In this document: one piece after another, positions 1 through 64,000 of the stretch
Numbering within the stretch: the first letter of the stretch is position 1
Layout: each line of letters begins with the position of its first letter
DNA from: Ancylobacter sp. Lp-2
Lineage (GTDB): Bacteria > Pseudomonadota > Alphaproteobacteria > Rhizobiales > Xanthobacteraceae
Length of the DNA stretch: 64,000 bases
NCBI RefSeq assembly: GCF_020523795.1
Contig: NZ_JAJALI010000007.1
Location: 62,001-126,000, forward strand
Reading direction: 5' to 3'
The notes under the pieces: model-generated
Databases searched by the model: none
What the model saw: only the letters and a program-made list of their open reading frames with translations
Told to the model about the DNA's origin: nothing
Program-made: the position numbers and the translations under genes

Positions 1-109
1 CGAGCTCGGCCATGGTCCGGCGCAGGATGGCCGGCACCATGAAAATGTGGGTGATGCCGTATCCGTCCAGCATCTGCGCGAGGGCCTGTGCGCCTGTCAG
101 CTTTGCCAT
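1..109 (-). CDS. Thiamine-pyrophosphate-dependent enzyme, N-terminus only (truncated by window edge)
   Basis: The minus strand from an ATG at 109 runs off the window edge and encodes 36 residues starting MAKLTGAQALAQ and continuing through GITHIFMVPA. This matches the opening of acetolactate-synthase/benzoylformate-decarboxylase type TPP enzymes, where the first helix is followed by a G-[IV]-x-H-[IV]-F-x-[VF]-P turn leading to the cofactor glutamate. The rest lies outside the window, so substrate class cannot be judged. It is divergent from the oxidoreductase at 273 and shares with it a 160-bp promoter region that contains a TetR-like inverted repeat. Family assignment rests on a short stretch. 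Confidence 0.6.
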   Translation of the reverse strand, partial: MAKLTGAQALAQMLDGYGITHIFMVPAILRRTMAEL

Positions 110-212
110 TGGCCGGGCTTCTCCATGCGTTTCCGGGGTGGCGGTGCCCTTCCGATCTGATGCCGGATCTCAGCTTGCGGTCACCGCATGGGACGGATAT
201 AGATCGATCATT

Positions 213-242
213 CGTTCGTTTGCAACGAATATTTCAAACGAA
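213..242. promoter_or_regulatory. Inverted repeat, candidate TetR operator A
   Basis: TTCGTTTG (215-222) and CAAACGAA (235-242) form a perfect 8-bp inverted repeat with a 12-nt spacer, in the divergent promoter between the TPP enzyme and the oxidoreductase. The 9-mer CGTTCGTTT (213-221) recurs exactly at 2433-2441, upstream of the binding-protein gene that follows the TetR regulator. A link to that regulator is inference. Confidence 0.5.
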
Positions 243-272
243 TAACTCATTTTTGGTTCGGGAGGAGCCGCC

Positions 273-1343
273 ATGCGTCGAAACCAACTGGGCGTGGCCA
301 TTGTCGGGGCGGGGCGCATGGGCGCGCTGCGGGCAGGAATGGCGGTGGCTCATCCGGCCGTCGGCTATGTCGCCGTGTCGGACATCAAGGAGGAGCGCGC
401 CCGGGCCGTGTGCGACGGCACTGGCGCGGACCGGGCTTCGACGGACAATCACGACATCATCCGAGATGAGCGGGTGAACGCCGTGATCGTCTCGACCAGC
501 GAACCGGAGCACGCCATCCCCGCCATCCAGGCGCTGGAACTCGGCAAGCCGGTTCTCGTCGAGAAGCCCATCGCGCTCACGGTGGCGGATGCCGACCGGA
601 TGATCGCCGCCTCGCGGCACAACGGAGCGAGCCTGCACGTCGCCTACAGCCTGCGGTTCAACCGCAGCTATCTCGTGGGCAAGCAGCATGTGCTGGACGG
701 CAAGCTCGGGCAGATCGTCTCCGGTACCAGCCGGCTCTACAACACCAAGGCGCACGGCATCGAGATCATCAAGCGCTCGGCCGACGCGACCTTCGTCAAG
801 GATGCGCTGACCTACCTGGTCGACCTGTTCGGCTGGTACATGGAAGATACCCAGCCGGTCGAGGTCATCGCGCGCGCGCATGGCGTCGCCTATCGCGCGC
901 TCGGCTACGACGCCGACGAATCCACCTGGGCGATCGTCACCTACGCCAATGGGGCGATCATCAATTTCGGCGTCGGCTATGCGCTGCCGGCCAACTACCC
1001 CACCCATGGCCGGCTGGTTCGGGTCGAGATTCTCGGTGACAAGGGCGTGGCGTTCTTCGACCAGGATCACCAGGAGAACATCATCCATAGCGAGGAGGGC
1101 GTCACCCACGGCTATGTCGGCCACAAGATGGAGCATGGCCTGATGATTAGCAACGCCTCGGGCAACAAGGCGCTCGGAGGCTTCTGGGGGCCGCTGGGCG
1201 AGGAGACGCGCTCCTGGCTCGATCACCTGGCCACCGGTTCCCCGTGCCCGCATTCGACGGCGGAGCAGGCGCGCACGACGCTTCGGCTGACCGCCGCGAT
1301 CGAGGAAGCCGCCCGGACGCGCGACGTGGTGTCTCTCGCCTGA
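273..1343 (+). CDS. Gfo/Idh/MocA family NAD(P)-dependent oxidoreductase
   Basis: 356 residues, a usual length for the family. The N-terminal Rossmann fold has the dinucleotide motif VGAGRMG (residues 11-17). The family signature EKP lies at residues 97-99, where the lysine takes part in catalysis. A C-terminal alpha/beta substrate domain follows. These enzymes oxidise or reduce sugars, inositols and related polyols in the cytosol; the substrate cannot be read here. The ATG at 273 follows a GGAGGAG ribosome site at a normal distance. It diverges from a TPP enzyme and is followed convergently by the TetR gene, so it may belong to a TetR-controlled catabolic unit. Confidence 0.88.
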   Translation: MRRNQLGVAIVGAGRMGALRAGMAVAHPAVGYVAVSDIKEERARAVCDGTGADRASTDNHDIIRDERVNAVIVSTSEPEHAIPAIQALELGKPVLVEKPIALTVADADRMIAASRHNGASLHVAYSLRFNRSYLVGKQHVLDGKLGQIVSGTSRLYNTKAHGIEIIKRSADATFVKDALTYLVDLFGWYMEDTQPVEVIARAHGVAYRALGYDADESTWAIVTYANGAIINFGVGYALPANYPTHGRLVRVEILGDKGVAFFDQDHQENIIHSEEGVTHGYVGHKMEHGLMISNASGNKALGGFWGPLGEETRSWLDHLATGSPCPHSTAEQARTTLRLTAAIEEAARTRDVVSLA

Positions 1344-1433
1344 AGGATGTCGCCGGGCAGGCGCCGGGCATGGATCCCGCCGGCGCCCCGCTTCGCGTCG
1401 GCGGGAAGGGGCGGTCCTGGCCGGGGAAGCGCG

Positions 1434-2258
1434 CTAGGAGGTGCGGGCCGGACGTCGGGTCTTGCTCGGCTTGGCAGCGCTCGACTTGGCTGCGCCCGAT
1501 TTGGCCTCGTTCAACTTGGCCTTGCGCGGCTTGGCCGGGCTCGGCTCTCCCGCCGCGTTGGTTTCGACCGTGGGCTCCCGCAGCGGCGACGGCGCGGCAA
1601 CCGGCGCCGCGTTGCACCCTTCGCGAAACACATTGGCGAAGATCGGCACGAGCCGGGCGAGCACTTCCTCGACATTACCCGGATCGCATTTGCCGCCGGA
1701 CAGGGACTGGATGCGGCCGGAATCCGCCATCGTGTAGAACATCGAGCCGATCAAGAAATGGAACCGCCAGTAGAGTTCGAGTTCCGGCAAGTCGGGCAGG
1801 GCCTCGGCGATGGCCGCGATCACTTCCTGGCTGGACTCGTCGAACGTGTCGCGCAGTATCCGCCGTGTCGCCTCGTTCCGCTCCAGTGCGAGGCGGGCCC
1901 GCAGTCGCACGAAGGTGGCATTCTGCCGCCGTCCGGAGGAAAGCGCGGGGCGCAGAAAGGCCTCGAGCACGTCTTCCAGGACGGGGCGGCCGTCGGGCTC
2001 GCGGCGGACCTTGGCGAGGAGTTCCAGGCGCCACTGGACGATCGGCTGCGAGCTCCGGGAAAACAGCTCGGCGAGCAAGGCTTCCTTCGAGCCGAAATGA
2101 TAGTGGATCGCCGCGAGATTGACCCCGGCATGGCTGGTCAGCTCGCGAAGGCTCACCGCCTGCACGCCGTGCTCGGCGAACAGGTCGCGCGCCGCATCGA
2201 GTATCCGTTCGCGTGTCGCCGCGCCGGGGGTGCTTGCCTGCTTGCGGACCGTTGCCAT
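1434..2258 (-). CDS. TetR/AcrR family regulator with Ala/Lys-rich C-terminal tail
   Basis: 274 residues. A TetR helix-turn-helix occupies roughly residues 13-60 (TRERILDAARDLFAEHG then NLAAIHYHFGSKEALL), followed by a ligand/dimerisation domain to about residue 210. The last 50-60 residues are an unusual low-complexity tail rich in Ala, Lys, Pro and Ser, resembling histone-H1-like or RNA-polymerase-linker tails. At DNA level this tail is made of short CTTGGC-like near-repeats (1470-1545). TetR proteins are usually 190-230 residues, so the tail is an addition. A candidate autoregulatory site lies at 2273-2293. Confidence 0.9.
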   Translation of the reverse strand: MATVRKQASTPGAATRERILDAARDLFAEHGVQAVSLRELTSHAGVNLAAIHYHFGSKEALLAELFSRSSQPIVQWRLELLAKVRREPDGRPVLEDVLEAFLRPALSSGRRQNATFVRLRARLALERNEATRRILRDTFDESSQEVIAAIAEALPDLPELELYWRFHFLIGSMFYTMADSGRIQSLSGGKCDPGNVEEVLARLVPIFANVFREGCNAAPVAAPSPLREPTVETNAAGEPSPAKPRKAKLNEAKSGAAKSSAAKPSKTRRPARTS

Positions 2259-2272
2259 CCATCAATCTCTTG

Positions 2273-2293
2273 AAACAAACGTATGAATAATAC
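2273..2293. promoter_or_regulatory. Candidate TetR operator B upstream of the tetR-family gene
   Basis: The stretch contains ACAAACGTATGAATA just upstream of the regulator start at 2258. It shares the AAACG core with the repeats at 213-242 and 2423-2448. The match is partial and the assignment is inference. Confidence 0.3.
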
Positions 2294-2422
2294 TAACCCG
2301 CTCTCGCCACTCTGGTCAATGAGTTCGCGCTGCGGGGCCCGAGAGGTGCGCGGCTTCGCGCTCATGGCAGCGTCGAGGAAGCTGCTTGCTTCAAGGCGCT
2401 TCCGGTGAGGTCCAGACATTTC

Positions 2423-2448
2423 ATGATTTACACGTTCGTTTAAATCAT
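2423..2448. promoter_or_regulatory. Inverted repeat, candidate TetR operator C
   Basis: ATGATTTA (2423-2430) and TAAATCAT (2441-2448) form a perfect 8-bp inverted repeat around CGTTCGTTT (2433-2441), the 9-mer also found at 213-221. It lies about 130 bp upstream of the binding-protein start at 2580. The rest of the 321-bp interval 2259-2579 holds no gene that I can see. Confidence 0.45.
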
Positions 2449-2579
2449 ATACGAGAATATTATCAAGAAAAGGCCACCGGCTGCGCCAAATCCATCGCTT
2501 CTGAGCGAGCGCCGGTCAAGGCGGCATCGTGCCCATGTGTCTGTGGAAGCCGATGTCCGGACATCCTAGGGAGAAACCA

Positions 2580-3638
2580 ATGGAAATTTCGTGTGCCGCG
2601 AAAACCGGTGCCTTGTCGTGCCTGGTGGCGCTTGTCGCGCTCGTGGGCTCTGTCTCGGGCAGTCAGGCGAAGATTGGCGAGACCGTCGAGGAAATCATCG
2701 CGCTGGCCAAGAAGGAGCCGCCGCTTCACATCGCGACGACCTGGCGCGGCGAGATCGTCGACGACACCAAGCGCGAGTTCAAGAAAAAGTATGGACTCGA
2801 CTTCGAGCTCGAGTTCGTCAGCGGTCTCGACGATCGCGAGCGCATCCTCAACGAGGCCCTGTCTGGCCATGTCGCCACCGACCTCGTCAATGTCTCGGGT
2901 GAGCTTCGCGACAAGTTCATCAATTCCGGGACGATCGTGCCGGTGGAATGGGCCAAGCTCTTTCCCGAGATCGCTCCCACGGTGATCAGTCCGAAGGGCT
3001 ATTTCCTCGGCACCGGCATGAACCAATTCGTCCTCGCCTATAATACGAAGCTGGTCCAGAAGGCCGATGCGCCGAAGGATTGGGAAGATTGCGCCGATCC
3101 CAAGTGGAAAGGAAAGGTTGGTGTCTATTCCCGTCCGCTCGCCTTTGTTCAGCAATATATCAAATGGGGTCCCGAAAAGGGCGACGCCTATCAAAAGGCC
3201 CTGAAGGCGAACGATCCCGTCTGGCTGTCGACCACAAATTCTGCCGTTTCATTGCTCGCCGCGGGCGAATATTCCATGCTCTGCGGTATCCAATACCATG
3301 CGATCAAGACCATCCTGCGAAGTGATCCCAATGCGCCGCTCGGCGTCGTCGTGCCCAAGCTGTTCCCCTTCCAGGTGGGAGAGGCGCTGGCGGTCATGAA
3401 GGGCGGTAAATCGCCGAATGCCGCCATCCTGCTCGCCGCCTACATGGCGACCGATGGGGCCAAGGCGTATGACGCTTTCGGCCAGAGCAATCCGTTGCAG
3501 CCGGGCACCGACGCGTATCAATATGTGAAGGCTGCGGGTGCCGAACCTTATTGGGCGGGCTGGGAATCGGACGGCGCTGCGCAAAGCAAGGCAAGCAAGG
3601 CCATCGTGACCGATTGGGGCTTCCCCTCAGGCCGCTAG
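2580..3638 (+). CDS. ABC transporter periplasmic substrate-binding protein (family 1 / Fe3+-polyamine type)
   Basis: 352 residues from the ATG at 2580, which follows AGGGAGAA at good spacing. The longer in-frame ATG at 2529 would bury the signal peptide. Residues 1-30 are a Sec signal peptide (hydrophobic LSCLVALVALVG ending SGSQA). The mature part shows the two-lobe fold of AfuA/PotD-like proteins, with conserved stretches LAYNTK, DWEDCADPKWKGKVG and AAGEYSMLCG. It captures a small anion or complex in the periplasm; the ligand is unknown. No permease or ATPase gene is adjacent, so it is an orphan binding protein here. Confidence 0.82.
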   Translation: MEISCAAKTGALSCLVALVALVGSVSGSQAKIGETVEEIIALAKKEPPLHIATTWRGEIVDDTKREFKKKYGLDFELEFVSGLDDRERILNEALSGHVATDLVNVSGELRDKFINSGTIVPVEWAKLFPEIAPTVISPKGYFLGTGMNQFVLAYNTKLVQKADAPKDWEDCADPKWKGKVGVYSRPLAFVQQYIKWGPEKGDAYQKALKANDPVWLSTTNSAVSLLAAGEYSMLCGIQYHAIKTILRSDPNAPLGVVVPKLFPFQVGEALAVMKGGKSPNAAILLAAYMATDGAKAYDAFGQSNPLQPGTDAYQYVKAAGAEPYWAGWESDGAAQSKASKAIVTDWGFPSGR

Positions 3639-4007
3639 CGGAAATCCGGACAGCACGCCTTCCGGCGATTCGTTCGGGCCGGCGTCGATTTCCTGATGCG
3701 GGACATAGGGCGGCACGACGAGGACGTCGCCCGGTTCCGCCTTGGTGAACATATCCAGCCGGTCGCGCCAGCGCATGCGGGCGCGGCCGCGCACCTCATA
3801 GATCCGGCTCTTCGGTTTGCCGTGGCGGTGCGTGCCGGCTCCGGCTCGGGTTGGATAGTCACCGTCCCGGTCCCTTCTCCGCGCCGGCGTGGGCATGGTT
3901 GAGGCACATGCCCAGCGCCTGGACGGTATCGTCGTCGAGCCGGGCGGTTCCTCGATGGCGCGGACGCCATCGTGCTTCCAGCGGTCCTCCGTGGGAGGGC
4001 TCGCCAT
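3627..4007 (-). pseudogene. Frameshifted cupin (RmlC-like) pseudogene
   Basis: Cupin sequence is split over three minus-strand frames. WKHDGVRAIEE is in the frame opening at ATG 4007, then LDDDTVQALGMCLNHAHAG in a second frame, then GTVTIQPE in a third. The first frame then resumes with GTHRHGKPKSRIYEVRGRAR and VVPPYVPHQE. Order and spacing match the usual single-domain cupins that carry H-x-H-G metal ligands and a V-P-P-[YF]-V-P-H-Q-E strand. At least three shifts are needed. The expected C-terminal strand is replaced by an unrelated tail overlapping the end of the binding-protein gene, so decay is likelier than one sequencing error. Confidence 0.75.
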
Positions 4008-4265
4008 GGCCGGATCCTGTGCTCATCCCAGCTTATGCCGCCGCTCTTCCACATGGGAGCCCGGGTGAGGCGTTATCGCCGACGGTATGTGTCGCGCCGG
4101 CCTCGATCGCGGCGCCGTTTGCCATTGGAAGAGCGTAGCTCAAGATAGGCGAGCGCGCGGGCGAGCACGAGAGTGCCGCTGCTCGCCCCCAGTGCCGCCG
4201 ACCTCGCCAACGATGGCTTCTGTCGAGAGGACCGGCGCACCGAGATGCGCCGGGGAGCCGGTGGA

Positions 4266-5696
4266 TCAGCCAGCCTTGGTGACGGCGGGAATGACCCAGG
4301 AACCGTCGAGGATCGAGGGCGTGTTCTCGTCCGGCCAGTACAGGCGCAGCATCAGGTTGAACCGATCCTTCGGCGCCGGCAGCCAATTGGCCTCCTTGCC
4401 GGCACCGGGGCTCTCGTTCTGGACGTAGATCACCAGCGAACCGTCCGCCTCGAGCTTGGGATTGGCCCGCATGCTCATCGAATAGCGGTCGATCGGGTTG
4501 GCGACGAAGAACATGCCGGCGTCGTACATGGTCAGCGACCAGAAGCCCTTCACCGGCGGCAGCTGGCCGGCCGCGAAGCGCAGTTCGTACTTGTTCGCGC
4601 CTCTATATTCGCGGCCGTCCTTGTCCTTCAGCGAGGTGGGGTAGACCGCGTCCTGCGGACGGTTGGCGCCGAGGCCGATGGCGGTGATCAGCGCGCGCTG
4701 GAGATAGTCGGTGCCATAGAGCCCGGTCTTGGTGGTGTAGCCCCAGCCATTGATGTGCTCGACGTCGCCGCCGCTGAACTTGAAGTGCAGCATGATGCGG
4801 TCGAAGGAGAGCTGCGGCAGCCGTTTCGCCCAGCGCGCATCGATCGCCTTGGCATCGAAGTCCTGGCCGGGCACGAGGCCGATCTGCTTGAACCGTTCAA
4901 GCGCCGGCGCATCCTTGGCCGAGGGCGGGTTGCTCTTGAGCAACTGCGCCAGCAGGGTGAAGTATTCCGCCGCGCTCAGCGCGTTCACCTGGTCGCGCAC
5001 CGGGGTCTTCATGTCGATGTCGGCATCGACCTTGCCGGCGGGCGGCGTGTAGTCCTTGCCGAGCGCGCTCAGCGGGAACAGCTTGAACTGGTCCTGCAGG
5101 GCGTGGACGGCGGCGTAGTCCTCCGGCGTGCCGGTGCAGTAGATGCGGCCGAGCATCCAGACCATGCTGGTGGGCGACTTCAGCTGCACCATGCCGTCCG
5201 GCACCTTGCCGGACCAGCCGGGGCCGGTGACGAGATAGGTCTGCGCGCCGGTGCCGGTGGTGCGGGAGCCCGGCACCTGGAACACGTCGGTCCAGCCGTC
5301 CAGGAACGGCAGAAGGAAGTAGCGGCCCTTCATGTCGGGCACGCTGACCACCCAGGGCTCGTCGCCGACATCGAAGAAGGCGGTGGTGTAGAGCGTATCG
5401 GCGTTCGGGGCGGTCACGTCGCGGAACGAGGCGTCGGGATAGGCGCGCAGCTTGATCAGCGTGCCCATCGGCGCGCGGGTGCCTTCCGCCTGCGCGACAT
5501 TGGTCATCACCCGGCGTGTCATCTCCATCGTGACCAGCGGGTAGCCGTAGACATAGGCATCCGACGCGACGTCGAAGCCTTCCGCTCCTTCGACGAGGTC
5601 AAGGATGGGGCCGTCCCAGGCAAGCGCACCACGCGCCGAGACGGCGGCGGCCAAGGCAGTCGTTCCCAGGAACAGGGCTCGGCGCGAAATACTCAT
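4266..5696 (-). CDS. DUF1254/DUF1214 domain secreted protein
   Basis: 476 residues from the ATG at 5696, which follows AAGGAAG; the ATG 21 bases upstream is less well placed. The start has a twin-arginine-like signal (SRRALFLGTTALAAA) ending near ALA. The N-terminal half carries the DUF1254 pattern (YVYGYPLVTME, then APNADTLYT). The C-terminal half carries DUF1214 (LPPVKGFWSLTMYD, NPIDRYS, LVIYVQNE). The biochemical role of these periplasmic proteins is not established. It is divergent from an AraC regulator across a 331-bp gap, so regulation by that protein is plausible. Confidence 0.88.
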   Translation of the reverse strand: MSISRRALFLGTTALAAAVSARGALAWDGPILDLVEGAEGFDVASDAYVYGYPLVTMEMTRRVMTNVAQAEGTRAPMGTLIKLRAYPDASFRDVTAPNADTLYTTAFFDVGDEPWVVSVPDMKGRYFLLPFLDGWTDVFQVPGSRTTGTGAQTYLVTGPGWSGKVPDGMVQLKSPTSMVWMLGRIYCTGTPEDYAAVHALQDQFKLFPLSALGKDYTPPAGKVDADIDMKTPVRDQVNALSAAEYFTLLAQLLKSNPPSAKDAPALERFKQIGLVPGQDFDAKAIDARWAKRLPQLSFDRIMLHFKFSGGDVEHINGWGYTTKTGLYGTDYLQRALITAIGLGANRPQDAVYPTSLKDKDGREYRGANKYELRFAAGQLPPVKGFWSLTMYDAGMFFVANPIDRYSMSMRANPKLEADGSLVIYVQNESPGAGKEANWLPAPKDRFNLMLRLYWPDENTPSILDGSWVIPAVTKAG

Positions 5697-6027
5697 GACA
5701 TGCTTCCTTGATGGCATTTGGCGAAAGCCGGATTGTTCCGGTCGACCGGCGGCGCCCCGCGAGCCCGTCGATTGACCTTGCGTGATTTTGCTGGCGTCAT
5801 CGACAGTGTTTCAACGGAGGGCGTTCAGCAGGCGGAGGGCAGAATTCGGGTCGGAAGGTCAGGCGTCGGCACTCGGCCCCCCGATGGATGACCTGGTGAG
5901 CTGGGGTGCAACTCGTGCATCGACTGTACTTTCACCGTCATGACGGACGAACGACCTTGCAGGATGGCGAAGGGATAACTTAAGGACATCGTCGTCGCTT
6001 GCCTTTTGGGGACAGGAACCATCAATT
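5697..6027. other. Divergent intergenic region (331 bp)
   Basis: It separates the DUF1254 gene from the AraC gene and must carry both promoters. The only symmetric element I see is the 12-bp perfect palindrome CCGTCATGACGG at 5935-5946. No convincing open reading frame is present. Confidence 0.4.
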
Positions 6028-7074
6028 TTGAACAATATCCCGTCCCAACGCGTCGGCCCGGTAGCCGCGCTTCCCGGCCTGCTCTGCGAGCTGGGGGTCG
6101 AACCAGAAGAGGCCTTTGCCGGCTCGGGCATCGCTCCCGGCGAACTCGTCCCCGACGCCCGCTTTCCATTTCCCTCCATTGTCGGGCTGATCGAGCGTGC
6201 CGCCATGCTGGCGCGCTGTCCGCATCTGGGACTGCTGCTCGGGGCGCGAAACGATCACCGCGCCCTCGGCCCGATCGGCGAGATGATGGCCTGCGCGCCG
6301 ACGCTGGGCGAGGCCTTCCGCGATTATGTCAGCCTGCAGATCGGCTATTCGCGCGGCGCGGTCGTCTATCTCCAGCGGGCTGGCGACGACTATTTCGTCG
6401 GCTACGGCCTTTATGACGCCGGTACCGACCCCAGCCGGCACGTGCATGATCTGGTCGTCGCCATCGGCTGCAACATGGCACGGGCGCTGACGAGCGGGCG
6501 CGCCCAGCCCTTGCGGGTGCTGGAATGCGTCGGCCCGCCGGCGAACCCGGCGCTCTACCGCAGCACGCTGAAGACGACGGTGGCGTTCGATCAGGAACAG
6601 ACCGGCATCGTGCTGTCGGCGCGCGACATGGCGCTGCCCTTGCCCGGTGCCGATCCCGTTCGTCGGTTGCAGCTCCGGACCGCTATCCAGAAAGTGCTTC
6701 GCGGCGATCTCGACGATATCCCGGCCCAGGTGCGCCACACCCTGCGGCCTCGGCTGATGCTCGGGGAGGCCGATCGCGAGGCGGTGGCGGCGGAGATCGG
6801 TGTCGGGGCGCGCACGCTGGCCCGTCACCTCGCCCGCGCCGGCACCAGCTTCGAGGCCATCAAGGACGAGGTGCGCTTCACCGTGGCGCGCGAGCTTCTC
6901 GTCCTGACGCGGCTGCCTATCGGCCGCATCGCGGAAGTGCTCTCCTATTCTTCCCTCAGCTCTTTCGACCACGCCTTCCAGCGTTGGACGGGCGTCACGC
7001 CCTCGCAATGGCGCGCTGAGGATTGGTCGATGACCGGAAACGGCGCGGCCGGCGCGCCCAAGGGGCCGGCTTGA
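6028..7074 (+). CDS. AraC family regulator (arabinose-binding-like sensor domain type)
   Basis: 348 residues. The N-terminal ~200 residues resemble the sensor domain of OruR/ArgR-like AraC proteins (ALPGLLCELGV opening, GLLLGARNDHRALGPIGEMM). The C-terminal ~100 residues hold the two helix-turn-helices, with VAAEIGVGARTLARHLARAG and then IAEVLSYSSLSSFDHAFQRW followed by GVTPSQWR. The proposed start is a TTG at 6028 preceded by ACAGGAACC; no better ATG lies upstream in frame. It probably controls the divergent DUF1254 gene; the ligand is unknown. Confidence 0.88.
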   Translation: MNNIPSQRVGPVAALPGLLCELGVEPEEAFAGSGIAPGELVPDARFPFPSIVGLIERAAMLARCPHLGLLLGARNDHRALGPIGEMMACAPTLGEAFRDYVSLQIGYSRGAVVYLQRAGDDYFVGYGLYDAGTDPSRHVHDLVVAIGCNMARALTSGRAQPLRVLECVGPPANPALYRSTLKTTVAFDQEQTGIVLSARDMALPLPGADPVRRLQLRTAIQKVLRGDLDDIPAQVRHTLRPRLMLGEADREAVAAEIGVGARTLARHLARAGTSFEAIKDEVRFTVARELLVLTRLPIGRIAEVLSYSSLSSFDHAFQRWTGVTPSQWRAEDWSMTGNGAAGAPKGPA

Positions 7075-7399
7075 TGGGGCGACCGGTACTGGCCGATATT
7101 GTCGTGTCGGCCCGGTTCATGCCCCCGTCCTGTGCACCCTTCTTCCGGTTTATCCTCGGCCCTCGCGGCCCGCAGCGACGAAGACGGCGTCAGCGGTCGC
7201 CATCGGACAGGCCGGACGCAGGTCGCAACGCGCCGCGCTCGGCTTCAGTCCGCGTGGACCATCGCGACGAAACGAGCCGCGACGTCGCGGCCGGTAGCGT
7301 TGTCGGAAATCAGCTTTTGGAAGGTCGCAAGCGATCACGGCGACAGTCATGGGACGCCGACGCGTTCCCCGTCGCTGGACGATGCGGCGCTCCGGCGGG
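7075..7399. other. Intergenic region (325 bp), no gene seen
   Basis: It lies between the convergent AraC and lytic transglycosylase genes. Translations in all frames give only arginine/proline-rich shadow sequence without recognisable domains, and I see no strong terminator hairpin. Confidence 0.4.
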
Positions 7400-8473
7400 C
7401 TATTGCTCGGCCGAAGCTGTCCGGATCAGCGAATTGAGCATGCCTTTGCGCTTGGCCTCGTAATAATAGCCACTGGCATAGAGCACCACCGCCCGTTTCT
7501 CGTCGCGGCCGGCGACCCGGTAAGCGTTGGCAAGATAGGCCACCGCGTAGGCCATGTTGACGTCGGCGTCGAGAAGGTCCCTCGGCGCGCCACGGAAGCC
7601 GAGAGCCCGCGCGGTATCGACGCGGATCTGCATCAAGCCCCAATAGGGGCCGTGGCGCTTGCTTTGGTCGAAATTGCTCTCACGCCAGGCCACGCGTCGC
7701 ACCAGCCGCGCAGGGACATCGAAGCGCTCGGCATAGCGCACGATCAGCGCCTCGATGCGCGGAGGCGCGCGGTCAGAGGTGGCCCGGCCGGTGACGGGCT
7801 CGGGAGCGTCGTCGATGGGCCGCGCGGCATCCTCGGTGGGAGCGTTCGGGTCCTCGCTGGCGGCGTCGTCGCGCAACGACGTCGTCTCCGCCGGCGCGGT
7901 CTCCTCGGGCGCCGCTCCCGTCTGCGGAGCGTACGACATCGGTGCGCTGAGGCGCTTGGGCGGCAGGGGCACCAGCGACGCCATCACGATCCTGGGCATC
8001 TCGGCGAGGAGCTTCGGCGGCAGGGGGACGGCTGACGCGACCGAGGCGGGAGCCGACAGGGCGGAAGAGATCGCGGCGGAAGCGGTCGATGCGCCGGCTG
8101 GGGGCGCCGGTGGCGGGGCCGGGATCTCCCGCTGGAAGACCGCGACCTCGACGATCGCCTGCCCACGGGCAACGAACCTCCCGCCGAGCGGGGCCCCGTG
8201 CGGCGGATCGGTCAGCCATACGGCATAGGAGGGCGCAACAAGACCAGCGGAGTTGCGCGCGACAGGCGTCAGAAGCACGACCGGCATGGTCCCATTGAAA
8301 GACGGCCAGACGAGCTGAGACGGGGATGCGGATGGCTCCGCCGAGGGCGCATGAGGCGATGATGCCGGCTTGGGCTGGTCCGCAGCCCATACCCGCGAGA
8401 CGCCGGAAAATGGGCTATAGACGACCGATCCCGCCAGCGCGATCGCCGCGACCGCAAGAGGCCTTCCGCCCAT
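7400..8473 (-). CDS. Lytic transglycosylase (SLT domain) with long disordered linker
   Basis: 357 residues from the ATG at 8473; the reading frame is open further upstream to 8617, so the start is uncertain. Residues 1-25 form a membrane anchor or signal (AVAAIALAGSVVYSP). A linker of about 200 residues rich in Ala, Pro and Ser follows. The C-terminal ~120 residues are the lysozyme-like SLT domain, with the catalytic glutamate in VAWRESNFD, then HGPYWGLMQI and the late VLYASGYYYEA. Such enzymes cleave peptidoglycan glycan strands in the periplasm, often to make room for secretion machines or during wall turnover. It is monocistronic here. Confidence 0.85.
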   Translation of the reverse strand: MGGRPLAVAAIALAGSVVYSPFSGVSRVWAADQPKPASSPHAPSAEPSASPSQLVWPSFNGTMPVVLLTPVARNSAGLVAPSYAVWLTDPPHGAPLGGRFVARGQAIVEVAVFQREIPAPPPAPPAGASTASAAISSALSAPASVASAVPLPPKLLAEMPRIVMASLVPLPPKRLSAPMSYAPQTGAAPEETAPAETTSLRDDAASEDPNAPTEDAARPIDDAPEPVTGRATSDRAPPRIEALIVRYAERFDVPARLVRRVAWRESNFDQSKRHGPYWGLMQIRVDTARALGFRGAPRDLLDADVNMAYAVAYLANAYRVAGRDEKRAVVLYASGYYYEAKRKGMLNSLIRTASAEQ

Positions 8474-8758
8474 CCATCGCTGTATTGCTCGCCATTCCAC
8501 GCCGCTGCGTAGCACAATTCGGCAAAGGTTGAAACGCGGCGCGCCCGCTTCCGGCCGGCGCGCGAGCGGCCGAGGGCAGGCCGCTTCGACATTTGCGACG
8601 TGAAAACCGGCACGCACACCCCGGTCGCCAATAATTTGCGGCCATCCGGATGCCCGTTTGGGCGCTTGTTTCGAGCCCCTGGGATGGCGGCATTGGGCGC
8701 CGCTCTGCGCGGGCTCTCTCGGCGGCGTGCTTCGCCGAACGCGCTCCCGACCTTGCAG

Positions 8759-8789
8759 GCGAGGCGGCGATCAAATGCCGCCGCCTCGC
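8759..8789 (-). terminator. GC-rich hairpin downstream of the MFS gene, possible terminator
   Basis: An 11-bp perfect stem (8759-8769 with 8779-8789, GAGGCGGCG core) with a 9-nt loop lies just past the MFS stop. No U-run follows it on the minus strand, so it may act with Rho or merely stabilise the mRNA. The rest of 8474-8798 shows no gene. Confidence 0.4.
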
Positions 8790-8798
8790 TCGCGTCGC

Positions 8799-10451
8799 TC
8801 AGAACAGCGCAGCGGTCTTCTGCAGTGTGATCCATACGCCGACCAGCAGCGGTACACCGACCGCCGTCCAGGCGAGAACCGCATTGAGGTCGAGGCCGCC
8901 GCGCCCGATGCCGAAGGATCCGCCGGCTGCCGCCTCCGATGTGGCGGACCTGGCTTGCAGCGCCTTCAACTCGGCGTCGCTCATATACCAGCGCGCCGCC
9001 ACCGGCCGCACCAAGGTGTTGGCGACCAACCCGAGTGCGAGCATCCCGGCCAATATGTACATGGTGAAATCATAGACCTGATCGCGGGGCACGCCGGCGG
9101 CGATCTGGAACTCGCGAATGTAGTTGACCACCACAGGGCCGACGATGCCGGCCGTCGCCCAGGCGGTCAGCAGCCGTCCATGGATGGCACCGACGAACTG
9201 GGTGCCGAAGATATCGGCCAGATAGGCCGGCACTGTCGCGAAGCCACCGCCATACATGGAGATGATCACGCACAGAATGGCGACGAACAGCACCTGATTG
9301 CCGGAATGCGCCGCCGTCGGCGCGCTCAGATAGAGCAGGATGCCGACCAGGAAGAAGATATAGAAGGTGGTCTTGCGTCCGATCCGGTCGGAGGCCGATG
9401 CCCAGAAGAACCGGCCGCCGATATTGAACAGCGACAGCAGCCCGGCGAACCCTGCCGCGATCGCGGCGATGGAGGCCTTCTGGGCGGTGTCGAGATCGGC
9501 GAAGGAAAGCTCGGGGTGCCCGATGAGGCGGCCGCCGAAGATCTCCTGCAGCATCGGCGAGGCCATGCCGATGACACCGATGCCCGCCGAGACGTTGAGG
9601 CAGAGCACCAGCCAGATCAGCCAGAATTGCGGTGTCTTGTGAGCGTCGCGCAGATGCACGCTGTGCGCGGCGATCATCTTCGATTTTGCCGCGGGCGGCG
9701 TCCAGCCATCCGGGCGCCAGCCATTCGGCGGCACCCGGTAGCCGAAGGCTCCGGCCAGCATGAACACGATATAGATGGCGGCCATGACGAGGAATGTCTG
9801 CCAGACGCCGACCGAATGCGGGCCCTTGAAGGTGTTCATCAGCACATCGGCGATCGGCGCGCCCACCATGGCGCCGCCACCGAAACCCATGATCGCCATG
9901 CCGGTCGCCATGCCCCGGCGATCCGGAAACCACTTGATCAGCGTCGATACCGGGGAAATGTAGCCGAGCCCGAGGCCGATGCCTCCGATGACGCCGGCAC
10001 CGAGCCACATCAGCCAGAGCTGATGGATGGCGACCCCCAGTGCGGCGATGGCGATGCCCCCGCTCCAACAGAAGGCCGCGACGACGCCCGCCTTGCGTGG
10101 CCCCGCCTTCTCCAGCCAGCCGCCCCACAAGGCCGCCGAGGATCCGAGCAGTACAAAGAACAGGGTGTAGATCCAGCCGAGATCCGAGACGCGCCAGTCG
10201 CAGCTCGTCGTGAAGAGTGCCGTGGCCAAGGACATGTCGGAACACGCCACCGGCTGGTCGATGCCGACCGCACGGGTCAGCGGCAGCCAGAAGACGCTGA
10301 AGCCATAGGCCATGCCGATGCACAGGTGGATCGCCAGGGCCGCCGGAGGTAGCAGCCAGCGATTGAAGCCGGCGCGGGCGACGATGCGTTCGCGCTCAAG
10401 CAGGCCTGGCCTCTCCGAGGCGTTTGGAAGGGTGTCGAATGTGGCCGTCAT
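8799..10451 (-). CDS. OFA-family MFS transporter with fused C-terminal small-subunit helix
   Basis: 550 residues from the ATG at 10451, preceded by GAAGAGGAAATC. Twelve MFS membrane segments are recognisable, with the opening IHLCIGMAYGFSVFWLPL, loop SPVSTLIKWFPDRRGMATG and DRIGRKTTFYIFFLVG. These are typical of the oxalate/formate antiporter (OFA) group, which exchanges carboxylates across the inner membrane. The last ~35 residues form an extra helix (LAWTAVGVPLLVGVW) that in many relatives is a separate short gene annotated as MFS small subunit. A sigma-54 promoter and activator site lie directly upstream, and the sensor-regulator pair behind them probably turns it on. Confidence 0.88.
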   Translation of the reverse strand: MTATFDTLPNASERPGLLERERIVARAGFNRWLLPPAALAIHLCIGMAYGFSVFWLPLTRAVGIDQPVACSDMSLATALFTTSCDWRVSDLGWIYTLFFVLLGSSAALWGGWLEKAGPRKAGVVAAFCWSGGIAIAALGVAIHQLWLMWLGAGVIGGIGLGLGYISPVSTLIKWFPDRRGMATGMAIMGFGGGAMVGAPIADVLMNTFKGPHSVGVWQTFLVMAAIYIVFMLAGAFGYRVPPNGWRPDGWTPPAAKSKMIAAHSVHLRDAHKTPQFWLIWLVLCLNVSAGIGVIGMASPMLQEIFGGRLIGHPELSFADLDTAQKASIAAIAAGFAGLLSLFNIGGRFFWASASDRIGRKTTFYIFFLVGILLYLSAPTAAHSGNQVLFVAILCVIISMYGGGFATVPAYLADIFGTQFVGAIHGRLLTAWATAGIVGPVVVNYIREFQIAAGVPRDQVYDFTMYILAGMLALGLVANTLVRPVAARWYMSDAELKALQARSATSEAAAGGSFGIGRGGLDLNAVLAWTAVGVPLLVGVWITLQKTAALF

Positions 10452-10502
10452 GGCGATTTCCTCTTCGGCGCAGCACATGTTTTTGGTTGGCGACAAAAGT
10501 TC

Positions 10503-10518
10503 AGCAACCAGCGTGCCA
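10503..10518 (-). promoter_or_regulatory. Sigma-54 (RpoN) -24/-12 promoter of the MFS gene
   Basis: The minus strand reads TGGCACGCTGGTTGCT. This is the full consensus TGGCACG-N4-TTGC[AT], with GG (10516-10517) and GC (10504-10505) exactly ten bases apart. It lies about 50 bp before the MFS start codon, giving a leader of roughly 40 bases. The adjacent regulator is of the sigma-54-activating class. Confidence 0.85.
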
Positions 10519-10570
10519 GAGGAAAAAGTCGTTATTTTTCAATGAATAAATAGTCGGAGCCGAGGTCGAG

Positions 10571-10608
10571 ACGGACAATATGTCCCGGCCTCGGGACATA
10601 TTGTCCGT
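10571..10608. promoter_or_regulatory. Perfect 17-bp inverted repeat, probable upstream activator site
   Basis: Arms 10571-10587 and 10592-10608 are perfect complements separated by 4 nt. Each arm also contains GGACA-N3-TGTCC or its complement, so two dyads are nested. The element is centred about 85 bp upstream of the -12 element, the normal position for enhancer sites of NtrC-class activators. It also lies just past the stop of the kinase gene, so a secondary terminator role is possible. Confidence 0.75.
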
Positions 10609-10643
10609 CCCGGGTCGGCCTGCCTTCGTGGCAATCCGTCAGG

Positions 10644-12665
10644 CTAGCTCGCCTCTGGCAGGAACACCGTGAAGGTCGTTCCTTCGCCCGGAATGCTGCG
10701 GACGGCGATCTCGCCGCCCTGCCTGGTCACCAGCTTGCGGGTGATCGACAGCCCGAGGCCATTGCCCCGCCCGGCCTTGGTGGTGAAGAAGGGATCGAAG
10801 ATCCGTGCCATGACCTCGGCCGTCATGCCGGTTCCGGTATCTTCGACATCGATACCGATCCCCTCGCGGTCCTCTCGCTCCATGTCGTAGGCGCGCAGCG
10901 TCAGCTCGCCACCATCGGGCATGGCGTGGATGGCGTTGACGATGAGATTGACCAGCACCTGCTGGAGTTCGGTGCGGTTCATCAGGACGAGGCGCGACGC
11001 CCGATCCTCGCACCTGACGGTGACGGCGCTGCGGTCGAGAAGATGGCGCACCAGCGGCAGGCAGTCGGCGATCACCTCGGCCGGGCCGTGGCGATCCGCC
11101 GCCCCGGCATATTCCTCCGGGCGAGCGAATTGCAGCAGGCGCCCGACGATCTCGCTGACCCGCATGATCTGTTCGTCGATCAGCCGGAATTCGGTGCGTC
11201 CCTCGCCACTGCGCCCGACCAGCTCCCGCAGAACATCGAGATTGCCCTGGATGACCGCAATGGGGTTGTTGATCTCGTGGGCGACACCGGCGGTGATTTC
11301 GCCGACCGCGGCCAGCTTCTCCGACATGATCAGCTGCCGGGTGGTCGCTTCGATCTCCCGATTGGCGAGTTCGAGCGCGCGGGTCCGCTCGTCGACCTTG
11401 CGGTTGAGGGTTTCGTTCCAGCCGACGAGCTCGCGCTCGCGTTCGGCCAGCTGGCCGAGCAACCGGTCGAGATTGCGCGCGACCCGGCCGAGTTCGTCAT
11501 CGGTATAGGCAAGTGCCGTGCGAGCATCGCGTTCGCCGGCCTCGACACGCGCGATCGTCTCGTCCATGCGCTCCAAGGGCTTGAACACCGAGCCGGCCCA
11601 ACGCAGGAAGATCGGCACGCTCGCCCCCGCGACGGCCAGGAAGGCCAAGGCGACGGCGATCAGCGTGATCTGCTTCGAGCGGGTGAAGGGCCGTTCGAGA
11701 AAGCCGACATAGAGCATGCCGACCCGCGCGCCATGGCTGTCGGAAATCGGCTCATAGGCCGACATGTACCAGTCGTCGACGACGAAGGCGCTGCCGAGCC
11801 AGACCTTGCCTTGGTCGAGCACCGCTTCGCGAACCGCCTTCGAGACCCGCGTGCCCAGCGCCCGCTTTCCCTCGAACAGGCGGACATTGGTGCTGATGCG
11901 CACATCGTCGAGGAACAGCGTCGCCGTGCCGACGCTGCCGTCCGGCAGGCTGTTCTCGCGGTAGACGAGATCGTTGATGGTGTCGATGAAGACCAGGTTC
12001 TGATTGAGGAGGATGCCGGCGACGAGGGCGCCGGTCCTCCCGTCGGGCCACGGCACGGCGGCGGCGGCGTGCACGACGAGGCCCTGTGTTTCTTCGCGGC
12101 GGTCGCTGGCTGCCGCGTTGGGCGTAGGTACCAGTTCGATGCGCGCCCGGGCCGCCAGTTCCGGCGAGATCGCCTCCAACTGCTGCGAGGTGAACAGGTC
12201 CACTGATGTGCGCGTGCCTCCGGCCAGCGCGGCATCGAGCACCGGGCCAGCCGTGCCGGTGTCGCCTGCGGCGATGGGGCGTGCCGACGCCACAAGGCGG
12301 CGGTCGGCATCGAGGAGATAGAGGAAATCGAATCCCAATGCCTCCCGTCGCTCTTCCAGCAGGGTGGTCAGTTCCGTCTTTTGCGCGTCGCCGAGCTGGC
12401 GCTGGAACAGGGCCGACAGGCCAAGGGACTGCAGATGATCGCCGGTCGTTTCGAGAATGCGCGCGAAATATTGGTGGGCGATGGTGAGGTCGCCATGCAC
12501 CTTGGACTGCAGCAGGGCATCGAATTTTTCATTCCAGCGGACCATGGTCGCGGCGAGCAGCAGGGGCACGACGACGAGGGTCGGGAGCAGCGCAATCGCG
12601 AGCAGGCGGATCCTGACCGGAACGGCGCGTCGCGGCCGACCGGCGGAGTCAGCTTGCCTCGACAT
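10644..12665 (-). CDS. Sensor histidine kinase (DctB-like, two-component system)
   Basis: 673 residues from the ATG at 12665, which overlaps the end of the response-regulator gene by 17 bases. One membrane helix lies near residues 18-42 and another about residues 325-350, enclosing a long periplasmic cache-like sensor region ([17 protein letters not shown]). A HAMP-like segment and coiled coil follow. The H-box is [13 protein letters not shown] with phospho-acceptor His463. ATPase boxes are [18 protein letters not shown] and [14 protein letters not shown]. It senses an external ligand, presumably the carboxylate carried by the MFS protein, and phosphorylates the upstream-encoded regulator. 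Confidence 0.9.
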
Positions 12666-14043
12666 TCCACTGCGCGCATTTGCGGTCGATGGTCTTGCGC
12701 GACACGCCCAGCCGGCGGGCGGTCTCCGCGCGATCGAAGCCGGTCTGCTCCAGCACGGCGAGGATGTGGCGACGTTCCACGTCCTCCAGCAGTCCATCCT
12801 CGCGGTCGGACGATGGCTCCCCAAGCTGGGGCAGGTCGTTGGCGAAGCGACCGAGAATGAGCGAGCGCTCGATGACGTTGCGCAGCTCACGGATGTTCCC
12901 CGGCCAGCGGTAGCGCCGGAGCGCCTCGCGGGCTGCGGTGTCGAGCAGGATGGCGGGTACGCCGAGCTGGCGCGACAGGGTCTTCACGAACAGAACGGCG
13001 AGTTCCTCGATATCCTCGCGGCGCTCGCGCAGGGGCGGCAGCCGGACCTGCATGACGTTGATGCGGTAGTAGAGATCCGCGCGGAAGCGACCGGCCTGCA
13101 CGTCCTGTTCAAGGTCGCGATTGGTTGCGAAGACGAGGCGCACGTCGACCGGAATTTCCCGCTCGGCTCCCACCGGCCGGACGCGGCGATCCTCCAGTAC
13201 ACGCAGCAGCTTGCTCTGCATCGCGGCGGGGAGCTCTCCGATTTCGTCGAGAAACAGGGTGCCGCCGCTTGCATGCGCGAACAGTCCGTCGCGGGCGGCG
13301 GCGGCTCCGGTGAACGACCCCTTCAGGTGGCCGAACAACTCGCTCTCGATCATCTCCGGCGGAATCGCCGCACAGTTCACCGGGACGAAAGCCTTGTCCG
13401 CCCGGTTGGACATGGCGTGAAGGACGCGAGCCGCCACCTCCTTGCCCGTCCCGGATTCGCCGACGAGCAGAACCGATGACGGGAGCGGGGCGACGCGGGA
13501 AATCGTTTCGCGCACGGCGGATATGGCGGCCGAGCCGCCAATGAGCTTGTGTTGGCCGACGCCCTCACCGTTGGCGCGCAGTTCCTGCCGCAGTACCGAA
13601 TTCTCGCGCCGCAGCGACTGCCGGTCGAGACAGCGTGCGACGGCGTTAAGAATCTGGTTGGAGCGGAAAGGCTTGAGGACGAAGTCCGATGCACCGACAC
13701 GCAGAGCCTCGATGGCCGTCTCGAGGTCGGCGTAGGCCGTAATCAGGATGGCATCGGAATAGAAACCGATCGCGCGTTGCTCGGCCAGCCACTGGATGCC
13801 GGTCTTGCCCGGCATCACATTGTCGACGATCACCACGTCGTAATGTCGCTCGTCCATCTTTCGCGAGGCCTGCTGGGCGTCACTGGCCTCGTCGACGAGA
13901 TGGCTGCGCGGGCCGAGAATGCGCAGGAGGAAGTTGCGAATGCCCGGCTCGTCATCGACAACGAGGATCGAGGCCTGTCGCAAAGCCGAGCCAAACTCCG
14001 AGCTCGTTACTGCGGACTCCCGCAGTCGCTCAGCCGGTTCCAC
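12649..14043 (-). CDS. Sigma-54-activating response regulator (NtrC/DctD class)
   Basis: 464 residues with receiver, AAA+ and Fis-type DNA-binding domains. The receiver has acidic pair D30/D31, phospho-acceptor D74 (VIVDNVMPG) and K124. The AAA+ core shows Walker A GESGTGKE (195-202), Walker B GTLFLDEIGELP (261-272) and arginine-rich VFATNRDL. The sigma-54 contact loop reads GSFTGA (242-247) instead of the usual GAFTGA. The C-terminal helix-turn-helix is near residues 437-458 (ETARRLGVSRKTIDRK). It is the first gene of a two-gene operon with the kinase and the likely activator of the sigma-54 promoter at 10503. Confidence 0.93.
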   Translation of the reverse strand: MEPAERLRESAVTSSEFGSALRQASILVVDDEPGIRNFLLRILGPRSHLVDEASDAQQASRKMDERHYDVVIVDNVMPGKTGIQWLAEQRAIGFYSDAILITAYADLETAIEALRVGASDFVLKPFRSNQILNAVARCLDRQSLRRENSVLRQELRANGEGVGQHKLIGGSAAISAVRETISRVAPLPSSVLLVGESGTGKEVAARVLHAMSNRADKAFVPVNCAAIPPEMIESELFGHLKGSFTGAAAARDGLFAHASGGTLFLDEIGELPAAMQSKLLRVLEDRRVRPVGAEREIPVDVRLVFATNRDLEQDVQAGRFRADLYYRINVMQVRLPPLRERREDIEELAVLFVKTLSRQLGVPAILLDTAAREALRRYRWPGNIRELRNVIERSLILGRFANDLPQLGEPSSDREDGLLEDVERRHILAVLEQTGFDRAETARRLGVSRKTIDRKCAQWNVEAS

Positions 14044-14436
14044 CGAGCTACCTCCCGTCGTGTTTCTGTTTGTCCGAACCTAGGGGGAGGGACGGTTCGC
14101 TGGCAAGTGAGATCCCCACTCCGCTTTCTGTCAGCGGTGGATGGCACTGTGGCTGGACATCCGGCAAGGCGAGGCGCCGCGGCCTGTCACGTGCCACCTT
14201 CGTCGCCACATCGCGAACCAGCCGGATTTCCGGGCGAGACGTCTTCCTTCTCGCGGAGATGATCCAAAATCTCATGGGTCTGGAGCTGATGGCGTGCGCG
14301 CTGCACGAAAACCTTCCGTCGGACTCTGGGAATGGCGCACGTTCTGTAAACGGCTGCGCGACCATCTCGGCATCAATGCCCGATGCCCTATCGGCCCATC
14401 TCCGCGCCGGGCTTTTCATTTCTGGGGCGGGTTGGT
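14044..14436. other. Intergenic region (393 bp), no gene seen
   Basis: It lies upstream of the response regulator. Open frames here carry no recognisable domain or credible ribosome site. It probably holds the promoter for the two-component operon and decayed sequence linked to the Hint-domain remnant that follows. Confidence 0.35.
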
Positions 14437-14748
14437 CTACGCCGCGGCGTTTCCAGCCAGCCGGGCACGAAGACCTGCCGGCAATTGCCGCGCGGATTTC
14501 ACCCGTGGCAGGTCCATCTCGGCGACCGGTGCCTCGGAAGCTTCCTGCCAGTTGTCGAAGCGGCGGCGGGTGACGTTGTCGACAAAGGTCTCCGCCGCCA
14601 CGCCTTCGGCGAGGATCAGCGAATGGTCTTCGAGCTCGACGTGATAATAGGTGAAGGTCTTCGGCATCTCGGTATGTCGAGTGATCGTCTTACCGTTCAC
14701 GAGCCCACGACACGGCACGCTGACGCGGTACCGTTCGATCTGATGCAA
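14437..14748 (-). pseudogene. Remnant of a Hint-domain (Hint_2) protein, C-terminal part
   Basis: About 90 residues match the C-terminal part of the Hedgehog/intein-like Hint module found at the end of large secreted alphaproteobacterial proteins: GLVNGKTITR, then MPKTFTYYHVELEDHSLIL, then AEGVAAETFVDN and RFDNW. The upstream Hint catalytic residues and the passenger are missing. The only in-frame start is a TTG at 14748 with unrelated sequence before it. I read it as the surviving 3' end of a lost gene. Confidence 0.65.
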
Positions 14749-15035
14749 GCAGGTTTCGGCCCCCTACCTGGCCTGGGCGATAGTTAGCCGCTTCGAGCGC
14801 GTCCGTGTCCGAAGCAGACGCTCCGAAGCGGGTGGGCTGGCAAATTCGGTTCTGAAGCGACAGAGGGGCCGACGCGGAGCCCCCTTCCGTGGCTTGTTTC
14901 CCTCATCCCTTACTGGAGGAACTGGCGCATAGTTCACGCGCGAGGTCCTAGGTTAGGGCGTGTTCGCGATGGCGCGGCAATGTGGGGTGGCTGCATCCTC
15001 CCTCGGCCATGCGGACGCGGCCCATGCGGAAGCGT

Positions 15036-15122
15036 CTAGTGCTTATGGCGGCGATCGTAGACGACCAAACTGACCACATAGCCGACGACCACGGCGGCCA
15101 GAAACCCTAATCCAAACGGCAT
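15036..15122 (-). CDS. Small single-pass membrane protein (28 residues), hypothetical
   Basis: From the ATG at 15122, preceded by GGAGAG at ideal spacing, a 28-residue frame encodes a short start (MPFG), one hydrophobic helix (LGFLAAVVVGYVVSLVVY) and a basic tail DRRHKH. Size, topology and ribosome site fit a bacterial membrane miniprotein. There is no homology evidence, so the call rests on composition and the ribosome site. The flanking interval 14749-15035 shows no other gene. Confidence 0.4.
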   Translation of the reverse strand: MPFGLGFLAAVVVGYVVSLVVYDRRHKH

Positions 15123-15292
15123 AGCGGCTCTCCAATCCCCAACTTGCGTCATAATAACGCTGCTTATGGTTTTTTGGTGGCGGTATTCCTTTGGGCGGTC
15201 GGGTGCGCCGGCTACGAAGGCGCCCGATCTGGACCTGGGTCCGGGACCAGGGTTGTGGTGGGGGATGGACACAGGTTGTTCGTGAAATGAGA

Positions 15293-15333
15293 GGCCGGGC
15301 ACTGCGCGGTGCTGGGTGAAACAGTGCCCGGCC
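15293..15333. repeat. Perfect 12-bp inverted repeat with 17-nt loop
   Basis: GGCCGGGCACTG (15293-15304) pairs with CAGTGCCCGGCC (15322-15333). It lies in the 489-bp gap 15123-15611, which has no larger gene. A second small hairpin, CGCCACG/CGTGGCG, follows at 15381-15400. The element could be part of an RNA leader or small RNA. No U-run follows on either strand, so an intrinsic terminator is unlikely. Confidence 0.45.
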
Positions 15334-15611
15334 ATGATCTGACGAGGTTGCGCCGTCATCAGGTCGAACCCAACCTACCGCGCCACGGCCGGGCGTGGCG
15401 TTACGAGTTGTTTCGGGTAGGTTTCTCTTGGTGTTCGAGCGTTGCGCAGCGTGACGCCGGGCGCAGTGTGAGGCCGAATCTGCGCCATGTCGTTGATGCC
15501 GACCCCCTTGCCGCATCCACCCTTGATGGAGCCGGGGCACGGTGTCCGGGTCTGGCGTTCTCTCCAGCCCCAAAGCGCGGTAGCCTCGCCTCGTGATGCC
15601 ATGGGAAGCAT

Positions 15612-15941
15612 ATGATGGATCGTCGTGGGTTTCTGTTTGGACTGCTTGGCCTCGCGGGCGCCGGGGCGGCGGCGGGCGTCGCCGTATCTTCGGCCGAAGC
15701 GTCGGTCTTGGGACTGCTGAAGAACGCCGTACCCGTCGATCCCGACACGGCGTCTGCGACCGTGGGAACGGCCCCGGATGGAACGGCCATAGAGTCCACG
15801 CAGGGGCGCCCGCCACCGCCTCGTCGCGCGCCGCCGCCTCGACGCCCTCCGCCTCGGCGCCGCAGGCGCGTCCGCGTCTGCCGTCGCGTTCGGGATCGCT
15901 GGGGCCATCGGCGCACTCGCTGCTGGTACGAATGGCGGTAG
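15612..15941 (+). CDS. Small exported Pro/Arg-rich protein with Tat-like signal, hypothetical
   Basis: 109 residues (or 108 from the adjacent ATG at 15615), with GGGAAG at good distance. The start MDRRGFLFGLLGLAGAGAA is a twin-arginine-like signal. The mature protein is short, with a very Pro/Arg-rich stretch (residues 65-85). It ends with two cysteines in a basic, aromatic tail (VRVCRRVRDRWG, then RTRCWYEWR). Similar tiny exported proteins with an R-x-V-C-R motif are common and uncharacterised in Hyphomicrobiales. A weak hairpin at 16022-16043 follows. Confidence 0.6.
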   Translation: MMDRRGFLFGLLGLAGAGAAAGVAVSSAEASVLGLLKNAVPVDPDTASATVGTAPDGTAIESTQGRPPPPRRAPPPRRPPPRRRRRVRVCRRVRDRWGHRRTRCWYEWR

Positions 15942-16117
15942 CGCCGGCCATCCGGTAGCGGGCTATGCGGAAGCGCCCCTGTTCGCGGGCGCGACAAGGC
16001 TGCGTCTACGCGGAGAAAAGCGGCTCGGGAAACCTTCCGAGCCCAACCCGTCGAATGTGAGATTCGATAAGCAGAACCCGCCGTGGATTGTCCCGTGCGA
16101 TTGGGAGGGAGGACGCA

Positions 16118-16555
16118 GTGGAAGCCGTGGACCCTTTCAATCTGGTGCGCTTCTCCGAGGCTCAGCAATCTATTTTCGAGACGGCCGTCGCCGAGCTGCG
16201 TGCCGGCCGCAAGCGCTCGCACTGGATGTGGTTCGTCTTCCCGCAATTGCGCGGCCTCGGCCGCTCGCCGACTGCCAAATTCTACGGGATTTCATCGATC
16301 GAGGAGGCCCGAGCCTATCTTGCCGATCCCATCCTCGGCGAGCGATTGCGCCTCGCGACCACCGCGGCGCTCGAGACCCAGGAGCGCTCGGCACGCGCAC
16401 TCTTCGGCTCCCCCGACGACATGAAATTTCGCTCGTCCATGACGTTGTTTGCGATAGTGGCCGCAGGCAAGGAAGGTTCGCCGTTTCAGTGGGCGCTGGA
16501 TCGCTTTTTCGCAGGCGAAGCAGATGCGCAGACGCTCCGGTTGCTCGGTCGATGA
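16118..16555 (+). CDS. DUF1810 family protein
   Basis: 145 residues from a GTG at 16118 preceded by GGGAGGGAGG, a much better start than the TTG at 16088. It carries the family hallmarks DPFNLVRF, AELRAGRKRSHWMWFVFPQL near the N-terminus and KFYGI, followed by the DDMKFRSSMTLF segment. The length matches the usual 140-150 residues. DUF1810 proteins are cytosolic and of unknown function; some are predicted to belong to ADP-ribose/NAD-linked superfamilies, which I cannot test here. It is convergent with the DUF2325 gene across a 172-bp gap with no gene. Confidence 0.85.
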   Translation: MEAVDPFNLVRFSEAQQSIFETAVAELRAGRKRSHWMWFVFPQLRGLGRSPTAKFYGISSIEEARAYLADPILGERLRLATTAALETQERSARALFGSPDDMKFRSSMTLFAIVAAGKEGSPFQWALDRFFAGEADAQTLRLLGR

Positions 16556-16727
16556 TTGCGACCGACGCAGCAACGGAGAGGTCCGCCTGGGATGAGCGGG
16601 ATTATCGTGTTCCGCTCCCATATGCATGCTGGCGGGGCAACCTAAACGCCGGGAAGATATCGATTGGTACGAACAGTCAACCCTATCGAGACGCTGATTG
16701 CGGAGAGCTTCTTCGTCTTGTCACCGA

Positions 16728-17954
16728 TTATACTGCGCCAAGCGCGCCCAGGAAGCTCGCAAGACTGGCGTTGCGCAATGCATAGAACGGCTTGCCGGTC
16801 TGCTGGCAGGTCCGTTTGACCTGTTCGACGGCACGGTGGCTCACGCAGTCGACGGGAAAATAGACGGCGTCGGCCTGGCTGACGAGGCCGGGGAGAAGGC
16901 TCGATTTGTCCTCGAGTCCTCCATCGTGAGCGAGGAAGCGACCGTCCCGGCGCTCAACCTGTTGCCGGAGTTGCTCGACAAGCTTCGGTCGTCCGCCGAC
17001 ATATAGGACGGTCCGGTCACGCAGGCTGGCAACATCGATGTCGGGCGAGGCATCCTCCGGGATCTCCACCAGTGCTTCCAGCGTCGCAATGGTTTCCGCC
17101 TGCGCACGGGTTTCTTGTTCCAGCGCAAGGGCATGTTGACGGGCCTCGTCGAGAGCCGCCGTCAGCTCCTCGACTCTCCTCTGCAGCGTCGCGGCGTGCG
17201 CATGTTCATCCCCGACATGCTCGCGCAACCGCTCGATCTCATTGGCCAGCTCGGGTGAAGGGGAGGGCGTGGCGCGGAGGGCGACGCGCCGCTCGGTCTC
17301 GCTCTCCTCCAGCCGTCGCGTCAGCTCGGCCTTCTCCTGCGCGGCTTCGTGAAGTCTCGCCTGTTGCCGGGCGATCTTTTCGTCGCGCTCGGCGAGACTG
17401 CGCTCGAGCAGCCGAAGGCGGGCAATGTCGGCCCGGTTCGACATGCCCACCAGATGCGACAGCATGTGGACGTCGCCGAAGACGTCTGACAGCAGCGGCT
17501 TGTCGGTGGCGGGATGGGTGAGCACCGCCCAATAGGCGCCGGGAATATCGCCGCGCTCAAGGCAATCCTTCCAGAGGGAGCGCACCTCGTCGGTGCCCTT
17601 CGCGCTGGCGAAGCGCTTGAGGGTGCTGTCGTTGCGCTTGTCGAGCGCCTTGTGCAGCATCTTGCCGGCGAACTCGCCTGTGCCGGAGCTGCTCACTGCC
17701 CGGCTGTGCAGGGAATGGTCGCTGGCCGATCGTGCATCCGCGACGCCGAGCTTGACGAAGAGCTGTCGCAACTCGGTGGTGGTCAGGCAGGTGCCGATGA
17801 CCGAACAATGCAGCGCGGGAGCGAGATCCCATAGACGCCGGCGGCCGGGGGCGGCCGCCACATTGCCGGGCGCCTCGAATGTGGAGCGCGGCAGCAGATC
17901 CGCGACGCGCCGGGTTGGAGCGAGGGGATGTTGAAGGATCGCGGGCGCCGGCAT
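16728..17954 (-). CDS. DUF2325 domain protein with central coiled coil
   Basis: 408 residues. The N-terminal third is a helical domain (HCSVIGTCLTTTELRQLF, VHMLSHLVGMSNRADIARLR). A long coiled coil occupies roughly residues 180-300, rich in Glu, Arg and Leu. The C-terminal ~95 residues are the DUF2325 module: VLYVGGRPKLVEQLR, FLAHDGGLED, then ADAVYFPVDCVSHRAV and KPFYALRNASL. The function is not established. A Mo-box-like sequence lies 14 bp upstream of the proposed start (17968-17991), placing it with the other candidate molybdenum-responsive genes downstream. Confidence 0.85.
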   Translation of the reverse strand: MPAPAILQHPLAPTRRVADLLPRSTFEAPGNVAAAPGRRRLWDLAPALHCSVIGTCLTTTELRQLFVKLGVADARSASDHSLHSRAVSSSGTGEFAGKMLHKALDKRNDSTLKRFASAKGTDEVRSLWKDCLERGDIPGAYWAVLTHPATDKPLLSDVFGDVHMLSHLVGMSNRADIARLRLLERSLAERDEKIARQQARLHEAAQEKAELTRRLEESETERRVALRATPSPSPELANEIERLREHVGDEHAHAATLQRRVEELTAALDEARQHALALEQETRAQAETIATLEALVEIPEDASPDIDVASLRDRTVLYVGGRPKLVEQLRQQVERRDGRFLAHDGGLEDKSSLLPGLVSQADAVYFPVDCVSHRAVEQVKRTCQQTGKPFYALRNASLASFLGALGAV

Positions 17955-17967
17955 GCTGCCTCCATGT

Positions 17968-17991
17968 CGATGTATCTATCTGAATATAACG
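17968..17991 (-). promoter_or_regulatory. Mo-box-like (ModE-type) site upstream of the DUF2325 gene
   Basis: On the minus strand CGTTATAT is followed by an 8-nt spacer and ATACATCG. The first half is identical to the perfect box at 20366-20389; the second half matches the ideal ATATAACG at 6 of 8 positions. ModE operators have this 8-8-8 layout. Weak alone, it gains weight from two further boxes within 2.5 kb. Confidence 0.45.
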
Positions 17992-18148
17992 CTTCTGCCG
18001 ACTGCGAAAGATCGGAGGTTCGCCAGCAAGCTGAAATGGCACGGTTATCGAGAGACGGGTCGCCCGACACGGCCCTCGATGCGGCCTCGGGGGCAGGGGC
18101 ACGGCCGGGGCGAGCCGGTCGTGCCGGTGAGGCCGGGTCTCGATGCCT

Positions 18149-18631
18149 TCAATAAGGGACGCGGTCGGACTTGTTCTTGTATTTCTTCCACACCTCGACC
18201 GCCTCCTCCTGGAGGATCTGCACGCAGGTGATCGAACGCTGGTCGATCGGCTTGCGCAGCTCGCCATAGATCATGCTGTCGTCGAAATCGCCGTATTCGA
18301 GCGCATCGGCATTGGTGGAAGCGTAGAAGACCCGCTCGATGCCCGCCCAGTAGCTGGCCGCCATGCACATCGGGCAGGGTTCGGCGCTGGTGTAGAGCGT
18401 GGCGCCCTTCAGCTTGAAGCTGCCAACCTTCTTGCAGGCGTTGCGGATCGCCTCGATCTCGCCGTGCCAGGTCGGATCGTTCTCGGCAACGACCCGGTTC
18501 GCGCCTTCGCCGATGATCTCGCCATCGCGCACAATCACGGTACCGAACACCCCGCCGGCGCTGTCGATCAGCGAGGTCTTCTCGGACAGTTCGATTGCCC
18601 GGCTCATGAATTTCTTGTCGTCGTCGGTCAT
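18149..18631 (-). CDS. Nucleoside/guanine deaminase (CDA fold, zinc)
   Basis: 160 residues, a typical length. The zinc site is visible as H56-G-E58 and PCPMC (C86, C89), with E58 the proton shuttle. The H-G-E form in place of H-A-E and the WHGEIEAIR context are common among guanine-deaminase-like members. Such cytosolic enzymes deaminate guanine to xanthine, or related purines and cytosine. Xanthine is normally oxidised by a molybdenum hydroxylase, which could explain its place among genes with Mo-box-like promoters. It is followed upstream on the same strand by the two-ABM-domain gene, 35 bp away, so the two may be co-transcribed. Confidence 0.85.
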   Translation of the reverse strand: MTDDDKKFMSRAIELSEKTSLIDSAGGVFGTVIVRDGEIIGEGANRVVAENDPTWHGEIEAIRNACKKVGSFKLKGATLYTSAEPCPMCMAASYWAGIERVFYASTNADALEYGDFDDSMIYGELRKPIDQRSITCVQILQEEAVEVWKKYKNKSDRVPY

Positions 18632-18666
18632 CGCATTTCCCTTTGGAGCATGATTTCAGGCACGGA

Positions 18667-19614
18667 CTAGAACAGCAGGGAAAGCAGCCCGATCTCGGCG
18701 GCGTAGAGAGCGATCAGCAGCAGCGCGCCGCCGATCTCCGCCTGTCTCCGATGCGCGGCGGAAGGGGTGAGCCACCATTTCAGCGCGGACCGGGCGATCC
18801 CGACTAGGGGCCACGACACCAGGCTCACGCTGATCGCGTTCCCGATGAAGACGGCGAGGGTGGTCGGCAGTCCGGTGAGGTGAGGGCTCAGGAAGATCAT
18901 CTCGAGGATGACGACCGGGAACAGCACGAGCAGGACCAGCGCGGTCTGCTTCCAGGCAGGCGGCACCGTGCCGGTGCCGTCCGGGGCAAACCAGCTGCCG
19001 AAGCCGGGCGCCAGCCGCCTGGTCGACCAGTGCGAGACGGTCGGGTCGGCACCGTCGGTGAGGGCCTTGCGTTCCGCCGAGATGAGCCATGCGTCCAGCT
19101 GCGCCGGCGACTGGAAGCGCACCAGCGCTGTCCAGAAAGGCGGATCGCCGAAAATCGGCGCCTGCACGAAGGTGCCCATATAGCCGGGAAAGCGCGCCTG
19201 CGCGGTTTGCGCCGCCTCGGCCCAGGCGAGAAACTCGCCTTCGCGGCCGGGCTCCACTTCGGTGGTAATCACCTCCGTGACGGTGCCGAACGCATGGTAG
19301 TCCGGCGCGGCCTCTTCGAACGGCTCGCCTGCGTCTCGCGCGTCTGTGGCCGTGAAGTCGGCGAACAGCGCCCGACGCTCGGCATGGGCGAGCCAACTTG
19401 CCAGCGCCTCGTGGGAGGCAAAGCGCTGGACGACCTGCCATTCCGCGGATTCCGCATGAGCCGGCAATATCTCGACGCTGAGGAAGCCGGGCTGGCCGGC
19501 GATCAGCCGGGTCACGGCTGCATGCCAGGACGGAAACTGTCCGTGGCGATGGTCGTCCAGATGGACGCGGGACACGACGGCGCTCACCCGGGCGTCATCC
19601 GTTGCGGCGCTCAT
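18667..19614 (-). CDS. Membrane protein with two antibiotic-biosynthesis-monooxygenase (ABM) domains
   Basis: 315 residues. Two ferredoxin-like ABM repeats occupy about residues 10-105 and 110-205: FPSWHAAVTRLIAGQPGF matches FLAWAEAAQTAQARFPGY, each followed by a W-x-x-[LV]-x-R-F segment. The C-terminal third has three hydrophobic helices (ALVLLVLFPVVILEMIF, AVFIGNAISVSLVSWPLVG, GGALLLIALYAAEIGLL). Double-ABM proteins with a membrane tail form a recognised hypothetical class; no activity is established. It begins divergently from DUF2478, with a Mo-box-like site between them. Confidence 0.8.
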   Translation of the reverse strand: MSAATDDARVSAVVSRVHLDDHRHGQFPSWHAAVTRLIAGQPGFLSVEILPAHAESAEWQVVQRFASHEALASWLAHAERRALFADFTATDARDAGEPFEEAAPDYHAFGTVTEVITTEVEPGREGEFLAWAEAAQTAQARFPGYMGTFVQAPIFGDPPFWTALVRFQSPAQLDAWLISAERKALTDGADPTVSHWSTRRLAPGFGSWFAPDGTGTVPPAWKQTALVLLVLFPVVILEMIFLSPHLTGLPTTLAVFIGNAISVSLVSWPLVGIARSALKWWLTPSAAHRRQAEIGGALLLIALYAAEIGLLSLLF

Positions 19615-19724
19615 GATGCTTCCAGGCCTTCCCGCATCGGTACTGTCGTCTCGTCACTCTCGCGAGAAGGTCGTCATCGACCACATCGGAACCCCGGACA
19701 GGTTGTCCCGATCGCAGGAAAAAA

Positions 19725-19746
19725 GCTATATCTATTGATATATAGG
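19725..19746. promoter_or_regulatory. Mo-box-like (ModE-type) operator before the DUF2478 gene
   Basis: CTATAT, an 8-nt spacer, then ATATAG (19726-19745) is a perfect 6-bp inverted repeat. It has the TATAT-N8-ATATA core and spacing of ModE operators. It lies about 55 bp before the DUF2478 start and 110 bp before the divergent double-ABM gene. Confidence 0.55.
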
Positions 19747-19800
19747 AAGATGATACCCCCAAGGCGGCAGGGTGTCGCATCGGCAAGTCGACGAGATTCA

Positions 19801-20301
19801 ATGAGCGCCATCCTTGCTCTCCAGGGAGCCTCGCGTGACGTGATCCAGAACGAACTCGGGGCGTTCGTCGCGCGGCGCCTGGGCGAGGGGCGGCGGGTCG
19901 TCGGCTGCGTCGAGGTGATCGGGCCGAGCGGCAGCCGTGCCGGCTATGTCCTGAAAGATGTCGTCAGCGGTCGCCAACACCACATCGAGCAGAATCTCGG
20001 TCCGCTGGCCGAGGCCTGCCATCTCGATCCCGCCGGAATCGTCGACGTCTGCCAGAGCATCATCGAGGCCCTGACGCGGGACTGCGAGGTGTTGGTGCTG
20101 GCTAAGTTCGGCAAGCTGGAGGCCTACAGGAGCGGTCTCATCTCGGCCTTCGCCCGCGCGGTCGAGCAGGACATTCCCGTCCTGACCTCGGTGGCCCCGA
20201 CCTATGGGGCGGCCTGGCAGCGGTTCGCCGGCGAGATGGCCGCCGTGGCGCCTCCCGACCGCGCCGTCCTCGAAGCCTGGTGGCATCGCGTCCGAGGCTA
20301 A
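19801..20301 (+). CDS. DUF2478 protein (molybdenum-linked NTPase-like)
   Basis: 166 residues from the ATG at 19801; longer in-frame readings are antisense to the ABM gene. It shows the DUF2478 pattern: LALQGASRDVIQNELGAF at the start, VVGCVEVIGPSG, LKDVVSGRQHHIEQNLG, CHLDPAGI and the central LVLAKFGKLEA. The family is often found beside molybdate transport and ModE genes, and its role is unknown. Here no modABC is in view, but Mo-box-like sequences lie upstream of it and of the next gene, supporting a molybdenum-responsive role. Confidence 0.8.
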   Translation: MSAILALQGASRDVIQNELGAFVARRLGEGRRVVGCVEVIGPSGSRAGYVLKDVVSGRQHHIEQNLGPLAEACHLDPAGIVDVCQSIIEALTRDCEVLVLAKFGKLEAYRSGLISAFARAVEQDIPVLTSVAPTYGAAWQRFAGEMAAVAPPDRAVLEAWWHRVRG

Positions 20302-20365
20302 AGCATTGGCACCATAGGCGCATATTTGGGCAGTCGAGCGGCTTGCGCTCTGCGGAAACTCGAGT

Positions 20366-20389
20366 CGTTATATATATGAAGATATAACG
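20366..20389. promoter_or_regulatory. Perfect Mo-box (ModE-type operator) before the amidotransferase-like gene
   Basis: CGTTATAT (20366-20373) and ATATAACG (20382-20389) are perfect inverted halves with an 8-nt spacer, and the dyad extends one more base pair on each side. The layout equals the ModE operator of enterobacterial modA and the alphaproteobacterial Mo-box. It ends 9 bp before the ATG at 20399, a position that suits repression. Confidence 0.8.
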
Positions 20390-20398
20390 AGAAACGAG

Positions 20399-21160
20399 AT
20401 GGCGTCGAAGGTCTGGTCCTCCAAAACACGCTCGGCGGTCGCGCTGCGTCACGTCGCCTTCGAAGATCTCGGGCGCCTCGCCGGGCTCCTCGATGCGCGC
20501 GGATGGCAGGTCTCCTATTCCGAGGCGACGACGGAGCATTTGGCGCATTACTCCGTCCGTGAGGCCGATCTCGTGGTCGTGCTGGGCGGGCCGATCCATC
20601 TGTGCGATGCGCATGCCTATCCCTTTCTTGCGCGCGAGATGCGCCTGATCGAGCGACGCCTTGAACTGGGGTTGCCGACGCTCGGCATCGGCCTCGGCGC
20701 ACGCCTGATGGCGCGCGTACTCGGCGCCGCGGTGCATCGCGCCGACGGGATCGGAATCGGGTGGGGCGATATCTCCCTGACGGCGGAGGGTCTTCGCTCG
20801 CCCCTGGCCGCCCTGTCGCAGCCCGGCGAGACGGTGCTCCACTGGCGCCGCGAGCGCTTCGACCTGCCGTCGGGTGCACGCCGCCTCGCTTTCAGCGGGC
20901 GCGACGACAACGAGGCCTTCTCCTACGGCCCCGCCGCGCTGGCCTTGCAGTTCCACATCGAAGCCGACGGGCGCGCGCTGGAGGAGTGGTATGTCGGCCA
21001 CGCCGCCGAACTGCGCGGGCAGGGAATCGACGTGGCGCGGCTGCGCCGGCAAGGGCGGCTGCACACCTCCCGTCAGCGCCAGACCGCCGCCGCGGTGTTC
21101 GACGGCTGGCTCGACACCCAGTTCCCCGACGACGTCCCCGCCACGATGCCGGCCGCCTAG
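20399..21160 (+). CDS. Class I glutamine amidotransferase homologue lacking the catalytic cysteine
   Basis: 253 residues with the class I GATase fold: LVVVLGGPIHLCD, LPTLGIGLGARLMARVLGA, WGDISLT, VLHWRRERFDLP and ALQFHIEA. In active members the nucleophile elbow reads G-[IV]-C-L-G. Here the cysteine position is Gly98 (codon GGC at 20690-20692). The His186 and Glu188 partners are kept. Loss of the nucleophile predicts no glutamine hydrolysis, so a binding or regulatory role is likelier. It sits behind a perfect Mo-box and 97 bp after DUF2478. Confidence 0.85.
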   Translation: MASKVWSSKTRSAVALRHVAFEDLGRLAGLLDARGWQVSYSEATTEHLAHYSVREADLVVVLGGPIHLCDAHAYPFLAREMRLIERRLELGLPTLGIGLGARLMARVLGAAVHRADGIGIGWGDISLTAEGLRSPLAALSQPGETVLHWRRERFDLPSGARRLAFSGRDDNEAFSYGPAALALQFHIEADGRALEEWYVGHAAELRGQGIDVARLRRQGRLHTSRQRQTAAAVFDGWLDTQFPDDVPATMPAA

Positions 21161-21233
21161 CCGCCGGCTGGGCTTTCCCACCACCGGCGCCGACAGCGCC
21201 GGCCATTGATCACGCTTCGTTCTGGATCCCGAT

Positions 21234-21980
21234 GTGAATTCAATGCTGGATTTCTCCGTTTCCGATGGTCGATCCTCCGACGAGATGCAGGGCCTGTCGG
21301 CGCCGCGCACGCTGGCCGAGGATGTTCATCGCCGCCTCAAGCAGGCGATCTTCGACTTCCGCATGCCGCCCGGGCAGCGTTATTCCGAGCAGGAACTGTC
21401 GGGCGCCCTCGACGTGTCACGCACGCCGCTGCGTCTTGCGCTGCATATCCTTGAGCATGAAGGATATGTCGCCAATGTCGGCGGGCATTCAGCGTGGATG
21501 GTGCGCCCGCTGGACCTCGCCTATTACGAGGACCTCTACGATTTCCGCGTGGAACTCGAGGTGCTGGTCTGGCGACGGGCGGCATCGCAGCCTGCCGCCC
21601 CCGCGCTGGAGGGCCTCTCCGCCTTTTGGAACCTGCCGGCCGGACAGCGGCCGCCGGACGGCCGTGAGGTCGCCGAGCGCGACGAGGCGTTCCATCGCGC
21701 GGTGGTCGCGGCTTTCGGCAACCGGGCCATGCTGCGCAGCTTCGACGAGTTGACCGACCGCATCCGTATCATCCGCCGCCTCGATTTCGTCAGTCCTGAG
21801 CGGATCGCCGCGACGTTCGACGAGCATGCCGCCCTGTTGGCCGTGGTGCGTGCCAGCGATGTCGCCGGCGTGGAGGCGCGCATCCGCGAGCATATCGAAA
21901 CCTCCCGCGTCGAGATCCGGCGCCTCACCTTCCATCACATGACCCTCGCCAGCTCCGCAGCCCGCCGCGATGTGGTCTGA
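21234..21980 (+). CDS. GntR family regulator, FCD subfamily
   Basis: About 248 residues from a GTG at 21234 (an ATG at 21243 is an alternative). A winged helix spans roughly residues 27-90: LAEDVHRRLKQAIFDF, MPPGQRYSEQELSGAL, DVSRTPLRLALHILEHEGYV. An all-helical FCD ligand domain follows, with metal/ligand-type residues in RDEAFHRAVV and DEHAALLAV. It probably governs the flavin monooxygenase and aldehyde dehydrogenase that follow on the same strand; a substrate or product of that pathway would be the effector. Confidence 0.88.
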   Translation: MNSMLDFSVSDGRSSDEMQGLSAPRTLAEDVHRRLKQAIFDFRMPPGQRYSEQELSGALDVSRTPLRLALHILEHEGYVANVGGHSAWMVRPLDLAYYEDLYDFRVELEVLVWRRAASQPAAPALEGLSAFWNLPAGQRPPDGREVAERDEAFHRAVVAAFGNRAMLRSFDELTDRIRIIRRLDFVSPERIAATFDEHAALLAVVRASDVAGVEARIREHIETSRVEIRRLTFHHMTLASSAARRDVV

Positions 21981-22010
21981 CGGCTTCCGTTTCCGAATTC
22001 CGGGTGTTCT

Positions 22011-23333
22011 ATGAAGAACAAGATGATGCGCCTCGCCCTGTTCCTGTTTCCTGGACAGCATCTGGGGGCATGGCGCCTGCCCGATGCGATCCCCGAGCTG
22101 GATGTGGGCATCGAGCACTATGTTCGCGCCGCGAAACTGGCGGAGGAAGCCAGGCTCGACGCCATCTTCTTCGAGGACCAGGCCGCCATACCCCGCGCCA
22201 ACGACCTCCTGCGCGGCGACACCTATGGCGCCGCGCATCCGCGCGCGATCCATTTCGATCCGATGATGCTGCTGCCGGCGCTTGCCATGCACACCACGCA
22301 TCTCGGGCTCGCCGCGACCTCCACCGCGACCTTCAACGAGCCCTATAATGTGGCGCGGCGGTTCGCCTCGATCGATTTCATCAGCAACGGGCGCGCCGGC
22401 TGGAATCTCGTCACCTCGTTCAACGAGAACGAAGCACAGAACTTCGGCCTGGATGCGCATGTCGAGCACGGCGCGCGCTATGAGCGAGCCTCCGAATTCA
22501 TCGATGTCGTGACCGGGCTATGGGATTCCTGGGAGGACGGCGCGGTCCTGCGTGACAAGGAGAAGGGCGTCTATTTCGACGTCGCGAAGATGCACTTCCT
22601 CCAGCATGAGGGGAAGTTCTTCAGGGTGCGCGGGCCGCTCACCATGGGCCGGAGCCCGCAGGGGCGGCCGGTGATCTTGCAGGCCGGCTCGTCCGAACCC
22701 GGGCGGGAGTTGGCGGCGCGCACCGCCGACGTGGTCTTCACGCTGCAAACGGAGATCTCCGAAAGCCGGGCGTTCCGAGAGGACCTTCGCAAGCGCGCCG
22801 TCCGGTTCGGGCGCGATCCCGACAAGATCAAGATCCTCGTGGGCGCCACGCCCATCGTCGGGACGACGGACGAAGAGGCGCAGGAGCTGCGCGCGAGGAT
22901 GCGGGAGCTCATCCCCGAAGACCTCGCCATCAGCCACCTGATGCCGCATTCCGGTGGGCTCGATTTCAGGAAATACGACCTTAATGGGCCGCTGCCCGAC
23001 CTGCCCGACACCAATGCCGGCAAGTCGCATCGCGGTGCCATCGTCGCGCTCGCCCGTCGCGACAATCTGTCGATCCTTCAGACCGCGCGTTTCTTCGCCG
23101 AGGGCAGCTACCTGAAGCTGGTCGGCGCCCCGGCGACGGTCGCCGACAGAATGCAGGAATGGCTGGACGCCGATGCCTGCGACGGCTTCCTCGCCGTACC
23201 CACGCATTTCCCCACCGGCGTGGAGGCGTTCACCCGGCTGGTCGTGCCGGAGCTCCAGCGCCGTGGGATTTTCCGTACCGAGTATTCCGGCAAGCACCTG
23301 CGCGATCACCTGGGCGTCACGACCTACACCTGA
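22011..23333 (+). CDS. LLM-class flavin-dependent monooxygenase (NtaA/SnaA/DszA type)
   Basis: 440 residues, standard for this subgroup. The bacterial-luciferase-like TIM barrel is seen in LDAIFFEDQ, LAATSTATFNEPYNVARRF, SIDFISNGRAGWNLVTS and QGRPVILQAGSS. These enzymes use FMNH2 and oxygen to oxidise or cleave C-N, C-S or aromatic C-H bonds (nitrilotriacetate, dibenzothiophene sulfone, pyrimidines). A flavin reductase is needed but none is seen in the window. No clear ribosome site precedes the ATG at 22011. It forms a unit with the GntR regulator upstream and the aldehyde dehydrogenase downstream, suggesting oxidative release of an aldehyde. Confidence 0.88.
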   Translation: MKNKMMRLALFLFPGQHLGAWRLPDAIPELDVGIEHYVRAAKLAEEARLDAIFFEDQAAIPRANDLLRGDTYGAAHPRAIHFDPMMLLPALAMHTTHLGLAATSTATFNEPYNVARRFASIDFISNGRAGWNLVTSFNENEAQNFGLDAHVEHGARYERASEFIDVVTGLWDSWEDGAVLRDKEKGVYFDVAKMHFLQHEGKFFRVRGPLTMGRSPQGRPVILQAGSSEPGRELAARTADVVFTLQTEISESRAFREDLRKRAVRFGRDPDKIKILVGATPIVGTTDEEAQELRARMRELIPEDLAISHLMPHSGGLDFRKYDLNGPLPDLPDTNAGKSHRGAIVALARRDNLSILQTARFFAEGSYLKLVGAPATVADRMQEWLDADACDGFLAVPTHFPTGVEAFTRLVVPELQRRGIFRTEYSGKHLRDHLGVTTYT

Positions 23334-23399
23334 AGCGGCCGGCCGCTCCTCCCGCTCGCGCTCAATCCATTGAAAAACAAAACCTTCCACGAGGACATC

Positions 23400-24875
23400 A
23401 TGAATCCGGCTTCCTTCGATCTGGTCGGCGGCATCCCGCACTACAAGTTGTTCATCGACGGCGGGTGGGTAAGCTCCTCCCGCAACCAGCTTGCCGACGA
23501 TCTCAACCCGGCGACCGGCGAGGTGTTCGCCCGCACCCAGCAGGCCGGCGCCGCCGAGGTGACCCGCGCCATCGAGTCCGCGCATCGTGCGGCGCAGAGC
23601 TGGGGCAAGACGCTAGTGTCCGAGCGCGAGGTGCTGCTGCTGCGCACCGTCGAGGTCATCCAGCGCCGCACGCCGGAAATCCGCGACATGCTGATCGAGG
23701 AATGCGGCTCGGTGTTCTCCAAGGCGCTGTGGGAGATCGAATATGTCGTCGATGCCCTGCGCGCGGCGGCGGGCGACGCCCGCCACGTCATGGGCGAGAC
23801 CATGCCGATGACCATGCCGGGGCAGCTGTCGATCTCGGTGCGCAAGCCGCTCGGCGTCGTCGCCGGCATCGCGCCGTTCAACTCGCCCTTCCTCTTGTCG
23901 ATGAAGAAGATCGTCTACGCGCTGGCGACCGGCAACACCTTCATCCTGAAACCTTCCGAGGAGACGCCGGTGTCGGGCGCGCTCATCGCCGACATCTTCC
24001 AGGAGGCCGGCCTGCCGCCGGGCGTGCTCAACGTCGTGCCCGGCGTGCCGGCCGAGGTCGGCGATTTGCTTGTCGCCGATCCGCGGGTGAAGCTGATCAC
24101 CTTCACCGGCTCGACCCGCACCGGCCGGCATCTCGCGGTGGAGGCGGCCAGGCACCTCAAGAAGTTCACGCTGGAAATGGGCGGCAAGAGCCCCCTCATC
24201 GTGCTGAAGGACGCCGATCTCGACTATGCGGTGGATGCGGCCGCCTTCGGCATCTTTCTGCACCAGGGGCAGGTCTGCATGGCCAATTCCAAGGTGATCG
24301 TCGAGGCGCCGCTGTTCGACGCCTTCGCCGAGAAGTTCAGGGCGAAGACCGCGACCATCAAGGTCGGCGACCCGCGCGACCCGGAGACGGTGATCGGTCC
24401 GCTGATCCGCGCCCGCCAGTGCGACTTCATCGACAGCCAGCTCGCTGATGCAACCGAGAAGGGCGCCTCGGTGCTGATGGGGGGCACCCATGAGGGGCAG
24501 TTCTACCAGCCGACCGTGCTGTCGGGTGTGACGCCGGAAATGCGCATCTATCACGAGGAAAGCTTCGGCCCCGTCGTCTCGCTGTTCCGCGCCGAGGACG
24601 AGGAGGACGCGCTACGCATCGCCAACGACACCGAATACGGCCTCGCCGCGGCGGTGATCACCAACGACCTGCAGAAGGCGATGGACCTGTCGCTGCGCCT
24701 CGAATCCGGCATGGTGCATGTCAACGACACCACCATCTCCGACGAGCCGCATGTCCCCTTCGGCGGCGTCAAGAACTCAGGCTTCGGCCGCGAGGGCGGG
24801 CGCTATTCGCTGGAGGAGCTCACCGAGGTGAAGTGGGTGACCATCCAGATGGGCAAGCGCGCCTTTCCGTTCTGA
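23400..24875 (+). CDS. NAD(P)-dependent aldehyde dehydrogenase
   Basis: 491 residues from the ATG at 23400, preceded by GAGGA; the TTG at 23370 is a poorer start. All catalytic elements are present: N161 (PFNSP), E259 (LEMGGKSP) and nucleophile C293 (HQGQVCMANS), plus cofactor loop FTGSTRTGRH and FGPVVSLF. It oxidises aldehydes to acids in the cytosol. The gene lies 66 bp behind the LLM monooxygenase and probably acts on the aldehyde that reaction produces. The nearest families by feel are salicylaldehyde/vanillin-type dehydrogenases, but substrate is not readable. Confidence 0.92.
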   Translation: MNPASFDLVGGIPHYKLFIDGGWVSSSRNQLADDLNPATGEVFARTQQAGAAEVTRAIESAHRAAQSWGKTLVSEREVLLLRTVEVIQRRTPEIRDMLIEECGSVFSKALWEIEYVVDALRAAAGDARHVMGETMPMTMPGQLSISVRKPLGVVAGIAPFNSPFLLSMKKIVYALATGNTFILKPSEETPVSGALIADIFQEAGLPPGVLNVVPGVPAEVGDLLVADPRVKLITFTGSTRTGRHLAVEAARHLKKFTLEMGGKSPLIVLKDADLDYAVDAAAFGIFLHQGQVCMANSKVIVEAPLFDAFAEKFRAKTATIKVGDPRDPETVIGPLIRARQCDFIDSQLADATEKGASVLMGGTHEGQFYQPTVLSGVTPEMRIYHEESFGPVVSLFRAEDEEDALRIANDTEYGLAAAVITNDLQKAMDLSLRLESGMVHVNDTTISDEPHVPFGGVKNSGFGREGGRYSLEELTEVKWVTIQMGKRAFPF

Positions 24876-24923
24876 GCTTCAGACAATATCTGGATCGGGG
24901 CGATCCCGTTCGGGGAGAGGGAA

Positions 24924-25325
24924 TTGGCGGAAGCATTGCGTTCGCGCGTACATATCGCGGCCGGCGTCCTTCGTCGCGCGGATGGTCATGTGGCACTCGT
25001 GCGCAAGAGGGGAACCTCGGCCTTCATCCAGCCTGGCGGTAAGATCGAGCCCGGCGAGACCGCTCTCGCCGCACTGAAGCGCGAGCTTCGCGAGGAACTC
25101 GGCCTGTCGCTCGGCGATGACGAGGCTGTGCCGCTGGGGCGCTTTTCCGCCCCGGCGGTGAATGAGCCCGGCGCCGTCGTCGTGGCTGACGTCTTCCTCG
25201 TCGACACCACGGCCGAGCTCTTGCCCGATGCCGAGATCGAGGAAGTCATCTGGATCGATCCCTCGGCCCCCGGGGATGTCCCGTTGGCGCCTCTGACCCG
25301 CGATTGGATACTGCCAGCTCTGTGA
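24924..25325 (+). CDS. Nudix hydrolase
   Basis: 133 residues from a TTG at 24924 with GGGGAGAGGG directly before it. The Nudix box G-x5-E-x7-R-E-U-x-E-E-x-G-U is complete at residues 39-61 (GKIEPGE, then RELREELGL). The protein would hydrolyse a nucleoside diphosphate linked to another moiety, as in oxidised dNTPs or NDP-sugars. The gene is 48 bp behind the aldehyde dehydrogenase and may be transcribed with it, without an obvious functional tie. Confidence 0.88.
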   Translation: MAEALRSRVHIAAGVLRRADGHVALVRKRGTSAFIQPGGKIEPGETALAALKRELREELGLSLGDDEAVPLGRFSAPAVNEPGAVVVADVFLVDTTAELLPDAEIEEVIWIDPSAPGDVPLAPLTRDWILPAL

Positions 25326-25735
25326 GCAATTTACTCCATACCGTTAGGGAGATCGCCTCGATAGCGGACGCCCGATCCGCTTCTCCATCCGGGATGGCCC
25401 CCGACGCGAGGTTTCGGAGACGTATGGTTGTTCGCGAACGTCGTGTCCGCCCTCCGCCGAGAGGAGCTAGCGATGCCCGGGAGGCGGGTGCGCCTGATCC
25501 GGCTCCGAGGCTGCCGCGCGGACCAATGACGTTGCCGCGCGTTTCGATCGTGTGCCATCCCAAGTTACCGTCGCCTGCGTCGCCACCCCGAGCGAGCGGA
25601 AGAGAGGGCGCCTATCGACTTTGCGGCAACACTCCCGGCCGATATGGTCATCATGTACAGATTGGCCGGGACACGAATTTATCGGTAACCCTATGCTCGG
25701 AAATACGAATCGCCGATGTGTAGGGGAAGTTTCGC
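25326..25735. other. Intergenic region (410 bp) before the barrel-fusion gene
   Basis: No gene seen. It holds an inverted repeat CCCGGCC/GGCCGGG (25634-25640 and 25664-25670, 23-nt loop), about 65 bp before the start of the outer-membrane gene. This could structure its leader RNA. Confidence 0.35.
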
Positions 25736-28720
25736 GTGCCAGGGTGCCTCAAGTTCTGGTTGCCGGCTGCGGTCGCAACGCTCATCGCTTCCAGCGCCTG
25801 CGCATCCGATCTTCCAGCACCGGCGGCGGCCGTCCCGGCGCCTGCGGCCTCATGGACCGGCTTCTATCTCGGCGTCCATGGCGGCATGGGGCAAGCCTCC
25901 ACCGAGTGGGAGCGTGGCGCCTTCGGTCCCTATGAGCGCATCTATCAGAATGCCGCCGTGGAGGGGAATGCCGGCGCCGCGCTGGTCGGCGGCCAGATCG
26001 GCTATAATAGGCAGTTCGGCAATGTCGTGCTCGGTGCCGAGCTCGACATCACCGCCGGGCAGCTCCATTCGGCGACAAGGTGTCTCGACTACTGGCTGCT
26101 GAAGTGCCAGGCCGACACCGACGTGATGGGGACGCTCACCGGCCGCCTCGGCTATGCCTTCGGCAATGTGCTCGCCTATGGTAAGGCGGGGCTCGCACTC
26201 GCTGATGTCGATCTGACTATCCCCTTTCCCGCCTTGCCAGGCGGGCTGACCCGTTCGTCCACCATGACCGGCTGGACGGTAGGGGCGGGGCTCGAATTTG
26301 CGCTGACACCCTCGCTCTCGGCCAAGGCCGAATACGACTACATGGACTTCGGCTCGCGGACCATGTCGTTCGAGACCGAATACGGGCCCGGCTATGCCGA
26401 TCTCAACCAGACGGCGCAGGTGGTGAAGCTCGGTATCAACTGGCGCCCGGACGCGGCGCCGCTTCCCGGCACCGTCGCGCAGCCGTCCGCTCCGACGCGG
26501 GACTGGTCCGGTCTCTATGTCGGCGGGCATGGCGGCGGCGCCTGGGCCCGCGAGGACTGGACCTCCGCTACCGGCACGTTGGCAGCCTATTCGCAGGGCG
26601 GCATCTTCGAGGGTGACGCCAGCGCGCAGGGGCTGTTCGGCGGCGGACAGGTCGGCTTCAACGTGCAGGCGGGCAATTGGGTGGCTGGCGTGGAAGCCTC
26701 GATCAGCGCCGCCGACATCGAAGGCTCGGCGAAATGCGCCACCACCGCGGGTCGCACCAGCAGTTTCCGCTGCATCGACGACATCTCCTCCTTCGGGTTG
26801 CTGACGGGGCGTCTCGGCTACGGCACCGGTAATGTGCTCGTCTACGGCAAGGGCGGTGCCGCCTGGGCGGATGCCGACAGCACCGTGCAGCCGACCAGCT
26901 ACACCGAGAGCAGCCACGGCTCGGAGACGCGCTGGGGCTGGATGCTCGGCGCCGGCGTCGAATACGCCCTCGACAACCGGCTGTCCGCCTTCGTCGAGTA
27001 TAATCACATCGACTTCGGCACGAGCGAGCTGTCGTTCACCGGCTCCGCCGGTACCTCCACCGCCAGCTTCGACCAGAGCATCGACGCCATCCGGCTCGGC
27101 CTCAACTACCGGCTCGGCGGCGCTGATGGCGGCTCGTCCCGCTCTGCGGTGGCGGGCGGCGTGACGCTGCCGCCGGTCGGCTGGAGCGCCGAGATCGGCG
27201 CCCGCTACTTCCTCAGTACCGGCCGCATGCAGAAGGACCTCTATAACGAGGCACCGACCCCGGATCGGGTGGTCTCCCGCCTCATCTATGCCGACACCAC
27301 CGGACAGGCGGGCGAGACCTTCTTCCGTTTCGACAATGACGGTGGGCTGTTCGTGAAGGGCTTCGCCGGCCTCGGCGCGCTATCCGGCGGGCAGCTGAAC
27401 GACGAGGACTTCCCGGCCGGTCCGGTTTATTCCAACACCGTGTCGTCGCTCGACAACGGCAACCTGTCCTATGGCGCGGTCGATGTCGGCTACGATCTCT
27501 TGGACACCCGCCGGGGCAGCCTCGGCGCCTTTGTCGGCTATCGCGCATTGTACCAGGCGGTGAACGGCTATGGCTGCGCGCAGGTGGCGCAATCGACCGT
27601 CTGCAATGAGGAGGAGCTGGCTCAGACACCGGCGATTGCCGACAATCTCGTCCTCTCGGAGACCGAACTCTGGCAGGGCGTGGCGCTGGGCCTGAACAGC
27701 CGGCTGCGCCTCTCCGACCGCATGACACTGGAGGTCGATGCCGCCTATCTGCCTTATGTGACGCGCACCGGGCACGACAATCACTGGCTTCGCGCCGACA
27801 TCAACCCGATGCCGGAGACCGGCGACGGCTGGGGCACCCAGATCGAGGCGGTGCTCACCTATGCGGTGAACGACCGTTTCGACATCGGCATCGGCGGCCG
27901 CTACTGGTATTTTGCCACCGACAACGGGCAGGCGCGTTTCCCCACCCAGATGGAACCGCAGTCGCTGACCTTCTACAGCGAGCGCTACGGCGCCTTCCTG
28001 CAGGCGGCCTACCGCTTCGGCGACGACCGCCCGCCACTGGAGCCGGCCGACCTGCCGGCCAAGGCGGCCGAGCCGAAGATGAACTGGACCGGTCTCTATC
28101 TCGGCGGCACCCTCGGCGCCGGCCGCGGCGAGACCAGCTACAATTCGCCCTTCGCCACGCCGGTCTCGGGCGACGCTGCCGATCTCGGCGGTGCGCTGGC
28201 GGGCGGCCAGATCGGCTTCGACTACCAGTTCGGCGATGTCGTGCTCGGCGCCGAATTTGCCGGCTCCTGGGCCGATATCCTCGGCACCGACACCTGCTAC
28301 TCGACGGCGCCGGCCGGTTCGCTCGCAGGCTTCAACTGCGGCAGCCGCGTCACCGGGCTGATGAGCGCCACCGCCCGCCTCGGCTACGCGTTCGACCGCT
28401 CGCTGCTCTATCTGCGCGGGGGCTACGCCTGGGACCGGCAGACCGACAGCTTCAACAACGAGAATTTCGTCGGCGCCATACTGGAGAACGGCAGTACCAA
28501 TGGCGGCTGGACGCTCGGCGGCGGCATCGAATACGCGCTGATGCCTAACCTGTCGGTCGGGCTCGACTACCGGCACTACGCCTTCGACGGTTCGTCGGCC
28601 TTCCACACCAGCGCGCCGGCGTCGCTGCAGGGTGTGAACCTGGCGCCGGACAGCACCAGGCTCGATACTGTCGCCATGACGCTAAACTGGCGTTTCGGCG
28701 CCGCGTCAGCCGCGCGCTAG
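25736..28720 (+). CDS. Four-barrel outer-membrane fusion protein (three Omp25/31-type modules plus one different barrel)
   Basis: 994 residues from a GTG at 25736 with AGGGGAAG before it. A signal peptide covers residues 1-24. Module 1 (about 39-245), module 2 (256-460) and module 4 (783-994) are Omp25/Omp31-like barrels. Each opens W-[TS]-G-x-Y-[LV]-G, continues with G-G-Q-[IV]-G-[YF] and LTGRLGYAFGN-like strands, and ends in N-[YW]-R. Module 3 (about 480-770) is a larger unrelated barrel: ARYFLSTGRM, LNDEDF, VDVGYDLLDTRRG, IGIGGRYWYF. Proline-rich linkers join them. Such barrels are normally single proteins of 200-300 residues. The chain ends AASAAR rather than on an aromatic residue. Confidence 0.85.
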   Translation: MPGCLKFWLPAAVATLIASSACASDLPAPAAAVPAPAASWTGFYLGVHGGMGQASTEWERGAFGPYERIYQNAAVEGNAGAALVGGQIGYNRQFGNVVLGAELDITAGQLHSATRCLDYWLLKCQADTDVMGTLTGRLGYAFGNVLAYGKAGLALADVDLTIPFPALPGGLTRSSTMTGWTVGAGLEFALTPSLSAKAEYDYMDFGSRTMSFETEYGPGYADLNQTAQVVKLGINWRPDAAPLPGTVAQPSAPTRDWSGLYVGGHGGGAWAREDWTSATGTLAAYSQGGIFEGDASAQGLFGGGQVGFNVQAGNWVAGVEASISAADIEGSAKCATTAGRTSSFRCIDDISSFGLLTGRLGYGTGNVLVYGKGGAAWADADSTVQPTSYTESSHGSETRWGWMLGAGVEYALDNRLSAFVEYNHIDFGTSELSFTGSAGTSTASFDQSIDAIRLGLNYRLGGADGGSSRSAVAGGVTLPPVGWSAEIGARYFLSTGRMQKDLYNEAPTPDRVVSRLIYADTTGQAGETFFRFDNDGGLFVKGFAGLGALSGGQLNDEDFPAGPVYSNTVSSLDNGNLSYGAVDVGYDLLDTRRGSLGAFVGYRALYQAVNGYGCAQVAQSTVCNEEELAQTPAIADNLVLSETELWQGVALGLNSRLRLSDRMTLEVDAAYLPYVTRTGHDNHWLRADINPMPETGDGWGTQIEAVLTYAVNDRFDIGIGGRYWYFATDNGQARFPTQMEPQSLTFYSERYGAFLQAAYRFGDDRPPLEPADLPAKAAEPKMNWTGLYLGGTLGAGRGETSYNSPFATPVSGDAADLGGALAGGQIGFDYQFGDVVLGAEFAGSWADILGTDTCYSTAPAGSLAGFNCGSRVTGLMSATARLGYAFDRSLLYLRGGYAWDRQTDSFNNENFVGAILENGSTNGGWTLGGGIEYALMPNLSVGLDYRHYAFDGSSAFHTSAPASLQGVNLAPDSTRLDTVAMTLNWRFGAASAAR

Positions 28721-28742
28721 ACCGGCCCAACCCGGCTGCCGC

Positions 28743-30365
28743 TTAGGCATCCAGCCACGTGCTGTAGAACCAGGGATAGGAGCGCGTCTGTCCGAAACCC
28801 CTCACATTGGGGCGCAGGACGAACACCTGCGAATCCTCGAGCAGTGGGATCGCGTAGACATTGTCGATGAGATAGTCCTGAAGCTCACCCAGCAGTTCGG
28901 CGCGGCGTTCGGGGTCGACTGCCGTGACATGGTCGGCGAGAAGCTGCTCGAGCTTCTTGTCCTCGCCCTTGAGCCGGAAGCGGTCGCTGAGCGTGCTGAG
29001 ATAGGAGACGGTCAGCGTATAGGGATCCTCCGACGGCCAGCCATTGCGGCGTAGTCCGACCGAGGGATCCGAGCTCACCGTCGGATAGCTGGAATAGTCG
29101 GTCTCCTTGATGTTCAGCTGGAGGCCGATGTTCTTCAGCTGCCACTGGATAAGCTGATAGAGCTGCTTCGACGTGTTGTCGTAGACGTCGACATAGATGT
29201 TGATCTCGAGCTTCTTGCCGTCTTTGCGCCGGATGCCATCGGTGCCACGCTCGGTCCAGCCGGCGGCGTCGAGGAAGCCGTTCGACTTCGCCGCATCGAA
29301 GGCAAATTTGGCCGACAAATCCTTGTAGCCCAGCGTGCCGGGCGCCAGCACGCTGGTCGCGACCTTCCAGTTGTCGGTGTAGAGCTTGGTGATGACCTCC
29401 TGCCGGTCGATGCCGTGCAATATGGCGCGCCGGACGTTGATGTCGTCGACGAAGGGGGCGCCGAAGCGGACCTCCAGGAAGTTGACGGTTCCGGGCGAGC
29501 GCACCCCGACGACCTGATAGCCGGCCTTGACGAGTGCCTTCTCCTCGCTGGGCTGGACATAGCGCAGCGCGTGGCCCTGCCCGGACTTCAGCGCGCCGAG
29601 GCGTACGCTATCCTCCTCCACCGGGATGATGGTGATGGAATCGACATAGGCCTCGCCCTGGTTCTTCGCGGTGGCCGGCGCCCAGGCATAGCCCTTGCGA
29701 CGCACGAGGACGGTTTCCTTGCCGGGGATTTCGGATTTGGCGACGAAGGGGCCGCTGCCGATCAGATTGGTGACGATGGCCTGCGTCTCGCGCGAGGCAT
29801 CGATGGTCGCGTTGGAGACCAGGCCCGCCTTGACCGACGTGAGCGTGTGCAGGAACGGCGCGTTCGGCTTGGTGAGCGTCACGGTCACGGCATGGCGCGC
29901 GTCGTCGGTGGTCACCGACGCGATCTGCGGGAACCAGGAATTGCGCGGAATGCCCTTTTCCTTTTCGCCATTCGCCTGCCATTCGAGGTTGCGCTTGACG
30001 CTGGCGAGATCGAGCGCCGTGCCGTCGCTGTAGGTGACGCCGCGCCGGATCACGAAGTCGTAGACCGTCCCCGTGGGGTCGATCGACCAGCTCGAGGCGA
30101 TCCAGGGCTTCAGCTCCAGCGTGTCGGGATCCTTGAAGACCAGCCGGTCGAGCAGATGGTTGATGACCGCGCTGGTCTGCCAGAAGCTGGAGCCGGTGAG
30201 CTGGAACGAGGTCGTCCGCTCGGCATCGAGATAGATCAGGTCGCCGCCGCGCTTGGGTGTTGTGCCCGGGGCCTGCGTCTGCGCCGCCGCGCGGCCAATG
30301 GGGGTGAGCGGCAGGCCGGCGACGGCGACGGTGCCGAGGAGAAAGTCTCTGCGGTTGAAGCGCAT
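28743..30365 (-). CDS. Peptide/nickel-type (family 5) ABC substrate-binding protein, Tat signal
   Basis: 540 residues from the ATG at 30365. The start MRFNRRDFLLGTVAVAGL is a twin-arginine signal, implying export in folded form. The mature protein shows the SBP_bac_5 pattern: TPKRGGDLIYLDAE, TYDFVIRRGVTYSDGT-like core, GSGPFVAKS, then the late ERRAELLGELQDYL and VYAIPLLEDSQVF. It is the last gene of a four-gene operon (permease, permease, double ATPase, binding protein) on the minus strand and delivers the ligand in the periplasm. The ligand could be a peptide or a sulfur-containing conjugate, given the neighbours. Confidence 0.88.
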   Translation of the reverse strand: MRFNRRDFLLGTVAVAGLPLTPIGRAAAQTQAPGTTPKRGGDLIYLDAERTTSFQLTGSSFWQTSAVINHLLDRLVFKDPDTLELKPWIASSWSIDPTGTVYDFVIRRGVTYSDGTALDLASVKRNLEWQANGEKEKGIPRNSWFPQIASVTTDDARHAVTVTLTKPNAPFLHTLTSVKAGLVSNATIDASRETQAIVTNLIGSGPFVAKSEIPGKETVLVRRKGYAWAPATAKNQGEAYVDSITIIPVEEDSVRLGALKSGQGHALRYVQPSEEKALVKAGYQVVGVRSPGTVNFLEVRFGAPFVDDINVRRAILHGIDRQEVITKLYTDNWKVATSVLAPGTLGYKDLSAKFAFDAAKSNGFLDAAGWTERGTDGIRRKDGKKLEINIYVDVYDNTSKQLYQLIQWQLKNIGLQLNIKETDYSSYPTVSSDPSVGLRRNGWPSEDPYTLTVSYLSTLSDRFRLKGEDKKLEQLLADHVTAVDPERRAELLGELQDYLIDNVYAIPLLEDSQVFVLRPNVRGFGQTRSYPWFYSTWLDA

Positions 30366-30384
30366 GGCGTGGGTTCCGTTCAGG

Positions 30385-32037
30385 TCAGGCGGCCGAGCGA
30401 AAGCCGCCGCGTCCGGGAACGGCGGCGAGCAGGTCGGCGGTGTAGGGATGGGAGGGGCTGCTGAGGATCCGGTCGGCCGGCCCGGTCTCGACGACCTTCC
30501 CGGCGGAAAGGACGGTGATTTCATCGGCGATCTGCCGGACCAGGCTGAGATCGTGGGAGATGAAGAGATAAGTGAGGCCGTTGCGCTGCTTCAGTTCCAT
30601 GAGAAGCTCGACCAGCCGGGCCTGCACCGTGACGTCCAGCGCCGAGGTCGGCTCGTCGAGCACAAGGAGTTCCGGCTGCAACAGCAGGGCGCGGGCAATG
30701 GCGACGCGCTGGCGCTGGCCGCCGGACAGGTCGCGCGGCCGCCGCTCGAGAATGCTGTCTGGCAGGCCGACCTGTTCGAGGATCGCGCGGATCGAGGCAT
30801 GTCGTTGCGCCGCGCTTCCCAACCGATGGATGCGAAGCGGCTCGGCGAGGGCCTCGGCAATGGTGAACTTCGGATCGAGCGCTGCCAGCGCGTTCTGGTA
30901 GACGAGTTGCAGCGTTCGAGCGTGGTGGTTGGTGGCCGGCGGATGGAGCGGCAATGTCCGGTCGGCGACCGTCACGCTGCCGCTGTCGAAGCCCGAAAGT
31001 CCGGCGACGATCCGTGCAGCGGTGGTCTTTCCCGAGCCTGATTCTCCAACAAGCGCATGGACGGCACCACGCGTCACCGTGAAGCTCACCTTGTCGAGCG
31101 CTGGTGCGACGTGCGCGGTCGAGCGGTTGCGGAAGGTCTTGGTCAGGTCGCGTATCTCGATCGCCGGCACGGCGGCGAGCGGCCCGCGTGCATGGCGCAG
31201 CGTGTCGAACTTGTCGGGCGAGAGTGCTGGCGCGTCGGCGAGAAGCTGAACTGTGTAGCTGTCGCGTGGCGCGGTCATGATGGTGGCGGTGTCGCCCGTC
31301 TCGCGCACCGCGCCGTGATTGAGCACGACGAGCCGGTGGCTGCGTTCCTTGGCAAGGGCGAGATCGTGGGTGATCAGCAGCAGCGAGAGAGACAGCTCAT
31401 CCTGCAGATCCTCGATCAGGTCGAGGATCCGTCTCTGCACGGTGACGTCGAGCGCCGAGGTCGGCTCATCGGCGACCAGCAGCGAGGGATGCGCCGCCAC
31501 AGCGATGGCGATCAGCACGCGCTGGAGCTGTCCGCCGGATAATTCGTGCGGATAGGCGTCGAAGCGCAGCCGCGGCTCCCTGATGCCGACCCGGTCGAAC
31601 AGCCCGATCGCCTGCTCGCGCGCCTCGGAACGACGGGCGATGCCGTGTAAAATGAGGCTTTGCGCCAGTTGATGGCCGACGCGTTGCAACGGGTCGAGCG
31701 AACCGAGCGGGTCCTGCGGGATGAAGCCGAGCACCTTGCCGCGCAGCTTCTGCCAGCGGCGGCGATCGTGATGGGTGACCCGCTCGCCGCGTAGATGCAC
31801 CTCGCCATGCACGATCCGGCCATTGGCCGGCAGCAGCCCGGCTGCCGCCAGAGCCAGCGTGCTCTTGCCAGAGCCGGACTGGCCGACCAGCGCCAGCGTC
31901 TCGCCCGCCGCGATGTCGAAGGACACGCCATGGAGCGCCGTGGAGTCGAGACGATCCCGCCGGCCGCCATAGACGACGGCAAGGTCGCGGACAGAGAGTA
32001 CCGGGAGCTTAAGGCGGGCGGATTCGTCGTTGTCCAT
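30385..32037 (-). CDS. Peptide-type ABC transporter double ATPase (DppD-DppF fusion)
   Basis: 550 residues from the ATG at 32037, overlapping the preceding permease gene by its stop. There are two complete nucleotide-binding domains. The first has Walker [10 protein letters not shown], signature LSGGQLQR and Walker [11 protein letters not shown]. The second has Walker [18 protein letters not shown] and LDEPTSALD. Each half carries the C-terminal oligopeptide-transporter extension, with P-Y-T-[AV] near its end. It powers import through the two adjacent permeases. The same fused layout recurs in the second importer at 39205. Confidence 0.93.
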
Positions 32038-32038
32038 G

Positions 32039-32899
32039 TCAGGCCACCCGCTCGCGCAGGAGGTGGCTGATATGGCTGATCGCCAGTACCGATGCGACGA
32101 CGACCAGGCTGGGAAGGAATACCATCCATGGCGAGGAGACGACATATTCGCGCCCCTCGGCGACCAGCAGGCCCCATTCGGGATCGGGCGGCGCCGCGCC
32201 GTAGCCGAGGAAGCTCAGGGAGGCGATCCACAGGATGGCGGCGCCGAATTGAAGGGCGGTCAGCGCCAGCACCGAGCCATAGGCGTTCGGCAATATGTGC
32301 CGGCGCAGCACGCCCCAGCGGCTTTCGCCGAGATGGAAGCTCGCCTCGACAAAGCCGAGTTCCTTCACGGTGAGTACTTCGGAGCGCATCAGCCGGGTGA
32401 AGACCGCGACGGAAGCTATGCCGACGGCGATCGCCACGTTGAGCGCGCCGAAACCGAGGGAGACGACGATCACCATGGAAAGCAGCAGGCCGGGGATCGA
32501 CAGCAGCACGTCGACGGCCCGCCCGATGATCGCATCGACGGTCTTGCCGAAATAGGCGGAGGCGATGCCGAGCACGATTCCACCGAACAGGCCGATCATC
32601 ACAGCAACCAGCGATCCCGCGATGGTTCGCCAGGTTCCGTGGATCACCCGCGACAGCAGATCACGACCGAGATAATCGGTGCCGAAGGGATGGGCCAGCG
32701 ACGGCGCTTGCAGCGTCGCGCCGGGATCGGGGACCAGCGGGTCATAGGGCGTGAGAAGCTGCGGCGCGATCACCGCGACGAGGAGAAGTCCGGCGAAGCC
32801 TAGGGCCAGCGCATCGGCGACGGAGAGACCGCGCAGAAGCGGCGGCAGGGTGGGCAGCCGGCGACGCGGGATGGCAGAGTATTCAAGCTGTTCGGTCAT
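32039..32899 (-). CDS. Peptide-type ABC transporter permease (DppC-like)
   Basis: 286 residues with an N-terminal helix (ADALALGFAGLLLVAVIAP), the periplasmic segment HPFGTDYLGRDLLSRVIHGTW typical of DppC/OppC, and five further helices. The ATPase-contact loop reads EASFHLGESRWGVLRRHILPN (E-A-x3-G-x-S form). It pairs with the upstream permease to form the channel. The stop overlaps the ATPase start region, so translation is coupled. Confidence 0.92.
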   Translation of the reverse strand: MTEQLEYSAIPRRRLPTLPPLLRGLSVADALALGFAGLLLVAVIAPQLLTPYDPLVPDPGATLQAPSLAHPFGTDYLGRDLLSRVIHGTWRTIAGSLVAVMIGLFGGIVLGIASAYFGKTVDAIIGRAVDVLLSIPGLLLSMVIVVSLGFGALNVAIAVGIASVAVFTRLMRSEVLTVKELGFVEASFHLGESRWGVLRRHILPNAYGSVLALTALQFGAAILWIASLSFLGYGAAPPDPEWGLLVAEGREYVVSSPWMVFLPSLVVVASVLAISHISHLLRERVA

Positions 32900-32905
32900 C
32901 TCGTT

Positions 32906-33880
32906 CTAATCCGATGCTTGGTCTGCGGTGGCGGGGATCGGGCGCGCGGCGATGCGGGGATCGATCAGCGGGTAGATCAAGTCAGTGATCAGCACGGTCA
33001 GTGCGAAGACGGTCGACACCAGCATCACGACAGCGAGGATCACCGGCGCGTCCTGTTCGCGTACCGCTTGCTGGGTGAGGAAGCCGATTCCGGTGCGCGA
33101 GAAGATGGTTTCCGTCACCACTGAGCCGGCCAGCAATTCGCCGAGCGTCAGTCCAAGCAGCGTGACGGTGGGGATCGCGGCGTTGCGCAGCACATGGCCA
33201 AGCACGATGCGCGCCTCGCCCAGACCCCGCGCGCGCAGCACGGTGACGAAGGGCTCGCCATAGGCCCGGTTCAGTCCCTGGATCAGCACCTGCGCGATCG
33301 GGCCGGAGACGGCGATCGCCAGCGCCAGCGCCGGCAGGATCACCGATTTGAAGCCCTCGTCGCGAATGGCCGAGACCCAGCCGAGCTGGAAGGAGAACAA
33401 CTGCAGCAGCAGGAAGCCGACGAGGAAGCTGGGCGTTGCCAGAAACGCACCCGGCAGAGCGCGCGCGATCCCCCTGATCACCGAAGAGGGAGCGAAGGCC
33501 GCCGCCAGAGCGATGACGAAGGCGATCACTCCGGTGAAGACCAGGGCGGTGGAGGCGAGGGCGAGGGTCTGCGGGATCGCCTGCAATATGAGCGAGGCCA
33601 CCGGCTTTCCGGTAGTGAGCGAGTAGCCGAGATCACCCTGCACGAGCCGTCGGAAGGCTATCCAGAATTGGTCGAGCCCGCTGCGGTCGACATGATAATA
33701 TTGCAACAGGATCTTCGCATCGGCGGCCGGTATCGGATTCTGAGGGTTTTCGATCTGCTGCTGGATGGGATCGCCTGGCAGGATGAATAAAATAAAGAAC
33801 ACCAGAACATAAGTCAGAATGACGACTAATACGGTCTGAGCGATGCGTCGCGCGGTATAGGAGTGCAATGCAGCGGGCAT
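32906..33880 (-). CDS. Peptide-type ABC transporter permease (DppB-like)
   Basis: 324 residues from the ATG at 33880; a TTG at 33910 is an alternative. It starts with ARRIAQTVLVVILTYVLVFFIL, then LPGDPIQQ and the DppB-type FRRLVQGDLGYSL. The coupling loop is TVLRARGLGEARIVLGHVLRNA. It is the first gene of the minus-strand importer operon. Upstream (34025-34035) lies the palindrome AATAGTCTATT in an AT-rich promoter-like stretch. That sequence shares ATAGACTA with the promoter region of the second importer at 37259. Confidence 0.92.
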   Translation of the reverse strand: MPAALHSYTARRIAQTVLVVILTYVLVFFILFILPGDPIQQQIENPQNPIPAADAKILLQYYHVDRSGLDQFWIAFRRLVQGDLGYSLTTGKPVASLILQAIPQTLALASTALVFTGVIAFVIALAAAFAPSSVIRGIARALPGAFLATPSFLVGFLLLQLFSFQLGWVSAIRDEGFKSVILPALALAIAVSGPIAQVLIQGLNRAYGEPFVTVLRARGLGEARIVLGHVLRNAAIPTVTLLGLTLGELLAGSVVTETIFSRTGIGFLTQQAVREQDAPVILAVVMLVSTVFALTVLITDLIYPLIDPRIAARPIPATADQASD

Positions 33881-34238
33881 TGATTTCGTTCGATGATGAG
33901 AGTGGATCAAGATAGCGGTTGGCCATCGCCTCGCGTTCTTGAATCGCGATGAAGCGAAGAGGGCTTTACTACGCCGGCAGGCGCAACGAGCTGAAAACGG
34001 TAACGTCTTTTGGTCGGGTGGGGCAATAGTCTATTATTTTTATATTCTATATCCTGGTGGAGGACTGTTCTCGTCCAAACCCTTGGCGTAGATGATTAAG
34101 CGGCATGGCAAGGCAGGGTGGTTCAACAGAGGACGAGGGGCGCGTGCACTCCAGGATAGTGGCTTCGATAAGCGCCGCCGACGGAGTTTGCATTTTGCTT
34201 GGTCTACGGCTGAACGAACGGCATCGCGCCCGTATCAC
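33881..34238. other. Promoter region of importer operon 1 (358 bp)
   Basis: It is AT-rich at 34024-34060 amid GC-rich DNA and contains the 11-bp palindrome AATAGTCTATT (34025-34035). No gene is seen. It lies between the first importer operon and an ABC-ATPase remnant. Confidence 0.4.
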
Positions 34239-34490
34239 CTCCGAAGGTTCGGCGACACGACAGTGCTACGCAACATCGACATCGCTGTCGGGGAGGGCGA
34301 GGTCGTCGCCTTGGTCGGTCCGAGCCGCAGCGGCAAGAGCGCGCTGTTGCGCATCATCGCTGGTCTCGACCGCAATCATGCCGAGGGAGCTTCGCTGGCA
34401 GCCCGTTGCATGGCCTGCGGGGAGGAGATCGGCTCCAATTTCCAAGAGCCGACCACGTTGTCACCGTGGGTGCTCGTCCCGGCATCTTCG
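34239..34490 (+). pseudogene. Fragment of an SsuB/TauB-type ABC ATPase
   Basis: About 80 residues read as the N-terminal part of a nitrate/sulfonate-type ATPase. RRFGDTTVLRNIDIAVGEGE leads to a Walker A of GPSRSGKSALLRI (Arg where Gly is normal), then GLDRNHAEG and a Q-loop NFQEPTTLSPW. Frame and homology are lost after that, and the signature and Walker B motifs are absent. It is a decayed relic of another sulfonate-type importer. An intact relative lies at 51336. Confidence 0.7.
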
Positions 34491-34655
34491 TTCCATGGTC
34501 GGCGTCGGTCTGGCGTGGCGGCGGGACCAGCGAGATCCCGTTATAGAGAGCCTCCGCTCCGATGCGTTGACGGAGTTCGACGCTGCGCACTCCCTATGAT
34601 GGGGGCCTTGAAGGGCCGCTCGCTCGGTCTCGATCCTGCAATCGGGAAGCCGACC

Positions 34656-35531
34656 CTATGGCAATACGCTCGGCCCGAAGAGTTCTTCTGTCTCGAGCCT
34701 TGTCTCGCCGATGCCTTGCGCGAACGCGTCATCGAGAAGTCGATCGAGCGCTGCCCTGTTCTCGTCGAGGCCGTAATTCCATTTCGCCTCCTGTGCCAGA
34801 CTACTGGACGCCTTCGCCTGCTCGAACAACTGATGCAACGCGTCCAATGTCGGACGGCCGCTCAGGGACTTCCGGCGAATGGCGATCACATGCATGACGG
34901 GAAATATCCCGGTCCGCGAGAACCAGGCGGTCTCGGCTTCCGAGTGGTCGGCCAGAAGTTGCCTGCTGCCGCTTCCCCTCGGCCGATCGGCCGCGATGAT
35001 CGCGTCGATCTTTCCCTGCTGCAGGAGGGTCGCCAGCGGCGTGTCGGACCGCTGCACCGCGAAGCCCCGCGGCTCGGGAACCGGCAGGGGATCAGGGCGC
35101 GGCGCGGCGTCAAGCCCGGCGGCAACCCAGTCGATGCGATCGAGCCGAACGCCGTACTCGTTGGCGAGAAGGCCGCGCGCGACGATGCCGGCGGTCTGGT
35201 GCCAGTCGGTGACGCCGACGCGGCGGCGCTCAAGGTCGGAGGGAGCGGAAACCGACCCATCGTCGCGCACATAGATCGCGCCGTGGCGAAAACTACGCCA
35301 CGGAAAGACCGGAATAGCCGTCAGGTTCCTGTCGCCGGCCGCCTTCAGCGCGATGTAGCGCCCCAGCGGAAACTCAGCCGCATCCCATCGCCCCTCGTCG
35401 AGAAAGCCGCGACGGACCTCCTCGAACGAGGCAAACTCGACGTCAAGCTTGTAGCCATCCGTCTCTATCGCGCCGAGGGCGCGCGTATGCGGGCGATCGA
35501 CGAGGGCAAGGTGAAAGGTCGGAACAGTCAT
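34656..35531 (-). CDS. NMT1-fold / 4,5-dihydroxyphthalate-decarboxylase-like protein, no signal peptide
   Basis: 291 residues from the ATG at 35531. The sequence has the two-lobe binding-protein-like pattern of 4,5-dihydroxyphthalate decarboxylases and relatives: DRPHTRALGAIE, WDAAEFPLGRYI, IPVFPWRSFRHGAIYVR, RRVGVTDWHQTA, RGLLANEYGV, GKIDAIIAADRP. There is no signal peptide, so it should act in the cytosol as an enzyme or sensor. It lies 35 bp downstream of the binding-protein gene at 35567 and is probably co-transcribed. A role within the organosulfur island is inference. Confidence 0.75.
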   Translation of the reverse strand: MTVPTFHLALVDRPHTRALGAIETDGYKLDVEFASFEEVRRGFLDEGRWDAAEFPLGRYIALKAAGDRNLTAIPVFPWRSFRHGAIYVRDDGSVSAPSDLERRRVGVTDWHQTAGIVARGLLANEYGVRLDRIDWVAAGLDAAPRPDPLPVPEPRGFAVQRSDTPLATLLQQGKIDAIIAADRPRGSGSRQLLADHSEAETAWFSRTGIFPVMHVIAIRRKSLSGRPTLDALHQLFEQAKASSSLAQEAKWNYGLDENRAALDRLLDDAFAQGIGETRLETEELFGPSVLP

Positions 35532-35566
35532 GACTTTTCGCTCATCTTCGAGGAGAGGCTGCAACC

Positions 35567-37201
35567 TCAATCCGCCAGCCAAGCCTCGTAGAAGATCTGG
35601 TTGGGGCCTCCCGAGCCGCCGGGCCCATAGAGCACATTGCGCGCGCGCGGGCTTTGCGCCCACAAGGCCACGGCGTTGAACACCGGGATGGCGTACGCCT
35701 CGTCGAGAATGATCTTCTGAACCTCGTCAGTGAGCTTGCGCCGTTCGGCGACATCGGTCGTGGCCCGCTGCTTATCGAGGAGCGCATCGATCTTGTTGTC
35801 GGCCGGCAGGCGGAAGCGGTTCAGCGTCTTGGTGGAATAGACGCCACGCAGCACGTCGGCGTCGGCGAGATACCAGGTCCAGCGATGCAGATCGTAGTTG
35901 CCCGCCAGCAGTGCCTCGTCGAAGCCACCTGCGGTTAGCGGGCGCAGCTTGAGGTCGATGCCGATATCGCGCGCCTGCTGCTGCACCACTTCGAGGAAGG
36001 CCTGGTTGATGGCGCCGGCGCGATAGGAGGCGGTGATGACGAGCGGCTGGCCGTCCTTCACCCGGATGCCGTCGGCGCCTTCCTTCCAGCCGTCTTCCTC
36101 AAGTCGCTTGCGGGCGAGGTCCGGGTCGTAAGCGAGATCCTTGCTCTGATCGAGATGGTTCGGAGCCTGCGGCGTCAGCAGGCCGGTGGCGGCGGGCTGA
36201 TGGCCGCTGAAGGCGATCTCCGAGACTTCCTGACGATTAATGCCCTGGCGGAGGGCGAGGCGCACCGCACGATCGGCAAGGATCGGGCGCGAGACGTTGA
36301 TGACGAGATTGACCGCCATACCCAGCGAGTTGACGCCGGTCACCGGATATCCGCCCTTCTCCAGTGTGGCGGCGTCCTGATCCGACACGTTCTGGATGAC
36401 ATCGACCTGCTGGCTCTTCAGCGCGCCGGTGCGGACGCTGGCCTCCGGCACGATCTTGTAGACGACCTTGTCGAGATAGGCCGGCCCGCCATGGGTGCGG
36501 AGCTTCGAGGGCCAGTTGTAATCCGCGCGCTTGGCGAGGACCGCCTCCTGATTGTAAACGACCTTCTCCAGCACGAACGGCCCCGAGCCGATCACCCCGC
36601 CCGAGCAGCGCTCATTGGCCGTCTTGTCGAGCGTCGTCTGCGCCAGGAGGCCCAGTTCGGCTGTCGAGGTCGCCTGAAGGAACGGGACGTTGGGCTGGTC
36701 GAAGCTGATCTCGATGGTCAGCGGGTCGAGCACCTTGATGTCGGTGATGCCCTTCAGATAGGCCCCACCGGCGGCGCCGGGGATTTTCGCCAGCTTCTCG
36801 AAATTGTTCTTTACCAGCGTCGCGTCGAGCTTGCTCCCGTCGCTGAACGTGACGTCCGGCCGCAGACGGAAGGTGTAGCGCGTCGCATCCTTGTTGATGT
36901 CCCATGAGGTGGCGAGCCAGGGAACGATTTCGGTCGGGTTGGCGTAGCTCTGCTCGGTGAGCGAATCCACCAGCTGACGCCCGTCATTGGACCCGTAGCC
37001 GTAATTGCTCTGCTGCGGGTCGAGGCATTCATCCTGCCGGGCGAGAGCAACGACCAGAGTGCCGCCGCTCTGAGGCGCCGCCTGCGCCAGTGCCGCGCTC
37101 GACGATGTCGACACGACGAAGGCGAGAACGAACGCGGTGCGCGCGGAAAAGGCGCGGCGCGTGTTGGCGCCCGCTGCTCTGCCGAGGCTCATTGAAATCA
37201 A
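35567..37201 (-). CDS. Family 5 ABC substrate-binding protein, paralogue of the one at 46537
   Basis: 544 residues. A Sec signal peptide ends near SSSAALAQA. The mature start SGGTLVVALARQDECLDPQQ and blocks GRQLVDSLTEQ, DATRYTFRLRPDVTFSDGSK, KIPGAAGGAYLKG, GVIGSGPFVLEKV and PEASVRTGALKSQQVDVI run parallel to the protein at 46537. It binds an imported ligand in the periplasm. It is divergent from the second importer operon and shares its promoter region (37202-37331), so it probably feeds the same permeases. The start may be the internal ATG at 37192. Confidence 0.9.
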   Translation of the reverse strand: MISMSLGRAAGANTRRAFSARTAFVLAFVVSTSSSAALAQAAPQSGGTLVVALARQDECLDPQQSNYGYGSNDGRQLVDSLTEQSYANPTEIVPWLATSWDINKDATRYTFRLRPDVTFSDGSKLDATLVKNNFEKLAKIPGAAGGAYLKGITDIKVLDPLTIEISFDQPNVPFLQATSTAELGLLAQTTLDKTANERCSGGVIGSGPFVLEKVVYNQEAVLAKRADYNWPSKLRTHGGPAYLDKVVYKIVPEASVRTGALKSQQVDVIQNVSDQDAATLEKGGYPVTGVNSLGMAVNLVINVSRPILADRAVRLALRQGINRQEVSEIAFSGHQPAATGLLTPQAPNHLDQSKDLAYDPDLARKRLEEDGWKEGADGIRVKDGQPLVITASYRAGAINQAFLEVVQQQARDIGIDLKLRPLTAGGFDEALLAGNYDLHRWTWYLADADVLRGVYSTKTLNRFRLPADNKIDALLDKQRATTDVAERRKLTDEVQKIILDEAYAIPVFNAVALWAQSPRARNVLYGPGGSGGPNQIFYEAWLAD

Positions 37202-37245
37202 CCCTTGTTGCGGCGGCCGGAATTGCCGCGCTGATATGATAGTTA

Positions 37246-37278
37246 ATTGACATATTTTATAGACTAATTAGTGTCAAT
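37246..37278. promoter_or_regulatory. Divergent promoter elements with inverted ATTGACA/TGTCAAT
   Basis: ATTGACA (37246-37252) and TGTCAAT (37272-37278) place TTGACA -35-like hexamers on both strands. Between them lies TATAGACTAATTAG, which holds the CTAATTAG palindrome (37264-37271) and the ATAGACTA 8-mer (37259-37266) also seen before importer operon 1. A shared regulator is inference; good -10 boxes are not evident. Confidence 0.45.
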
Positions 37279-37331
37279 GCGTTAGACGAATGTGCCTTCT
37301 TACGGCGAGACAGATCGGCGTTGGCAAATCG

Positions 37332-38294
37332 ATGATCTCCTACTTCCTCCGACGGATCTTGCACGCACTGATTGTGTTGTGGGCAACATTCACGGCGACG
37401 TTTTTCTTGCTCTACGTCCTTCCCGGCGATCGCGCGCTCAGCAAGCTGGGAGCCGACAGCGGCGGAGGTGCTGTAAATCTTGAGGAATTGGCAAAACTAC
37501 GTGCGGAGATGGGGCTCGATCAGCCCGTTCTCGTGCAATATCTCCGCGCGCTCTGGCGGGCGCTGCATGGCGATTTCGGCGTTTCCGGGCAGACCGGTGG
37601 CGACGCGCTCGCGATGTTCGCGACCGGCGTACCCGAGACGCTGAAGCTCGCTGCCTGCGCGCTTGCCCTCGGCCTTGCCCTGGGGATCGGCTGGGCGTTG
37701 CTGGCGACCTATACCCGTTCGTCCACGATCCGTCAGATCCTTGCCGGAATGCCTGTGATCGGCGTGTCGGTGCCGCCTTTCTGGGTTGGGCTGGTCCTGC
37801 TCCAGTTCCTGTCCTTCCAGTGGAACCTGCTGCCGGCGATCGGCAATGCCGGCCTCGCGAGCCTGGTTCTCCCGGCGATCGTGCTCGCCATCCCGAAGGC
37901 GGCAGTCGTGGCGCAGATCCTGTCGCGAAGCCTCGAAACCTCGATGAAATCTCCGTACATCGAGACCGCCATCTCGCGCGGGGCCAGCCGGGCACGGGCG
38001 CTGCTCGGCCACGCCTTCCGCAATTCCATCATCCCGGTCATCACCGCTCTCGGCATGGCCGCCGGCCAGCTCATCGCCGGCTCGGTGGTGGTGGAGACCG
38101 TCTTTTCGCGCTCCGGCATCGGCCTCATCACCGTGAAGGCCGTCACCTATCAGGATACGCCGGTGGTGCTGGTCGCCGTGGTGTTCGCGGCGTCGGTGTT
38201 CGTCACGGTCAATCTCGTCGTCGATCTCTTCTACCCACTGATCGACCGCCGCATCGACATCGGCATGCGCCGTCCGACGATCCAGGGAGCCTGA
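37332..38294 (+). CDS. Peptide-type ABC transporter permease (DppB-like)
   Basis: 320 residues from the ATG at 37332, chosen because it begins the classic MISYFLRRILHALIVLWATFT helix; 14 codons upstream are open but unlikely. Other marks are LPGDRALS, FGVSGQTGGDAL, the coupling loop AISRGASRARALLGHAFRN and the final VVDLFYPLIDRRI. It is the first gene of a nine-gene operon running to 48141 with gaps of a few bases or 4-bp overlaps. Confidence 0.92.
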   Translation: MISYFLRRILHALIVLWATFTATFFLLYVLPGDRALSKLGADSGGGAVNLEELAKLRAEMGLDQPVLVQYLRALWRALHGDFGVSGQTGGDALAMFATGVPETLKLAACALALGLALGIGWALLATYTRSSTIRQILAGMPVIGVSVPPFWVGLVLLQFLSFQWNLLPAIGNAGLASLVLPAIVLAIPKAAVVAQILSRSLETSMKSPYIETAISRGASRARALLGHAFRNSIIPVITALGMAAGQLIAGSVVVETVFSRSGIGLITVKAVTYQDTPVVLVAVVFAASVFVTVNLVVDLFYPLIDRRIDIGMRRPTIQGA

Positions 38295-38297
38295 GCC

Positions 38298-39194
38298 ATG
38301 ACCATGACCTATCCCCGCGGGGAAGGCAGCGCCGCCGCGGGCCGGCCGGTATCGCGCGCCCTTGGCGAATTGCGCATCGCCACGGCGTCCCTGCTGCGCC
38401 AGCCCGGGCTTTTGCTCGCCTCTATCGTGCTGGCGACCGTGCTGAGCGCGGCGCTGTTTCCGCAGATATTCACTCCGCTCAATCCGTTGCGTGGCTCCGG
38501 CGCGGCGCGGCTTCTGGCGCCGAGCGCGGCGCACTGGTTCGGCACTGACCAGCTCGGGCGCGACCTGTTGACACGCGTCGTCTACGGCACCGGCGAATCG
38601 GTGAAGGCGGTGGCGGTCGCGGTGATGGTCGGTCTCGTCCTTGGCTCGGTCATCGGTCTCCTCGCCGGCTATGTCGGCCGGTGGGTCGACGACATCCTGA
38701 TGCGCGTCATGGATGTGCTGCTCGCGGTGCCGACGCTCCTGATATCGCTGGCGATCATCAATGCGCTCGGATTTGGCACCTTCAACATCGCCATCGCGGT
38801 CGGCATTGGCAGCGTGGCCAGCTTCGCCCGCGTCATGCGCTCCGAGGTGCTGAAGGTTCGGCAGATGCCCTATGTCGAAGCCGCTTCCTTCGCCGGCATC
38901 GGGCCCTTGCGTACGCTGATCCGCCATGTGCTGCCGAACGCGGCGGGACCGGTGCTGGTGCTGGCGACGCTGGAGCTCGGAATGGCCATCCTCAGCGTCT
39001 CGGCGTTGAGTTTCCTCGGCTTCGGCGCACCGCCGCCCGCGCCCGAATGGGGCCTGCTCGTTGCCGGCGGGCGCGACTATATGGCCACCGCCTGGTGGCT
39101 GACGACGCTGCCCGGCCTCGTCATCGCCATCACCGTCCTTTCCGCCAATCGTGTCGCCCGCGCGCTCGACCGGCGCCACGCCGCGACCTTCTAG
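38298..39194 (+). CDS. Peptide-type ABC transporter permease (DppC-like)
   Basis: 298 residues, starting 3 bp after the previous stop. It shows the DppC pattern: HWFGTDQLGRDLLTRVVYGT, a helix pair GLVLGSVIGLLAGYVG, DVLLAVPTLLISLAII, and coupling loop EAASFAGIGPLRTLIRHVL. It forms the membrane channel with the preceding permease. The gene pair duplicates the architecture of importer 1. Confidence 0.92.
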   Translation: MTMTYPRGEGSAAAGRPVSRALGELRIATASLLRQPGLLLASIVLATVLSAALFPQIFTPLNPLRGSGAARLLAPSAAHWFGTDQLGRDLLTRVVYGTGESVKAVAVAVMVGLVLGSVIGLLAGYVGRWVDDILMRVMDVLLAVPTLLISLAIINALGFGTFNIAIAVGIGSVASFARVMRSEVLKVRQMPYVEAASFAGIGPLRTLIRHVLPNAAGPVLVLATLELGMAILSVSALSFLGFGAPPPAPEWGLLVAGGRDYMATAWWLTTLPGLVIAITVLSANRVARALDRRHAATF

Positions 39195-39204
39195 AGGCGG
39201 TGCC

Positions 39205-40866
39205 ATGACGGACACCTCTAATCTTCTCCTGGCGGTCAGGGGCCTGAAGGTCGCCTATCGCACCCGCGACCGTGTCATCGAGGCGGTGCGCGGCGTCGAC
39301 ATCGACGTCCGGCGGGGAGAGGTCGTTGCGCTGGTCGGCGAATCCGGCTCGGGGAAGAGCACCATCGCCCATGCGATCATGGGTATGTTGCCGCCCGCCG
39401 CCAGCATCACCGCCGGCACAGTCACATTCGACGGCGAGGACCTGACCCGCCTCTCCGAGCGGGCCTATCGCCGCCTGCGCGGCCAGCGGCTCGGCTGGGT
39501 TCCGCAGGACCCGATGGTGGCGCTGAATCCCTCGCACCGTGTCGGCCGGCAGGTCGCCGAACCTCTGCTGATCCACCGTCTGGCGTCGAAAGCCGAGGCA
39601 AAGACGCGGGCGATCGAGGCGCTTGGCCGTGTGGGTCTGGGCCAGCCCGAAATCCGCGCCGAGCAGTTTCCGCACGAGCTTTCCGGCGGCATGCGCCAGC
39701 GTGCCCTGATCGCCGGCGCGCTGATCTGCGGACCGGCGCTGATCGTCGCCGACGAGCCGACCACGGCGTTGGACGTGACCGTGCAGAAGCGGATCCTCGA
39801 CGATATCGGCGCGCTCGCGGCCTCCTCTGGTACGGCGGTCCTAATCATCACCCACGACCTTGCCGTCGCTGCCGACCGGGCGGACCGCATCGTGGTGCTA
39901 CGCCACGGAACGGTGATGGAGGAGGGAGACGCGCGAGATGTGCTCCGCAACCCCCAGGACGCCTATACCCGGCTTCTTCTGGCAAGTGCGCCCAGCCTTT
40001 CTTCCGGGCGCCGCCGGCATGCGACATCGCACCCGGCGGCGGGAGCCGTTCGGCCATTGCCCGACCCGCGTCCGCCGCTGGTCGCGGTGGAGAACGTGAC
40101 GAAGGATTTCGCGGTCTCCGATGCCGGTGGCCACCGCGGCACATTCCGCGCCGTCGACGGCGTCAGTCTTGCGATCGCACCCGGCGAAACGCTTGGCCTG
40201 GTAGGGGAATCCGGATCGGGCAAGTCGACGCTCGCCCGTATCGTCCTCGGCCTGGTCCAGCCCACCAGCGGCGAAGCAAAGTTCGAGGGGCGCGCTCTCG
40301 CCGGCCTGAGCGCCGCCGAGGAGAGGGAACGCCGCCGACAGGTGCAGCCCGTCTATCAGAACCCGTTCTCGTCCTTGAATCCCCGCCTCACGGTCGCCGA
40401 GATCGTCGGCGAGCCGCTCGCCGGCTTCCGCCTCGGCGATCGGGAATGGCGCCGCCGCCGCACGTTGGAACTGCTCGATCAGGTCGGCCTGCCGCACGCC
40501 TTTGCGGAGCGGCTGCCCGCCGAACTCTCCGGTGGTCAGCGCCAGCGTGTCGCCATTGCGCGTGCCTTGGCGCCGGAGCCAGCCCTGGTGGTGTGCGACG
40601 AGCCGGTCTCGGCGCTCGACGTGTCGATCCAGGCGCAGGTGCTCGACCTGCTCGCCGAACTCCAGCACCGCCATGGGCTTGCCTATCTCTTCATCTCCCA
40701 CGATCTCGCGGTGGTCCGTCAGGTTTCCGACCGGGTCGGCGTGATGAAGGATGGACGGATCGTCGAGCTGGACACCGCCGACGAAGTGTTCCGAGCCCCC
40801 AAGCATCCCTATACGCGGCTGCTTCTCGATTCCATTCCCGGCCGCAGACTGGCAGAAGCCTCATGA
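39205..40866 (+). CDS. Peptide-type ABC transporter double ATPase (DppD-DppF fusion)
   Basis: 553 residues from the ATG at 39205. Two nucleotide-binding domains are visible. The first has [17 protein letters not shown] and VADEPTTALD. The second has [17 protein letters not shown] and CDEPVSALD. The peptide-importer extension P-Y-T-R-L-L-L follows each. It energises importer 2. Its last four bases overlap the start of the flavoprotein gene at 40863 as ATGA, so import and catabolism are translationally coupled. Confidence 0.93.
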   Translation: MTDTSNLLLAVRGLKVAYRTRDRVIEAVRGVDIDVRRGEVVALVGESGSGKSTIAHAIMGMLPPAASITAGTVTFDGEDLTRLSERAYRRLRGQRLGWVPQDPMVALNPSHRVGRQVAEPLLIHRLASKAEAKTRAIEALGRVGLGQPEIRAEQFPHELSGGMRQRALIAGALICGPALIVADEPTTALDVTVQKRILDDIGALAASSGTAVLIITHDLAVAADRADRIVVLRHGTVMEEGDARDVLRNPQDAYTRLLLASAPSLSSGRRRHATSHPAAGAVRPLPDPRPPLVAVENVTKDFAVSDAGGHRGTFRAVDGVSLAIAPGETLGLVGESGSGKSTLARIVLGLVQPTSGEAKFEGRALAGLSAAEERERRRQVQPVYQNPFSSLNPRLTVAEIVGEPLAGFRLGDREWRRRRTLELLDQVGLPHAFAERLPAELSGGQRQRVAIARALAPEPALVVCDEPVSALDVSIQAQVLDLLAELQHRHGLAYLFISHDLAVVRQVSDRVGVMKDGRIVELDTADEVFRAPKHPYTRLLLDSIPGRRLAEAS

Positions 40867-41744
40867 GCGAACCCTTCGACCTTGCGGCGGCCTCCCTGGC
40901 CGTGCGTGCATCCGCGCTCGACGATGCGGGCGCCGCCATCGTTCTCGCCGGACATTATGCGGCGAACGATCTGGCGCGACATCTGGGTGCGCCCACCGCG
41001 CGCTATGCCGTTTCCACCGACGGCGTGCGGGTGATCGGCGGATGGTCGCAAGCCGAGCGGATCCTGATCGTCCCGATCCGGACGGAAGGGAGCGAAGCCC
41101 GCCTCATCCTGCTGGATCGGCATGACCCCGACCTCCACCTCACACGCGCCGAGCCGGGCTTCGGCCTCTCCGGCGCGGAAGAAGGCCTGTTGCCGGCCAA
41201 CGTACCACTGCCGGACGGGGACTCGCTGACAGTCCCCGCTGCCGTGCTCGAAAGCGCGCTGGCACGCCACCGCCTCATTGCCGCTTCGCTGCATCTCGCG
41301 GTCGTGCAGGGGACACTGGACGGCTTCCTCGACCGGGCGGTCGGCTTCCTGAAGGCGCGCTCAACTCCCTGGTACGGCGCGGGTCTGGCCCACGCGACCG
41401 ACGATCCGCATGCGCTGCGCACGCTGGGCCTGCTGTTCGCGCGCCGGAATGCGCTCGATGCCCTCGCGGCCGAAGCCCTCGCCGCGGTCGGCGCGACACT
41501 GGACCAAGATCATCCGTCCGACGCCGTCTCCCGGCTGGATATCGCCCGCCACTACGCGAAGCTCCTCGCCCGCACCCTGGTCAATGAGGGGATCGGCCTG
41601 CTGGGCGCCAGCTCGGCCAGCGGCAAGCATGGCTTCGACCGCTTCTGGCGCGACATTGCCACCCATGAGCTCCATTACCCGCCGCACCGGGACGCCGAGG
41701 CGCTGGGGCGGGATTTCATCACCGAAACGAGGGCCGCTCCATGA
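40863..41744 (+). CDS. N-terminally truncated acyl-CoA-dehydrogenase-like (DszC/SfnC-type) protein
   Basis: 293 residues, against about 400 in full-length relatives such as those at 43072 and 45269. The C-terminal helical domain is present (LHLAVVQGTLDGFLDRAVGF, NEGIGLLGASSAS, DRFWRDIATHELHYP). The N-terminal helical domain and most of the flavin-binding beta domain are missing or reduced. The gene is intact, with ATGA overlaps on both sides, so the short form looks selected rather than decayed. It may be a non-catalytic partner of the two full flavoproteins. Confidence 0.75.
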   Translation: MSEPFDLAAASLAVRASALDDAGAAIVLAGHYAANDLARHLGAPTARYAVSTDGVRVIGGWSQAERILIVPIRTEGSEARLILLDRHDPDLHLTRAEPGFGLSGAEEGLLPANVPLPDGDSLTVPAAVLESALARHRLIAASLHLAVVQGTLDGFLDRAVGFLKARSTPWYGAGLAHATDDPHALRTLGLLFARRNALDALAAEALAAVGATLDQDHPSDAVSRLDIARHYAKLLARTLVNEGIGLLGASSASGKHGFDRFWRDIATHELHYPPHRDAEALGRDFITETRAAP

Positions 41745-43072
41745 GCGCAAGGCACATGCACCTGAACGTCAACGTGCTGCCTTCCGGCTCGCATCCGGCA
41801 TCGTGGCGCGCGCCGGGCGGCAACCCCTCCGCCTTCATCGATGTCGGCCATTATCAGAATATCGCCCGCATCGCCGAGCGCGGCCTGCTCGACGCCGTGT
41901 TTCTGGCCGATGCGCTGAACTCCGCCCCCGATCCCAGTTTCGGGCCGGCCTGGGCGCTCGATCCCGTGGTGATCGTCGCCAGCATGGCGGTGGCGACGAC
42001 CCATGTGGGCTTCATCGCCACCGCATCCACCACCTTCAGCCAGCCTTATAACGTCGCGCGGGCCTTCTCGTCGCTCGACCATGCGAGCGGCGGGCGGGTC
42101 GGCTGGAACGTCGTGACGACCTATGATCAGCGCGCCGCCGGCAATTTCGGCCTGCGGGGATTGCCGGACCATGGGGACCGCTACGCCCGCGCGGCCGAAT
42201 TCGTCGATGTGGTGCTGGCGCTGTGGGAGAGCTGGGAGGATGGCGCCCTGCTCGCGGAACGCGACACCGGCCGTTTTGCCGATGCAAGCCGGATCCACCG
42301 CATCGATCATGCCGGCAAGCATTTCTCCGTCACCGGCCCGCTGCAACTGCCGCGCACGCCGCAGGGCCGGCCGCTGCTGGTGCAGGCCGGCAGCTCCGAT
42401 CAGGGCCGCGATCTTGCCGCGCGCTATGCCGAGGCGGTGTTCAGCGTGCAGCAGGTCGTCGAGGAGGCGCGCGCCTACTATGCCGACGTGAAGGAGAGGG
42501 CGCGGCGGCTGAATCGCGACCCGTCATCCATCGCCATCCTGCCCGGCCTGTCATTGACCATCGGCGGCACCGAGGAGGAGGCGCTCGCCCGCAAGCGCGA
42601 ACTCGACGCCATCGGCGAGGAAGGAGCGCTGAAGCGCTTCGCTGCCCGGCTCGGGGTCGATGTCGGCGAGCTCGATTACGACAAGCCGGTGCCGGATCAC
42701 CTGATTGCCCGGATCGAGGCCGCCAAGGGATCGCGGGGCTTCATCGAGGCGACCGTCGCCGTCGCCAAGGACAGCAGCCTCACGGTCCGCCAGATCATTG
42801 CCCGCGGCGGCGGCGGCCACAGGCTCATCGCCGGCACGCCAGAGCAGATCGCCGATCACATGCAGGAGTGGTTCACCACCGGCGCGGCGGACGGCTTCAA
42901 CATCATGTGCGACGTGTTCCCCGAAGGGCTCGCCGCCTTCGTCGATCAAGTTGTGCCGATCCTGCAACGGCGCGGCCTGTTCCGCACCGCCTATGGCGAG
43001 CGGACACTGCGCGCGCGGTATGGCTTGCCATGGCCGACGCCCGGCGCCCGTCACGAGCGGGCGGCAAGCTGA
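41741..43072 (+). CDS. LLM-class flavin-dependent monooxygenase (NtaA/SnaA/DszA type)
   Basis: 443 residues. Family blocks are LNVNVLPSGSHPASWR, LLDAVFLADALN, STTFSQPYNVARAFSSLDH, GGRVGWNVVT, LWESWEDGALL and QGRPLLVQAGSSDQGRD. These FMNH2-dependent enzymes hydroxylate or cleave C-S and C-N bonds. It overlaps both neighbours by a few bases within the importer-2 operon. The reaction is probably oxidation of the imported organosulfur compound, together with the DszC-like proteins. Confidence 0.9.
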   Translation: MSARHMHLNVNVLPSGSHPASWRAPGGNPSAFIDVGHYQNIARIAERGLLDAVFLADALNSAPDPSFGPAWALDPVVIVASMAVATTHVGFIATASTTFSQPYNVARAFSSLDHASGGRVGWNVVTTYDQRAAGNFGLRGLPDHGDRYARAAEFVDVVLALWESWEDGALLAERDTGRFADASRIHRIDHAGKHFSVTGPLQLPRTPQGRPLLVQAGSSDQGRDLAARYAEAVFSVQQVVEEARAYYADVKERARRLNRDPSSIAILPGLSLTIGGTEEEALARKRELDAIGEEGALKRFAARLGVDVGELDYDKPVPDHLIARIEAAKGSRGFIEATVAVAKDSSLTVRQIIARGGGGHRLIAGTPEQIADHMQEWFTTGAADGFNIMCDVFPEGLAAFVDQVVPILQRRGLFRTAYGERTLRARYGLPWPTPGARHERAAS

Positions 43073-44298
43073 TGACCGCGCATATCGGCATTCCCCAGAA
43101 GAGCGCGGCCTTCCTTTCTTCGCACGAAGAGGCGGTCGCCGCCGCGTGCGAGCTTGCAGCCGGCTGGAAGCAGGTCGCGGCTTCCATCGACGCCGAACGC
43201 CGCGTGCCGCAGGCCGAGCTTGATGCGTTGGGCCGTTCCGGGCTGCTCGCCATCACCATTCCCAGTCAGCATGGCGGGCCTGGACTGGGAGCGGAGACGC
43301 TGATCGAGGTATTCCTCATCCTCGGCGCCGCCGACACCGCGCTGGCCCAGGTGCCGCAGAACCACTTCGATTTCGTCGACACCCTCCTCGTCGCGGCACC
43401 GCAGACCCAGAAGCTGCTTTATGGCGACGTGCTGGCCGGCGCCCGCTTCGGCAACGCCATCGCCGAACCGAACCGGCGGTCGCGGGCCGATCTCAAGACC
43501 GCCATCGTGGAGGATGGCGACGGCTACCTCATCAACGGCGCGAAATACTTCTCCACCGGTGCGCTCACCGCGCAATGGGTGCCGGTGCATGCGCTTCACG
43601 CGGATGGGCGCGTGCGCACGGCCTATGTCGCCAACGGCACGCCCGGTCTCGAACTGCGCAAGGACTGGGACGCGTTCGGCCAGCGCGCCACCTTCAGCGG
43701 CACCACCCTGCTCACCAATGTGCGGGTTCCGGCGAGCCAGGTGGTGGACCGCTCGCTTGGCGATCCCGGCCTGCTGACCGCGCAATTCGCCGGGAACCAG
43801 CTCATCCATGCGGCGATCGAAGCGGGCTCCGCGATTGGAGCGCTCTCCACGGCGGCGCGATGGCTGGGAGAAGCCGAAACGCCGTCTGCCGTCCGGCTCG
43901 CCCGGCTGGGAGATCTCCGCGCCGAAGCCGAGGCCGCGACCGCGCTGGTTCGTCGGGCGGCTAGGCTGGTGGATGCCGCGTTGGAGCGGCCTTTGCCGCC
44001 GCAGGAGGCCCCCCTTGCAGCGGCGATCGCGGTCGATGAGGCGAAGAGCCTCGCCTATGAGCTCGGGCCGCAGGTCGCCAGCGAGCTGCTCGATTTCTCT
44101 CCCCCGGGGGCCGTGGCCGAACGGCTGCGGCTCGACCGCTTCTGGCGCAACACCCGAACCCATTCGATGCACGATCCGGTGCGCTGGCGGCAGGCGTTCG
44201 TCGGCGACTACCACCTCAATGGCCGCCTGTCGGCCGATCTGCAGGCGAAGCTGAAGCTCGCCGCCCCCATCATCCCGAACAAAGCGAGCGACGCATGA
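43072..44298 (+). CDS. Acyl-CoA-dehydrogenase family monooxygenase (DszC/SfnC-like)
   Basis: 408 residues from an ATG sharing bases with the preceding stop. It contains all three domains: an N-terminal helical part (QAELDALGRSGLLAITIPSQ, HGGPGLGAETLIEV), the beta domain with GARFGNAIAEPNRR, YLINGAKYFSTGA and WDAFGQRATFSGTT, then the C-terminal helical bundle (RLDRFWRNTRTHSMHDPVRW). Relatives oxidise sulfur or nitrogen atoms with reduced flavin and oxygen rather than dehydrogenating CoA esters. The R-N-x-R-T-H-S-x-H-D-P motif fits the DszC/SfnC branch. Confidence 0.88.
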   Translation: MTAHIGIPQKSAAFLSSHEEAVAAACELAAGWKQVAASIDAERRVPQAELDALGRSGLLAITIPSQHGGPGLGAETLIEVFLILGAADTALAQVPQNHFDFVDTLLVAAPQTQKLLYGDVLAGARFGNAIAEPNRRSRADLKTAIVEDGDGYLINGAKYFSTGALTAQWVPVHALHADGRVRTAYVANGTPGLELRKDWDAFGQRATFSGTTLLTNVRVPASQVVDRSLGDPGLLTAQFAGNQLIHAAIEAGSAIGALSTAARWLGEAETPSAVRLARLGDLRAEAEAATALVRRAARLVDAALERPLPPQEAPLAAAIAVDEAKSLAYELGPQVASELLDFSPPGAVAERLRLDRFWRNTRTHSMHDPVRWRQAFVGDYHLNGRLSADLQAKLKLAAPIIPNKASDA

Positions 44299-45272
44299 GC
44301 ACCGAGACCGATTGGCAGATCATCGACGTTCACACCCACATCCGTCCCAAGGGCTGGACGCCCCAGCTGTCGGCCTCTGCCACGGCGCGGGACCGTGAGG
44401 TGGCCGCTGTCCGCGCGGCGAAGCTGACCGATGTCGATCTCCTCGTGCGGGAGAGCGAAGAAGGCGGGATCGATCTGCGCCTGCTCAGCGCCACGATCGA
44501 AGGGTTCTTCGGCATAGAAGGCCCCACCGACGCCGGCGAAATCGCACGGGTCAACGATTTCCTCGCGGAGACGGTCGCCGCCCACCCGAACCGGCTCGGC
44601 GCTCTCGCCACCGTCGATGCCTTCGCCGGCGAGAGCGCGGCGCGCGAAGCGGAACGGGCGGTGCGCGAACTCGGCCATGTCGGCATCGTCATCGATTCCG
44701 CCCGCGACGGGCTTTTCATCAACGATCCCCGCGTGCGCCCGACGCTCGAAGTCGCGGCGGCGCTGAAGGTGCCGGTGCTGGTCCATCCGGTCGCCGCGCC
44801 CATCGCGGAGGCGCTGACCCGCGCGGCCGGCGTGCCCGGCAATAGCTTCGGCCGCGGCCTCGTCAACGGCACGGCGTTCCTCTCGGTGCTGCATGCCGGC
44901 ATCCTCGATGACCTGCCGGACCTGCACCTGATCTTCACCGCCATCGGCGCCGGCGCTCTCGTTCTCGCGGCGGCGGAATCCGAGCATTACGGCGCCAAGG
45001 CGCGCTCCAGCGGCAAGCCAAGGCCGAACATCTATTTCGACATCATGGGGCAGGAGCCCGCCGTCATCCGCTTCCTCATCGACCTCGCTGGTCCCGAGCG
45101 GGTGGTCGTCGGCAGTGACTGGCCGATATGGGCCCCGGTTTCGCGTCAGGGACTGGCGAAGGCACTGGATGCCGCCGGCCTTTCTGCCGAAGAACAGGCG
45201 CTCATCGCGGGCGGCAATGCCAGCCGGCTGCTGAATTTGCGCCCGGCCTCGCAGGCTCGCGCGGCCGAATGA
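44295..45272 (+). CDS. Amidohydrolase-2 family protein (ACMSD-like TIM barrel) with altered metal site
   Basis: 325 residues. The first metal motif H-x-H is present (IDVHTHIRP), as is a central histidine (VLVHPVAAP) and a late aspartate (VGSDWPIW). The strand that usually supplies a third histidine, as in A-H-G-G-G, reads FTAIGAGAL here, so one expected ligand is missing. Family members are metal-dependent decarboxylases, hydrolases or hydratases. Its overlap with two DszC-like genes suggests it hydrolyses an oxidation product. It could also have a non-standard metal site. Confidence 0.82.
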   Translation: MSTETDWQIIDVHTHIRPKGWTPQLSASATARDREVAAVRAAKLTDVDLLVRESEEGGIDLRLLSATIEGFFGIEGPTDAGEIARVNDFLAETVAAHPNRLGALATVDAFAGESAAREAERAVRELGHVGIVIDSARDGLFINDPRVRPTLEVAAALKVPVLVHPVAAPIAEALTRAAGVPGNSFGRGLVNGTAFLSVLHAGILDDLPDLHLIFTAIGAGALVLAAAESEHYGAKARSSGKPRPNIYFDIMGQEPAVIRFLIDLAGPERVVVGSDWPIWAPVSRQGLAKALDAAGLSAEEQALIAGGNASRLLNLRPASQARAAE

Positions 45273-46516
45273 GCCCGATGACCAGCGCGCCGAACCCTAC
45301 GCGGGCGGAGCCCGTCTCCCTGCCGCTCCGGTTGCCGGACCGCACGAGCCTGCTCGGGCGCGTGCCGGCATTGGCGGAGTGCATCGCGGTGGGGGCGGCG
45401 CAGCGCGACATCGCGCGTGAATTGCCGTTCGATGCCTTCGTCCTGTTCCGCGAAAGCGGACTGGGGGCGCTGCGATTGCCCCGCGCCTGGGGCGGCCCCG
45501 GCGGCACGGTCGAGGACGCGATCGAGCTGATCGCCACCTTGGCGCAGGCGGATTCGAACGTCGCCCACGCCCTGCGCCCGCATTTCAACTTTGTCGAGCT
45601 CCTCGTCACCAACAACGCCGACGCCTGCCCTCCGCTCGCGCAAGCCGTTGCCCGTGGCGAGCTTTTCGGCAGCGCCAGCACGGAGATCGGCACGCCGCGG
45701 CCCGGCATCATCGCCACGCAACTGTCGCAGCGGGCCGGGGGCTTCCGGCTGAATGGGCGCAAGCACTACGCCACCGGCACGGCCTATGCCGATTGGGTGA
45801 GCCTCAGCGCCTTGGACGAAGCCGGCGCCGTGGTGCGGGTTCTGGTGCCGACGAACCGAGCCGGCGTCGAGATCCTGGACGACTGGGACGGGATGGGCCA
45901 GCGCTTGACCGCCAGCGGCGGTATCGTCTTCGAGGATGTCGAGGTCTTTGCCGATGAAATATCCGCCCGCCCGCCGGGCAGCCACCCGTCGCGTCATGCC
46001 TCGACCTTTCGGCAGCTTTTCCTCGCCGCCTGTATTGCGGGGATCGTGCGCAACATTGTGACCGACGCCACAGACTACGTGCGACGCCAGGCGAGGCCCA
46101 TCGCGCACAGCCCCGCCGCCACGGCGCGGGACGATCTCTTTGTCCAGCAGGCGATCGGCGAGATCGCCGCGTTGTCCTATGCGGTCGACAGCCTGCTCGC
46201 CCGTGCCGCTCGCACCAGTGACCGTGCGCAGCAGGCGATTTTTGCCCACGCGCCGGACGTTGACGGGATCCTCGCCGACAACGCGGTGGAGACCGCCAAG
46301 GCGCAGGTCGTGATCGGCGAGCTTGCCCTGAAGGCAGCCCAGCGCATCTTCGATGCCGGCGGTGGTTCGGCCACCAGCCGCGCGCTCAATTTCGACCGCC
46401 ATTGGCGGAACATCCGCACCCTGCTCAGCCACAACCCGTCCGCCTACAAGGCGCAGGTCGTGGGCGACCATCTCATCAACGGGACGGCGCCTCCGACGGA
46501 CGGGGGATTTTTCTGA
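45269..46516 (+). CDS. Acyl-CoA-dehydrogenase family monooxygenase (DszC/SfnC-like), second copy
   Basis: 415 residues, starting in ATGA overlap with the amidohydrolase stop. It shows LPRAWGGPGGTVEDAIELI, HFNFVELLV, ELFGSASTEIGTPRPG, FRLNGRKHYATGTAYADW, WDGMGQRLTASGG and the C-terminal FDRHWRNIRTLLSHNPSAYK. It is diverged from the copy at 43072, so the two probably act on different substrates or successive steps rather than being redundant. Reduced flavin must come from a reductase not encoded nearby. Confidence 0.88.
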   Translation: MSPMTSAPNPTRAEPVSLPLRLPDRTSLLGRVPALAECIAVGAAQRDIARELPFDAFVLFRESGLGALRLPRAWGGPGGTVEDAIELIATLAQADSNVAHALRPHFNFVELLVTNNADACPPLAQAVARGELFGSASTEIGTPRPGIIATQLSQRAGGFRLNGRKHYATGTAYADWVSLSALDEAGAVVRVLVPTNRAGVEILDDWDGMGQRLTASGGIVFEDVEVFADEISARPPGSHPSRHASTFRQLFLAACIAGIVRNIVTDATDYVRRQARPIAHSPAATARDDLFVQQAIGEIAALSYAVDSLLARAARTSDRAQQAIFAHAPDVDGILADNAVETAKAQVVIGELALKAAQRIFDAGGGSATSRALNFDRHWRNIRTLLSHNPSAYKAQVVGDHLINGTAPPTDGGFF

Positions 46517-46536
46517 TTCAAACCCCGGACCCAGCC

Positions 46537-48141
46537 ATGCGCTTTCCTGCACCGTCCCGTCCGTCCTCCTTCTGGCTCGCCGCCGTGGCCCTCGGCCTCG
46601 TGGCCGGAGCCGCACAGGCACAGGACACGCCGAAATCAGGCGGCACTCTTGTCGTCGGCCTTCAGGTGCAGTCGCAATGCCTCGATCCGCAGCAACATCA
46701 GCACGGCTTCGGCTCACGCGAAGGGCGGCAGATCGTCGACTCCCTCACTGACCAGGGACTTGAGGACGCGTCGAAGATCGTGCCCTGGCTGGCGAAGTCG
46801 TGGGAGATCAACGCTGACGCCACCCGCTACGTCTTTCACCTGCGCGACGATGTCACCTTCAGCGACGGTGCCAAGCTCAATGCCAATGTGGTGAAGGACA
46901 ATTTCGAGGCCCTGGCGAAGATTCCTGGCGCCGCCGGTGCGGAGTACCTGTCGGGCGTCGCCTCCATCGAGGTGCTCGATCCCGCAACGGTGGCGATCGC
47001 CTTCAGGGAGCCGAATCTCGCCTTTCTCGCCGCTACCGCCACCTCGGAACTTGGGCTCGTTTCGCCGGCGACGGCGAAGAAGGCGCCCGACGCGCGCTGC
47101 TATGAAGGCGTCATCGGATCGGGACCGTTCGTGATCGAGAGCGCGGTCTTCAACGAGCAGGTCGTGCTGGCGAAGCGCAAGGACTACAACTGGGCCTCCA
47201 GCCTCAAGAAGCATCAGGGCGAGGCCTATCTCGACAAGGTGGTGGCCAAGGTCATTCCCGAGGCGAGCGTCCGCACAGGGGCACTCACCAGCGGCCAGGT
47301 CGACCTCATCGCCTTCGCGTCCTATCAGGACGCCGCGAAGCTGAAGGAGGCCGGATTCAGCCTCGTCAACGCTCCCTATGTCGGCACGGCGGCAAGCCTG
47401 TTCGTGAACGTCTCGCGTCCGGTGGTCAGCGATGTCGAGGTTCGGCGGGCACTGCGCCAAGGCATCAACACGCAGGACGTGGTGGAACTGGTGCAGAACG
47501 GCTATGTCGACGCCGCCACCGGCCTGCTGACGCCGAAGACGCCGGGCTTTCTCGATCAGACCAGGCAGCTTCCCTACGACCTCGACGCCGCCAAGGCGCG
47601 CCTCGACAAGGCGGGCTGGAAGGAAGGCGCCGACGGCATCCGCGTCAAGGACGGCCAGAGGCTGAAGATCACCGGCGCGTTCTTCTCCAACGCCCTCAAC
47701 CGTCAGCTGTTCGAGGTGCTCCAGCAGCAGCTGCGCGACCTTGGTGTGGACTTCATCGTAAAGCCGATCCCGAGCAGCGCCGAATATCTGCAGGGGCAGA
47801 TCCGCGGGGATTACGACGTCTATCGCTGGCACTGGTCGCTGGCCGATCCCGACGTGCTGCGCAAGGACTATTCGAGCGCGGGCATCAATCGCCTGCGTCT
47901 GCCGCCGGAGAACGACATCGATGCGCTTCTCGTCAAGCAGGCCGGCACCACTGATCCGGTAGAACGACGCAAGCTGACGGACGAGGTGCAGACGATCATC
48001 CTCGATCGTGGCTATGGCATCCCGCTGTTCAATCCCGACAATCTCTGGGCGGCCAACGGGAAGGTGAAAGGCCTGGCGTTCGGGCCGAGCGGCACGGGCG
48101 GGCCGCATGTCATCTTCTTCGACACCTGGTTGGCGCAGTAG
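46537..48141 (+). CDS. Family 5 ABC substrate-binding protein, paralogue of the one at 35567
   Basis: 534 residues from the ATG at 46537; the first 45 codons of the longer frame overlap the previous gene. A Sec signal peptide ends VAGAAQAQD. The mature start SGGTLVVGLQVQSQCLDPQQ and blocks DATRYVFHLRDDVTFSDGAK and PEASVRTGALTSGQVDLI align with the protein at 35567, so the operon is flanked by a duplicated binding protein. It is the last gene of the importer-2 operon and supplies ligand to the same permeases. Confidence 0.9.
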   Translation: MRFPAPSRPSSFWLAAVALGLVAGAAQAQDTPKSGGTLVVGLQVQSQCLDPQQHQHGFGSREGRQIVDSLTDQGLEDASKIVPWLAKSWEINADATRYVFHLRDDVTFSDGAKLNANVVKDNFEALAKIPGAAGAEYLSGVASIEVLDPATVAIAFREPNLAFLAATATSELGLVSPATAKKAPDARCYEGVIGSGPFVIESAVFNEQVVLAKRKDYNWASSLKKHQGEAYLDKVVAKVIPEASVRTGALTSGQVDLIAFASYQDAAKLKEAGFSLVNAPYVGTAASLFVNVSRPVVSDVEVRRALRQGINTQDVVELVQNGYVDAATGLLTPKTPGFLDQTRQLPYDLDAAKARLDKAGWKEGADGIRVKDGQRLKITGAFFSNALNRQLFEVLQQQLRDLGVDFIVKPIPSSAEYLQGQIRGDYDVYRWHWSLADPDVLRKDYSSAGINRLRLPPENDIDALLVKQAGTTDPVERRKLTDEVQTIILDRGYGIPLFNPDNLWAANGKVKGLAFGPSGTGGPHVIFFDTWLAQ

Positions 48142-48260
48142 GTGTGAGAGTTCGGAAGGGCTGGTGTGGCCGGAATGCAAGCGACCGCCCGCGATGGCCA
48201 AGAGACCGGGAGCGGGCTCGCGCCATCCTCGCGGACGGTCGGCAACCTGGGGAGGGGGCG

Positions 48261-49247
48261 ATGTCTTCACGTGAGCAGAGCATCGACGAGAAGGCCGGGC
48301 CCGATTGCGAAGGCCCGTCCGATCAAGACATCGCCGGGCGGCCTCCGCACTGGAATCTCAGTTCCGTCGTTGCCGGGCTGAAGCTTTCGCGGGACGTGAG
48401 CCACAATATCCGGCACCGAGGGCGGCTGCGGCCGCCGCCGTCGCGCGAAGCCGTGGTCAAGGCGGTGCAGGGCTTTGCCGCGGCACTGTTCCCGGCCCAT
48501 TACGGCGATCCGGGCCTCACCTCCGAAACCATTGATTACTATGTCGGTGCGACGCTGAACGAGGCGCTCACCAACCTCTGCGAGCAGGTTGCGCGCAGCC
48601 TGCCGTTCTCGGTGCAGGAGGATCGCAGCGAACGGGCCTTCCGGACCGAGGCCGCGGATATCACCCGCAGCTTCGCGGCGGCGCTGCCGGAGATCCGGGG
48701 GTTGCTCGTCCATGATCTGCGCGCTGCCTATGACGGCGATCCCGCCGCGACCGGCTATTCGGAGATTCTGCTCGTCTATCCGGGAATGGCCGCGATCCTC
48801 CACCATCGGATCGCCCATGCGCTGCATCGGCTCGGCGCCACCTTTCTCGCGCGCTTCGTCTCAGACATCGCGCATTCGCGCACGGGCATCGATATCCATC
48901 CCGGGGCCGCGATAGGCGAGAGCTTCTTCATCGATCACGGCACGGGCGTGGTCATCGGCGAGACCGCAGTGATCGGCCGGCGCGTGCGCCTCTATCAGGC
49001 CGTGACCCTCGGCGCCAAGAGCTTCCCCGCGGATGAGCGCGGCGTGCTCGTCAAGGGCAATCCCCGGCATCCGATCATCGAGGACGATGTCGTGATCTAT
49101 GCGGGCGCCACGGTGCTTGGCCGGATCACCATCGGACGTGGATCGAGCATCGGCGGAAATGTCTGGCTGACGCATTCGGTGCCGCCGGGGAGCCACATCA
49201 CCCAGGCCCAGAACCGGTCGGGGGAACGGCCTGAAAGGGATCCCTGA
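48261..49247 (+). CDS. epsC: Serine O-acetyltransferase (EpsC-type)
   Basis: 328 residues from the ATG at 48261, preceded by GGGGAGGGGG. The N-terminal helical part (DLRAAYDGDPAATGYSEIL, YPGMAAILHHRIAHALHRLG) leads into a left-handed beta-helix of hexapeptide repeats. The active-site stretch is GIDIHPGAAIGESFFIDHG, with catalytic histidines in DIHPG and DHG. It makes O-acetylserine, the carbon acceptor for sulfide in cysteine synthesis. Its place between an organosulfur operon and a sulfonate importer suggests it provides the acceptor for sulfur released there. Confidence 0.85.
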   Translation: MSSREQSIDEKAGPDCEGPSDQDIAGRPPHWNLSSVVAGLKLSRDVSHNIRHRGRLRPPPSREAVVKAVQGFAAALFPAHYGDPGLTSETIDYYVGATLNEALTNLCEQVARSLPFSVQEDRSERAFRTEAADITRSFAAALPEIRGLLVHDLRAAYDGDPAATGYSEILLVYPGMAAILHHRIAHALHRLGATFLARFVSDIAHSRTGIDIHPGAAIGESFFIDHGTGVVIGETAVIGRRVRLYQAVTLGAKSFPADERGVLVKGNPRHPIIEDDVVIYAGATVLGRITIGRGSSIGGNVWLTHSVPPGSHITQAQNRSGERPERDP

Positions 49248-49308
49248 CGGCCGGTCGCCACCCATACATCACGATGCCATAAGTCGCGTCACCGGGGGCA
49301 TGATGCGA

Positions 49309-49346
49309 TTGACATGCTATTAATCTACTAGATATTTAGATTAATA
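49309..49346 (+). promoter_or_regulatory. TTGACA promoter with perfect 10-bp inverted repeat operator
   Basis: TTGACA at 49309-49314 is a consensus -35 hexamer. TATTAATCTA (49318-49327) and TAGATTAATA (49337-49346) form a perfect 10-bp inverted repeat with a 9-nt spacer that covers the -10 region. The AGGAG ribosome site of the binding-protein gene follows at once. A repressor binding here would block the promoter, plausibly one sensing sulfur status. Confidence 0.65.
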
Positions 49347-49360
49347 GGAGAGCCCACATC

Positions 49361-50398
49361 GTGACCGCCATTTCCGTTTTCAATCTGCGCAGTCGCCTGC
49401 TGCCGATCGCCCTCGGGTTCCTCGGCGCCCTGACCGTGGCCGCGACGGCGCAGGAGGCCTTGCACGTCAATGTGCCGGCCGGCACGAAGCTCGTCGTGGC
49501 CGACCAGAACGAAGAACTCCAGACGCTGATGATCGCCTCCGGCGAGCAGGCGAAGCTGGCCTCGTCCGCGACCTATGCCAACTTCCTTGGCGGTCCCGCC
49601 ATTCTGGAGGCGTTCCGCGCCGGTGCGCTCGATCTCGCGACGGTCGGCAACGTGCCGCCGATCCAGGCACAGGCCGCCGGAGAGGAGATCCGCATCGTCG
49701 CCGCCCGCGAAACCTCCGAGCCCGACTATCATTTCGCGCTGCGTCCTGGCCTGTCGGGCGTCAATACGCTTGCCGATCTGCGTGGCAAGCGTATCGCCTA
49801 TGCCGAGGGCACCGGCCGCCAGGCTTTCGTGCTGACCGCGCTCAAGCTCGCCGGTCTCACCCGCAAGGACGTCACTTTCGTCCCGTTGCGCTCCAGCGAC
49901 ATGCCCGATGCCGTTCGCAGCGGACAGATCGATGTAGGGGTGCTGAACGAGCCGCATTACTCGCGCTATCTCGCGGACTATGCCGGCAAAGGGCAGCTCG
50001 CCGTGCCGGACAGCGCCTATGAGAAGATGCCTCGCGCGCTGACCTATCTCTATGCGTCCGGCGCCGCGCTACGCGATCCGGCGAAGGCCGCGGCTATCCG
50101 CAATTTCGTCATCGGCTGGGCGGCCGCGAACCGATGGTCCGACGCCAATCCCGATGCATGGGTGAAGGCCTATTACGTCGACCGCCAGCGGCTGAAGGAG
50201 GCCGATGGCCGGGCCATCGTGCAGTCGCAGGGCCGCGCGTCGTTCCTGCCATTGAAGTCTTTGCTGGGTTACCAGCAGGGGCTCGTCGACCTGATCCACG
50301 CCGCCGGCGACCTGCCAAAGCATCTCGACGCCACGCAGGAGTTCGACCTGCGTTTCGACACAGTCGCCAGCACCGCCTTCGGCAAGGCCGCCGACTAG
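49361..50398 (+). CDS. Aliphatic sulfonate-type ABC substrate-binding protein (SsuA-like)
   Basis: 345 residues from a GTG at 49361 with AGGAG 7 bp upstream. A Sec signal peptide ends TVAATAQEA. The NMT1-like fold shows ANFLGGPAILEAFRAGALDL, TVGNVPPIQAQ, LADLRGKRIAYAEGTGRQAF and SGQIDVGVLNEPHYS. The typical ligands are alkanesulfonates, sulfate esters or taurine. It leads a four-gene operon (SsuA-, SsuC-, SsuB-like and an LLM monooxygenase) behind an operator-like inverted repeat. Confidence 0.88.
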   Translation: MTAISVFNLRSRLLPIALGFLGALTVAATAQEALHVNVPAGTKLVVADQNEELQTLMIASGEQAKLASSATYANFLGGPAILEAFRAGALDLATVGNVPPIQAQAAGEEIRIVAARETSEPDYHFALRPGLSGVNTLADLRGKRIAYAEGTGRQAFVLTALKLAGLTRKDVTFVPLRSSDMPDAVRSGQIDVGVLNEPHYSRYLADYAGKGQLAVPDSAYEKMPRALTYLYASGAALRDPAKAAAIRNFVIGWAAANRWSDANPDAWVKAYYVDRQRLKEADGRAIVQSQGRASFLPLKSLLGYQQGLVDLIHAAGDLPKHLDATQEFDLRFDTVASTAFGKAAD

Positions 50399-50466
50399 AT
50401 TCACCGGATGACGGGTGCCGCTGCAATGGCGCTCGTCATCCGAGGGCCGATCATGGGGACGTCACG

Positions 50467-51339
50467 ATGACCCTTCACGCCAAGCCGTCCGACATCGCGC
50501 CGGTCTCGGTGGTCACCGCTCCGCTGCCCGCCCGGCGCGTGATTGCGCGACGCTCGATACGTTCGCGCCGCCTGACCCCGCGCACGCTCGGTCCGGCCGG
50601 GCTGTTGATCGGGCCGGCGGTGCTCGTGCTGGTCTGGGAGTTCGCCTCGCAGGTCGGTTGGCTGTCGCCGCGCCTGCTCGCCGCACCGTCCACGGCGGCG
50701 GTGACCGGTTTCGAGATGCTGCTGGACGGTGATCTCACCGCGCATTTCCTCGCTTCTGCCCAGCGCGCCTATGCCGGGCTCGGTCTCGGGCTGGTCATCG
50801 GTGTCGTGCTGGCGCTTCTCGCCGGTCTCACCCGCTCCGGTGAAGCGAGCATCGACGGCGCGGTGCAGATCAAGCGCGCCATTCCCACCCTTGCCCTCAT
50901 CCCGCTCGCCATATTGTGGCTCGGCATCGGTGACGCGATGAAGGTGGCGCTCATCACCACCGCCGTCCTGGTGCCAATCTACATCAACACTCATGCGGCG
51001 CTGCGCAGCATCGACCTTCGCTATGTCGAACTCGCCCGCACCGTCGGGCTGACGCGGCTCGAATTCGTCCGCAAGGTGGCGTTGCCGGGAGCGCTGCCCG
51101 GCTTCTTCACCGGGCTGCGGCTGGCGGTCACCGCGTGCTGGACCTCGCTGGTGGTGCTGGAGCAGATCAACACCACCGAGGGCATCGGTTATCTCATGAA
51201 CCGCGCCCGCGACTACGGCCAGACCGACATCATCGTGGTCGGGCTCGCGATCTACGCCATTCTCGGTCTCGCTTCCGATTTCGCGGTCCGTGCGCTCGAG
51301 CGCCGGGCGCTCGCCTATCGCAAGGTGCTCGGCTCATGA
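50467..51339 (+). CDS. Sulfonate-type ABC transporter permease (SsuC-like)
   Basis: 290 residues from the ATG at 50467; longer frames are shadows of the previous gene. It has six hydrophobic helices after a basic N-terminal tail, including LGLGLVIGVVLALLAGL, and KRAIPTLALIPLAILWLGIG, the standard SsuC/TauC block. The coupling loop is ARTVGLTRLEFVRKVALPGALPG with the E-A-A-like glycine. The stop overlaps the ATPase start as ATGA. Confidence 0.9.
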   Translation: MTLHAKPSDIAPVSVVTAPLPARRVIARRSIRSRRLTPRTLGPAGLLIGPAVLVLVWEFASQVGWLSPRLLAAPSTAAVTGFEMLLDGDLTAHFLASAQRAYAGLGLGLVIGVVLALLAGLTRSGEASIDGAVQIKRAIPTLALIPLAILWLGIGDAMKVALITTAVLVPIYINTHAALRSIDLRYVELARTVGLTRLEFVRKVALPGALPGFFTGLRLAVTACWTSLVVLEQINTTEGIGYLMNRARDYGQTDIIVVGLAIYAILGLASDFAVRALERRALAYRKVLGS

Positions 51340-52088
51340 GTGCGGCTGCTACCCTGGTGCCCGATTTCGTCGATCCGCGGGAGAACGCGACGGTCCGCAT
51401 CCGTGACGTCGTGCGTCGCTTCGACAGCCGCACGGCACTCGACGGCATCAGTCTCGACATTCCCGCCGGACAGTTCGTGGCGCTGATCGGCAAGAGCGGT
51501 TCCGGCAAAAGCACGCTTTTGCGCGCCATTGCCGATCTCGACGATGATGTGGAAGGTGGCGGCCGGATCGACGCGCCGGACAACCGTTCGGTGCTGTTCC
51601 AGGATTCGCGGCTGCTGCCCTGGCAGAGCGTCATCGAGAACATCCTGCTCGGGGTGCGGGATGCCGGCGCCCGCGCCCGGGCCGAAGCCGTGCTCGCCGA
51701 TGTCGGCCTCGCAGGCCGGGCGGATGCCTGGCCGAACCAGCTTTCCGGCGGCGAGCAGCAGCGTGTCGCGCTCGCGCGCTCACTGGTGCGCCGGCCGGAC
51801 CTGCTCTTGGCCGATGAGCCCTTCGGTGCCCTTGATGCGCTGACCCGGCTGAAGATGCAGCAATTGCTGTTCCGCCTCGTCGGCGTCCAGCGTCCGACCA
51901 TCGTGCTGGTCACGCACGATGTGGACGAGGCGCTCATCCTGGCCGACCGCGTGCTGGTCATGGACGAGGGCCGTATCGTCCTCGACCGCCCGGTCGGCAT
52001 CGCTCATCCGCGTCGCGCGTCCGATCCCGCTTTCGCGACGCTGCGCACCACCCTGCTCGGCGCGCTTGGCGTGACCGAGACCATCTGA
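51336..52088 (+). CDS. Sulfonate-type ABC transporter ATPase (SsuB-like)
   Basis: 250 residues. Walker A is GKSGSGKST, the Q-loop VLFQDSRLLPWQSV is of the SsuB/TauB kind, the signature is LSGGEQQR, Walker B is LLADEPFGALD and the switch histidine is in VTHDVDEA. It drives uptake with the SsuC-like permease. The degenerate ATPase fragment at 34239 belongs to the same family, evidence that this region once carried another such importer. Confidence 0.93.
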   Translation: MSAAATLVPDFVDPRENATVRIRDVVRRFDSRTALDGISLDIPAGQFVALIGKSGSGKSTLLRAIADLDDDVEGGGRIDAPDNRSVLFQDSRLLPWQSVIENILLGVRDAGARARAEAVLADVGLAGRADAWPNQLSGGEQQRVALARSLVRRPDLLLADEPFGALDALTRLKMQQLLFRLVGVQRPTIVLVTHDVDEALILADRVLVMDEGRIVLDRPVGIAHPRRASDPAFATLRTTLLGALGVTETI

Positions 52089-52108
52089 CGCTCCCGGAGC
52101 CTGCCCAC

Positions 52109-53461
52109 ATGTCGCGCAAGCTGCATCTCAACCTGTTCATCCACGGCCGAGGCCATCATGAGACGGCGTGGCGGCATCCGGCCTCCACGCCGCTGGCGCT
52201 GACCGATATCGCCTATTATCGCGGTCTCGCGCAGACGGCGGAGAAAGGGCTGTTCGATTCCGTTTTCCTCGCCGACGCGCTCGCCATCGGCGAGGAGGTG
52301 AGCCATGCCGCCAAGGGCGGGCTGGAGCCGATCACCACGCTGGCGGCGCTCGCCGGCGCCACCGAGCGGATCGGCCTCATCGGCACGGCGTCCACCACCT
52401 ACACCGAGCCCTACAACCTCGCCCGGCAGTTCGCCTCGCTCGACCATATCAGCGCCGGCCGGGTCGGCTGGAACATCGTCACATCGTGGGTGCCGGGCGC
52501 CGGGCCGAACTACGGCCACGATAACCAGATCGAGCATGGCGAGCGCTACGACCGTGCCTTCGACTTCCTCGAGGCGGTCACCAAGCTGTGGGACAGCTGG
52601 GCCGACGACGCGGTACTCGACGACCGCGCCGGCGGGCACTTCGCCGACCCCGCCCGCATCACCCGGATCGATCACACGGGCCCTCACCACAAGGTTGCGG
52701 GTCCGTTGAACATTCCGCGCTCGCCGCAGGGGCGTCCTGTCTATGTGCAGGCGGGGTCGTCGACGGCCGGCCGGCGTTTCGCCGCCAGATATGCCGAAGC
52801 GGTGTTCACCGCCCATCTCGAAAAATCCACCGCTGTGGATTTCTATGCCGACATCAAGGGGCAGGCCGCCCGTCTCGGCCGCCGGCCCGACCAGATCCTC
52901 ATCCTGCCGGGCATCAGCGCGGTGATCGGCTCGACCGAGGAGGAGGCGAAGCGCCTGTTGCGCGACCTCAACGAACTGTCCGATCCGAAGGTCGGGCTGG
53001 AGCGTCTGTCGGGCCGCTTCGGGGGGCATGACTTTTCGCGGCTTGATCTCGACAAGGTGCTGACCCGCGCCGATTTTCCCGATCCCGCGACCGTGCAGAC
53101 GGCGCAGAGCCGCGCTTATGTCATCGTGGCGCTGGTGGAGCGCGAGAAGCCGACCTTGCGGCAACTGCTGCACAGTCTCGCCGGCGCGCGTGGCCATTTC
53201 TCCATGGCCGGTACGCCGGAGCAGGTCGCCGACCATATCGAGGACTGGTTCCGCTCCGGCGCTGCGGATGGGTTCAATGTCATGCCGCCGATCCTGCCGG
53301 CGCATCTCGAAACCTTCATCGACGAAGTGGTGCCGCTGCTTCAGAGGCGAGGACTGTTCCGCACCGCCTATGAGGCCGACACGCTACGCGGCCATTACGG
53401 GCTCGACCGTCCCGGCAGCCAGTTCTTCGACATTCCCGCCATTCAGGCCCCAGCCGCCTGA
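52109..53461 (+). CDS. LLM-class flavin-dependent monooxygenase (NtaA/SnaA/DszA type)
   Basis: 450 residues, starting 20 bp after the ATPase gene. Blocks are LHLNLFIHGRGHHETAWR, GLFDSVFLADALA, STTYTEPYNLARQFASLDHI, AGRVGWNIVTSWVPGAGPNYG, LWDSWADDAVL and QGRPVYVQAGSS. It is a paralogue of the proteins at 22011 and 41741. Behind an SsuABC-like importer it takes the place SsuD holds in the classic system, so desulfonation or C-S cleavage of the imported compound is likely. It is of the NtaA subgroup rather than SsuD itself. Confidence 0.9.
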   Translation: MSRKLHLNLFIHGRGHHETAWRHPASTPLALTDIAYYRGLAQTAEKGLFDSVFLADALAIGEEVSHAAKGGLEPITTLAALAGATERIGLIGTASTTYTEPYNLARQFASLDHISAGRVGWNIVTSWVPGAGPNYGHDNQIEHGERYDRAFDFLEAVTKLWDSWADDAVLDDRAGGHFADPARITRIDHTGPHHKVAGPLNIPRSPQGRPVYVQAGSSTAGRRFAARYAEAVFTAHLEKSTAVDFYADIKGQAARLGRRPDQILILPGISAVIGSTEEEAKRLLRDLNELSDPKVGLERLSGRFGGHDFSRLDLDKVLTRADFPDPATVQTAQSRAYVIVALVEREKPTLRQLLHSLAGARGHFSMAGTPEQVADHIEDWFRSGAADGFNVMPPILPAHLETFIDEVVPLLQRRGLFRTAYEADTLRGHYGLDRPGSQFFDIPAIQAPAA

Positions 53462-54130
53462 GGTCCGACCAGATGATTGTGTGACGGGATAGCCTGTGCG
53501 CAGAGGCGATTTCGCCGAGATCAACCTGGGCCGCGACTATCGGCCTGCCAGCCCGGTTACTTGTTCATCCTCTCCGCCGCCGGCCAAGCTGTCTCCGCGA
53601 CCGGTAGCTGGTGCCGCGCGTGGCCACCGGCTGGCTGGCGTGGGATCTGACACAATCCTTGACCCGGGTTGGTGTGATCGCGCTGACCGAACGGGTGGCG
53701 GCGTTCCGGGCATTGTCCCACTCGCCTTCCCGCCAGGCCAGCTCGTTCGCGACATCCTCCACGGCACCCAGCCGCCCGAGATGACGCTGGTCGAGCTGTT
53801 GGTGGGAGGGGGCGGGTCTTAAGGGAGAAATATTGGCACACGGAACGGGGAGCGTGACCCGGTTGCTGACCTTAGGAAGACCTGCTTGTGGGAAGGTCGG
53901 CAACTGACCTGAGAGGAACTGCAACCGTCGGCGTTGGGGCCGATTGCCGGTGGCTAGGTTTGGGCTGGTAGCCGCAACACGCTGCCGTTCCGCTGCTGTG
54001 GCCTGTGCTGGACCAGGATCGCGTCCCTGCGATCGAACGTCTTGACCAGCCCCGCCAAATTGCGGGCGTACCGGTCCACGGTGTAGTTGGCTCAGACTTG
54101 GGTCGGAACGGCTTGCGACGCGGGCACGGA
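53462..54130. other. Intergenic region (669 bp) without a credible gene
   Basis: Translations of both strands give no recognisable domain. A minus-strand stretch at about 53700-53830 (LGRLGAVEDVANELAW) has protein-like composition but no start, no ribosome site and no family I can name. The region may be a decayed insertion at the boundary of the organosulfur island. Confidence 0.4.
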
Positions 54131-55129
54131 CTATTTCGCCGCTGCGCGCCGCCGTGCCCTCGATGCGGCACCGTTTTGCAGCGCCCAGCGGCCCACGGGT
54201 GTCGCCAATGCCATCAGCCGGACCGCGCCGACCAGGCGATGCCGCTCGCCCGAGGGGATCAAGTCGCGCGCCGGAAGCGGCATCAGCTGGGCGCCGGCGC
54301 TCATCACGAAACGGCGAAACACGCCCAGCACAGGGGACTGGACCGGCGCGGTCGAGATCACCTCCAGCACGTCTCGCGTGCGCTGGTCGAAGCGCAGCTG
54401 CGGCAGCATCCCGCATAGGTAGTCGCCGACTGCCGCGAGGGTGACGGGCACGTCCCGCGCGCCCAGCATCTCGGCAATGACGGCCATCTCGCGAAGATAT
54501 TGGTCCTGCTCCGCCTCGCTCATCTTCGGATCGACGAAGGTGCGGTAGGACGCCAGAAAACCCGATACCTCGGCAACATGGATCCAGGTCAGCAAGGCAG
54601 GATCGTCCGCCCGGTATTCCCGGCCAGAGGCGTCCTTGCCGGCCACGCTCATGTGCCGCAGCCGCACACGCTCGATGAGCGCTTCGGCCGTCGGCCGGGC
54701 GGCGTAGGTCGTGCCGGCGACAAATTGGGCGGTACGCGCCAGACGGCCCATGACGTCGGCGCGAAAGTTCGAATGGTCCCACACCCCGGCGATGGCGAGG
54801 GGGTGGAGCATCTGGGTCATCAGGGCGGATACCCCGCCGACGATCATCGGCACGAAATCCGCGTGCACTTTCCACGCAACGGATTCGGGGCCGAACAGGC
54901 CGGGATCGCCCGGCGGTTCATCGAAATTGACCACCCCGGCGCCGGTCATCTGGCGGATGTTGCGCTCTATCGCCTTGCGAACCTCGATCAACGCCTTCTC
55001 GCCAATAGGTCTGTGCTCAATCCGTGCCCGCCCGGTGATCGTGCCGCCCGTCGCATCGATGGCTTCGGGCGGTAATGGACAGGGTGTCGGCAACCGTCTG
55101 GGGTTTTCGACAGGCACGGAGGCTGTCAC
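54131..55129 (-). CDS. DUF2236 (MpaB/Lcp-type oxygenase-like) protein
   Basis: 332 residues. It shows the family core: FGPESVAWKVHADFVPMIVGG, LMTQMLHPLAIAGVWDHSNF, RADVMGRLARTAQFVAGTTY, REYRADDPALLTWIHVAEVSGFLASYR. The conserved Arg and the two histidines (HPLA and WIHVAE) are the positions that ligate haem in the latex-clearing-protein group. The in vivo reaction is unknown. Its ATG overlaps the AraC stop as ATGA, so both are one transcript. Confidence 0.85.
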   Translation of the reverse strand: MTASVPVENPRRLPTPCPLPPEAIDATGGTITGRARIEHRPIGEKALIEVRKAIERNIRQMTGAGVVNFDEPPGDPGLFGPESVAWKVHADFVPMIVGGVSALMTQMLHPLAIAGVWDHSNFRADVMGRLARTAQFVAGTTYAARPTAEALIERVRLRHMSVAGKDASGREYRADDPALLTWIHVAEVSGFLASYRTFVDPKMSEAEQDQYLREMAVIAEMLGARDVPVTLAAVGDYLCGMLPQLRFDQRTRDVLEVISTAPVQSPVLGVFRRFVMSAGAQLMPLPARDLIPSGERHRLVGAVRLMALATPVGRWALQNGAASRARRRAAAK

Positions 55130-55986
55130 GCATTCTGAAACAGAGCTCTATAGGCACGCGGAGTCATGCCCTTGGCCGCGTGGAACTGGCGGGTCAGGTG
55201 CGCGCCGTCGGCATAGCCGACCTCGTCGGCAATGACACCGATCGGCCGGTCGCCCTGTGCCAGCATGGCACAGGCATGGCCGATGCGCAGCTGCGCGACA
55301 TAGGCGGAGATGCTCATGCGGGTGCTGCGCTTGAACATGCGTTGCAGCTGGCTGGCGCTGAGATGCGCGATCTCCGCGAGCGGCGCCAGCTCGATCGGTC
55401 GGGTGTAGTGTTCGTGCAGCCAGTCGAGCACCCGCGCCATGCGGGTCTTGTCGCGCGCGACTTCGCCGAGCGAGACGGCACCGGAGGCGAGATGGCCACG
55501 GTGCGGATCGCGGCTGAGCTCGACGAGGATCGACAGCAGGTCGAGCACCCGCTGTTCGATGCGGGTTTCAACGAGGGCGGCGAGGCGCTCGCGTGCCGCC
55601 CGGGCCGTCGCCGGGCCGAACACGACGCCACGCCCCGATTCGGCGAGCAGCGGTCGCAGCAAGGCGAGCTCCGGCGACAGCGTGATCATCGCCTCGATCC
55701 AGTCCTGGGTGAACCAGCACACCAGGGCCCGGTGCGGTCCCTTGCCGTCGACGACCGCCTGCGATTGCCAGGCATGCGGCAGGTTCGGCCCGAGCAGGAC
55801 GAGGTCGCCGTCGTCGTAGGTCTCCACATGGTCGCCGACAAAACGCATACCGCGGCTGTTGACGGTGAGCGTCAGCTCGAATTCGGGATGGTAGTGCCAG
55901 TTGAACGGGAATTCCGGCAAACGGCGGTCGAACAGCAGCCAGGACTGTCCCTGCGGAATAGTGACCCGTTCGAACCAGGGGCGCAT
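55126..55986 (-). CDS. AraC family regulator with N-terminal cupin sensor
   Basis: 286 residues from the ATG at 55986, chosen because GGAGACTGGAGACG precedes it and relatives start MRPWFERV; the open frame continues upstream without support. A cupin-like sensor (WHYHPEFELTLTVNSRG, GDLVLLGPNLPHAW) precedes two helix-turn-helices in the last 100 residues: LAEIAHLSASQLQRMFKRST and IADEVGYADGAHLTRQFHAAK, then MTPRAYR. Upstream lies a 13-bp direct repeat typical of AraC operators, shared with the divergent GMC gene. Confidence 0.9.
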   Translation of the reverse strand: MRPWFERVTIPQGQSWLLFDRRLPEFPFNWHYHPEFELTLTVNSRGMRFVGDHVETYDDGDLVLLGPNLPHAWQSQAVVDGKGPHRALVCWFTQDWIEAMITLSPELALLRPLLAESGRGVVFGPATARAARERLAALVETRIEQRVLDLLSILVELSRDPHRGHLASGAVSLGEVARDKTRMARVLDWLHEHYTRPIELAPLAEIAHLSASQLQRMFKRSTRMSISAYVAQLRIGHACAMLAQGDRPIGVIADEVGYADGAHLTRQFHAAKGMTPRAYRALFQNA

Positions 55987-56020
55987 CGTCTCCAGTCTCC
56001 AAGCCGCATCGGAGCGGCCA

Positions 56021-56057
56021 ATGTTGCGGTGATCATACAAGAACATGCCGCGGTGAT
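56021..56057. promoter_or_regulatory. Direct repeat ATGNNGCGGTGAT, probable AraC operator
   Basis: The motif ATGNNGCGGTGAT occurs at 56021-56033 and again at 56045-56057, a 24-bp period. Tandem same-face half sites in a divergent araC promoter are the usual arrangement for this family. The element lies about 35 bp upstream of the AraC start and 65 bp upstream of the GMC oxidoreductase start. Confidence 0.65.
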
Positions 56058-56122
56058 GAATATGGGGAGCCGCTGGGTTCGCTAGCCTGCGTCCTGCGAA
56101 GCGTGATGCCGAGGAGGGTACG

Positions 56123-57688
56123 ATGGCCGGGAAGACGGGTGCGGCGATGCGGCCCGATGTGGTCGTCATCGGCTCGGGGGTCGGCGGCTCGGCGATCGCG
56201 CTGTCGCTCGCCGCGACCGGGGCACGCATCCTCATGCTGGAACGCGGGCCGCGCCTGCCGGTTGAGCCCGAGAACGCCGACGCCGAGGCGGTATTCGTCC
56301 GGCAGCACTACCGGGCCCGCGAGGATTGGCAGGATGCGAGCGGCCGGCGTTTCCGGCCGGGCCAGTACTATTTCGTCGGCGGCCATACCAAGTTCTACGG
56401 CACGGCGATGTTCCGCCTGCGCCAGCGCGACTTCGAGGCGGTGGAGCACGAGGAAGGCGTATCGCCGGCCTGGCCGATCTCCTACGCCGATCTCGAACCC
56501 CATTATGTCGAGGCGGAGCAGCTGTTCGGCGTTCATGGCGACGCCGGCACGGATCCCACCGAGCCTCCCCGCTCCGCGGCCTTTCCCTATCCGCCGGTGC
56601 CGCATGAGCCGGTGATCGGGCGGATCGCCGAGAAGCTGAGGGCGCGTGGCCTCCATCCCTTCCACATGCCTGCGGCCATCGATCTCCGGCCGGGCGGCGC
56701 GTGTCGGCGATGCGGCACCTGCGACGCGTTTCCCTGCCGTTTCGGCGCCAAGGGCGATGCCGAGACGCGGCTGCTCGCCCCGGCGCTGGCGCACCCGAAC
56801 GTGACGCTGTGGAGCGAGGCGCGGGTGACGCGGCTGATCGCCGACGACCAGGGTGCGCGCATCGTCGCTGCCGAGATCGAGCATGAGGGCGAGACCCTCA
56901 CCGTGCGCGCGCCGCTCTTCGTGCTGAGCGCGGGCGCCCTCAATTCAGCGCTGCTGCTGCTGCGCTCGGCAGACGGGCGCCATCCGCACGGGCTCGCAAA
57001 TCGGTCGGGCGTGGTCGGGCGCCACTTCATGAACCATCATCTGACCGGGCTGATGGGGCTGATGCCGTTCGCCGCCAACGAAACCCGCTATGCCAAGACC
57101 CTGAGCCTCAACGACTTCTATTTCGGGGCGGCGGACGATCCGGTGCCGCTCGGCAACATCCAGATGCTCGGCAACATCCAGGAGCCGATGATCCGATCGG
57201 CCTATCCTCGCTTGCCACGGCCGATCGGCCGCTGGACGGCGCGTCATAGCGTCGATTTCCTAGCGATGTCGGAGGATCTGCCGCATTGGGACAGCACCAT
57301 CCGTCCGCTGCCCGGCGACCGCGCGGAGTTGGTCTGGCAGCCGACCAACCGCGCGCCGCACCGCCGCTTCGTGGCACGCACGAAGAAGCTATTGCACGAC
57401 ATCGGTTTTCCCGTGGTGCTGACGCATGGGTTCGGCGCCGAGAGTCCGTCGCACCAATGCGGCACGGTGCGCATGGGCACGGATCCGGCAACGTCGGCGC
57501 TCGACGCTTTCTGCCGGGCGCATGATCATCCCAACCTCTACGTGGTGGATGCGGGCTTCTTCCCGTCCTCCGCCGCCGTCAATCCGGCGCTGACGGTAGC
57601 GGCCCAGGCGCTGCGGGTCGGGCGGCATCTGCGCGAGCACTGGTTCGGTGCCTCCGCCGCCGCGCCGGCTGCCATTCCCTTTGCGTGA
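56123..57688 (+). CDS. GMC family FAD-dependent oxidoreductase with a cysteine cluster
   Basis: 521 residues. The FAD-binding motif is VVVIGSGVGGSAIALSLA with the downstream E of LMLERGP. A GMC-type YYFVGGHTKFYGTAMFRLR loop follows. A four-cysteine cluster C-x2-C-x2-C-x4-C lies near residues 193-204 (CRRCGTCDAFPC). The C-terminal signature is SHQCGTVRMGTDP and VDAGFFPSSAAVNPALTVAA. Members oxidise polyols, sugar acids or alcohols in the periplasm or at the inner face, but no signal peptide is seen. The neighbouring AraC gene probably regulates it. Confidence 0.9.
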   Translation: MAGKTGAAMRPDVVVIGSGVGGSAIALSLAATGARILMLERGPRLPVEPENADAEAVFVRQHYRAREDWQDASGRRFRPGQYYFVGGHTKFYGTAMFRLRQRDFEAVEHEEGVSPAWPISYADLEPHYVEAEQLFGVHGDAGTDPTEPPRSAAFPYPPVPHEPVIGRIAEKLRARGLHPFHMPAAIDLRPGGACRRCGTCDAFPCRFGAKGDAETRLLAPALAHPNVTLWSEARVTRLIADDQGARIVAAEIEHEGETLTVRAPLFVLSAGALNSALLLLRSADGRHPHGLANRSGVVGRHFMNHHLTGLMGLMPFAANETRYAKTLSLNDFYFGAADDPVPLGNIQMLGNIQEPMIRSAYPRLPRPIGRWTARHSVDFLAMSEDLPHWDSTIRPLPGDRAELVWQPTNRAPHRRFVARTKKLLHDIGFPVVLTHGFGAESPSHQCGTVRMGTDPATSALDAFCRAHDHPNLYVVDAGFFPSSAAVNPALTVAAQALRVGRHLREHWFGASAAAPAAIPFA

Positions 57689-57710
57689 CCTTTCCCATCG
57701 GAGCTTTGCG

Positions 57711-58559
57711 ATGTCCCACAACTTCCTGCAGCCGCTCACCGGATCCTTCGCCATGCCGGCGGCGGAGAATCCGACCGTCGCCATGGTGGAGGCGGCCTAT
57801 CGCCATCATGGGCTCGACTGGCGCTACATCAATTGCGAGGTCGCCCCCGAGGCGCTGGGTAATGCGGTACGTGGCGCGCGGGCGATGGGCTGGCGCGGAT
57901 TCAACTGCTCCATCCCGCACAAGGTGGCGGTGATCGAGCATCTCGACGGACTTGGCGAGTCGGCGAAGATCATCGGCGCGGTGAACACCATCGTGCGCCG
58001 GGGAGACGAACTGATCGGCGAGAACACCGACGGCAAGGGCTTCGTGAAGGCGCTTTCCGAAGTGGTCGACCCGGCCGGCAAGACGGTGGTGCTGTTCGGC
58101 GCCGGCGGCGCGGCGCGGGCGGTCGGCGTCGAGCTCGCACTGGCCGGCGCCGCCCGCATCCGCGTGGTCAATCGGGGCCGCGCGCGCGGCGAGGAGGTGG
58201 CGGGACTGCTGAATGCCCGCACCGGGGCGGCCGCCGACTACATCGCCTGGGAGGAGACGTTTCAGGTGCCGGGGGGCACCGACATCGTCATCAACGCCAC
58301 CTCGATCGGGCTTTTCCCCAAGGTGGAGGAAACCCTCGACCTCGACACCGACACGCTGATGCCGAGCATGGTGGTCGCCGACGGCATTCACAACCCGCCG
58401 CTGACGCGGCTTCTGAAAGCCGCGCAGGCGCGCGGCTGCCGGACGGTGGACGGGCTCGGCATGCTGGTGGGACAGGGGGTGATCGGCATCAAATACTGGA
58501 CCGGCATCGATGCCGATCCGGCCGTCATGCGCCAGGCGCTGCTCGACCTCAAGCTGTGA
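57711..58559 (+). CDS. Shikimate-dehydrogenase-like enzyme with atypical substrate loop
   Basis: 282 residues from the ATG at 57711, preceded by GGAG. The catalytic Lys/Asp pair is present (NCSIPHK and ENTDGKGF), as are the Rossmann motif LFGAGGAARAVGVELA and a late YWTGIDADP in place of the usual Q-x-A-x2-F. The N-terminal serine pair that binds shikimate in true AroE (H-S-x-S-P) reads FAMPAAENPT here. The enzyme therefore probably reduces a different cyclic polyol or sugar-like ketone. It lies 22 bp behind the GMC oxidoreductase, suggesting a shared pathway. Confidence 0.85.
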   Translation: MSHNFLQPLTGSFAMPAAENPTVAMVEAAYRHHGLDWRYINCEVAPEALGNAVRGARAMGWRGFNCSIPHKVAVIEHLDGLGESAKIIGAVNTIVRRGDELIGENTDGKGFVKALSEVVDPAGKTVVLFGAGGAARAVGVELALAGAARIRVVNRGRARGEEVAGLLNARTGAAADYIAWEETFQVPGGTDIVINATSIGLFPKVEETLDLDTDTLMPSMVVADGIHNPPLTRLLKAAQARGCRTVDGLGMLVGQGVIGIKYWTGIDADPAVMRQALLDLKL

Positions 58560-58744
58560 CGGCTTGCGGGGAGTGACATTCCCGATCCAACCGTTGATGC
58601 GTTCAAGGACGGGATCACAGGCCAGAGGATGGTCTCACGTCCAGCCGACCCGGCGACCAATTATGGCCGTGATCGGCGGAAAGCCAGCTCTCGCGACGCT
58701 TCGATACTGCGGGGCAGCAGCACCTCTCTGCGCGCAGAACAGTG

Positions 58745-58972
58745 TCAGCCGGCGTGGACGACGTGCAAACGCGGCTGCCGCGTAAGCGCCGGAACGGCTT
58801 CGACCGCTTTGCCGGCCGCCTGCCGGGCGAAGGCCGGGATGTCGCAGCGGCGGAGGCCGAAATCGGCCAGCTGACGGTCGGTATGGGCCGCAAGCTCGGC
58901 CACGACCCGCTTATAGACGAGGTGCCGAGCGAAGGCTGTCCGCAGGGCGATGCCGATCTGAGCGATCTGCAC
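58745..58972 (-). CDS. DUF1127 family small protein
   Basis: 75 residues from a GTG at 58972 with AGGAGAACTATC immediately upstream. It contains the DUF1127 core: VYKRVVAELAAHTDRQLADFGLRRCDIP. Members are small basic proteins linked to RNA metabolism, phosphate and carbon responses in alphaproteobacteria. The form here is longer than the minimal 45-50-residue class. It lies downstream of the frcA terminator and has its own promoter region. Confidence 0.85.
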   Translation of the reverse strand: MQIAQIGIALRTAFARHLVYKRVVAELAAHTDRQLADFGLRRCDIPAFARQAAGKAVEAVPALTRQPRLHVVHAG

Positions 58973-59098
58973 GATAGTTCTCCTATTGCTTCATGCTGCA
59001 TAGCAGCAAACAGCGGGGAACATAGTGTGCAGCGCAGCATCGCAGAAGCGCAAAATCCGCGCCGGAGCCATGCGTTCTGATCGGACTCGGAAAGCCGG

Positions 59099-59139
59099 AA
59101 AAAATCCGCCGACCCGCTTTGGCGCAAGCGGGTCGGCGG
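59099..59139 (-). terminator. Rho-independent terminator of the frcBCA-like operon
   Basis: A perfect 14-bp stem (59106-59119 with 59126-59139) and 6-nt loop are followed on the minus strand by six T residues (59104-59099). It lies 125 bp past the frcA stop and before the DUF1127 gene, closing the sugar-import operon. Confidence 0.85.
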
Positions 59140-59264
59140 CACCACGCGGGTCCGGCGGGAGACGGCCCACGATCTCGGGGGGCGGGGAGGTTTCCGGCCC
59201 CCGGAGCTGTTACCGATCGGCTGGAACGGCGGATCGCGGGAAGGCGCTCCGTCTTCGTCCTGCC

Positions 59265-60059
59265 CTAGGCCGCCAATTCCTCCGCCGGGGCCTTGGCGCC
59301 GGTCATGAAGGCCACCGCATCGGACATGGTGTAGTCCTTCGGGTTGATGACGCAGAGCCGGCGGCCGAGCCGGTGGATGTGGATGCGGTCGGCGATCTCG
59401 AACACATGCGGCATGTTGTGGCTGATCAGCACGATCGGCAGGCCGCGCGAACGCACCTCGAGGATCAACTCCAGCACCCGGCGGGATTCCTTGACACCGA
59501 GCGCGGCGGTCGGCTCGTCCATGATGACGACGCGCGAGCCGAAGGCGGCGGCGCGCGCCACCGCCACGCCCTGCCGCTGGCCGCCCGAGAGCGTCTCCAC
59601 CGGCTGGTTGATGCTCTGCACCGTCATCAGACCGAGCTCGTTGAGCTTGTCGCGGGCGATCTTCTGCATCGCCGGCCGGTCGAGCATGCGGAACACCGAA
59701 CCGAGCATGCCGGGGCGGCGCATCTCGCGGCCGAGGAACATGTTGTCGGCGATCGACAGGCTGGGCGAGAGCGCCAGCGACTGGTGCACCGTCTCGATGC
59801 CGGCCCGCTGGGCGTCCATCGGCGAGCCGAACTTCGTCACCTCGCCATCGAGCCGGATCTCGCCTTCGTCGGGGATCAGGGCGCCGGACAGCGCCTTGAT
59901 CAACGAGGACTTGCCGGCGCCGTTGTCGCCGATCACCGCCAGGATCTCGCCGGGATAGAGGTCGAAATCGGCGCGGTCCATGGCGGTGACACGGCCGTAG
60001 CGCTTCACGAGGCCACGGGCGGAGAGGACGGGGGTGATGGGGGCAGCGGGCTTGGACAT
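59265..60059 (-). CDS. frcA: Fructose-type ABC transporter ATPase (FrcA-like)
   Basis: 264 residues from the ATG at 60059; an ATG at 60095 overlapping the permease stop would add 12 residues. It is a single nucleotide-binding domain, as in FrcA and unlike the double-domain RbsA/XylG class. Walker A is GDNGAGKSS, the signature is LSGGQRQG, Walker B is VIMDEPTAALG and the switch is in ISHNMPHVFE. The N-terminal VKRYGRVTAMDRADFDLYPGE and C-terminal NPKDYTMSDAVAFMTGA match rhizobial FrcA by recall. It energises uptake of fructose, possibly also ribose or mannose. Confidence 0.88.
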   Translation of the reverse strand: MSKPAAPITPVLSARGLVKRYGRVTAMDRADFDLYPGEILAVIGDNGAGKSSLIKALSGALIPDEGEIRLDGEVTKFGSPMDAQRAGIETVHQSLALSPSLSIADNMFLGREMRRPGMLGSVFRMLDRPAMQKIARDKLNELGLMTVQSINQPVETLSGGQRQGVAVARAAAFGSRVVIMDEPTAALGVKESRRVLELILEVRSRGLPIVLISHNMPHVFEIADRIHIHRLGRRLCVINPKDYTMSDAVAFMTGAKAPAEELAA

Positions 60060-60091
60060 GGTCTTCAGCTCCGTGAGAACCGTGTTGGTGA

Positions 60092-61192
60092 TCATGCCGA
60101 CACCTTGCGGATCCACTGGTCGAGGGCGACCGCGACGATGATGAGGATGCCGACGGTGAATTCCTGCCACAGCACGTCGACACCGGAGAGCGCGAGGCCG
60201 TTGCGGAACACGCCGACGATGAGCGCGCCGATGAGGGTTCCGATGATCGAGCCGCGTCCGCCGAACAGGCTGGCGCCGCCGATCACCACCGCGGTGATGC
60301 TGTCGAGATTGGCGGTCTGGCCGGCCTGCGGCGAGACCGAGCCGATGCGCCCGATCAGCGCCCAGGCGCCGAGCGCGCAGATGACGCCCGCCGCGACATA
60401 GACGGTGAACAGCACCTTGCGGGTACGGATGCCGGAGAGCTCGGCCGCCGCCGGGTCGTCGCCCACCGCGTAGAGATGCCGGCCGAAGGCGGTGCGGTTC
60501 AGCACGTACCAGACCAGCGCGATCAGCCCCAGCAGGAAGAAGGAGCCGTAGGTGAAGCGCGCGCCGAGCACGTCCACCGGCGTACCGAGGAACTGGAGGA
60601 ACGGCGCCGCCTTGGCGACGTCCTGCGAGCGGATGGTCTCGGAGGCCGAGTACCAGAGGTTCAGCGCGAAGAAGATCGACCAGGTGCCGAGCGTGACGAT
60701 GAAGGGCGGCAGCCTCAGCCGCGTCACCAGCACGCCGTTGATGGCGCCGCAGCCGCCGCCGACCATGATGCCCATCATGAAGGCGAGCGGCGCCGGAACC
60801 CCGAGCGTCACCGCCAGCTTGCCCATCACCACCGAGCACAGCACCATGATGGCGCCGACCGACAGATCGATGCCGGCGGTGATGACGATCAGCGTCTGGG
60901 CGATGCCGATGATGCCGATGATCGTCACCTGCTGGATGATCAGCGACAGGTTGAAGGACGACAGGAAGCGGCCGCCCACGATCAGGCTGAAGCCGAGGAT
61001 GCCGAGCGCCAGCACGATGGCCGGCACCGCGGTCGGGTTGGCGTGCAGGAAATGCTGCACGCGCTGAAGCGGCGATTTGGGCGCGACGTCGAACTCGGCA
61101 ACACGGCTCTCGCGCTTTTCGAGCACCTGCTCGAAAGCCTGCATCGCCGGGTGACCCGAAGGATTCGCGCCGGAACTGCTCACATCGGTCAT
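60092..61192 (-). CDS. frcC: Fructose-type ABC transporter permease (FrcC-like)
   Basis: 366 residues from the ATG at 61192, which is better spaced from GGGAGG than the ATG two codons earlier. The long N-terminal part (FEQVLEKRESRVAEFD, SPLQRVQHFLHANP) is a mark of FrcC rather than RbsC. The ten-helix permease core includes TLIVITAGIDLSVGAIMVL, RLRLPPFIVTLGTWSIFFA, YAVGDDPAAAELSGIRT and GGASLFGGRGSIIGTLIGAL. It forms the channel for the sugar importer. Confidence 0.9.
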   Translation of the reverse strand: MTDVSSSGANPSGHPAMQAFEQVLEKRESRVAEFDVAPKSPLQRVQHFLHANPTAVPAIVLALGILGFSLIVGGRFLSSFNLSLIIQQVTIIGIIGIAQTLIVITAGIDLSVGAIMVLCSVVMGKLAVTLGVPAPLAFMMGIMVGGGCGAINGVLVTRLRLPPFIVTLGTWSIFFALNLWYSASETIRSQDVAKAAPFLQFLGTPVDVLGARFTYGSFFLLGLIALVWYVLNRTAFGRHLYAVGDDPAAAELSGIRTRKVLFTVYVAAGVICALGAWALIGRIGSVSPQAGQTANLDSITAVVIGGASLFGGRGSIIGTLIGALIVGVFRNGLALSGVDVLWQEFTVGILIIVAVALDQWIRKVSA

Positions 61193-61352
61193 CGCCATAC
61201 CCTCCCGCAGACCGGCTTCGCGCTGGCGACGCACGGGGCCGGGAGAGGCTCCCGGCAGGAGCCTCTCGGTTGATTCACATGGACGATCCGTGCCGCCGGG
61301 GCGGCACAATGTCAGACCATCCGCGCCGTCCGGGGGACGGCGCGGAGAGCGA

Positions 61353-62402
61353 TCAGCCCCAGCACTTCTTCAGTGCTTCCGAGGACGGGATCGACTTGAT
61401 GCCGGGCACCGGCTTGTCGGTGACGAGCTCGACGCCGGTGTTCACGAAGTCGAGGCCGGGGGTAGCCTGCGGCTTGGCGCCGGTATCGGCAAAGGCCTTC
61501 ACCGCCTCGATGCCCTTGGACGCCATCAGCAGCGGGAACTGCATGGAGGTGGCGCCGATGACGCCGTCGGCGACGTTACGCACGCCCGGGCAGCCGCCGT
61601 CGACCGAGACGATCAGCACGTCCTTGTCGCGGCCGACCGACTTCAGCGCTTCATAGGCGCCGGCCGCCGCCGGTTCGTTGATCGTGTAGACCACCGAAAC
61701 CTCGGGGTCCTTCTGGAGCAGGTTCTCCATCGCCTTCCGGCCGCCTTCCTCGTTGCCGAGGGTGGTGTCGTGGCCGACGATGCGCTTGTCCTTCTCGTCG
61801 CCGATCAGCGCCGGATTGGCGAGATCGATGCCGAAGCCCTTCATGAAGCCCTGGTCGCGGGAGACGTCGACCGAGACCTGGTTCACGCTCAGGTCGAGTA
61901 GCGCGATCTTGGCGGAGCCGGCCTTCTCGCCCAGTGACTTGGCCGCCCATTGGCCGATCAGCTCGCCGGCGAGGAAATTATCGGTGGCGAAGGTGGCGTC
62001 GGCGGCGTTCGGCGGATCGAGCTGCGTATCGAGGGCGATGACCAGGATGCCGGCGGCGCGGGCCTTCTCGATGGAGGGCACGATGGCGCGCGAGTCGCTC
62101 GGCGTGATCAGAATGCCCTTGGCGCCGGCGGCGATGAGGTTCTCCACTGCCGCGACCTGCGAGTCGTTGTCGCCGTCGACCTTGCCGGCGAAGGAGCGCA
62201 ATTCCATGCCGAGCTCGTCGGCCTTGGCCTGCGCGCCCTCCTTCATCTTCACGAAGAAGGGGTTGGTGTTGGTCTTGGTGATGATGCCGACGATCGGCTT
62301 GTCGGCAGCGGCGGCAAGCCCGGCGCCCGCAAGCGTGGCACTGGCGAGTGCGACGGCGGAAACCGCCGAGAAAACAAGGTGATGTCGGAACGAACGGCGC
62401 AT
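61353..62402 (-). CDS. frcB: Fructose-type ABC transporter substrate-binding protein (FrcB-like)
   Basis: 349 residues from the ATG at 62402, preceded by AAGGGAGGGAAGA. A Sec signal peptide runs to about residue 32 ([11 protein letters not shown]). The periplasmic-binding fold of the RbsB class shows [62 protein letters not shown] and [13 protein letters not shown]. It captures the sugar for FrcCA. It is the first gene of the operon and is divergent from the ROK regulator. Confidence 0.9.
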
Positions 62403-62490
62403 TCTTCCCTCCCTTGGGACGATGTGAAATCGCGCAGGTTTGCCCCGCGACGTGCTCTTTGACGCTTTCATGAAGCCGCAGGGTCGAACC

Positions 62491-62531
62491 TCTGTCAATA
62501 AATAAATCACTCAGATTTAATAATTGACAGA
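62491..62531. promoter_or_regulatory. Large imperfect palindrome, probable ROK-regulator operator
   Basis: Two 18-nt arms (62491-62508 and 62514-62531) pair at 16 of 18 positions around a 5-nt centre, with perfect outer arms TCTGTCAAT/ATTGACAGA. It stands in the 216-bp divergent region between frcB and the ROK gene. Both strands carry TTGACA, so the site overlaps likely -35 boxes of both promoters. Confidence 0.75.
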
Positions 62532-62618
62532 CCCAACTTGCCTGCCTCATCCTTTCGACGATAGACCTGCCCGATGAAGCGGCGGCGCGAGAACAAGACG
62601 GTGAGGAGCACAGGGAGC

Positions 62619-63860
62619 ATGGACGAGACGGCGGCCTTTCCGATTCCGGACGAGTCCGTGCCGCTCTCCCCTGCCGGCCGCGGCACCAACCCGACCGGCG
62701 TGCGGCTCTACAATGAGCGGGTCATCCTCTCGTTGATCCGCCGGCACCGGGCGCTCGGCAAGGTCGATATCGCCCGCCTGACCGGCCTCTCCACCCAGAC
62801 CACCACTGTGATCATGAACCGGCTGCACGCGGATGGCCTGCTGACGGCTGGCGAGCGCCAGCGCGGGCGCATCGGCCAGCCCTCGGTGCCGTTCTCGCTG
62901 AATCCGGACGGCGCCTTCGGCCTTGGGCTGATGATCGGCCGGCGCTCCTCCGATCTGGTGCTGATGGACTTCACCGCCGGCATCCGCGCCCGCGCCCGGC
63001 TCACCTACGCCTATCCGCTGCCGCAGACGCTGCTGGACTTCGCGGAACGGGAGATTCCCCGGCTGACCGCCGTGCTCACCGAGGAGCAGCGCGCCCGCGT
63101 CACCGGCATCGGCGTGGCCATGCCCTTCGAGCTGTGGAACTGGGAAGCCGACCTCGAAACCTCGCCCGGCGCGCTTGCCGGCTGGCGGACCTTCGACGTC
63201 ACGCGGGAGCTTGGGCAGCTGTTCCCGGACTGGCCGGTGCGCATGTGCAACGACGCCACTTCCGCCTGCGCCGCCGAGCTGACCTTCGGCCGTGGGGCGG
63301 CGTTCCACGACTTCGCCTATCTCTATATCGGCACCTTCATCGGCGGCGGCATCGTGCTGAATGGCAGCCTGTTCCCCGGCCGCTCGGGCAATGCCGGCGC
63401 GCTCGGCTCGATGCCGATCCTGCGGCACGAGGCGGACGGCACGGCCAGCCTGCAACAGCTCATCCGCACCGCGTCCATCTACCGGCTGGAGCGACGGCTG
63501 ATCGCCCGTGGCCTTCCCGGCACCGACATCTGGCTGTCCCCGGACGACTGGTCGAAATTCGCCGAACCGCTGGAAGACTGGATCGACGAGGCGGCCGACG
63601 GCCTGGCGCAGGCCATTGCCGCCATGCTGTCGGTGATCGATTTCGAGGCGATCGTGATCGACGGCGCCTTTCCCACCGATGTGCGGACCCGTCTTGTCGA
63701 GCGGACCCGCCAGCGGCTCGCCGCCATCGACCGCCAGGGCCTGACCGACGCCGTGGTGGTGGAAGGCTCGGTCGGGCGTGACGCCCGCGCCATCGGCGGC
63801 GCCGCGCTGCCGCTGCTCGCCACCTTCGCGCGCGATTTCGACGTTCTCTTCAAGGAATAG
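62619..63860 (+). CDS. frcR: ROK family transcriptional regulator (FrcR-like)
   Basis: 413 residues from the ATG at 62619, preceded by AGGGAG; a poorer ATG lies at 62574. An N-terminal winged helix (RVILSLIRRHRALGKVDIARLTG, LSTQTTTVIMNRLHADGLL) precedes a ROK sugar-kinase-like domain (GLGLMIGRRSSDLVLMDF, VRMCNDATSACAAEL, YLYIGTFIGGGIVLNG, GRSGNAGALGSMP). The canonical cysteine zinc motif is not evident. It probably represses the divergent frcBCA operon and senses the sugar or its phosphate. The next gene on its strand is a sugar mutarotase, 3 bp away. Confidence 0.88.
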   Translation: MDETAAFPIPDESVPLSPAGRGTNPTGVRLYNERVILSLIRRHRALGKVDIARLTGLSTQTTTVIMNRLHADGLLTAGERQRGRIGQPSVPFSLNPDGAFGLGLMIGRRSSDLVLMDFTAGIRARARLTYAYPLPQTLLDFAEREIPRLTAVLTEEQRARVTGIGVAMPFELWNWEADLETSPGALAGWRTFDVTRELGQLFPDWPVRMCNDATSACAAELTFGRGAAFHDFAYLYIGTFIGGGIVLNGSLFPGRSGNAGALGSMPILRHEADGTASLQQLIRTASIYRLERRLIARGLPGTDIWLSPDDWSKFAEPLEDWIDEAADGLAQAIAAMLSVIDFEAIVIDGAFPTDVRTRLVERTRQRLAAIDRQGLTDAVVVEGSVGRDARAIGGAALPLLATFARDFDVLFKE

Positions 63861-63863
63861 ACC

Positions 63864-64000
63864 ATGCTCAAGGGCATCGATCCGCTCATCGGCCCCGACC
63901 TGCTCAGGATATTGCGGGCCATGGGGCATGGCGACGAGATCGCCATCGTCGACGCCAATTATCCGGCCGACGCCCATGCTCGGCGCCTCGTCCGCATGGA
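63864..64000 (+). CDS. RbsD/FucU family sugar mutarotase, truncated by window edge
   Basis: The first 45 residues are visible: MLKGIDPLIGPDLLRILRAM, then GHGDEIAIVDANYPADAHA. This is the signature start of FucU/RbsD mutarotases, including the catalytic His and Asp region (GHGDEI, DANYP). Such enzymes interconvert sugar anomers after uptake, which suits the neighbouring importer. It starts 3 bp after the ROK stop, so the two are co-transcribed. Confidence 0.85.
   Translation, partial: MLKGIDPLIGPDLLRILRAMGHGDEIAIVDANYPADAHARRLVRM

Follow-up and report, generated by a model that had tools for sequence, protein, structure and literature searches.

The region between positions 28743 and 53461 of the 64-kb window (the whole stretch of DNA that was analysed) is best read as a sulfur-scavenging island that would import organosulfur compounds, release their sulfur oxidatively and deliver it to cysteine. 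We give this reading a probability of roughly 0.78. A role in sulfur acquisition is well supported, and the island belongs with the flavin-monooxygenase modules of sulfate starvation. An earlier note on this DNA had proposed that an organosulfur compound is imported and oxidised by flavin-dependent enzymes and that its sulfur passes into cysteine; this is supported by the relatives of the LLM monooxygenases, of the SfnB/DszC/MsuC-type flavoproteins and of the SrpH/EpsC-type serine acetyltransferase (SAT). Several SAT relatives lie beside sulfur genes, and relatives of the amidohydrolase are found in sulfur-gene clusters. The parts of the island come from known families, their combination looks undescribed, and relatives occur in root-nodule bacteria. 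In the abstract of PMC4267179, more than 95% of soil sulfur is given as organic. The compounds that soil and root-nodule bacteria can unlock for sulfur are poorly known, and the region provides a testable gene set.

Layout of the island

ORF and family checks placed the reading frames, strands and families as the earlier note had them (Table 1). The nine co-directional genes (37332-48141) are present and are followed downstream by the EpsC-type SAT, then by SsuACB genes with their own LLM. One operon is the natural reading of the nine genes, even if their description as joined mostly by 4-bp overlaps was overstated: three of the eight junctions overlap by 4 bp and one by 1 bp, the other four being gaps of 3, 10, 5 and 20 bp. 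The divergent half (28743-37192), absent from the earlier note, shares the intergenic region 37193-37331 with this cluster. In plus-strand order it comprises a family 5 solute-binding protein (SBP5), DppDF, DppC, DppB, the Pht5-like protein and a further SBP5. Rfam (gathering threshold) and tRNA scans of the window gave no matches, and the Pfam results for 28743-53461 contain neither a flavin reductase nor a CysB-type regulator. A larger stretch of such sulfur-type genes lies elsewhere in the genome, on contig C27.

Table 1. Features of the putative sulfur-scavenging island (positions in the window).
Feature	Position	Strand	Remark
Family 5 solute-binding protein, TIGR04028-like, divergent set	28743..30365	-	402 bits, cut-off 468.5
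Fused DppD-DppF-type ABC ATPase, second importer	30385..32037	-	
DppC-type permease, second importer	32039..32899	-	
DppB-type permease, second importer	32906..33868	-	
SsuA/Pht5-type protein, no signal-like start; 4,5-dihydroxyphthalate decarboxylase-like	34656..35531	-	PDB 9jp7, E 2e-33
Family 5 solute-binding protein	35567..37192	-	57% identity to SBP 46537-48141
Divergent intergenic region, AT-rich core	37193..37331	.	Weakly matches an operator-like motif from organosulfur operons elsewhere in the genome
DppB-type permease	37332..38294	+	
DppC-type permease	38298..39194	+	
Fused DppD-DppF-type ABC ATPase	39205..40866	+	
Short DszC-like (acyl-CoA-dehydrogenase-like) protein, 293 aa	40863..41744	+	FDRFWR..TH..H.P motif and C-terminal bundle kept
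LLM FMN-dependent monooxygenase (LLM1), NtaA/DmoA family	41741..43072	+	TIGR03860 517 bits, cut-off 279.7
SfnB/DszC-like flavoprotein	43072..44298	+	TIGR04022 355 bits, cut-off 430.9
Amidohydro_2 (PF04909) protein, ACMSD-like metal-dependent hydrolase/decarboxylase family	44295..45272	+	
SfnB/DszC-like flavoprotein	45278..46516	+	TIGR04022 292 bits
Family 5 solute-binding protein, signal-like N-terminus, TIGR04028-like	46537..48141	+	317 bits, cut-off 468.5
EpsC/SrpH-type serine O-acetyltransferase (SAT)	48261..49247	+	NF041874 161 bits, cut-off 150
Inverted repeat with perfect 11-bp arms and a 9-bp spacer; operator candidate just upstream of SsuA	49317..49347	.	
SsuA-like sulfonate-type binding protein, signal-like N-terminus	49361..50398	+	
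SsuC-like permease	50467..51339	+	
SsuB-like ATPase	51357..52088	+	
LLM FMN-dependent monooxygenase (LLM2), NtaA/DmoA family	52109..53461	+	TIGR03860 543 bits; nearest structures YtnJ/MoxC, then DszA

Flavin-dependent enzymes and importers

Both LLM proteins belong to the NtaA/DmoA family (517.4 and 543.2 bits), and YtnJ/MoxC are their best solved relatives. For LLM2 the next distinct protein is DszA; for LLM1, YtnJ (319 bits) is followed by NtaA (302) and EmoA (293). The two long acyl-CoA-dehydrogenase-like proteins match the TdsC, DszC, MsuC and 8cda structures and, below cut-off, the SfnB model TIGR04022 (355.3 and 292.2 bits) and the DszC model NF043015 (131 and 144.1 bits, cut-off 850). 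Three DszC-like proteins had been counted earlier; these two are full length, the third is the 293-residue protein, which scores 65.3 and 56.4 bits against the same models. Compared with them it is short by about 115 residues, chiefly N-terminal ones, and confidence in its structure model is confined to the C-terminal bundle. Much of the flavin-enzyme fold is missing, and the protein probably serves as a helper subunit or is a copy in decay. No close relative was found among 397 genomes of the order: with scoring limited to the top six candidates in each genome, 45 genomes, its own included, gave matches, the best one elsewhere reaching 75 bits (39% over 132 residues). One of these weak matches falls within an open frame of comparable length, 289 aa (genome G513).

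The binding proteins encoded at 35567-37192 and 46537-48141 are paralogues, aligned over 499 residues. The window's binding proteins score 402.4, 316.9 and 311.5 bits against TIGR04028, all below its cut-off, as is the protein at 46537-48141 against two further models (GsiB 104, NikA 179 bits). A glutathione or cysteine conjugate had been suggested as substrate. This finds no specific support, and we set glutathione import aside, the sub-cut-off GsiB score being the one point in its favour.

NtaA/DmoA-type enzymes act on amines too. The island could serve the catabolism of a nitrogen compound or metal chelate: the ligand imported by the family 5 protein would be an aminopolycarboxylate or resemble a metallophore, and the LLM would oxidise a C-N bond as EmoA and NtaA do. 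The closeness of NtaA and EmoA to YtnJ in the LLM1 ranking, the largely NikA-type solved relatives of the binding protein and its NikA score, sub-cut-off as it is, would fit such a role. However, it would not predict SfnB/DszC-type flavoproteins, a SrpH-type SAT or SsuACB, nor the rhodanese, MsuE and DszB-like genes found near relatives, and we consider it improbable.

The amidohydrolase and its neighbourhoods

A single amidohydrolase query of genome contigs returned no relatives; a four-sequence profile gave 43 loci, of which 29 share 43-53% identity and the other 14 share 22-32%. Neighbours were counted as best matches up to 10 kb on each side; these counts replace earlier SsuBC ones because the SsuB query cross-matches DppDF. 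Around the 29 closer loci, many of them from Rhizobiaceae so that the counts are not independent, we found LLM genes in 26, SfnB-like genes in 17, ACAD_R (an acyl-CoA-dehydrogenase-like protein of the rhizobial islands) in 18, SBP5 in 19, Dpp permeases in 21 and DszB-like genes in 16, together with rhodanese (7/29), SsuC (6/29) and MsuE (4/29). LLM, flavoprotein and importer occur together in 19/29, and a match at least 50% identical to the SfnB-like protein at 45278-46516 in 12/29. The 14 distant loci have one SBP5 and none of the LLM, SfnB or other tested genes. All 25 alphaproteobacterial loci carry an LLM gene within about 10 kb, 16 of them also a DszB-like desulfinase gene; the actinobacterial ones largely lack sulfur context (LLM in 1/4). 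As annotated, a Sinorhizobium plasmid groups LLM, amidohydrolase, SBP, sulfurtransferase, an SBP-permease-ATPase set and MsuE, and a Rhizobium plasmid groups LLM, amidohydrolase, SBP, rhodanese, acyl-CoA dehydrogenase and Dpp. The search for the identical whole gene order, proposed earlier, found it in none of the loci examined.

In the bacterium's own family, 11 matches outside its own genome score over 170 bits, and the nearest amidohydrolases share 35-40% identity. Loci of ten of the 11, with amidohydrolases at 37-40%, were considered as orthologous islands and rejected: nine of the ten lack the context, LLM and SfnB genes being nearby in one. A contig of 3.3 kb is among these ten.

The amidohydrolase profile matches ACMSD and aromatic decarboxylases in the PDB, and the protein at 34656-35531 resembles a 4,5-dihydroxyphthalate decarboxylase. 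Both points are consistent with carbon catabolism, in which an aromatic or heterocyclic acid would be decarboxylated by these two proteins, the flavoproteins would be hydroxylases and sulfur would be incidental. This we regard as the least probable reading, since the Pfam results for 28743-53461 contain no ring-cleavage or CoA-ligase family and sulfur genes surround the amidohydrolase relatives.

Serine acetyltransferase and the SsuACB-LLM unit

The SAT most likely starts at ATG 48261 and stops at 49247. Read from GTG 48144, it reaches 161.1 bits against the EpsC model NF041874 (cut-off 150) and falls short of the CysE model TIGR01172 (165.6 bits, cut-off 210.65), for which the genome's match above cut-off is on contig C22 (230.7 bits). 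It shares 61% identity with the EpsC encoded on Synechococcus plasmid pANL, whose gene is flanked on one side by cysteine synthase and on the other by a SrpI encapsulin/cysteine desulfurase pair, and 59% with a Variovorax SAT. According to PMC8049743, the S. elongatus SrpI pair is up on sulfate deprivation. Among 297 genomes of the same order, 15 non-own SAT matches exceeded 240 bits. An S. elongatus SrpI query (tblastn) matched at 63-76% identity in nine of these loci; three have SfnB-like and LLM genes, and four neither SrpI nor SfnB. The same query gave no match in the island's own genome, an empty answer that alone is not proof of absence. The four SAT loci with neither SrpI nor SfnB, and the occurrence of the SAT in 0/29 closer amidohydrolase loci, indicate that the tie between SAT and operon is not conserved.

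The SsuA-like protein scores 118.1 bits against TIGR01728 (cut-off 163.5). An AT-rich region with the 11-bp inverted repeat precedes the SsuACB-LLM genes, which may thus form a separate transcription unit. When the 131 local bases were shuffled 2000 times as single nucleotides, no such repeat arose; the same scan finds such repeats at six places in the window, this one included.

The island could also be a mosaic in which independent sulfur modules are merely adjacent, so that the nine-gene operon, the SAT and SsuACB-LLM are not one pathway. This would deny the joint pathway only and is compatible with the sulfur reading. The modules recur apart, as the amidohydrolase loci without SAT illustrate, SsuACB has its own inverted repeat, and contig C27 of the same genome holds the larger stretch of such genes; all units are nevertheless co-located within 25 kb, and in two other loci (L178 and L179) a SAT likewise has SfnB, LLM and Ssu genes around it. 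We see this as a serious possibility, if short of an even chance.

An operator-like motif was learned from organosulfur operons of the same genome, using sequences without padding. The pattern TCTAYNGAWWWWAT, with at most one mismatch, has 32 matches in this genome against five for the reversed pattern. Seven of eight exact and six of 24 one-mismatch matches lie at most 600 bp upstream of one of 65 listed LLM, SfnB, SBP5 or SsuA/DszB-like genes (0.22 of 32 expected). Outside the learning stretches, 3/18 are near listed genes, at two sites, one already visible when the pattern was chosen. The pattern search gave no match within the window, whose promoters match the motif weakly. With its matches mostly in learning stretches and none in the window, the motif is not main evidence.

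A possible pathway and known systems

From the observed gene content, families and conserved neighbourhoods we infer all reaction steps, their order and the substrate. Uptake of an organosulfur compound, probably a fairly small one carrying an acid or amide function, would fall to the peptide-type ABC importer and the family 5 binding proteins that serve it. In the cytosol, the SfnB/DszC-type flavoproteins would add oxygen to the sulfur, turning a thioether into a sulfone or a sulfinate into a sulfonate, the NtaA/DmoA-type LLM using FMNH2 would cleave the C-S bond, and the ACMSD-like amidohydrolase would hydrolyse or decarboxylate the carbon part. The sulfite freed would then be reduced, the SrpH/EpsC-type SAT supplying O-acetylserine to trap sulfide as cysteine. 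The SsuACB-LLM unit may handle a sulfonate-type compound in parallel or mop up a sulfonate product.

SfnB/SfnG/MsuCDE are sulfate-starvation modules of Pseudomonas. The island shares with them SfnB-like/MsuC-like flavoproteins and LLM monooxygenases, but its proteins fall below the SfnB cut-off and it has NtaA/DmoA-type LLMs in place of SfnG and a peptide-type importer. The Bacillus subtilis ytm/yxe S-alkylcysteine operons include a Sna-type N-acetyltransferase and a cystine-type binding protein, both absent from the Pfam results for the island; the resemblance claimed earlier holds for the LLM enzymes, nearest YtnJ/MoxC in the PDB, and not for the rest. The SrpH-SrpI-CyD encapsulin loci of Synechococcus pANL and Variovorax have a SAT of the same subfamily, but here the SAT sits between organosulfur units and SrpI gave no match in the genome. 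On a Pantoea plasmid, genes for a TIGR04028 SBP, two permeases, an ABC ATPase, an LLM and an amidohydrolase form a single run; unlike the island, this cluster has alkylhydroperoxidase-domain and VOC proteins, the stretch listed includes nothing SfnB-like, and its SBP is of the TIGR04028 type, under whose cut-off the window's remain.

4S-like sulfur removal has been studied mainly in actinobacteria. Like dszABC/bdsABC of Rhodococcus and Gordonia, the island has DszC-like and DszA-like flavin enzymes, its short protein keeps the DszC C-terminal motif, and rhizobial sister islands add a DszB-like protein. It differs in lacking a DszB-like gene in the window (tblastn, E 1e-6, rhizobial query), in the low DszC scores of its SfnB-like proteins and in its Dpp importer, amidohydrolase and SAT. 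In PMC3868597, FMNH2-monooxygenase and peptide ABC transporter genes of Gordonia terrae with neighbouring locus tags (GTC6_13080-13100) are among the genes up on benzothiophene versus sulfate, and in PMC11852219, sfnB and two acyl-CoA dehydrogenases of Gordonia alkanivorans are up on DBT. Among the literature matches listed (titles and abstract openings, most subscription papers being outside the search), there was no description of the island gene set or of rhizobial DszB-like genes.

By gene content, the rhizobial sister islands appear to carry a Dsz-like C-A-B enzyme set, the putative desulfinase being annotated as a transporter protein. More speculatively, and in our view rather unlikely, the island may be part of an undescribed, widespread alphaproteobacterial desulfurisation system. 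Such a system would include an importer of the Dpp type, taking in a sulfone or sulfur heterocycle of natural origin, a dedicated amidohydrolase, and enzymes like DszC, DszA/SfnG and DszB, with the rhizobial desulfinase annotated as an ABC substrate-binding protein; in the window, the last step would pass to the amidohydrolase, to LLM2 or to the genome's distant DszB-like pair. A Sinorhizobium sp. (KT55) is cited as a benzothiophene desulfuriser in PMC3868597. The conservation of DszB-like proteins could extend 4S-like sulfur removal to nodulating bacteria. Where annotated, these proteins carry transporter-component labels, and the DszB residues C27, H60 and R70 and the RXGG motif are kept in all 32 aligned rows, several of them nearly identical, which comprise the rhizobial relatives and the two tandem DszB-like copies found elsewhere in this genome.

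Gene organisation of the island

The candidate organosulfur scavenging region of the window, here called the island, likely functions in sulfur acquisition, and its novelty is the assembly of its parts. Gene models were rebuilt by codon usage and then checked against Pfam and NCBIfam. The nine-gene cluster proposed in an earlier note proved real: it encodes DppB, DppC, a fused DppDF, a short DszC-like protein, an LLM-family FMN-dependent monooxygenase (LLM) of the NtaA/DmoA family, an SfnB-like protein, an Amidohydro_2 protein, a second SfnB-like protein and a family 5 solute-binding protein (SBP5). Its junctions had been described as mostly 4-bp overlaps, which holds for three of the eight; one is a 1-bp overlap and the others are gaps of 3, 10, 5 and 20 bp. 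An EpsC/SrpH-type serine acetyltransferase gene (SAT) follows, its most likely start, as read from the sequence, being an ATG 119 bp past the preceding gene, and then come SsuA, SsuC, SsuB and a second NtaA/DmoA-family LLM.

The earlier note left out a divergent set upstream of the cluster, comprising a second Dpp importer, two binding proteins (one 57% identical to the SBP5 that ends the cluster) and a Pht5-like protein. The three best TIGR04028 matches of the whole genome all lie in the window (402, 317 and 311 bits, none reaching the cut-off), and the fourth scores 127 bits. The Pht5-like protein resembles 4,5-dihydroxyphthalate decarboxylase and has no signal-like start, and a degenerate, SsuB-like ABC ATPase relic (36% over 95 aa) lies between DppB and the Pht5-like gene. 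Elsewhere in the window, a further LLM gene is followed by an aldehyde dehydrogenase gene; a regulator gene of the GntR/FCD type and a glutamine amidotransferase-like gene precede it. A 944-aa protein has several outer-membrane beta-barrel matches in a single chain.

Features of the island and of related loci (positions without prefix, window; C, contigs; L, loci fetched from other genomes)
Feature	Position (strand)	Remark
Island	28743-53461
Divergent set	28743-37192
ABC ATPase relic	34239-34523 (+)
Pht5-like gene (product resembles 4,5-dihydroxyphthalate decarboxylase)	34656-35531 (-)
Nine-gene cluster	37332-48141
SAT	48261-49247	most likely start
Ssu genes and second LLM	to 53461
Further LLM and aldehyde dehydrogenase	22011-24875 (+)
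944-aa protein	25886-28720 (+)
DszB-like desulfinase candidates	L069 17203-18240; 31 more rows (two from the own genome), e.g. L096 16202-17245, L117 616-1653	rhizobial islands
DszB-like desulfinase candidates	C30:159460-161588	own genome
SAT relative locus L177	G231:C2:1-17000	another genome
Motif TCTAYNGAWWWWAT	e.g. C27:55809, C22:310508	own genome
Larger organosulfur region	G000:C27:20001-140000	own genome

Flavin-dependent enzymes

Both LLM proteins pass the TIGR03860 cut-off. Their best solved relative is YtnJ/MoxC; next come NtaA and EmoA in the case of the first protein, DszA in that of the second. Of the three DszC-like proteins initially reported, two are full-length and SfnB-like; they score with SfnB, DszC, TdsC and MsuC, remain under the SfnB and DszC cut-offs and are therefore relatives, not members, of those named families. 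The third is short (293 aa, about 115 below its neighbours), the loss being mostly N-terminal. It retains the C-terminal motif FDRFWR..TH..H.P, and its top match in a PDB sequence search is the C-terminal part of DszC. Its AlphaFold model (mean pLDDT 63) is confident only in a C-terminal bundle, and a fold search with this model placed DszC first (TM 0.57 over the query). A search of 397 genomes from the bacterium's order revealed no close relative. Simple decay of the gene is disfavoured because 4-bp overlaps link it to its neighbours on both sides; such overlaps are no proof of function.

Amidohydrolase neighbourhoods and DszB-like proteins

A profile built on four amidohydrolases and searched in named genomes retrieved 43 loci. 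Identity is 43-53% in 29 of them, which comprise 25 alphaproteobacterial loci and four from Frankia or Protofrankia; in the other 14 it is 22-32%. Neighbours were counted as best hits up to 10 kb on each side, in loci that are phylogenetically clumped and some of which have shorter flanks. On this basis, the 29 closer loci contain LLM (26/29), Dpp permeases (21), SBP5 (19), ACAD_R, an acyl-CoA-dehydrogenase-like protein of rhizobial islands (18), SfnB-like (17) and DszB-like (16) genes, more rarely rhodanese (7), SsuC (6) and MsuE (4), and EpsC in none. The 14 distant loci gave a single SBP5 and no LLM, SfnB-like or other counted gene. This context is largely absent from the four actinobacterial loci (LLM in one), and is absent from nine of ten fetched loci of the bacterium's own family with 37-40% identical amidohydrolases. 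As the sulfur-gene context is limited to part of the loci, the association is with an amidohydrolase subfamily and not with the whole protein family.

The interest of the region is raised by the DszB-like enzymes of sister islands, that is, rhizobial loci with relatives of the window's amidohydrolase; no DszB-like gene was found in the window. In Rhizobium and Sinorhizobium islands, an 'ABC transporter substrate-binding protein' matches DszB (PDB 2de2, E 5e-12), and the DszB-like N-termini, judged by eye, have no signal-like start. Wherever such a desulfinase candidate carries an annotation, it is labelled an ABC substrate-binding protein. An AlphaFold model (mean pLDDT 82) retrieved DszB first with Foldseek (TM 0.71-0.75, 24% identity), and an SsuA at comparable TM (0.72, 15%) with a weaker E-value. 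All 32 aligned rows share C27, R70, the RXGG motif and H60, a catalytic residue of DszB; several rows are nearly identical, and two are tandem copies in the window's own genome, outside the window. C27 is critical in DszB and R70 lies within the RXGG motif of DszB homologues, where it is assumed to be structural (PMC6100217). A plasmid collection searched with the DszB stretch gave 81 matching records, 47 of them from Sinorhizobium.

Serine acetyltransferase

The nearest plasmid relatives of the SAT are Burkholderia-type (at most 66% identity). No sulfur genes were seen beside its relatives in a Mycetohabitans plasmid and in Paracoccus, and an unannotated Burkholderia multivorans SAT stretch had no match to any of the other queries. 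In 297 genomes of the order, 15 matches from other genomes exceed 240 bits (14 genomes). SrpI, an encapsulin, is present at nine of these loci, SfnB-like and LLM genes at three, and neither at four; L177 has both kinds, with matches to Dpp ATPase, LLM, SfnB-like, EpsC, SrpI and cysteine desulfurase in one locus. SrpI has no match in the own genome, which carries one CysE above the cut-off, on another contig. The simplest reading is that the SAT serves sulfur starvation, here between two organosulfur units.

Published precedents and other organosulfur loci

In published studies, genes raised in Gordonia terrae on benzothiophene include an FMNH2-dependent monooxygenase and a peptide ABC transporter with adjoining locus tags (PMC3868597), and DBT raises sfnB and two acyl-CoA dehydrogenases in a strain with no detected dsz operon (PMC11852219). 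In a further study, NtaA-type and SsuA/DszB-type proteins are listed ahead of the heading that introduces those lowered on DBT, and we take them to be among those raised (PMC8557817). A fluorinated sulfonamide gives higher expression of two nitrilotriacetate monooxygenase genes than sulfate does (PMC7661421), and sulfate deprivation raises an SrpI pair (PMC8049743). Several island parts thus have sulfur-regulated relatives. A cysteine- or glutathione-like conjugate, one of the substrates that the earlier note had proposed, found no specific support.

An operator-like motif, TCTAYNGAWWWWAT, occurs near other organosulfur genes of the genome, on contigs C27, C30, C2 and C22, and has no match in the window. 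Seven of its eight exact matches precede a listed gene by no more than 600 bp; the motif was itself derived largely from these stretches. Of the genome's 36 LLM matches, 35 exceed the cut-off. A larger organosulfur region on C27 combines 11 LLM matches with SfnB-like genes, Dpp importers and several SsuBC sets. Finally, a Streptomyces plasmid (NZ_CP109116.1) carries close Dpp-importer relatives (49-52% identity) with LLM genes and a sulfurtransferase, adjoining polyketide biosynthesis genes.
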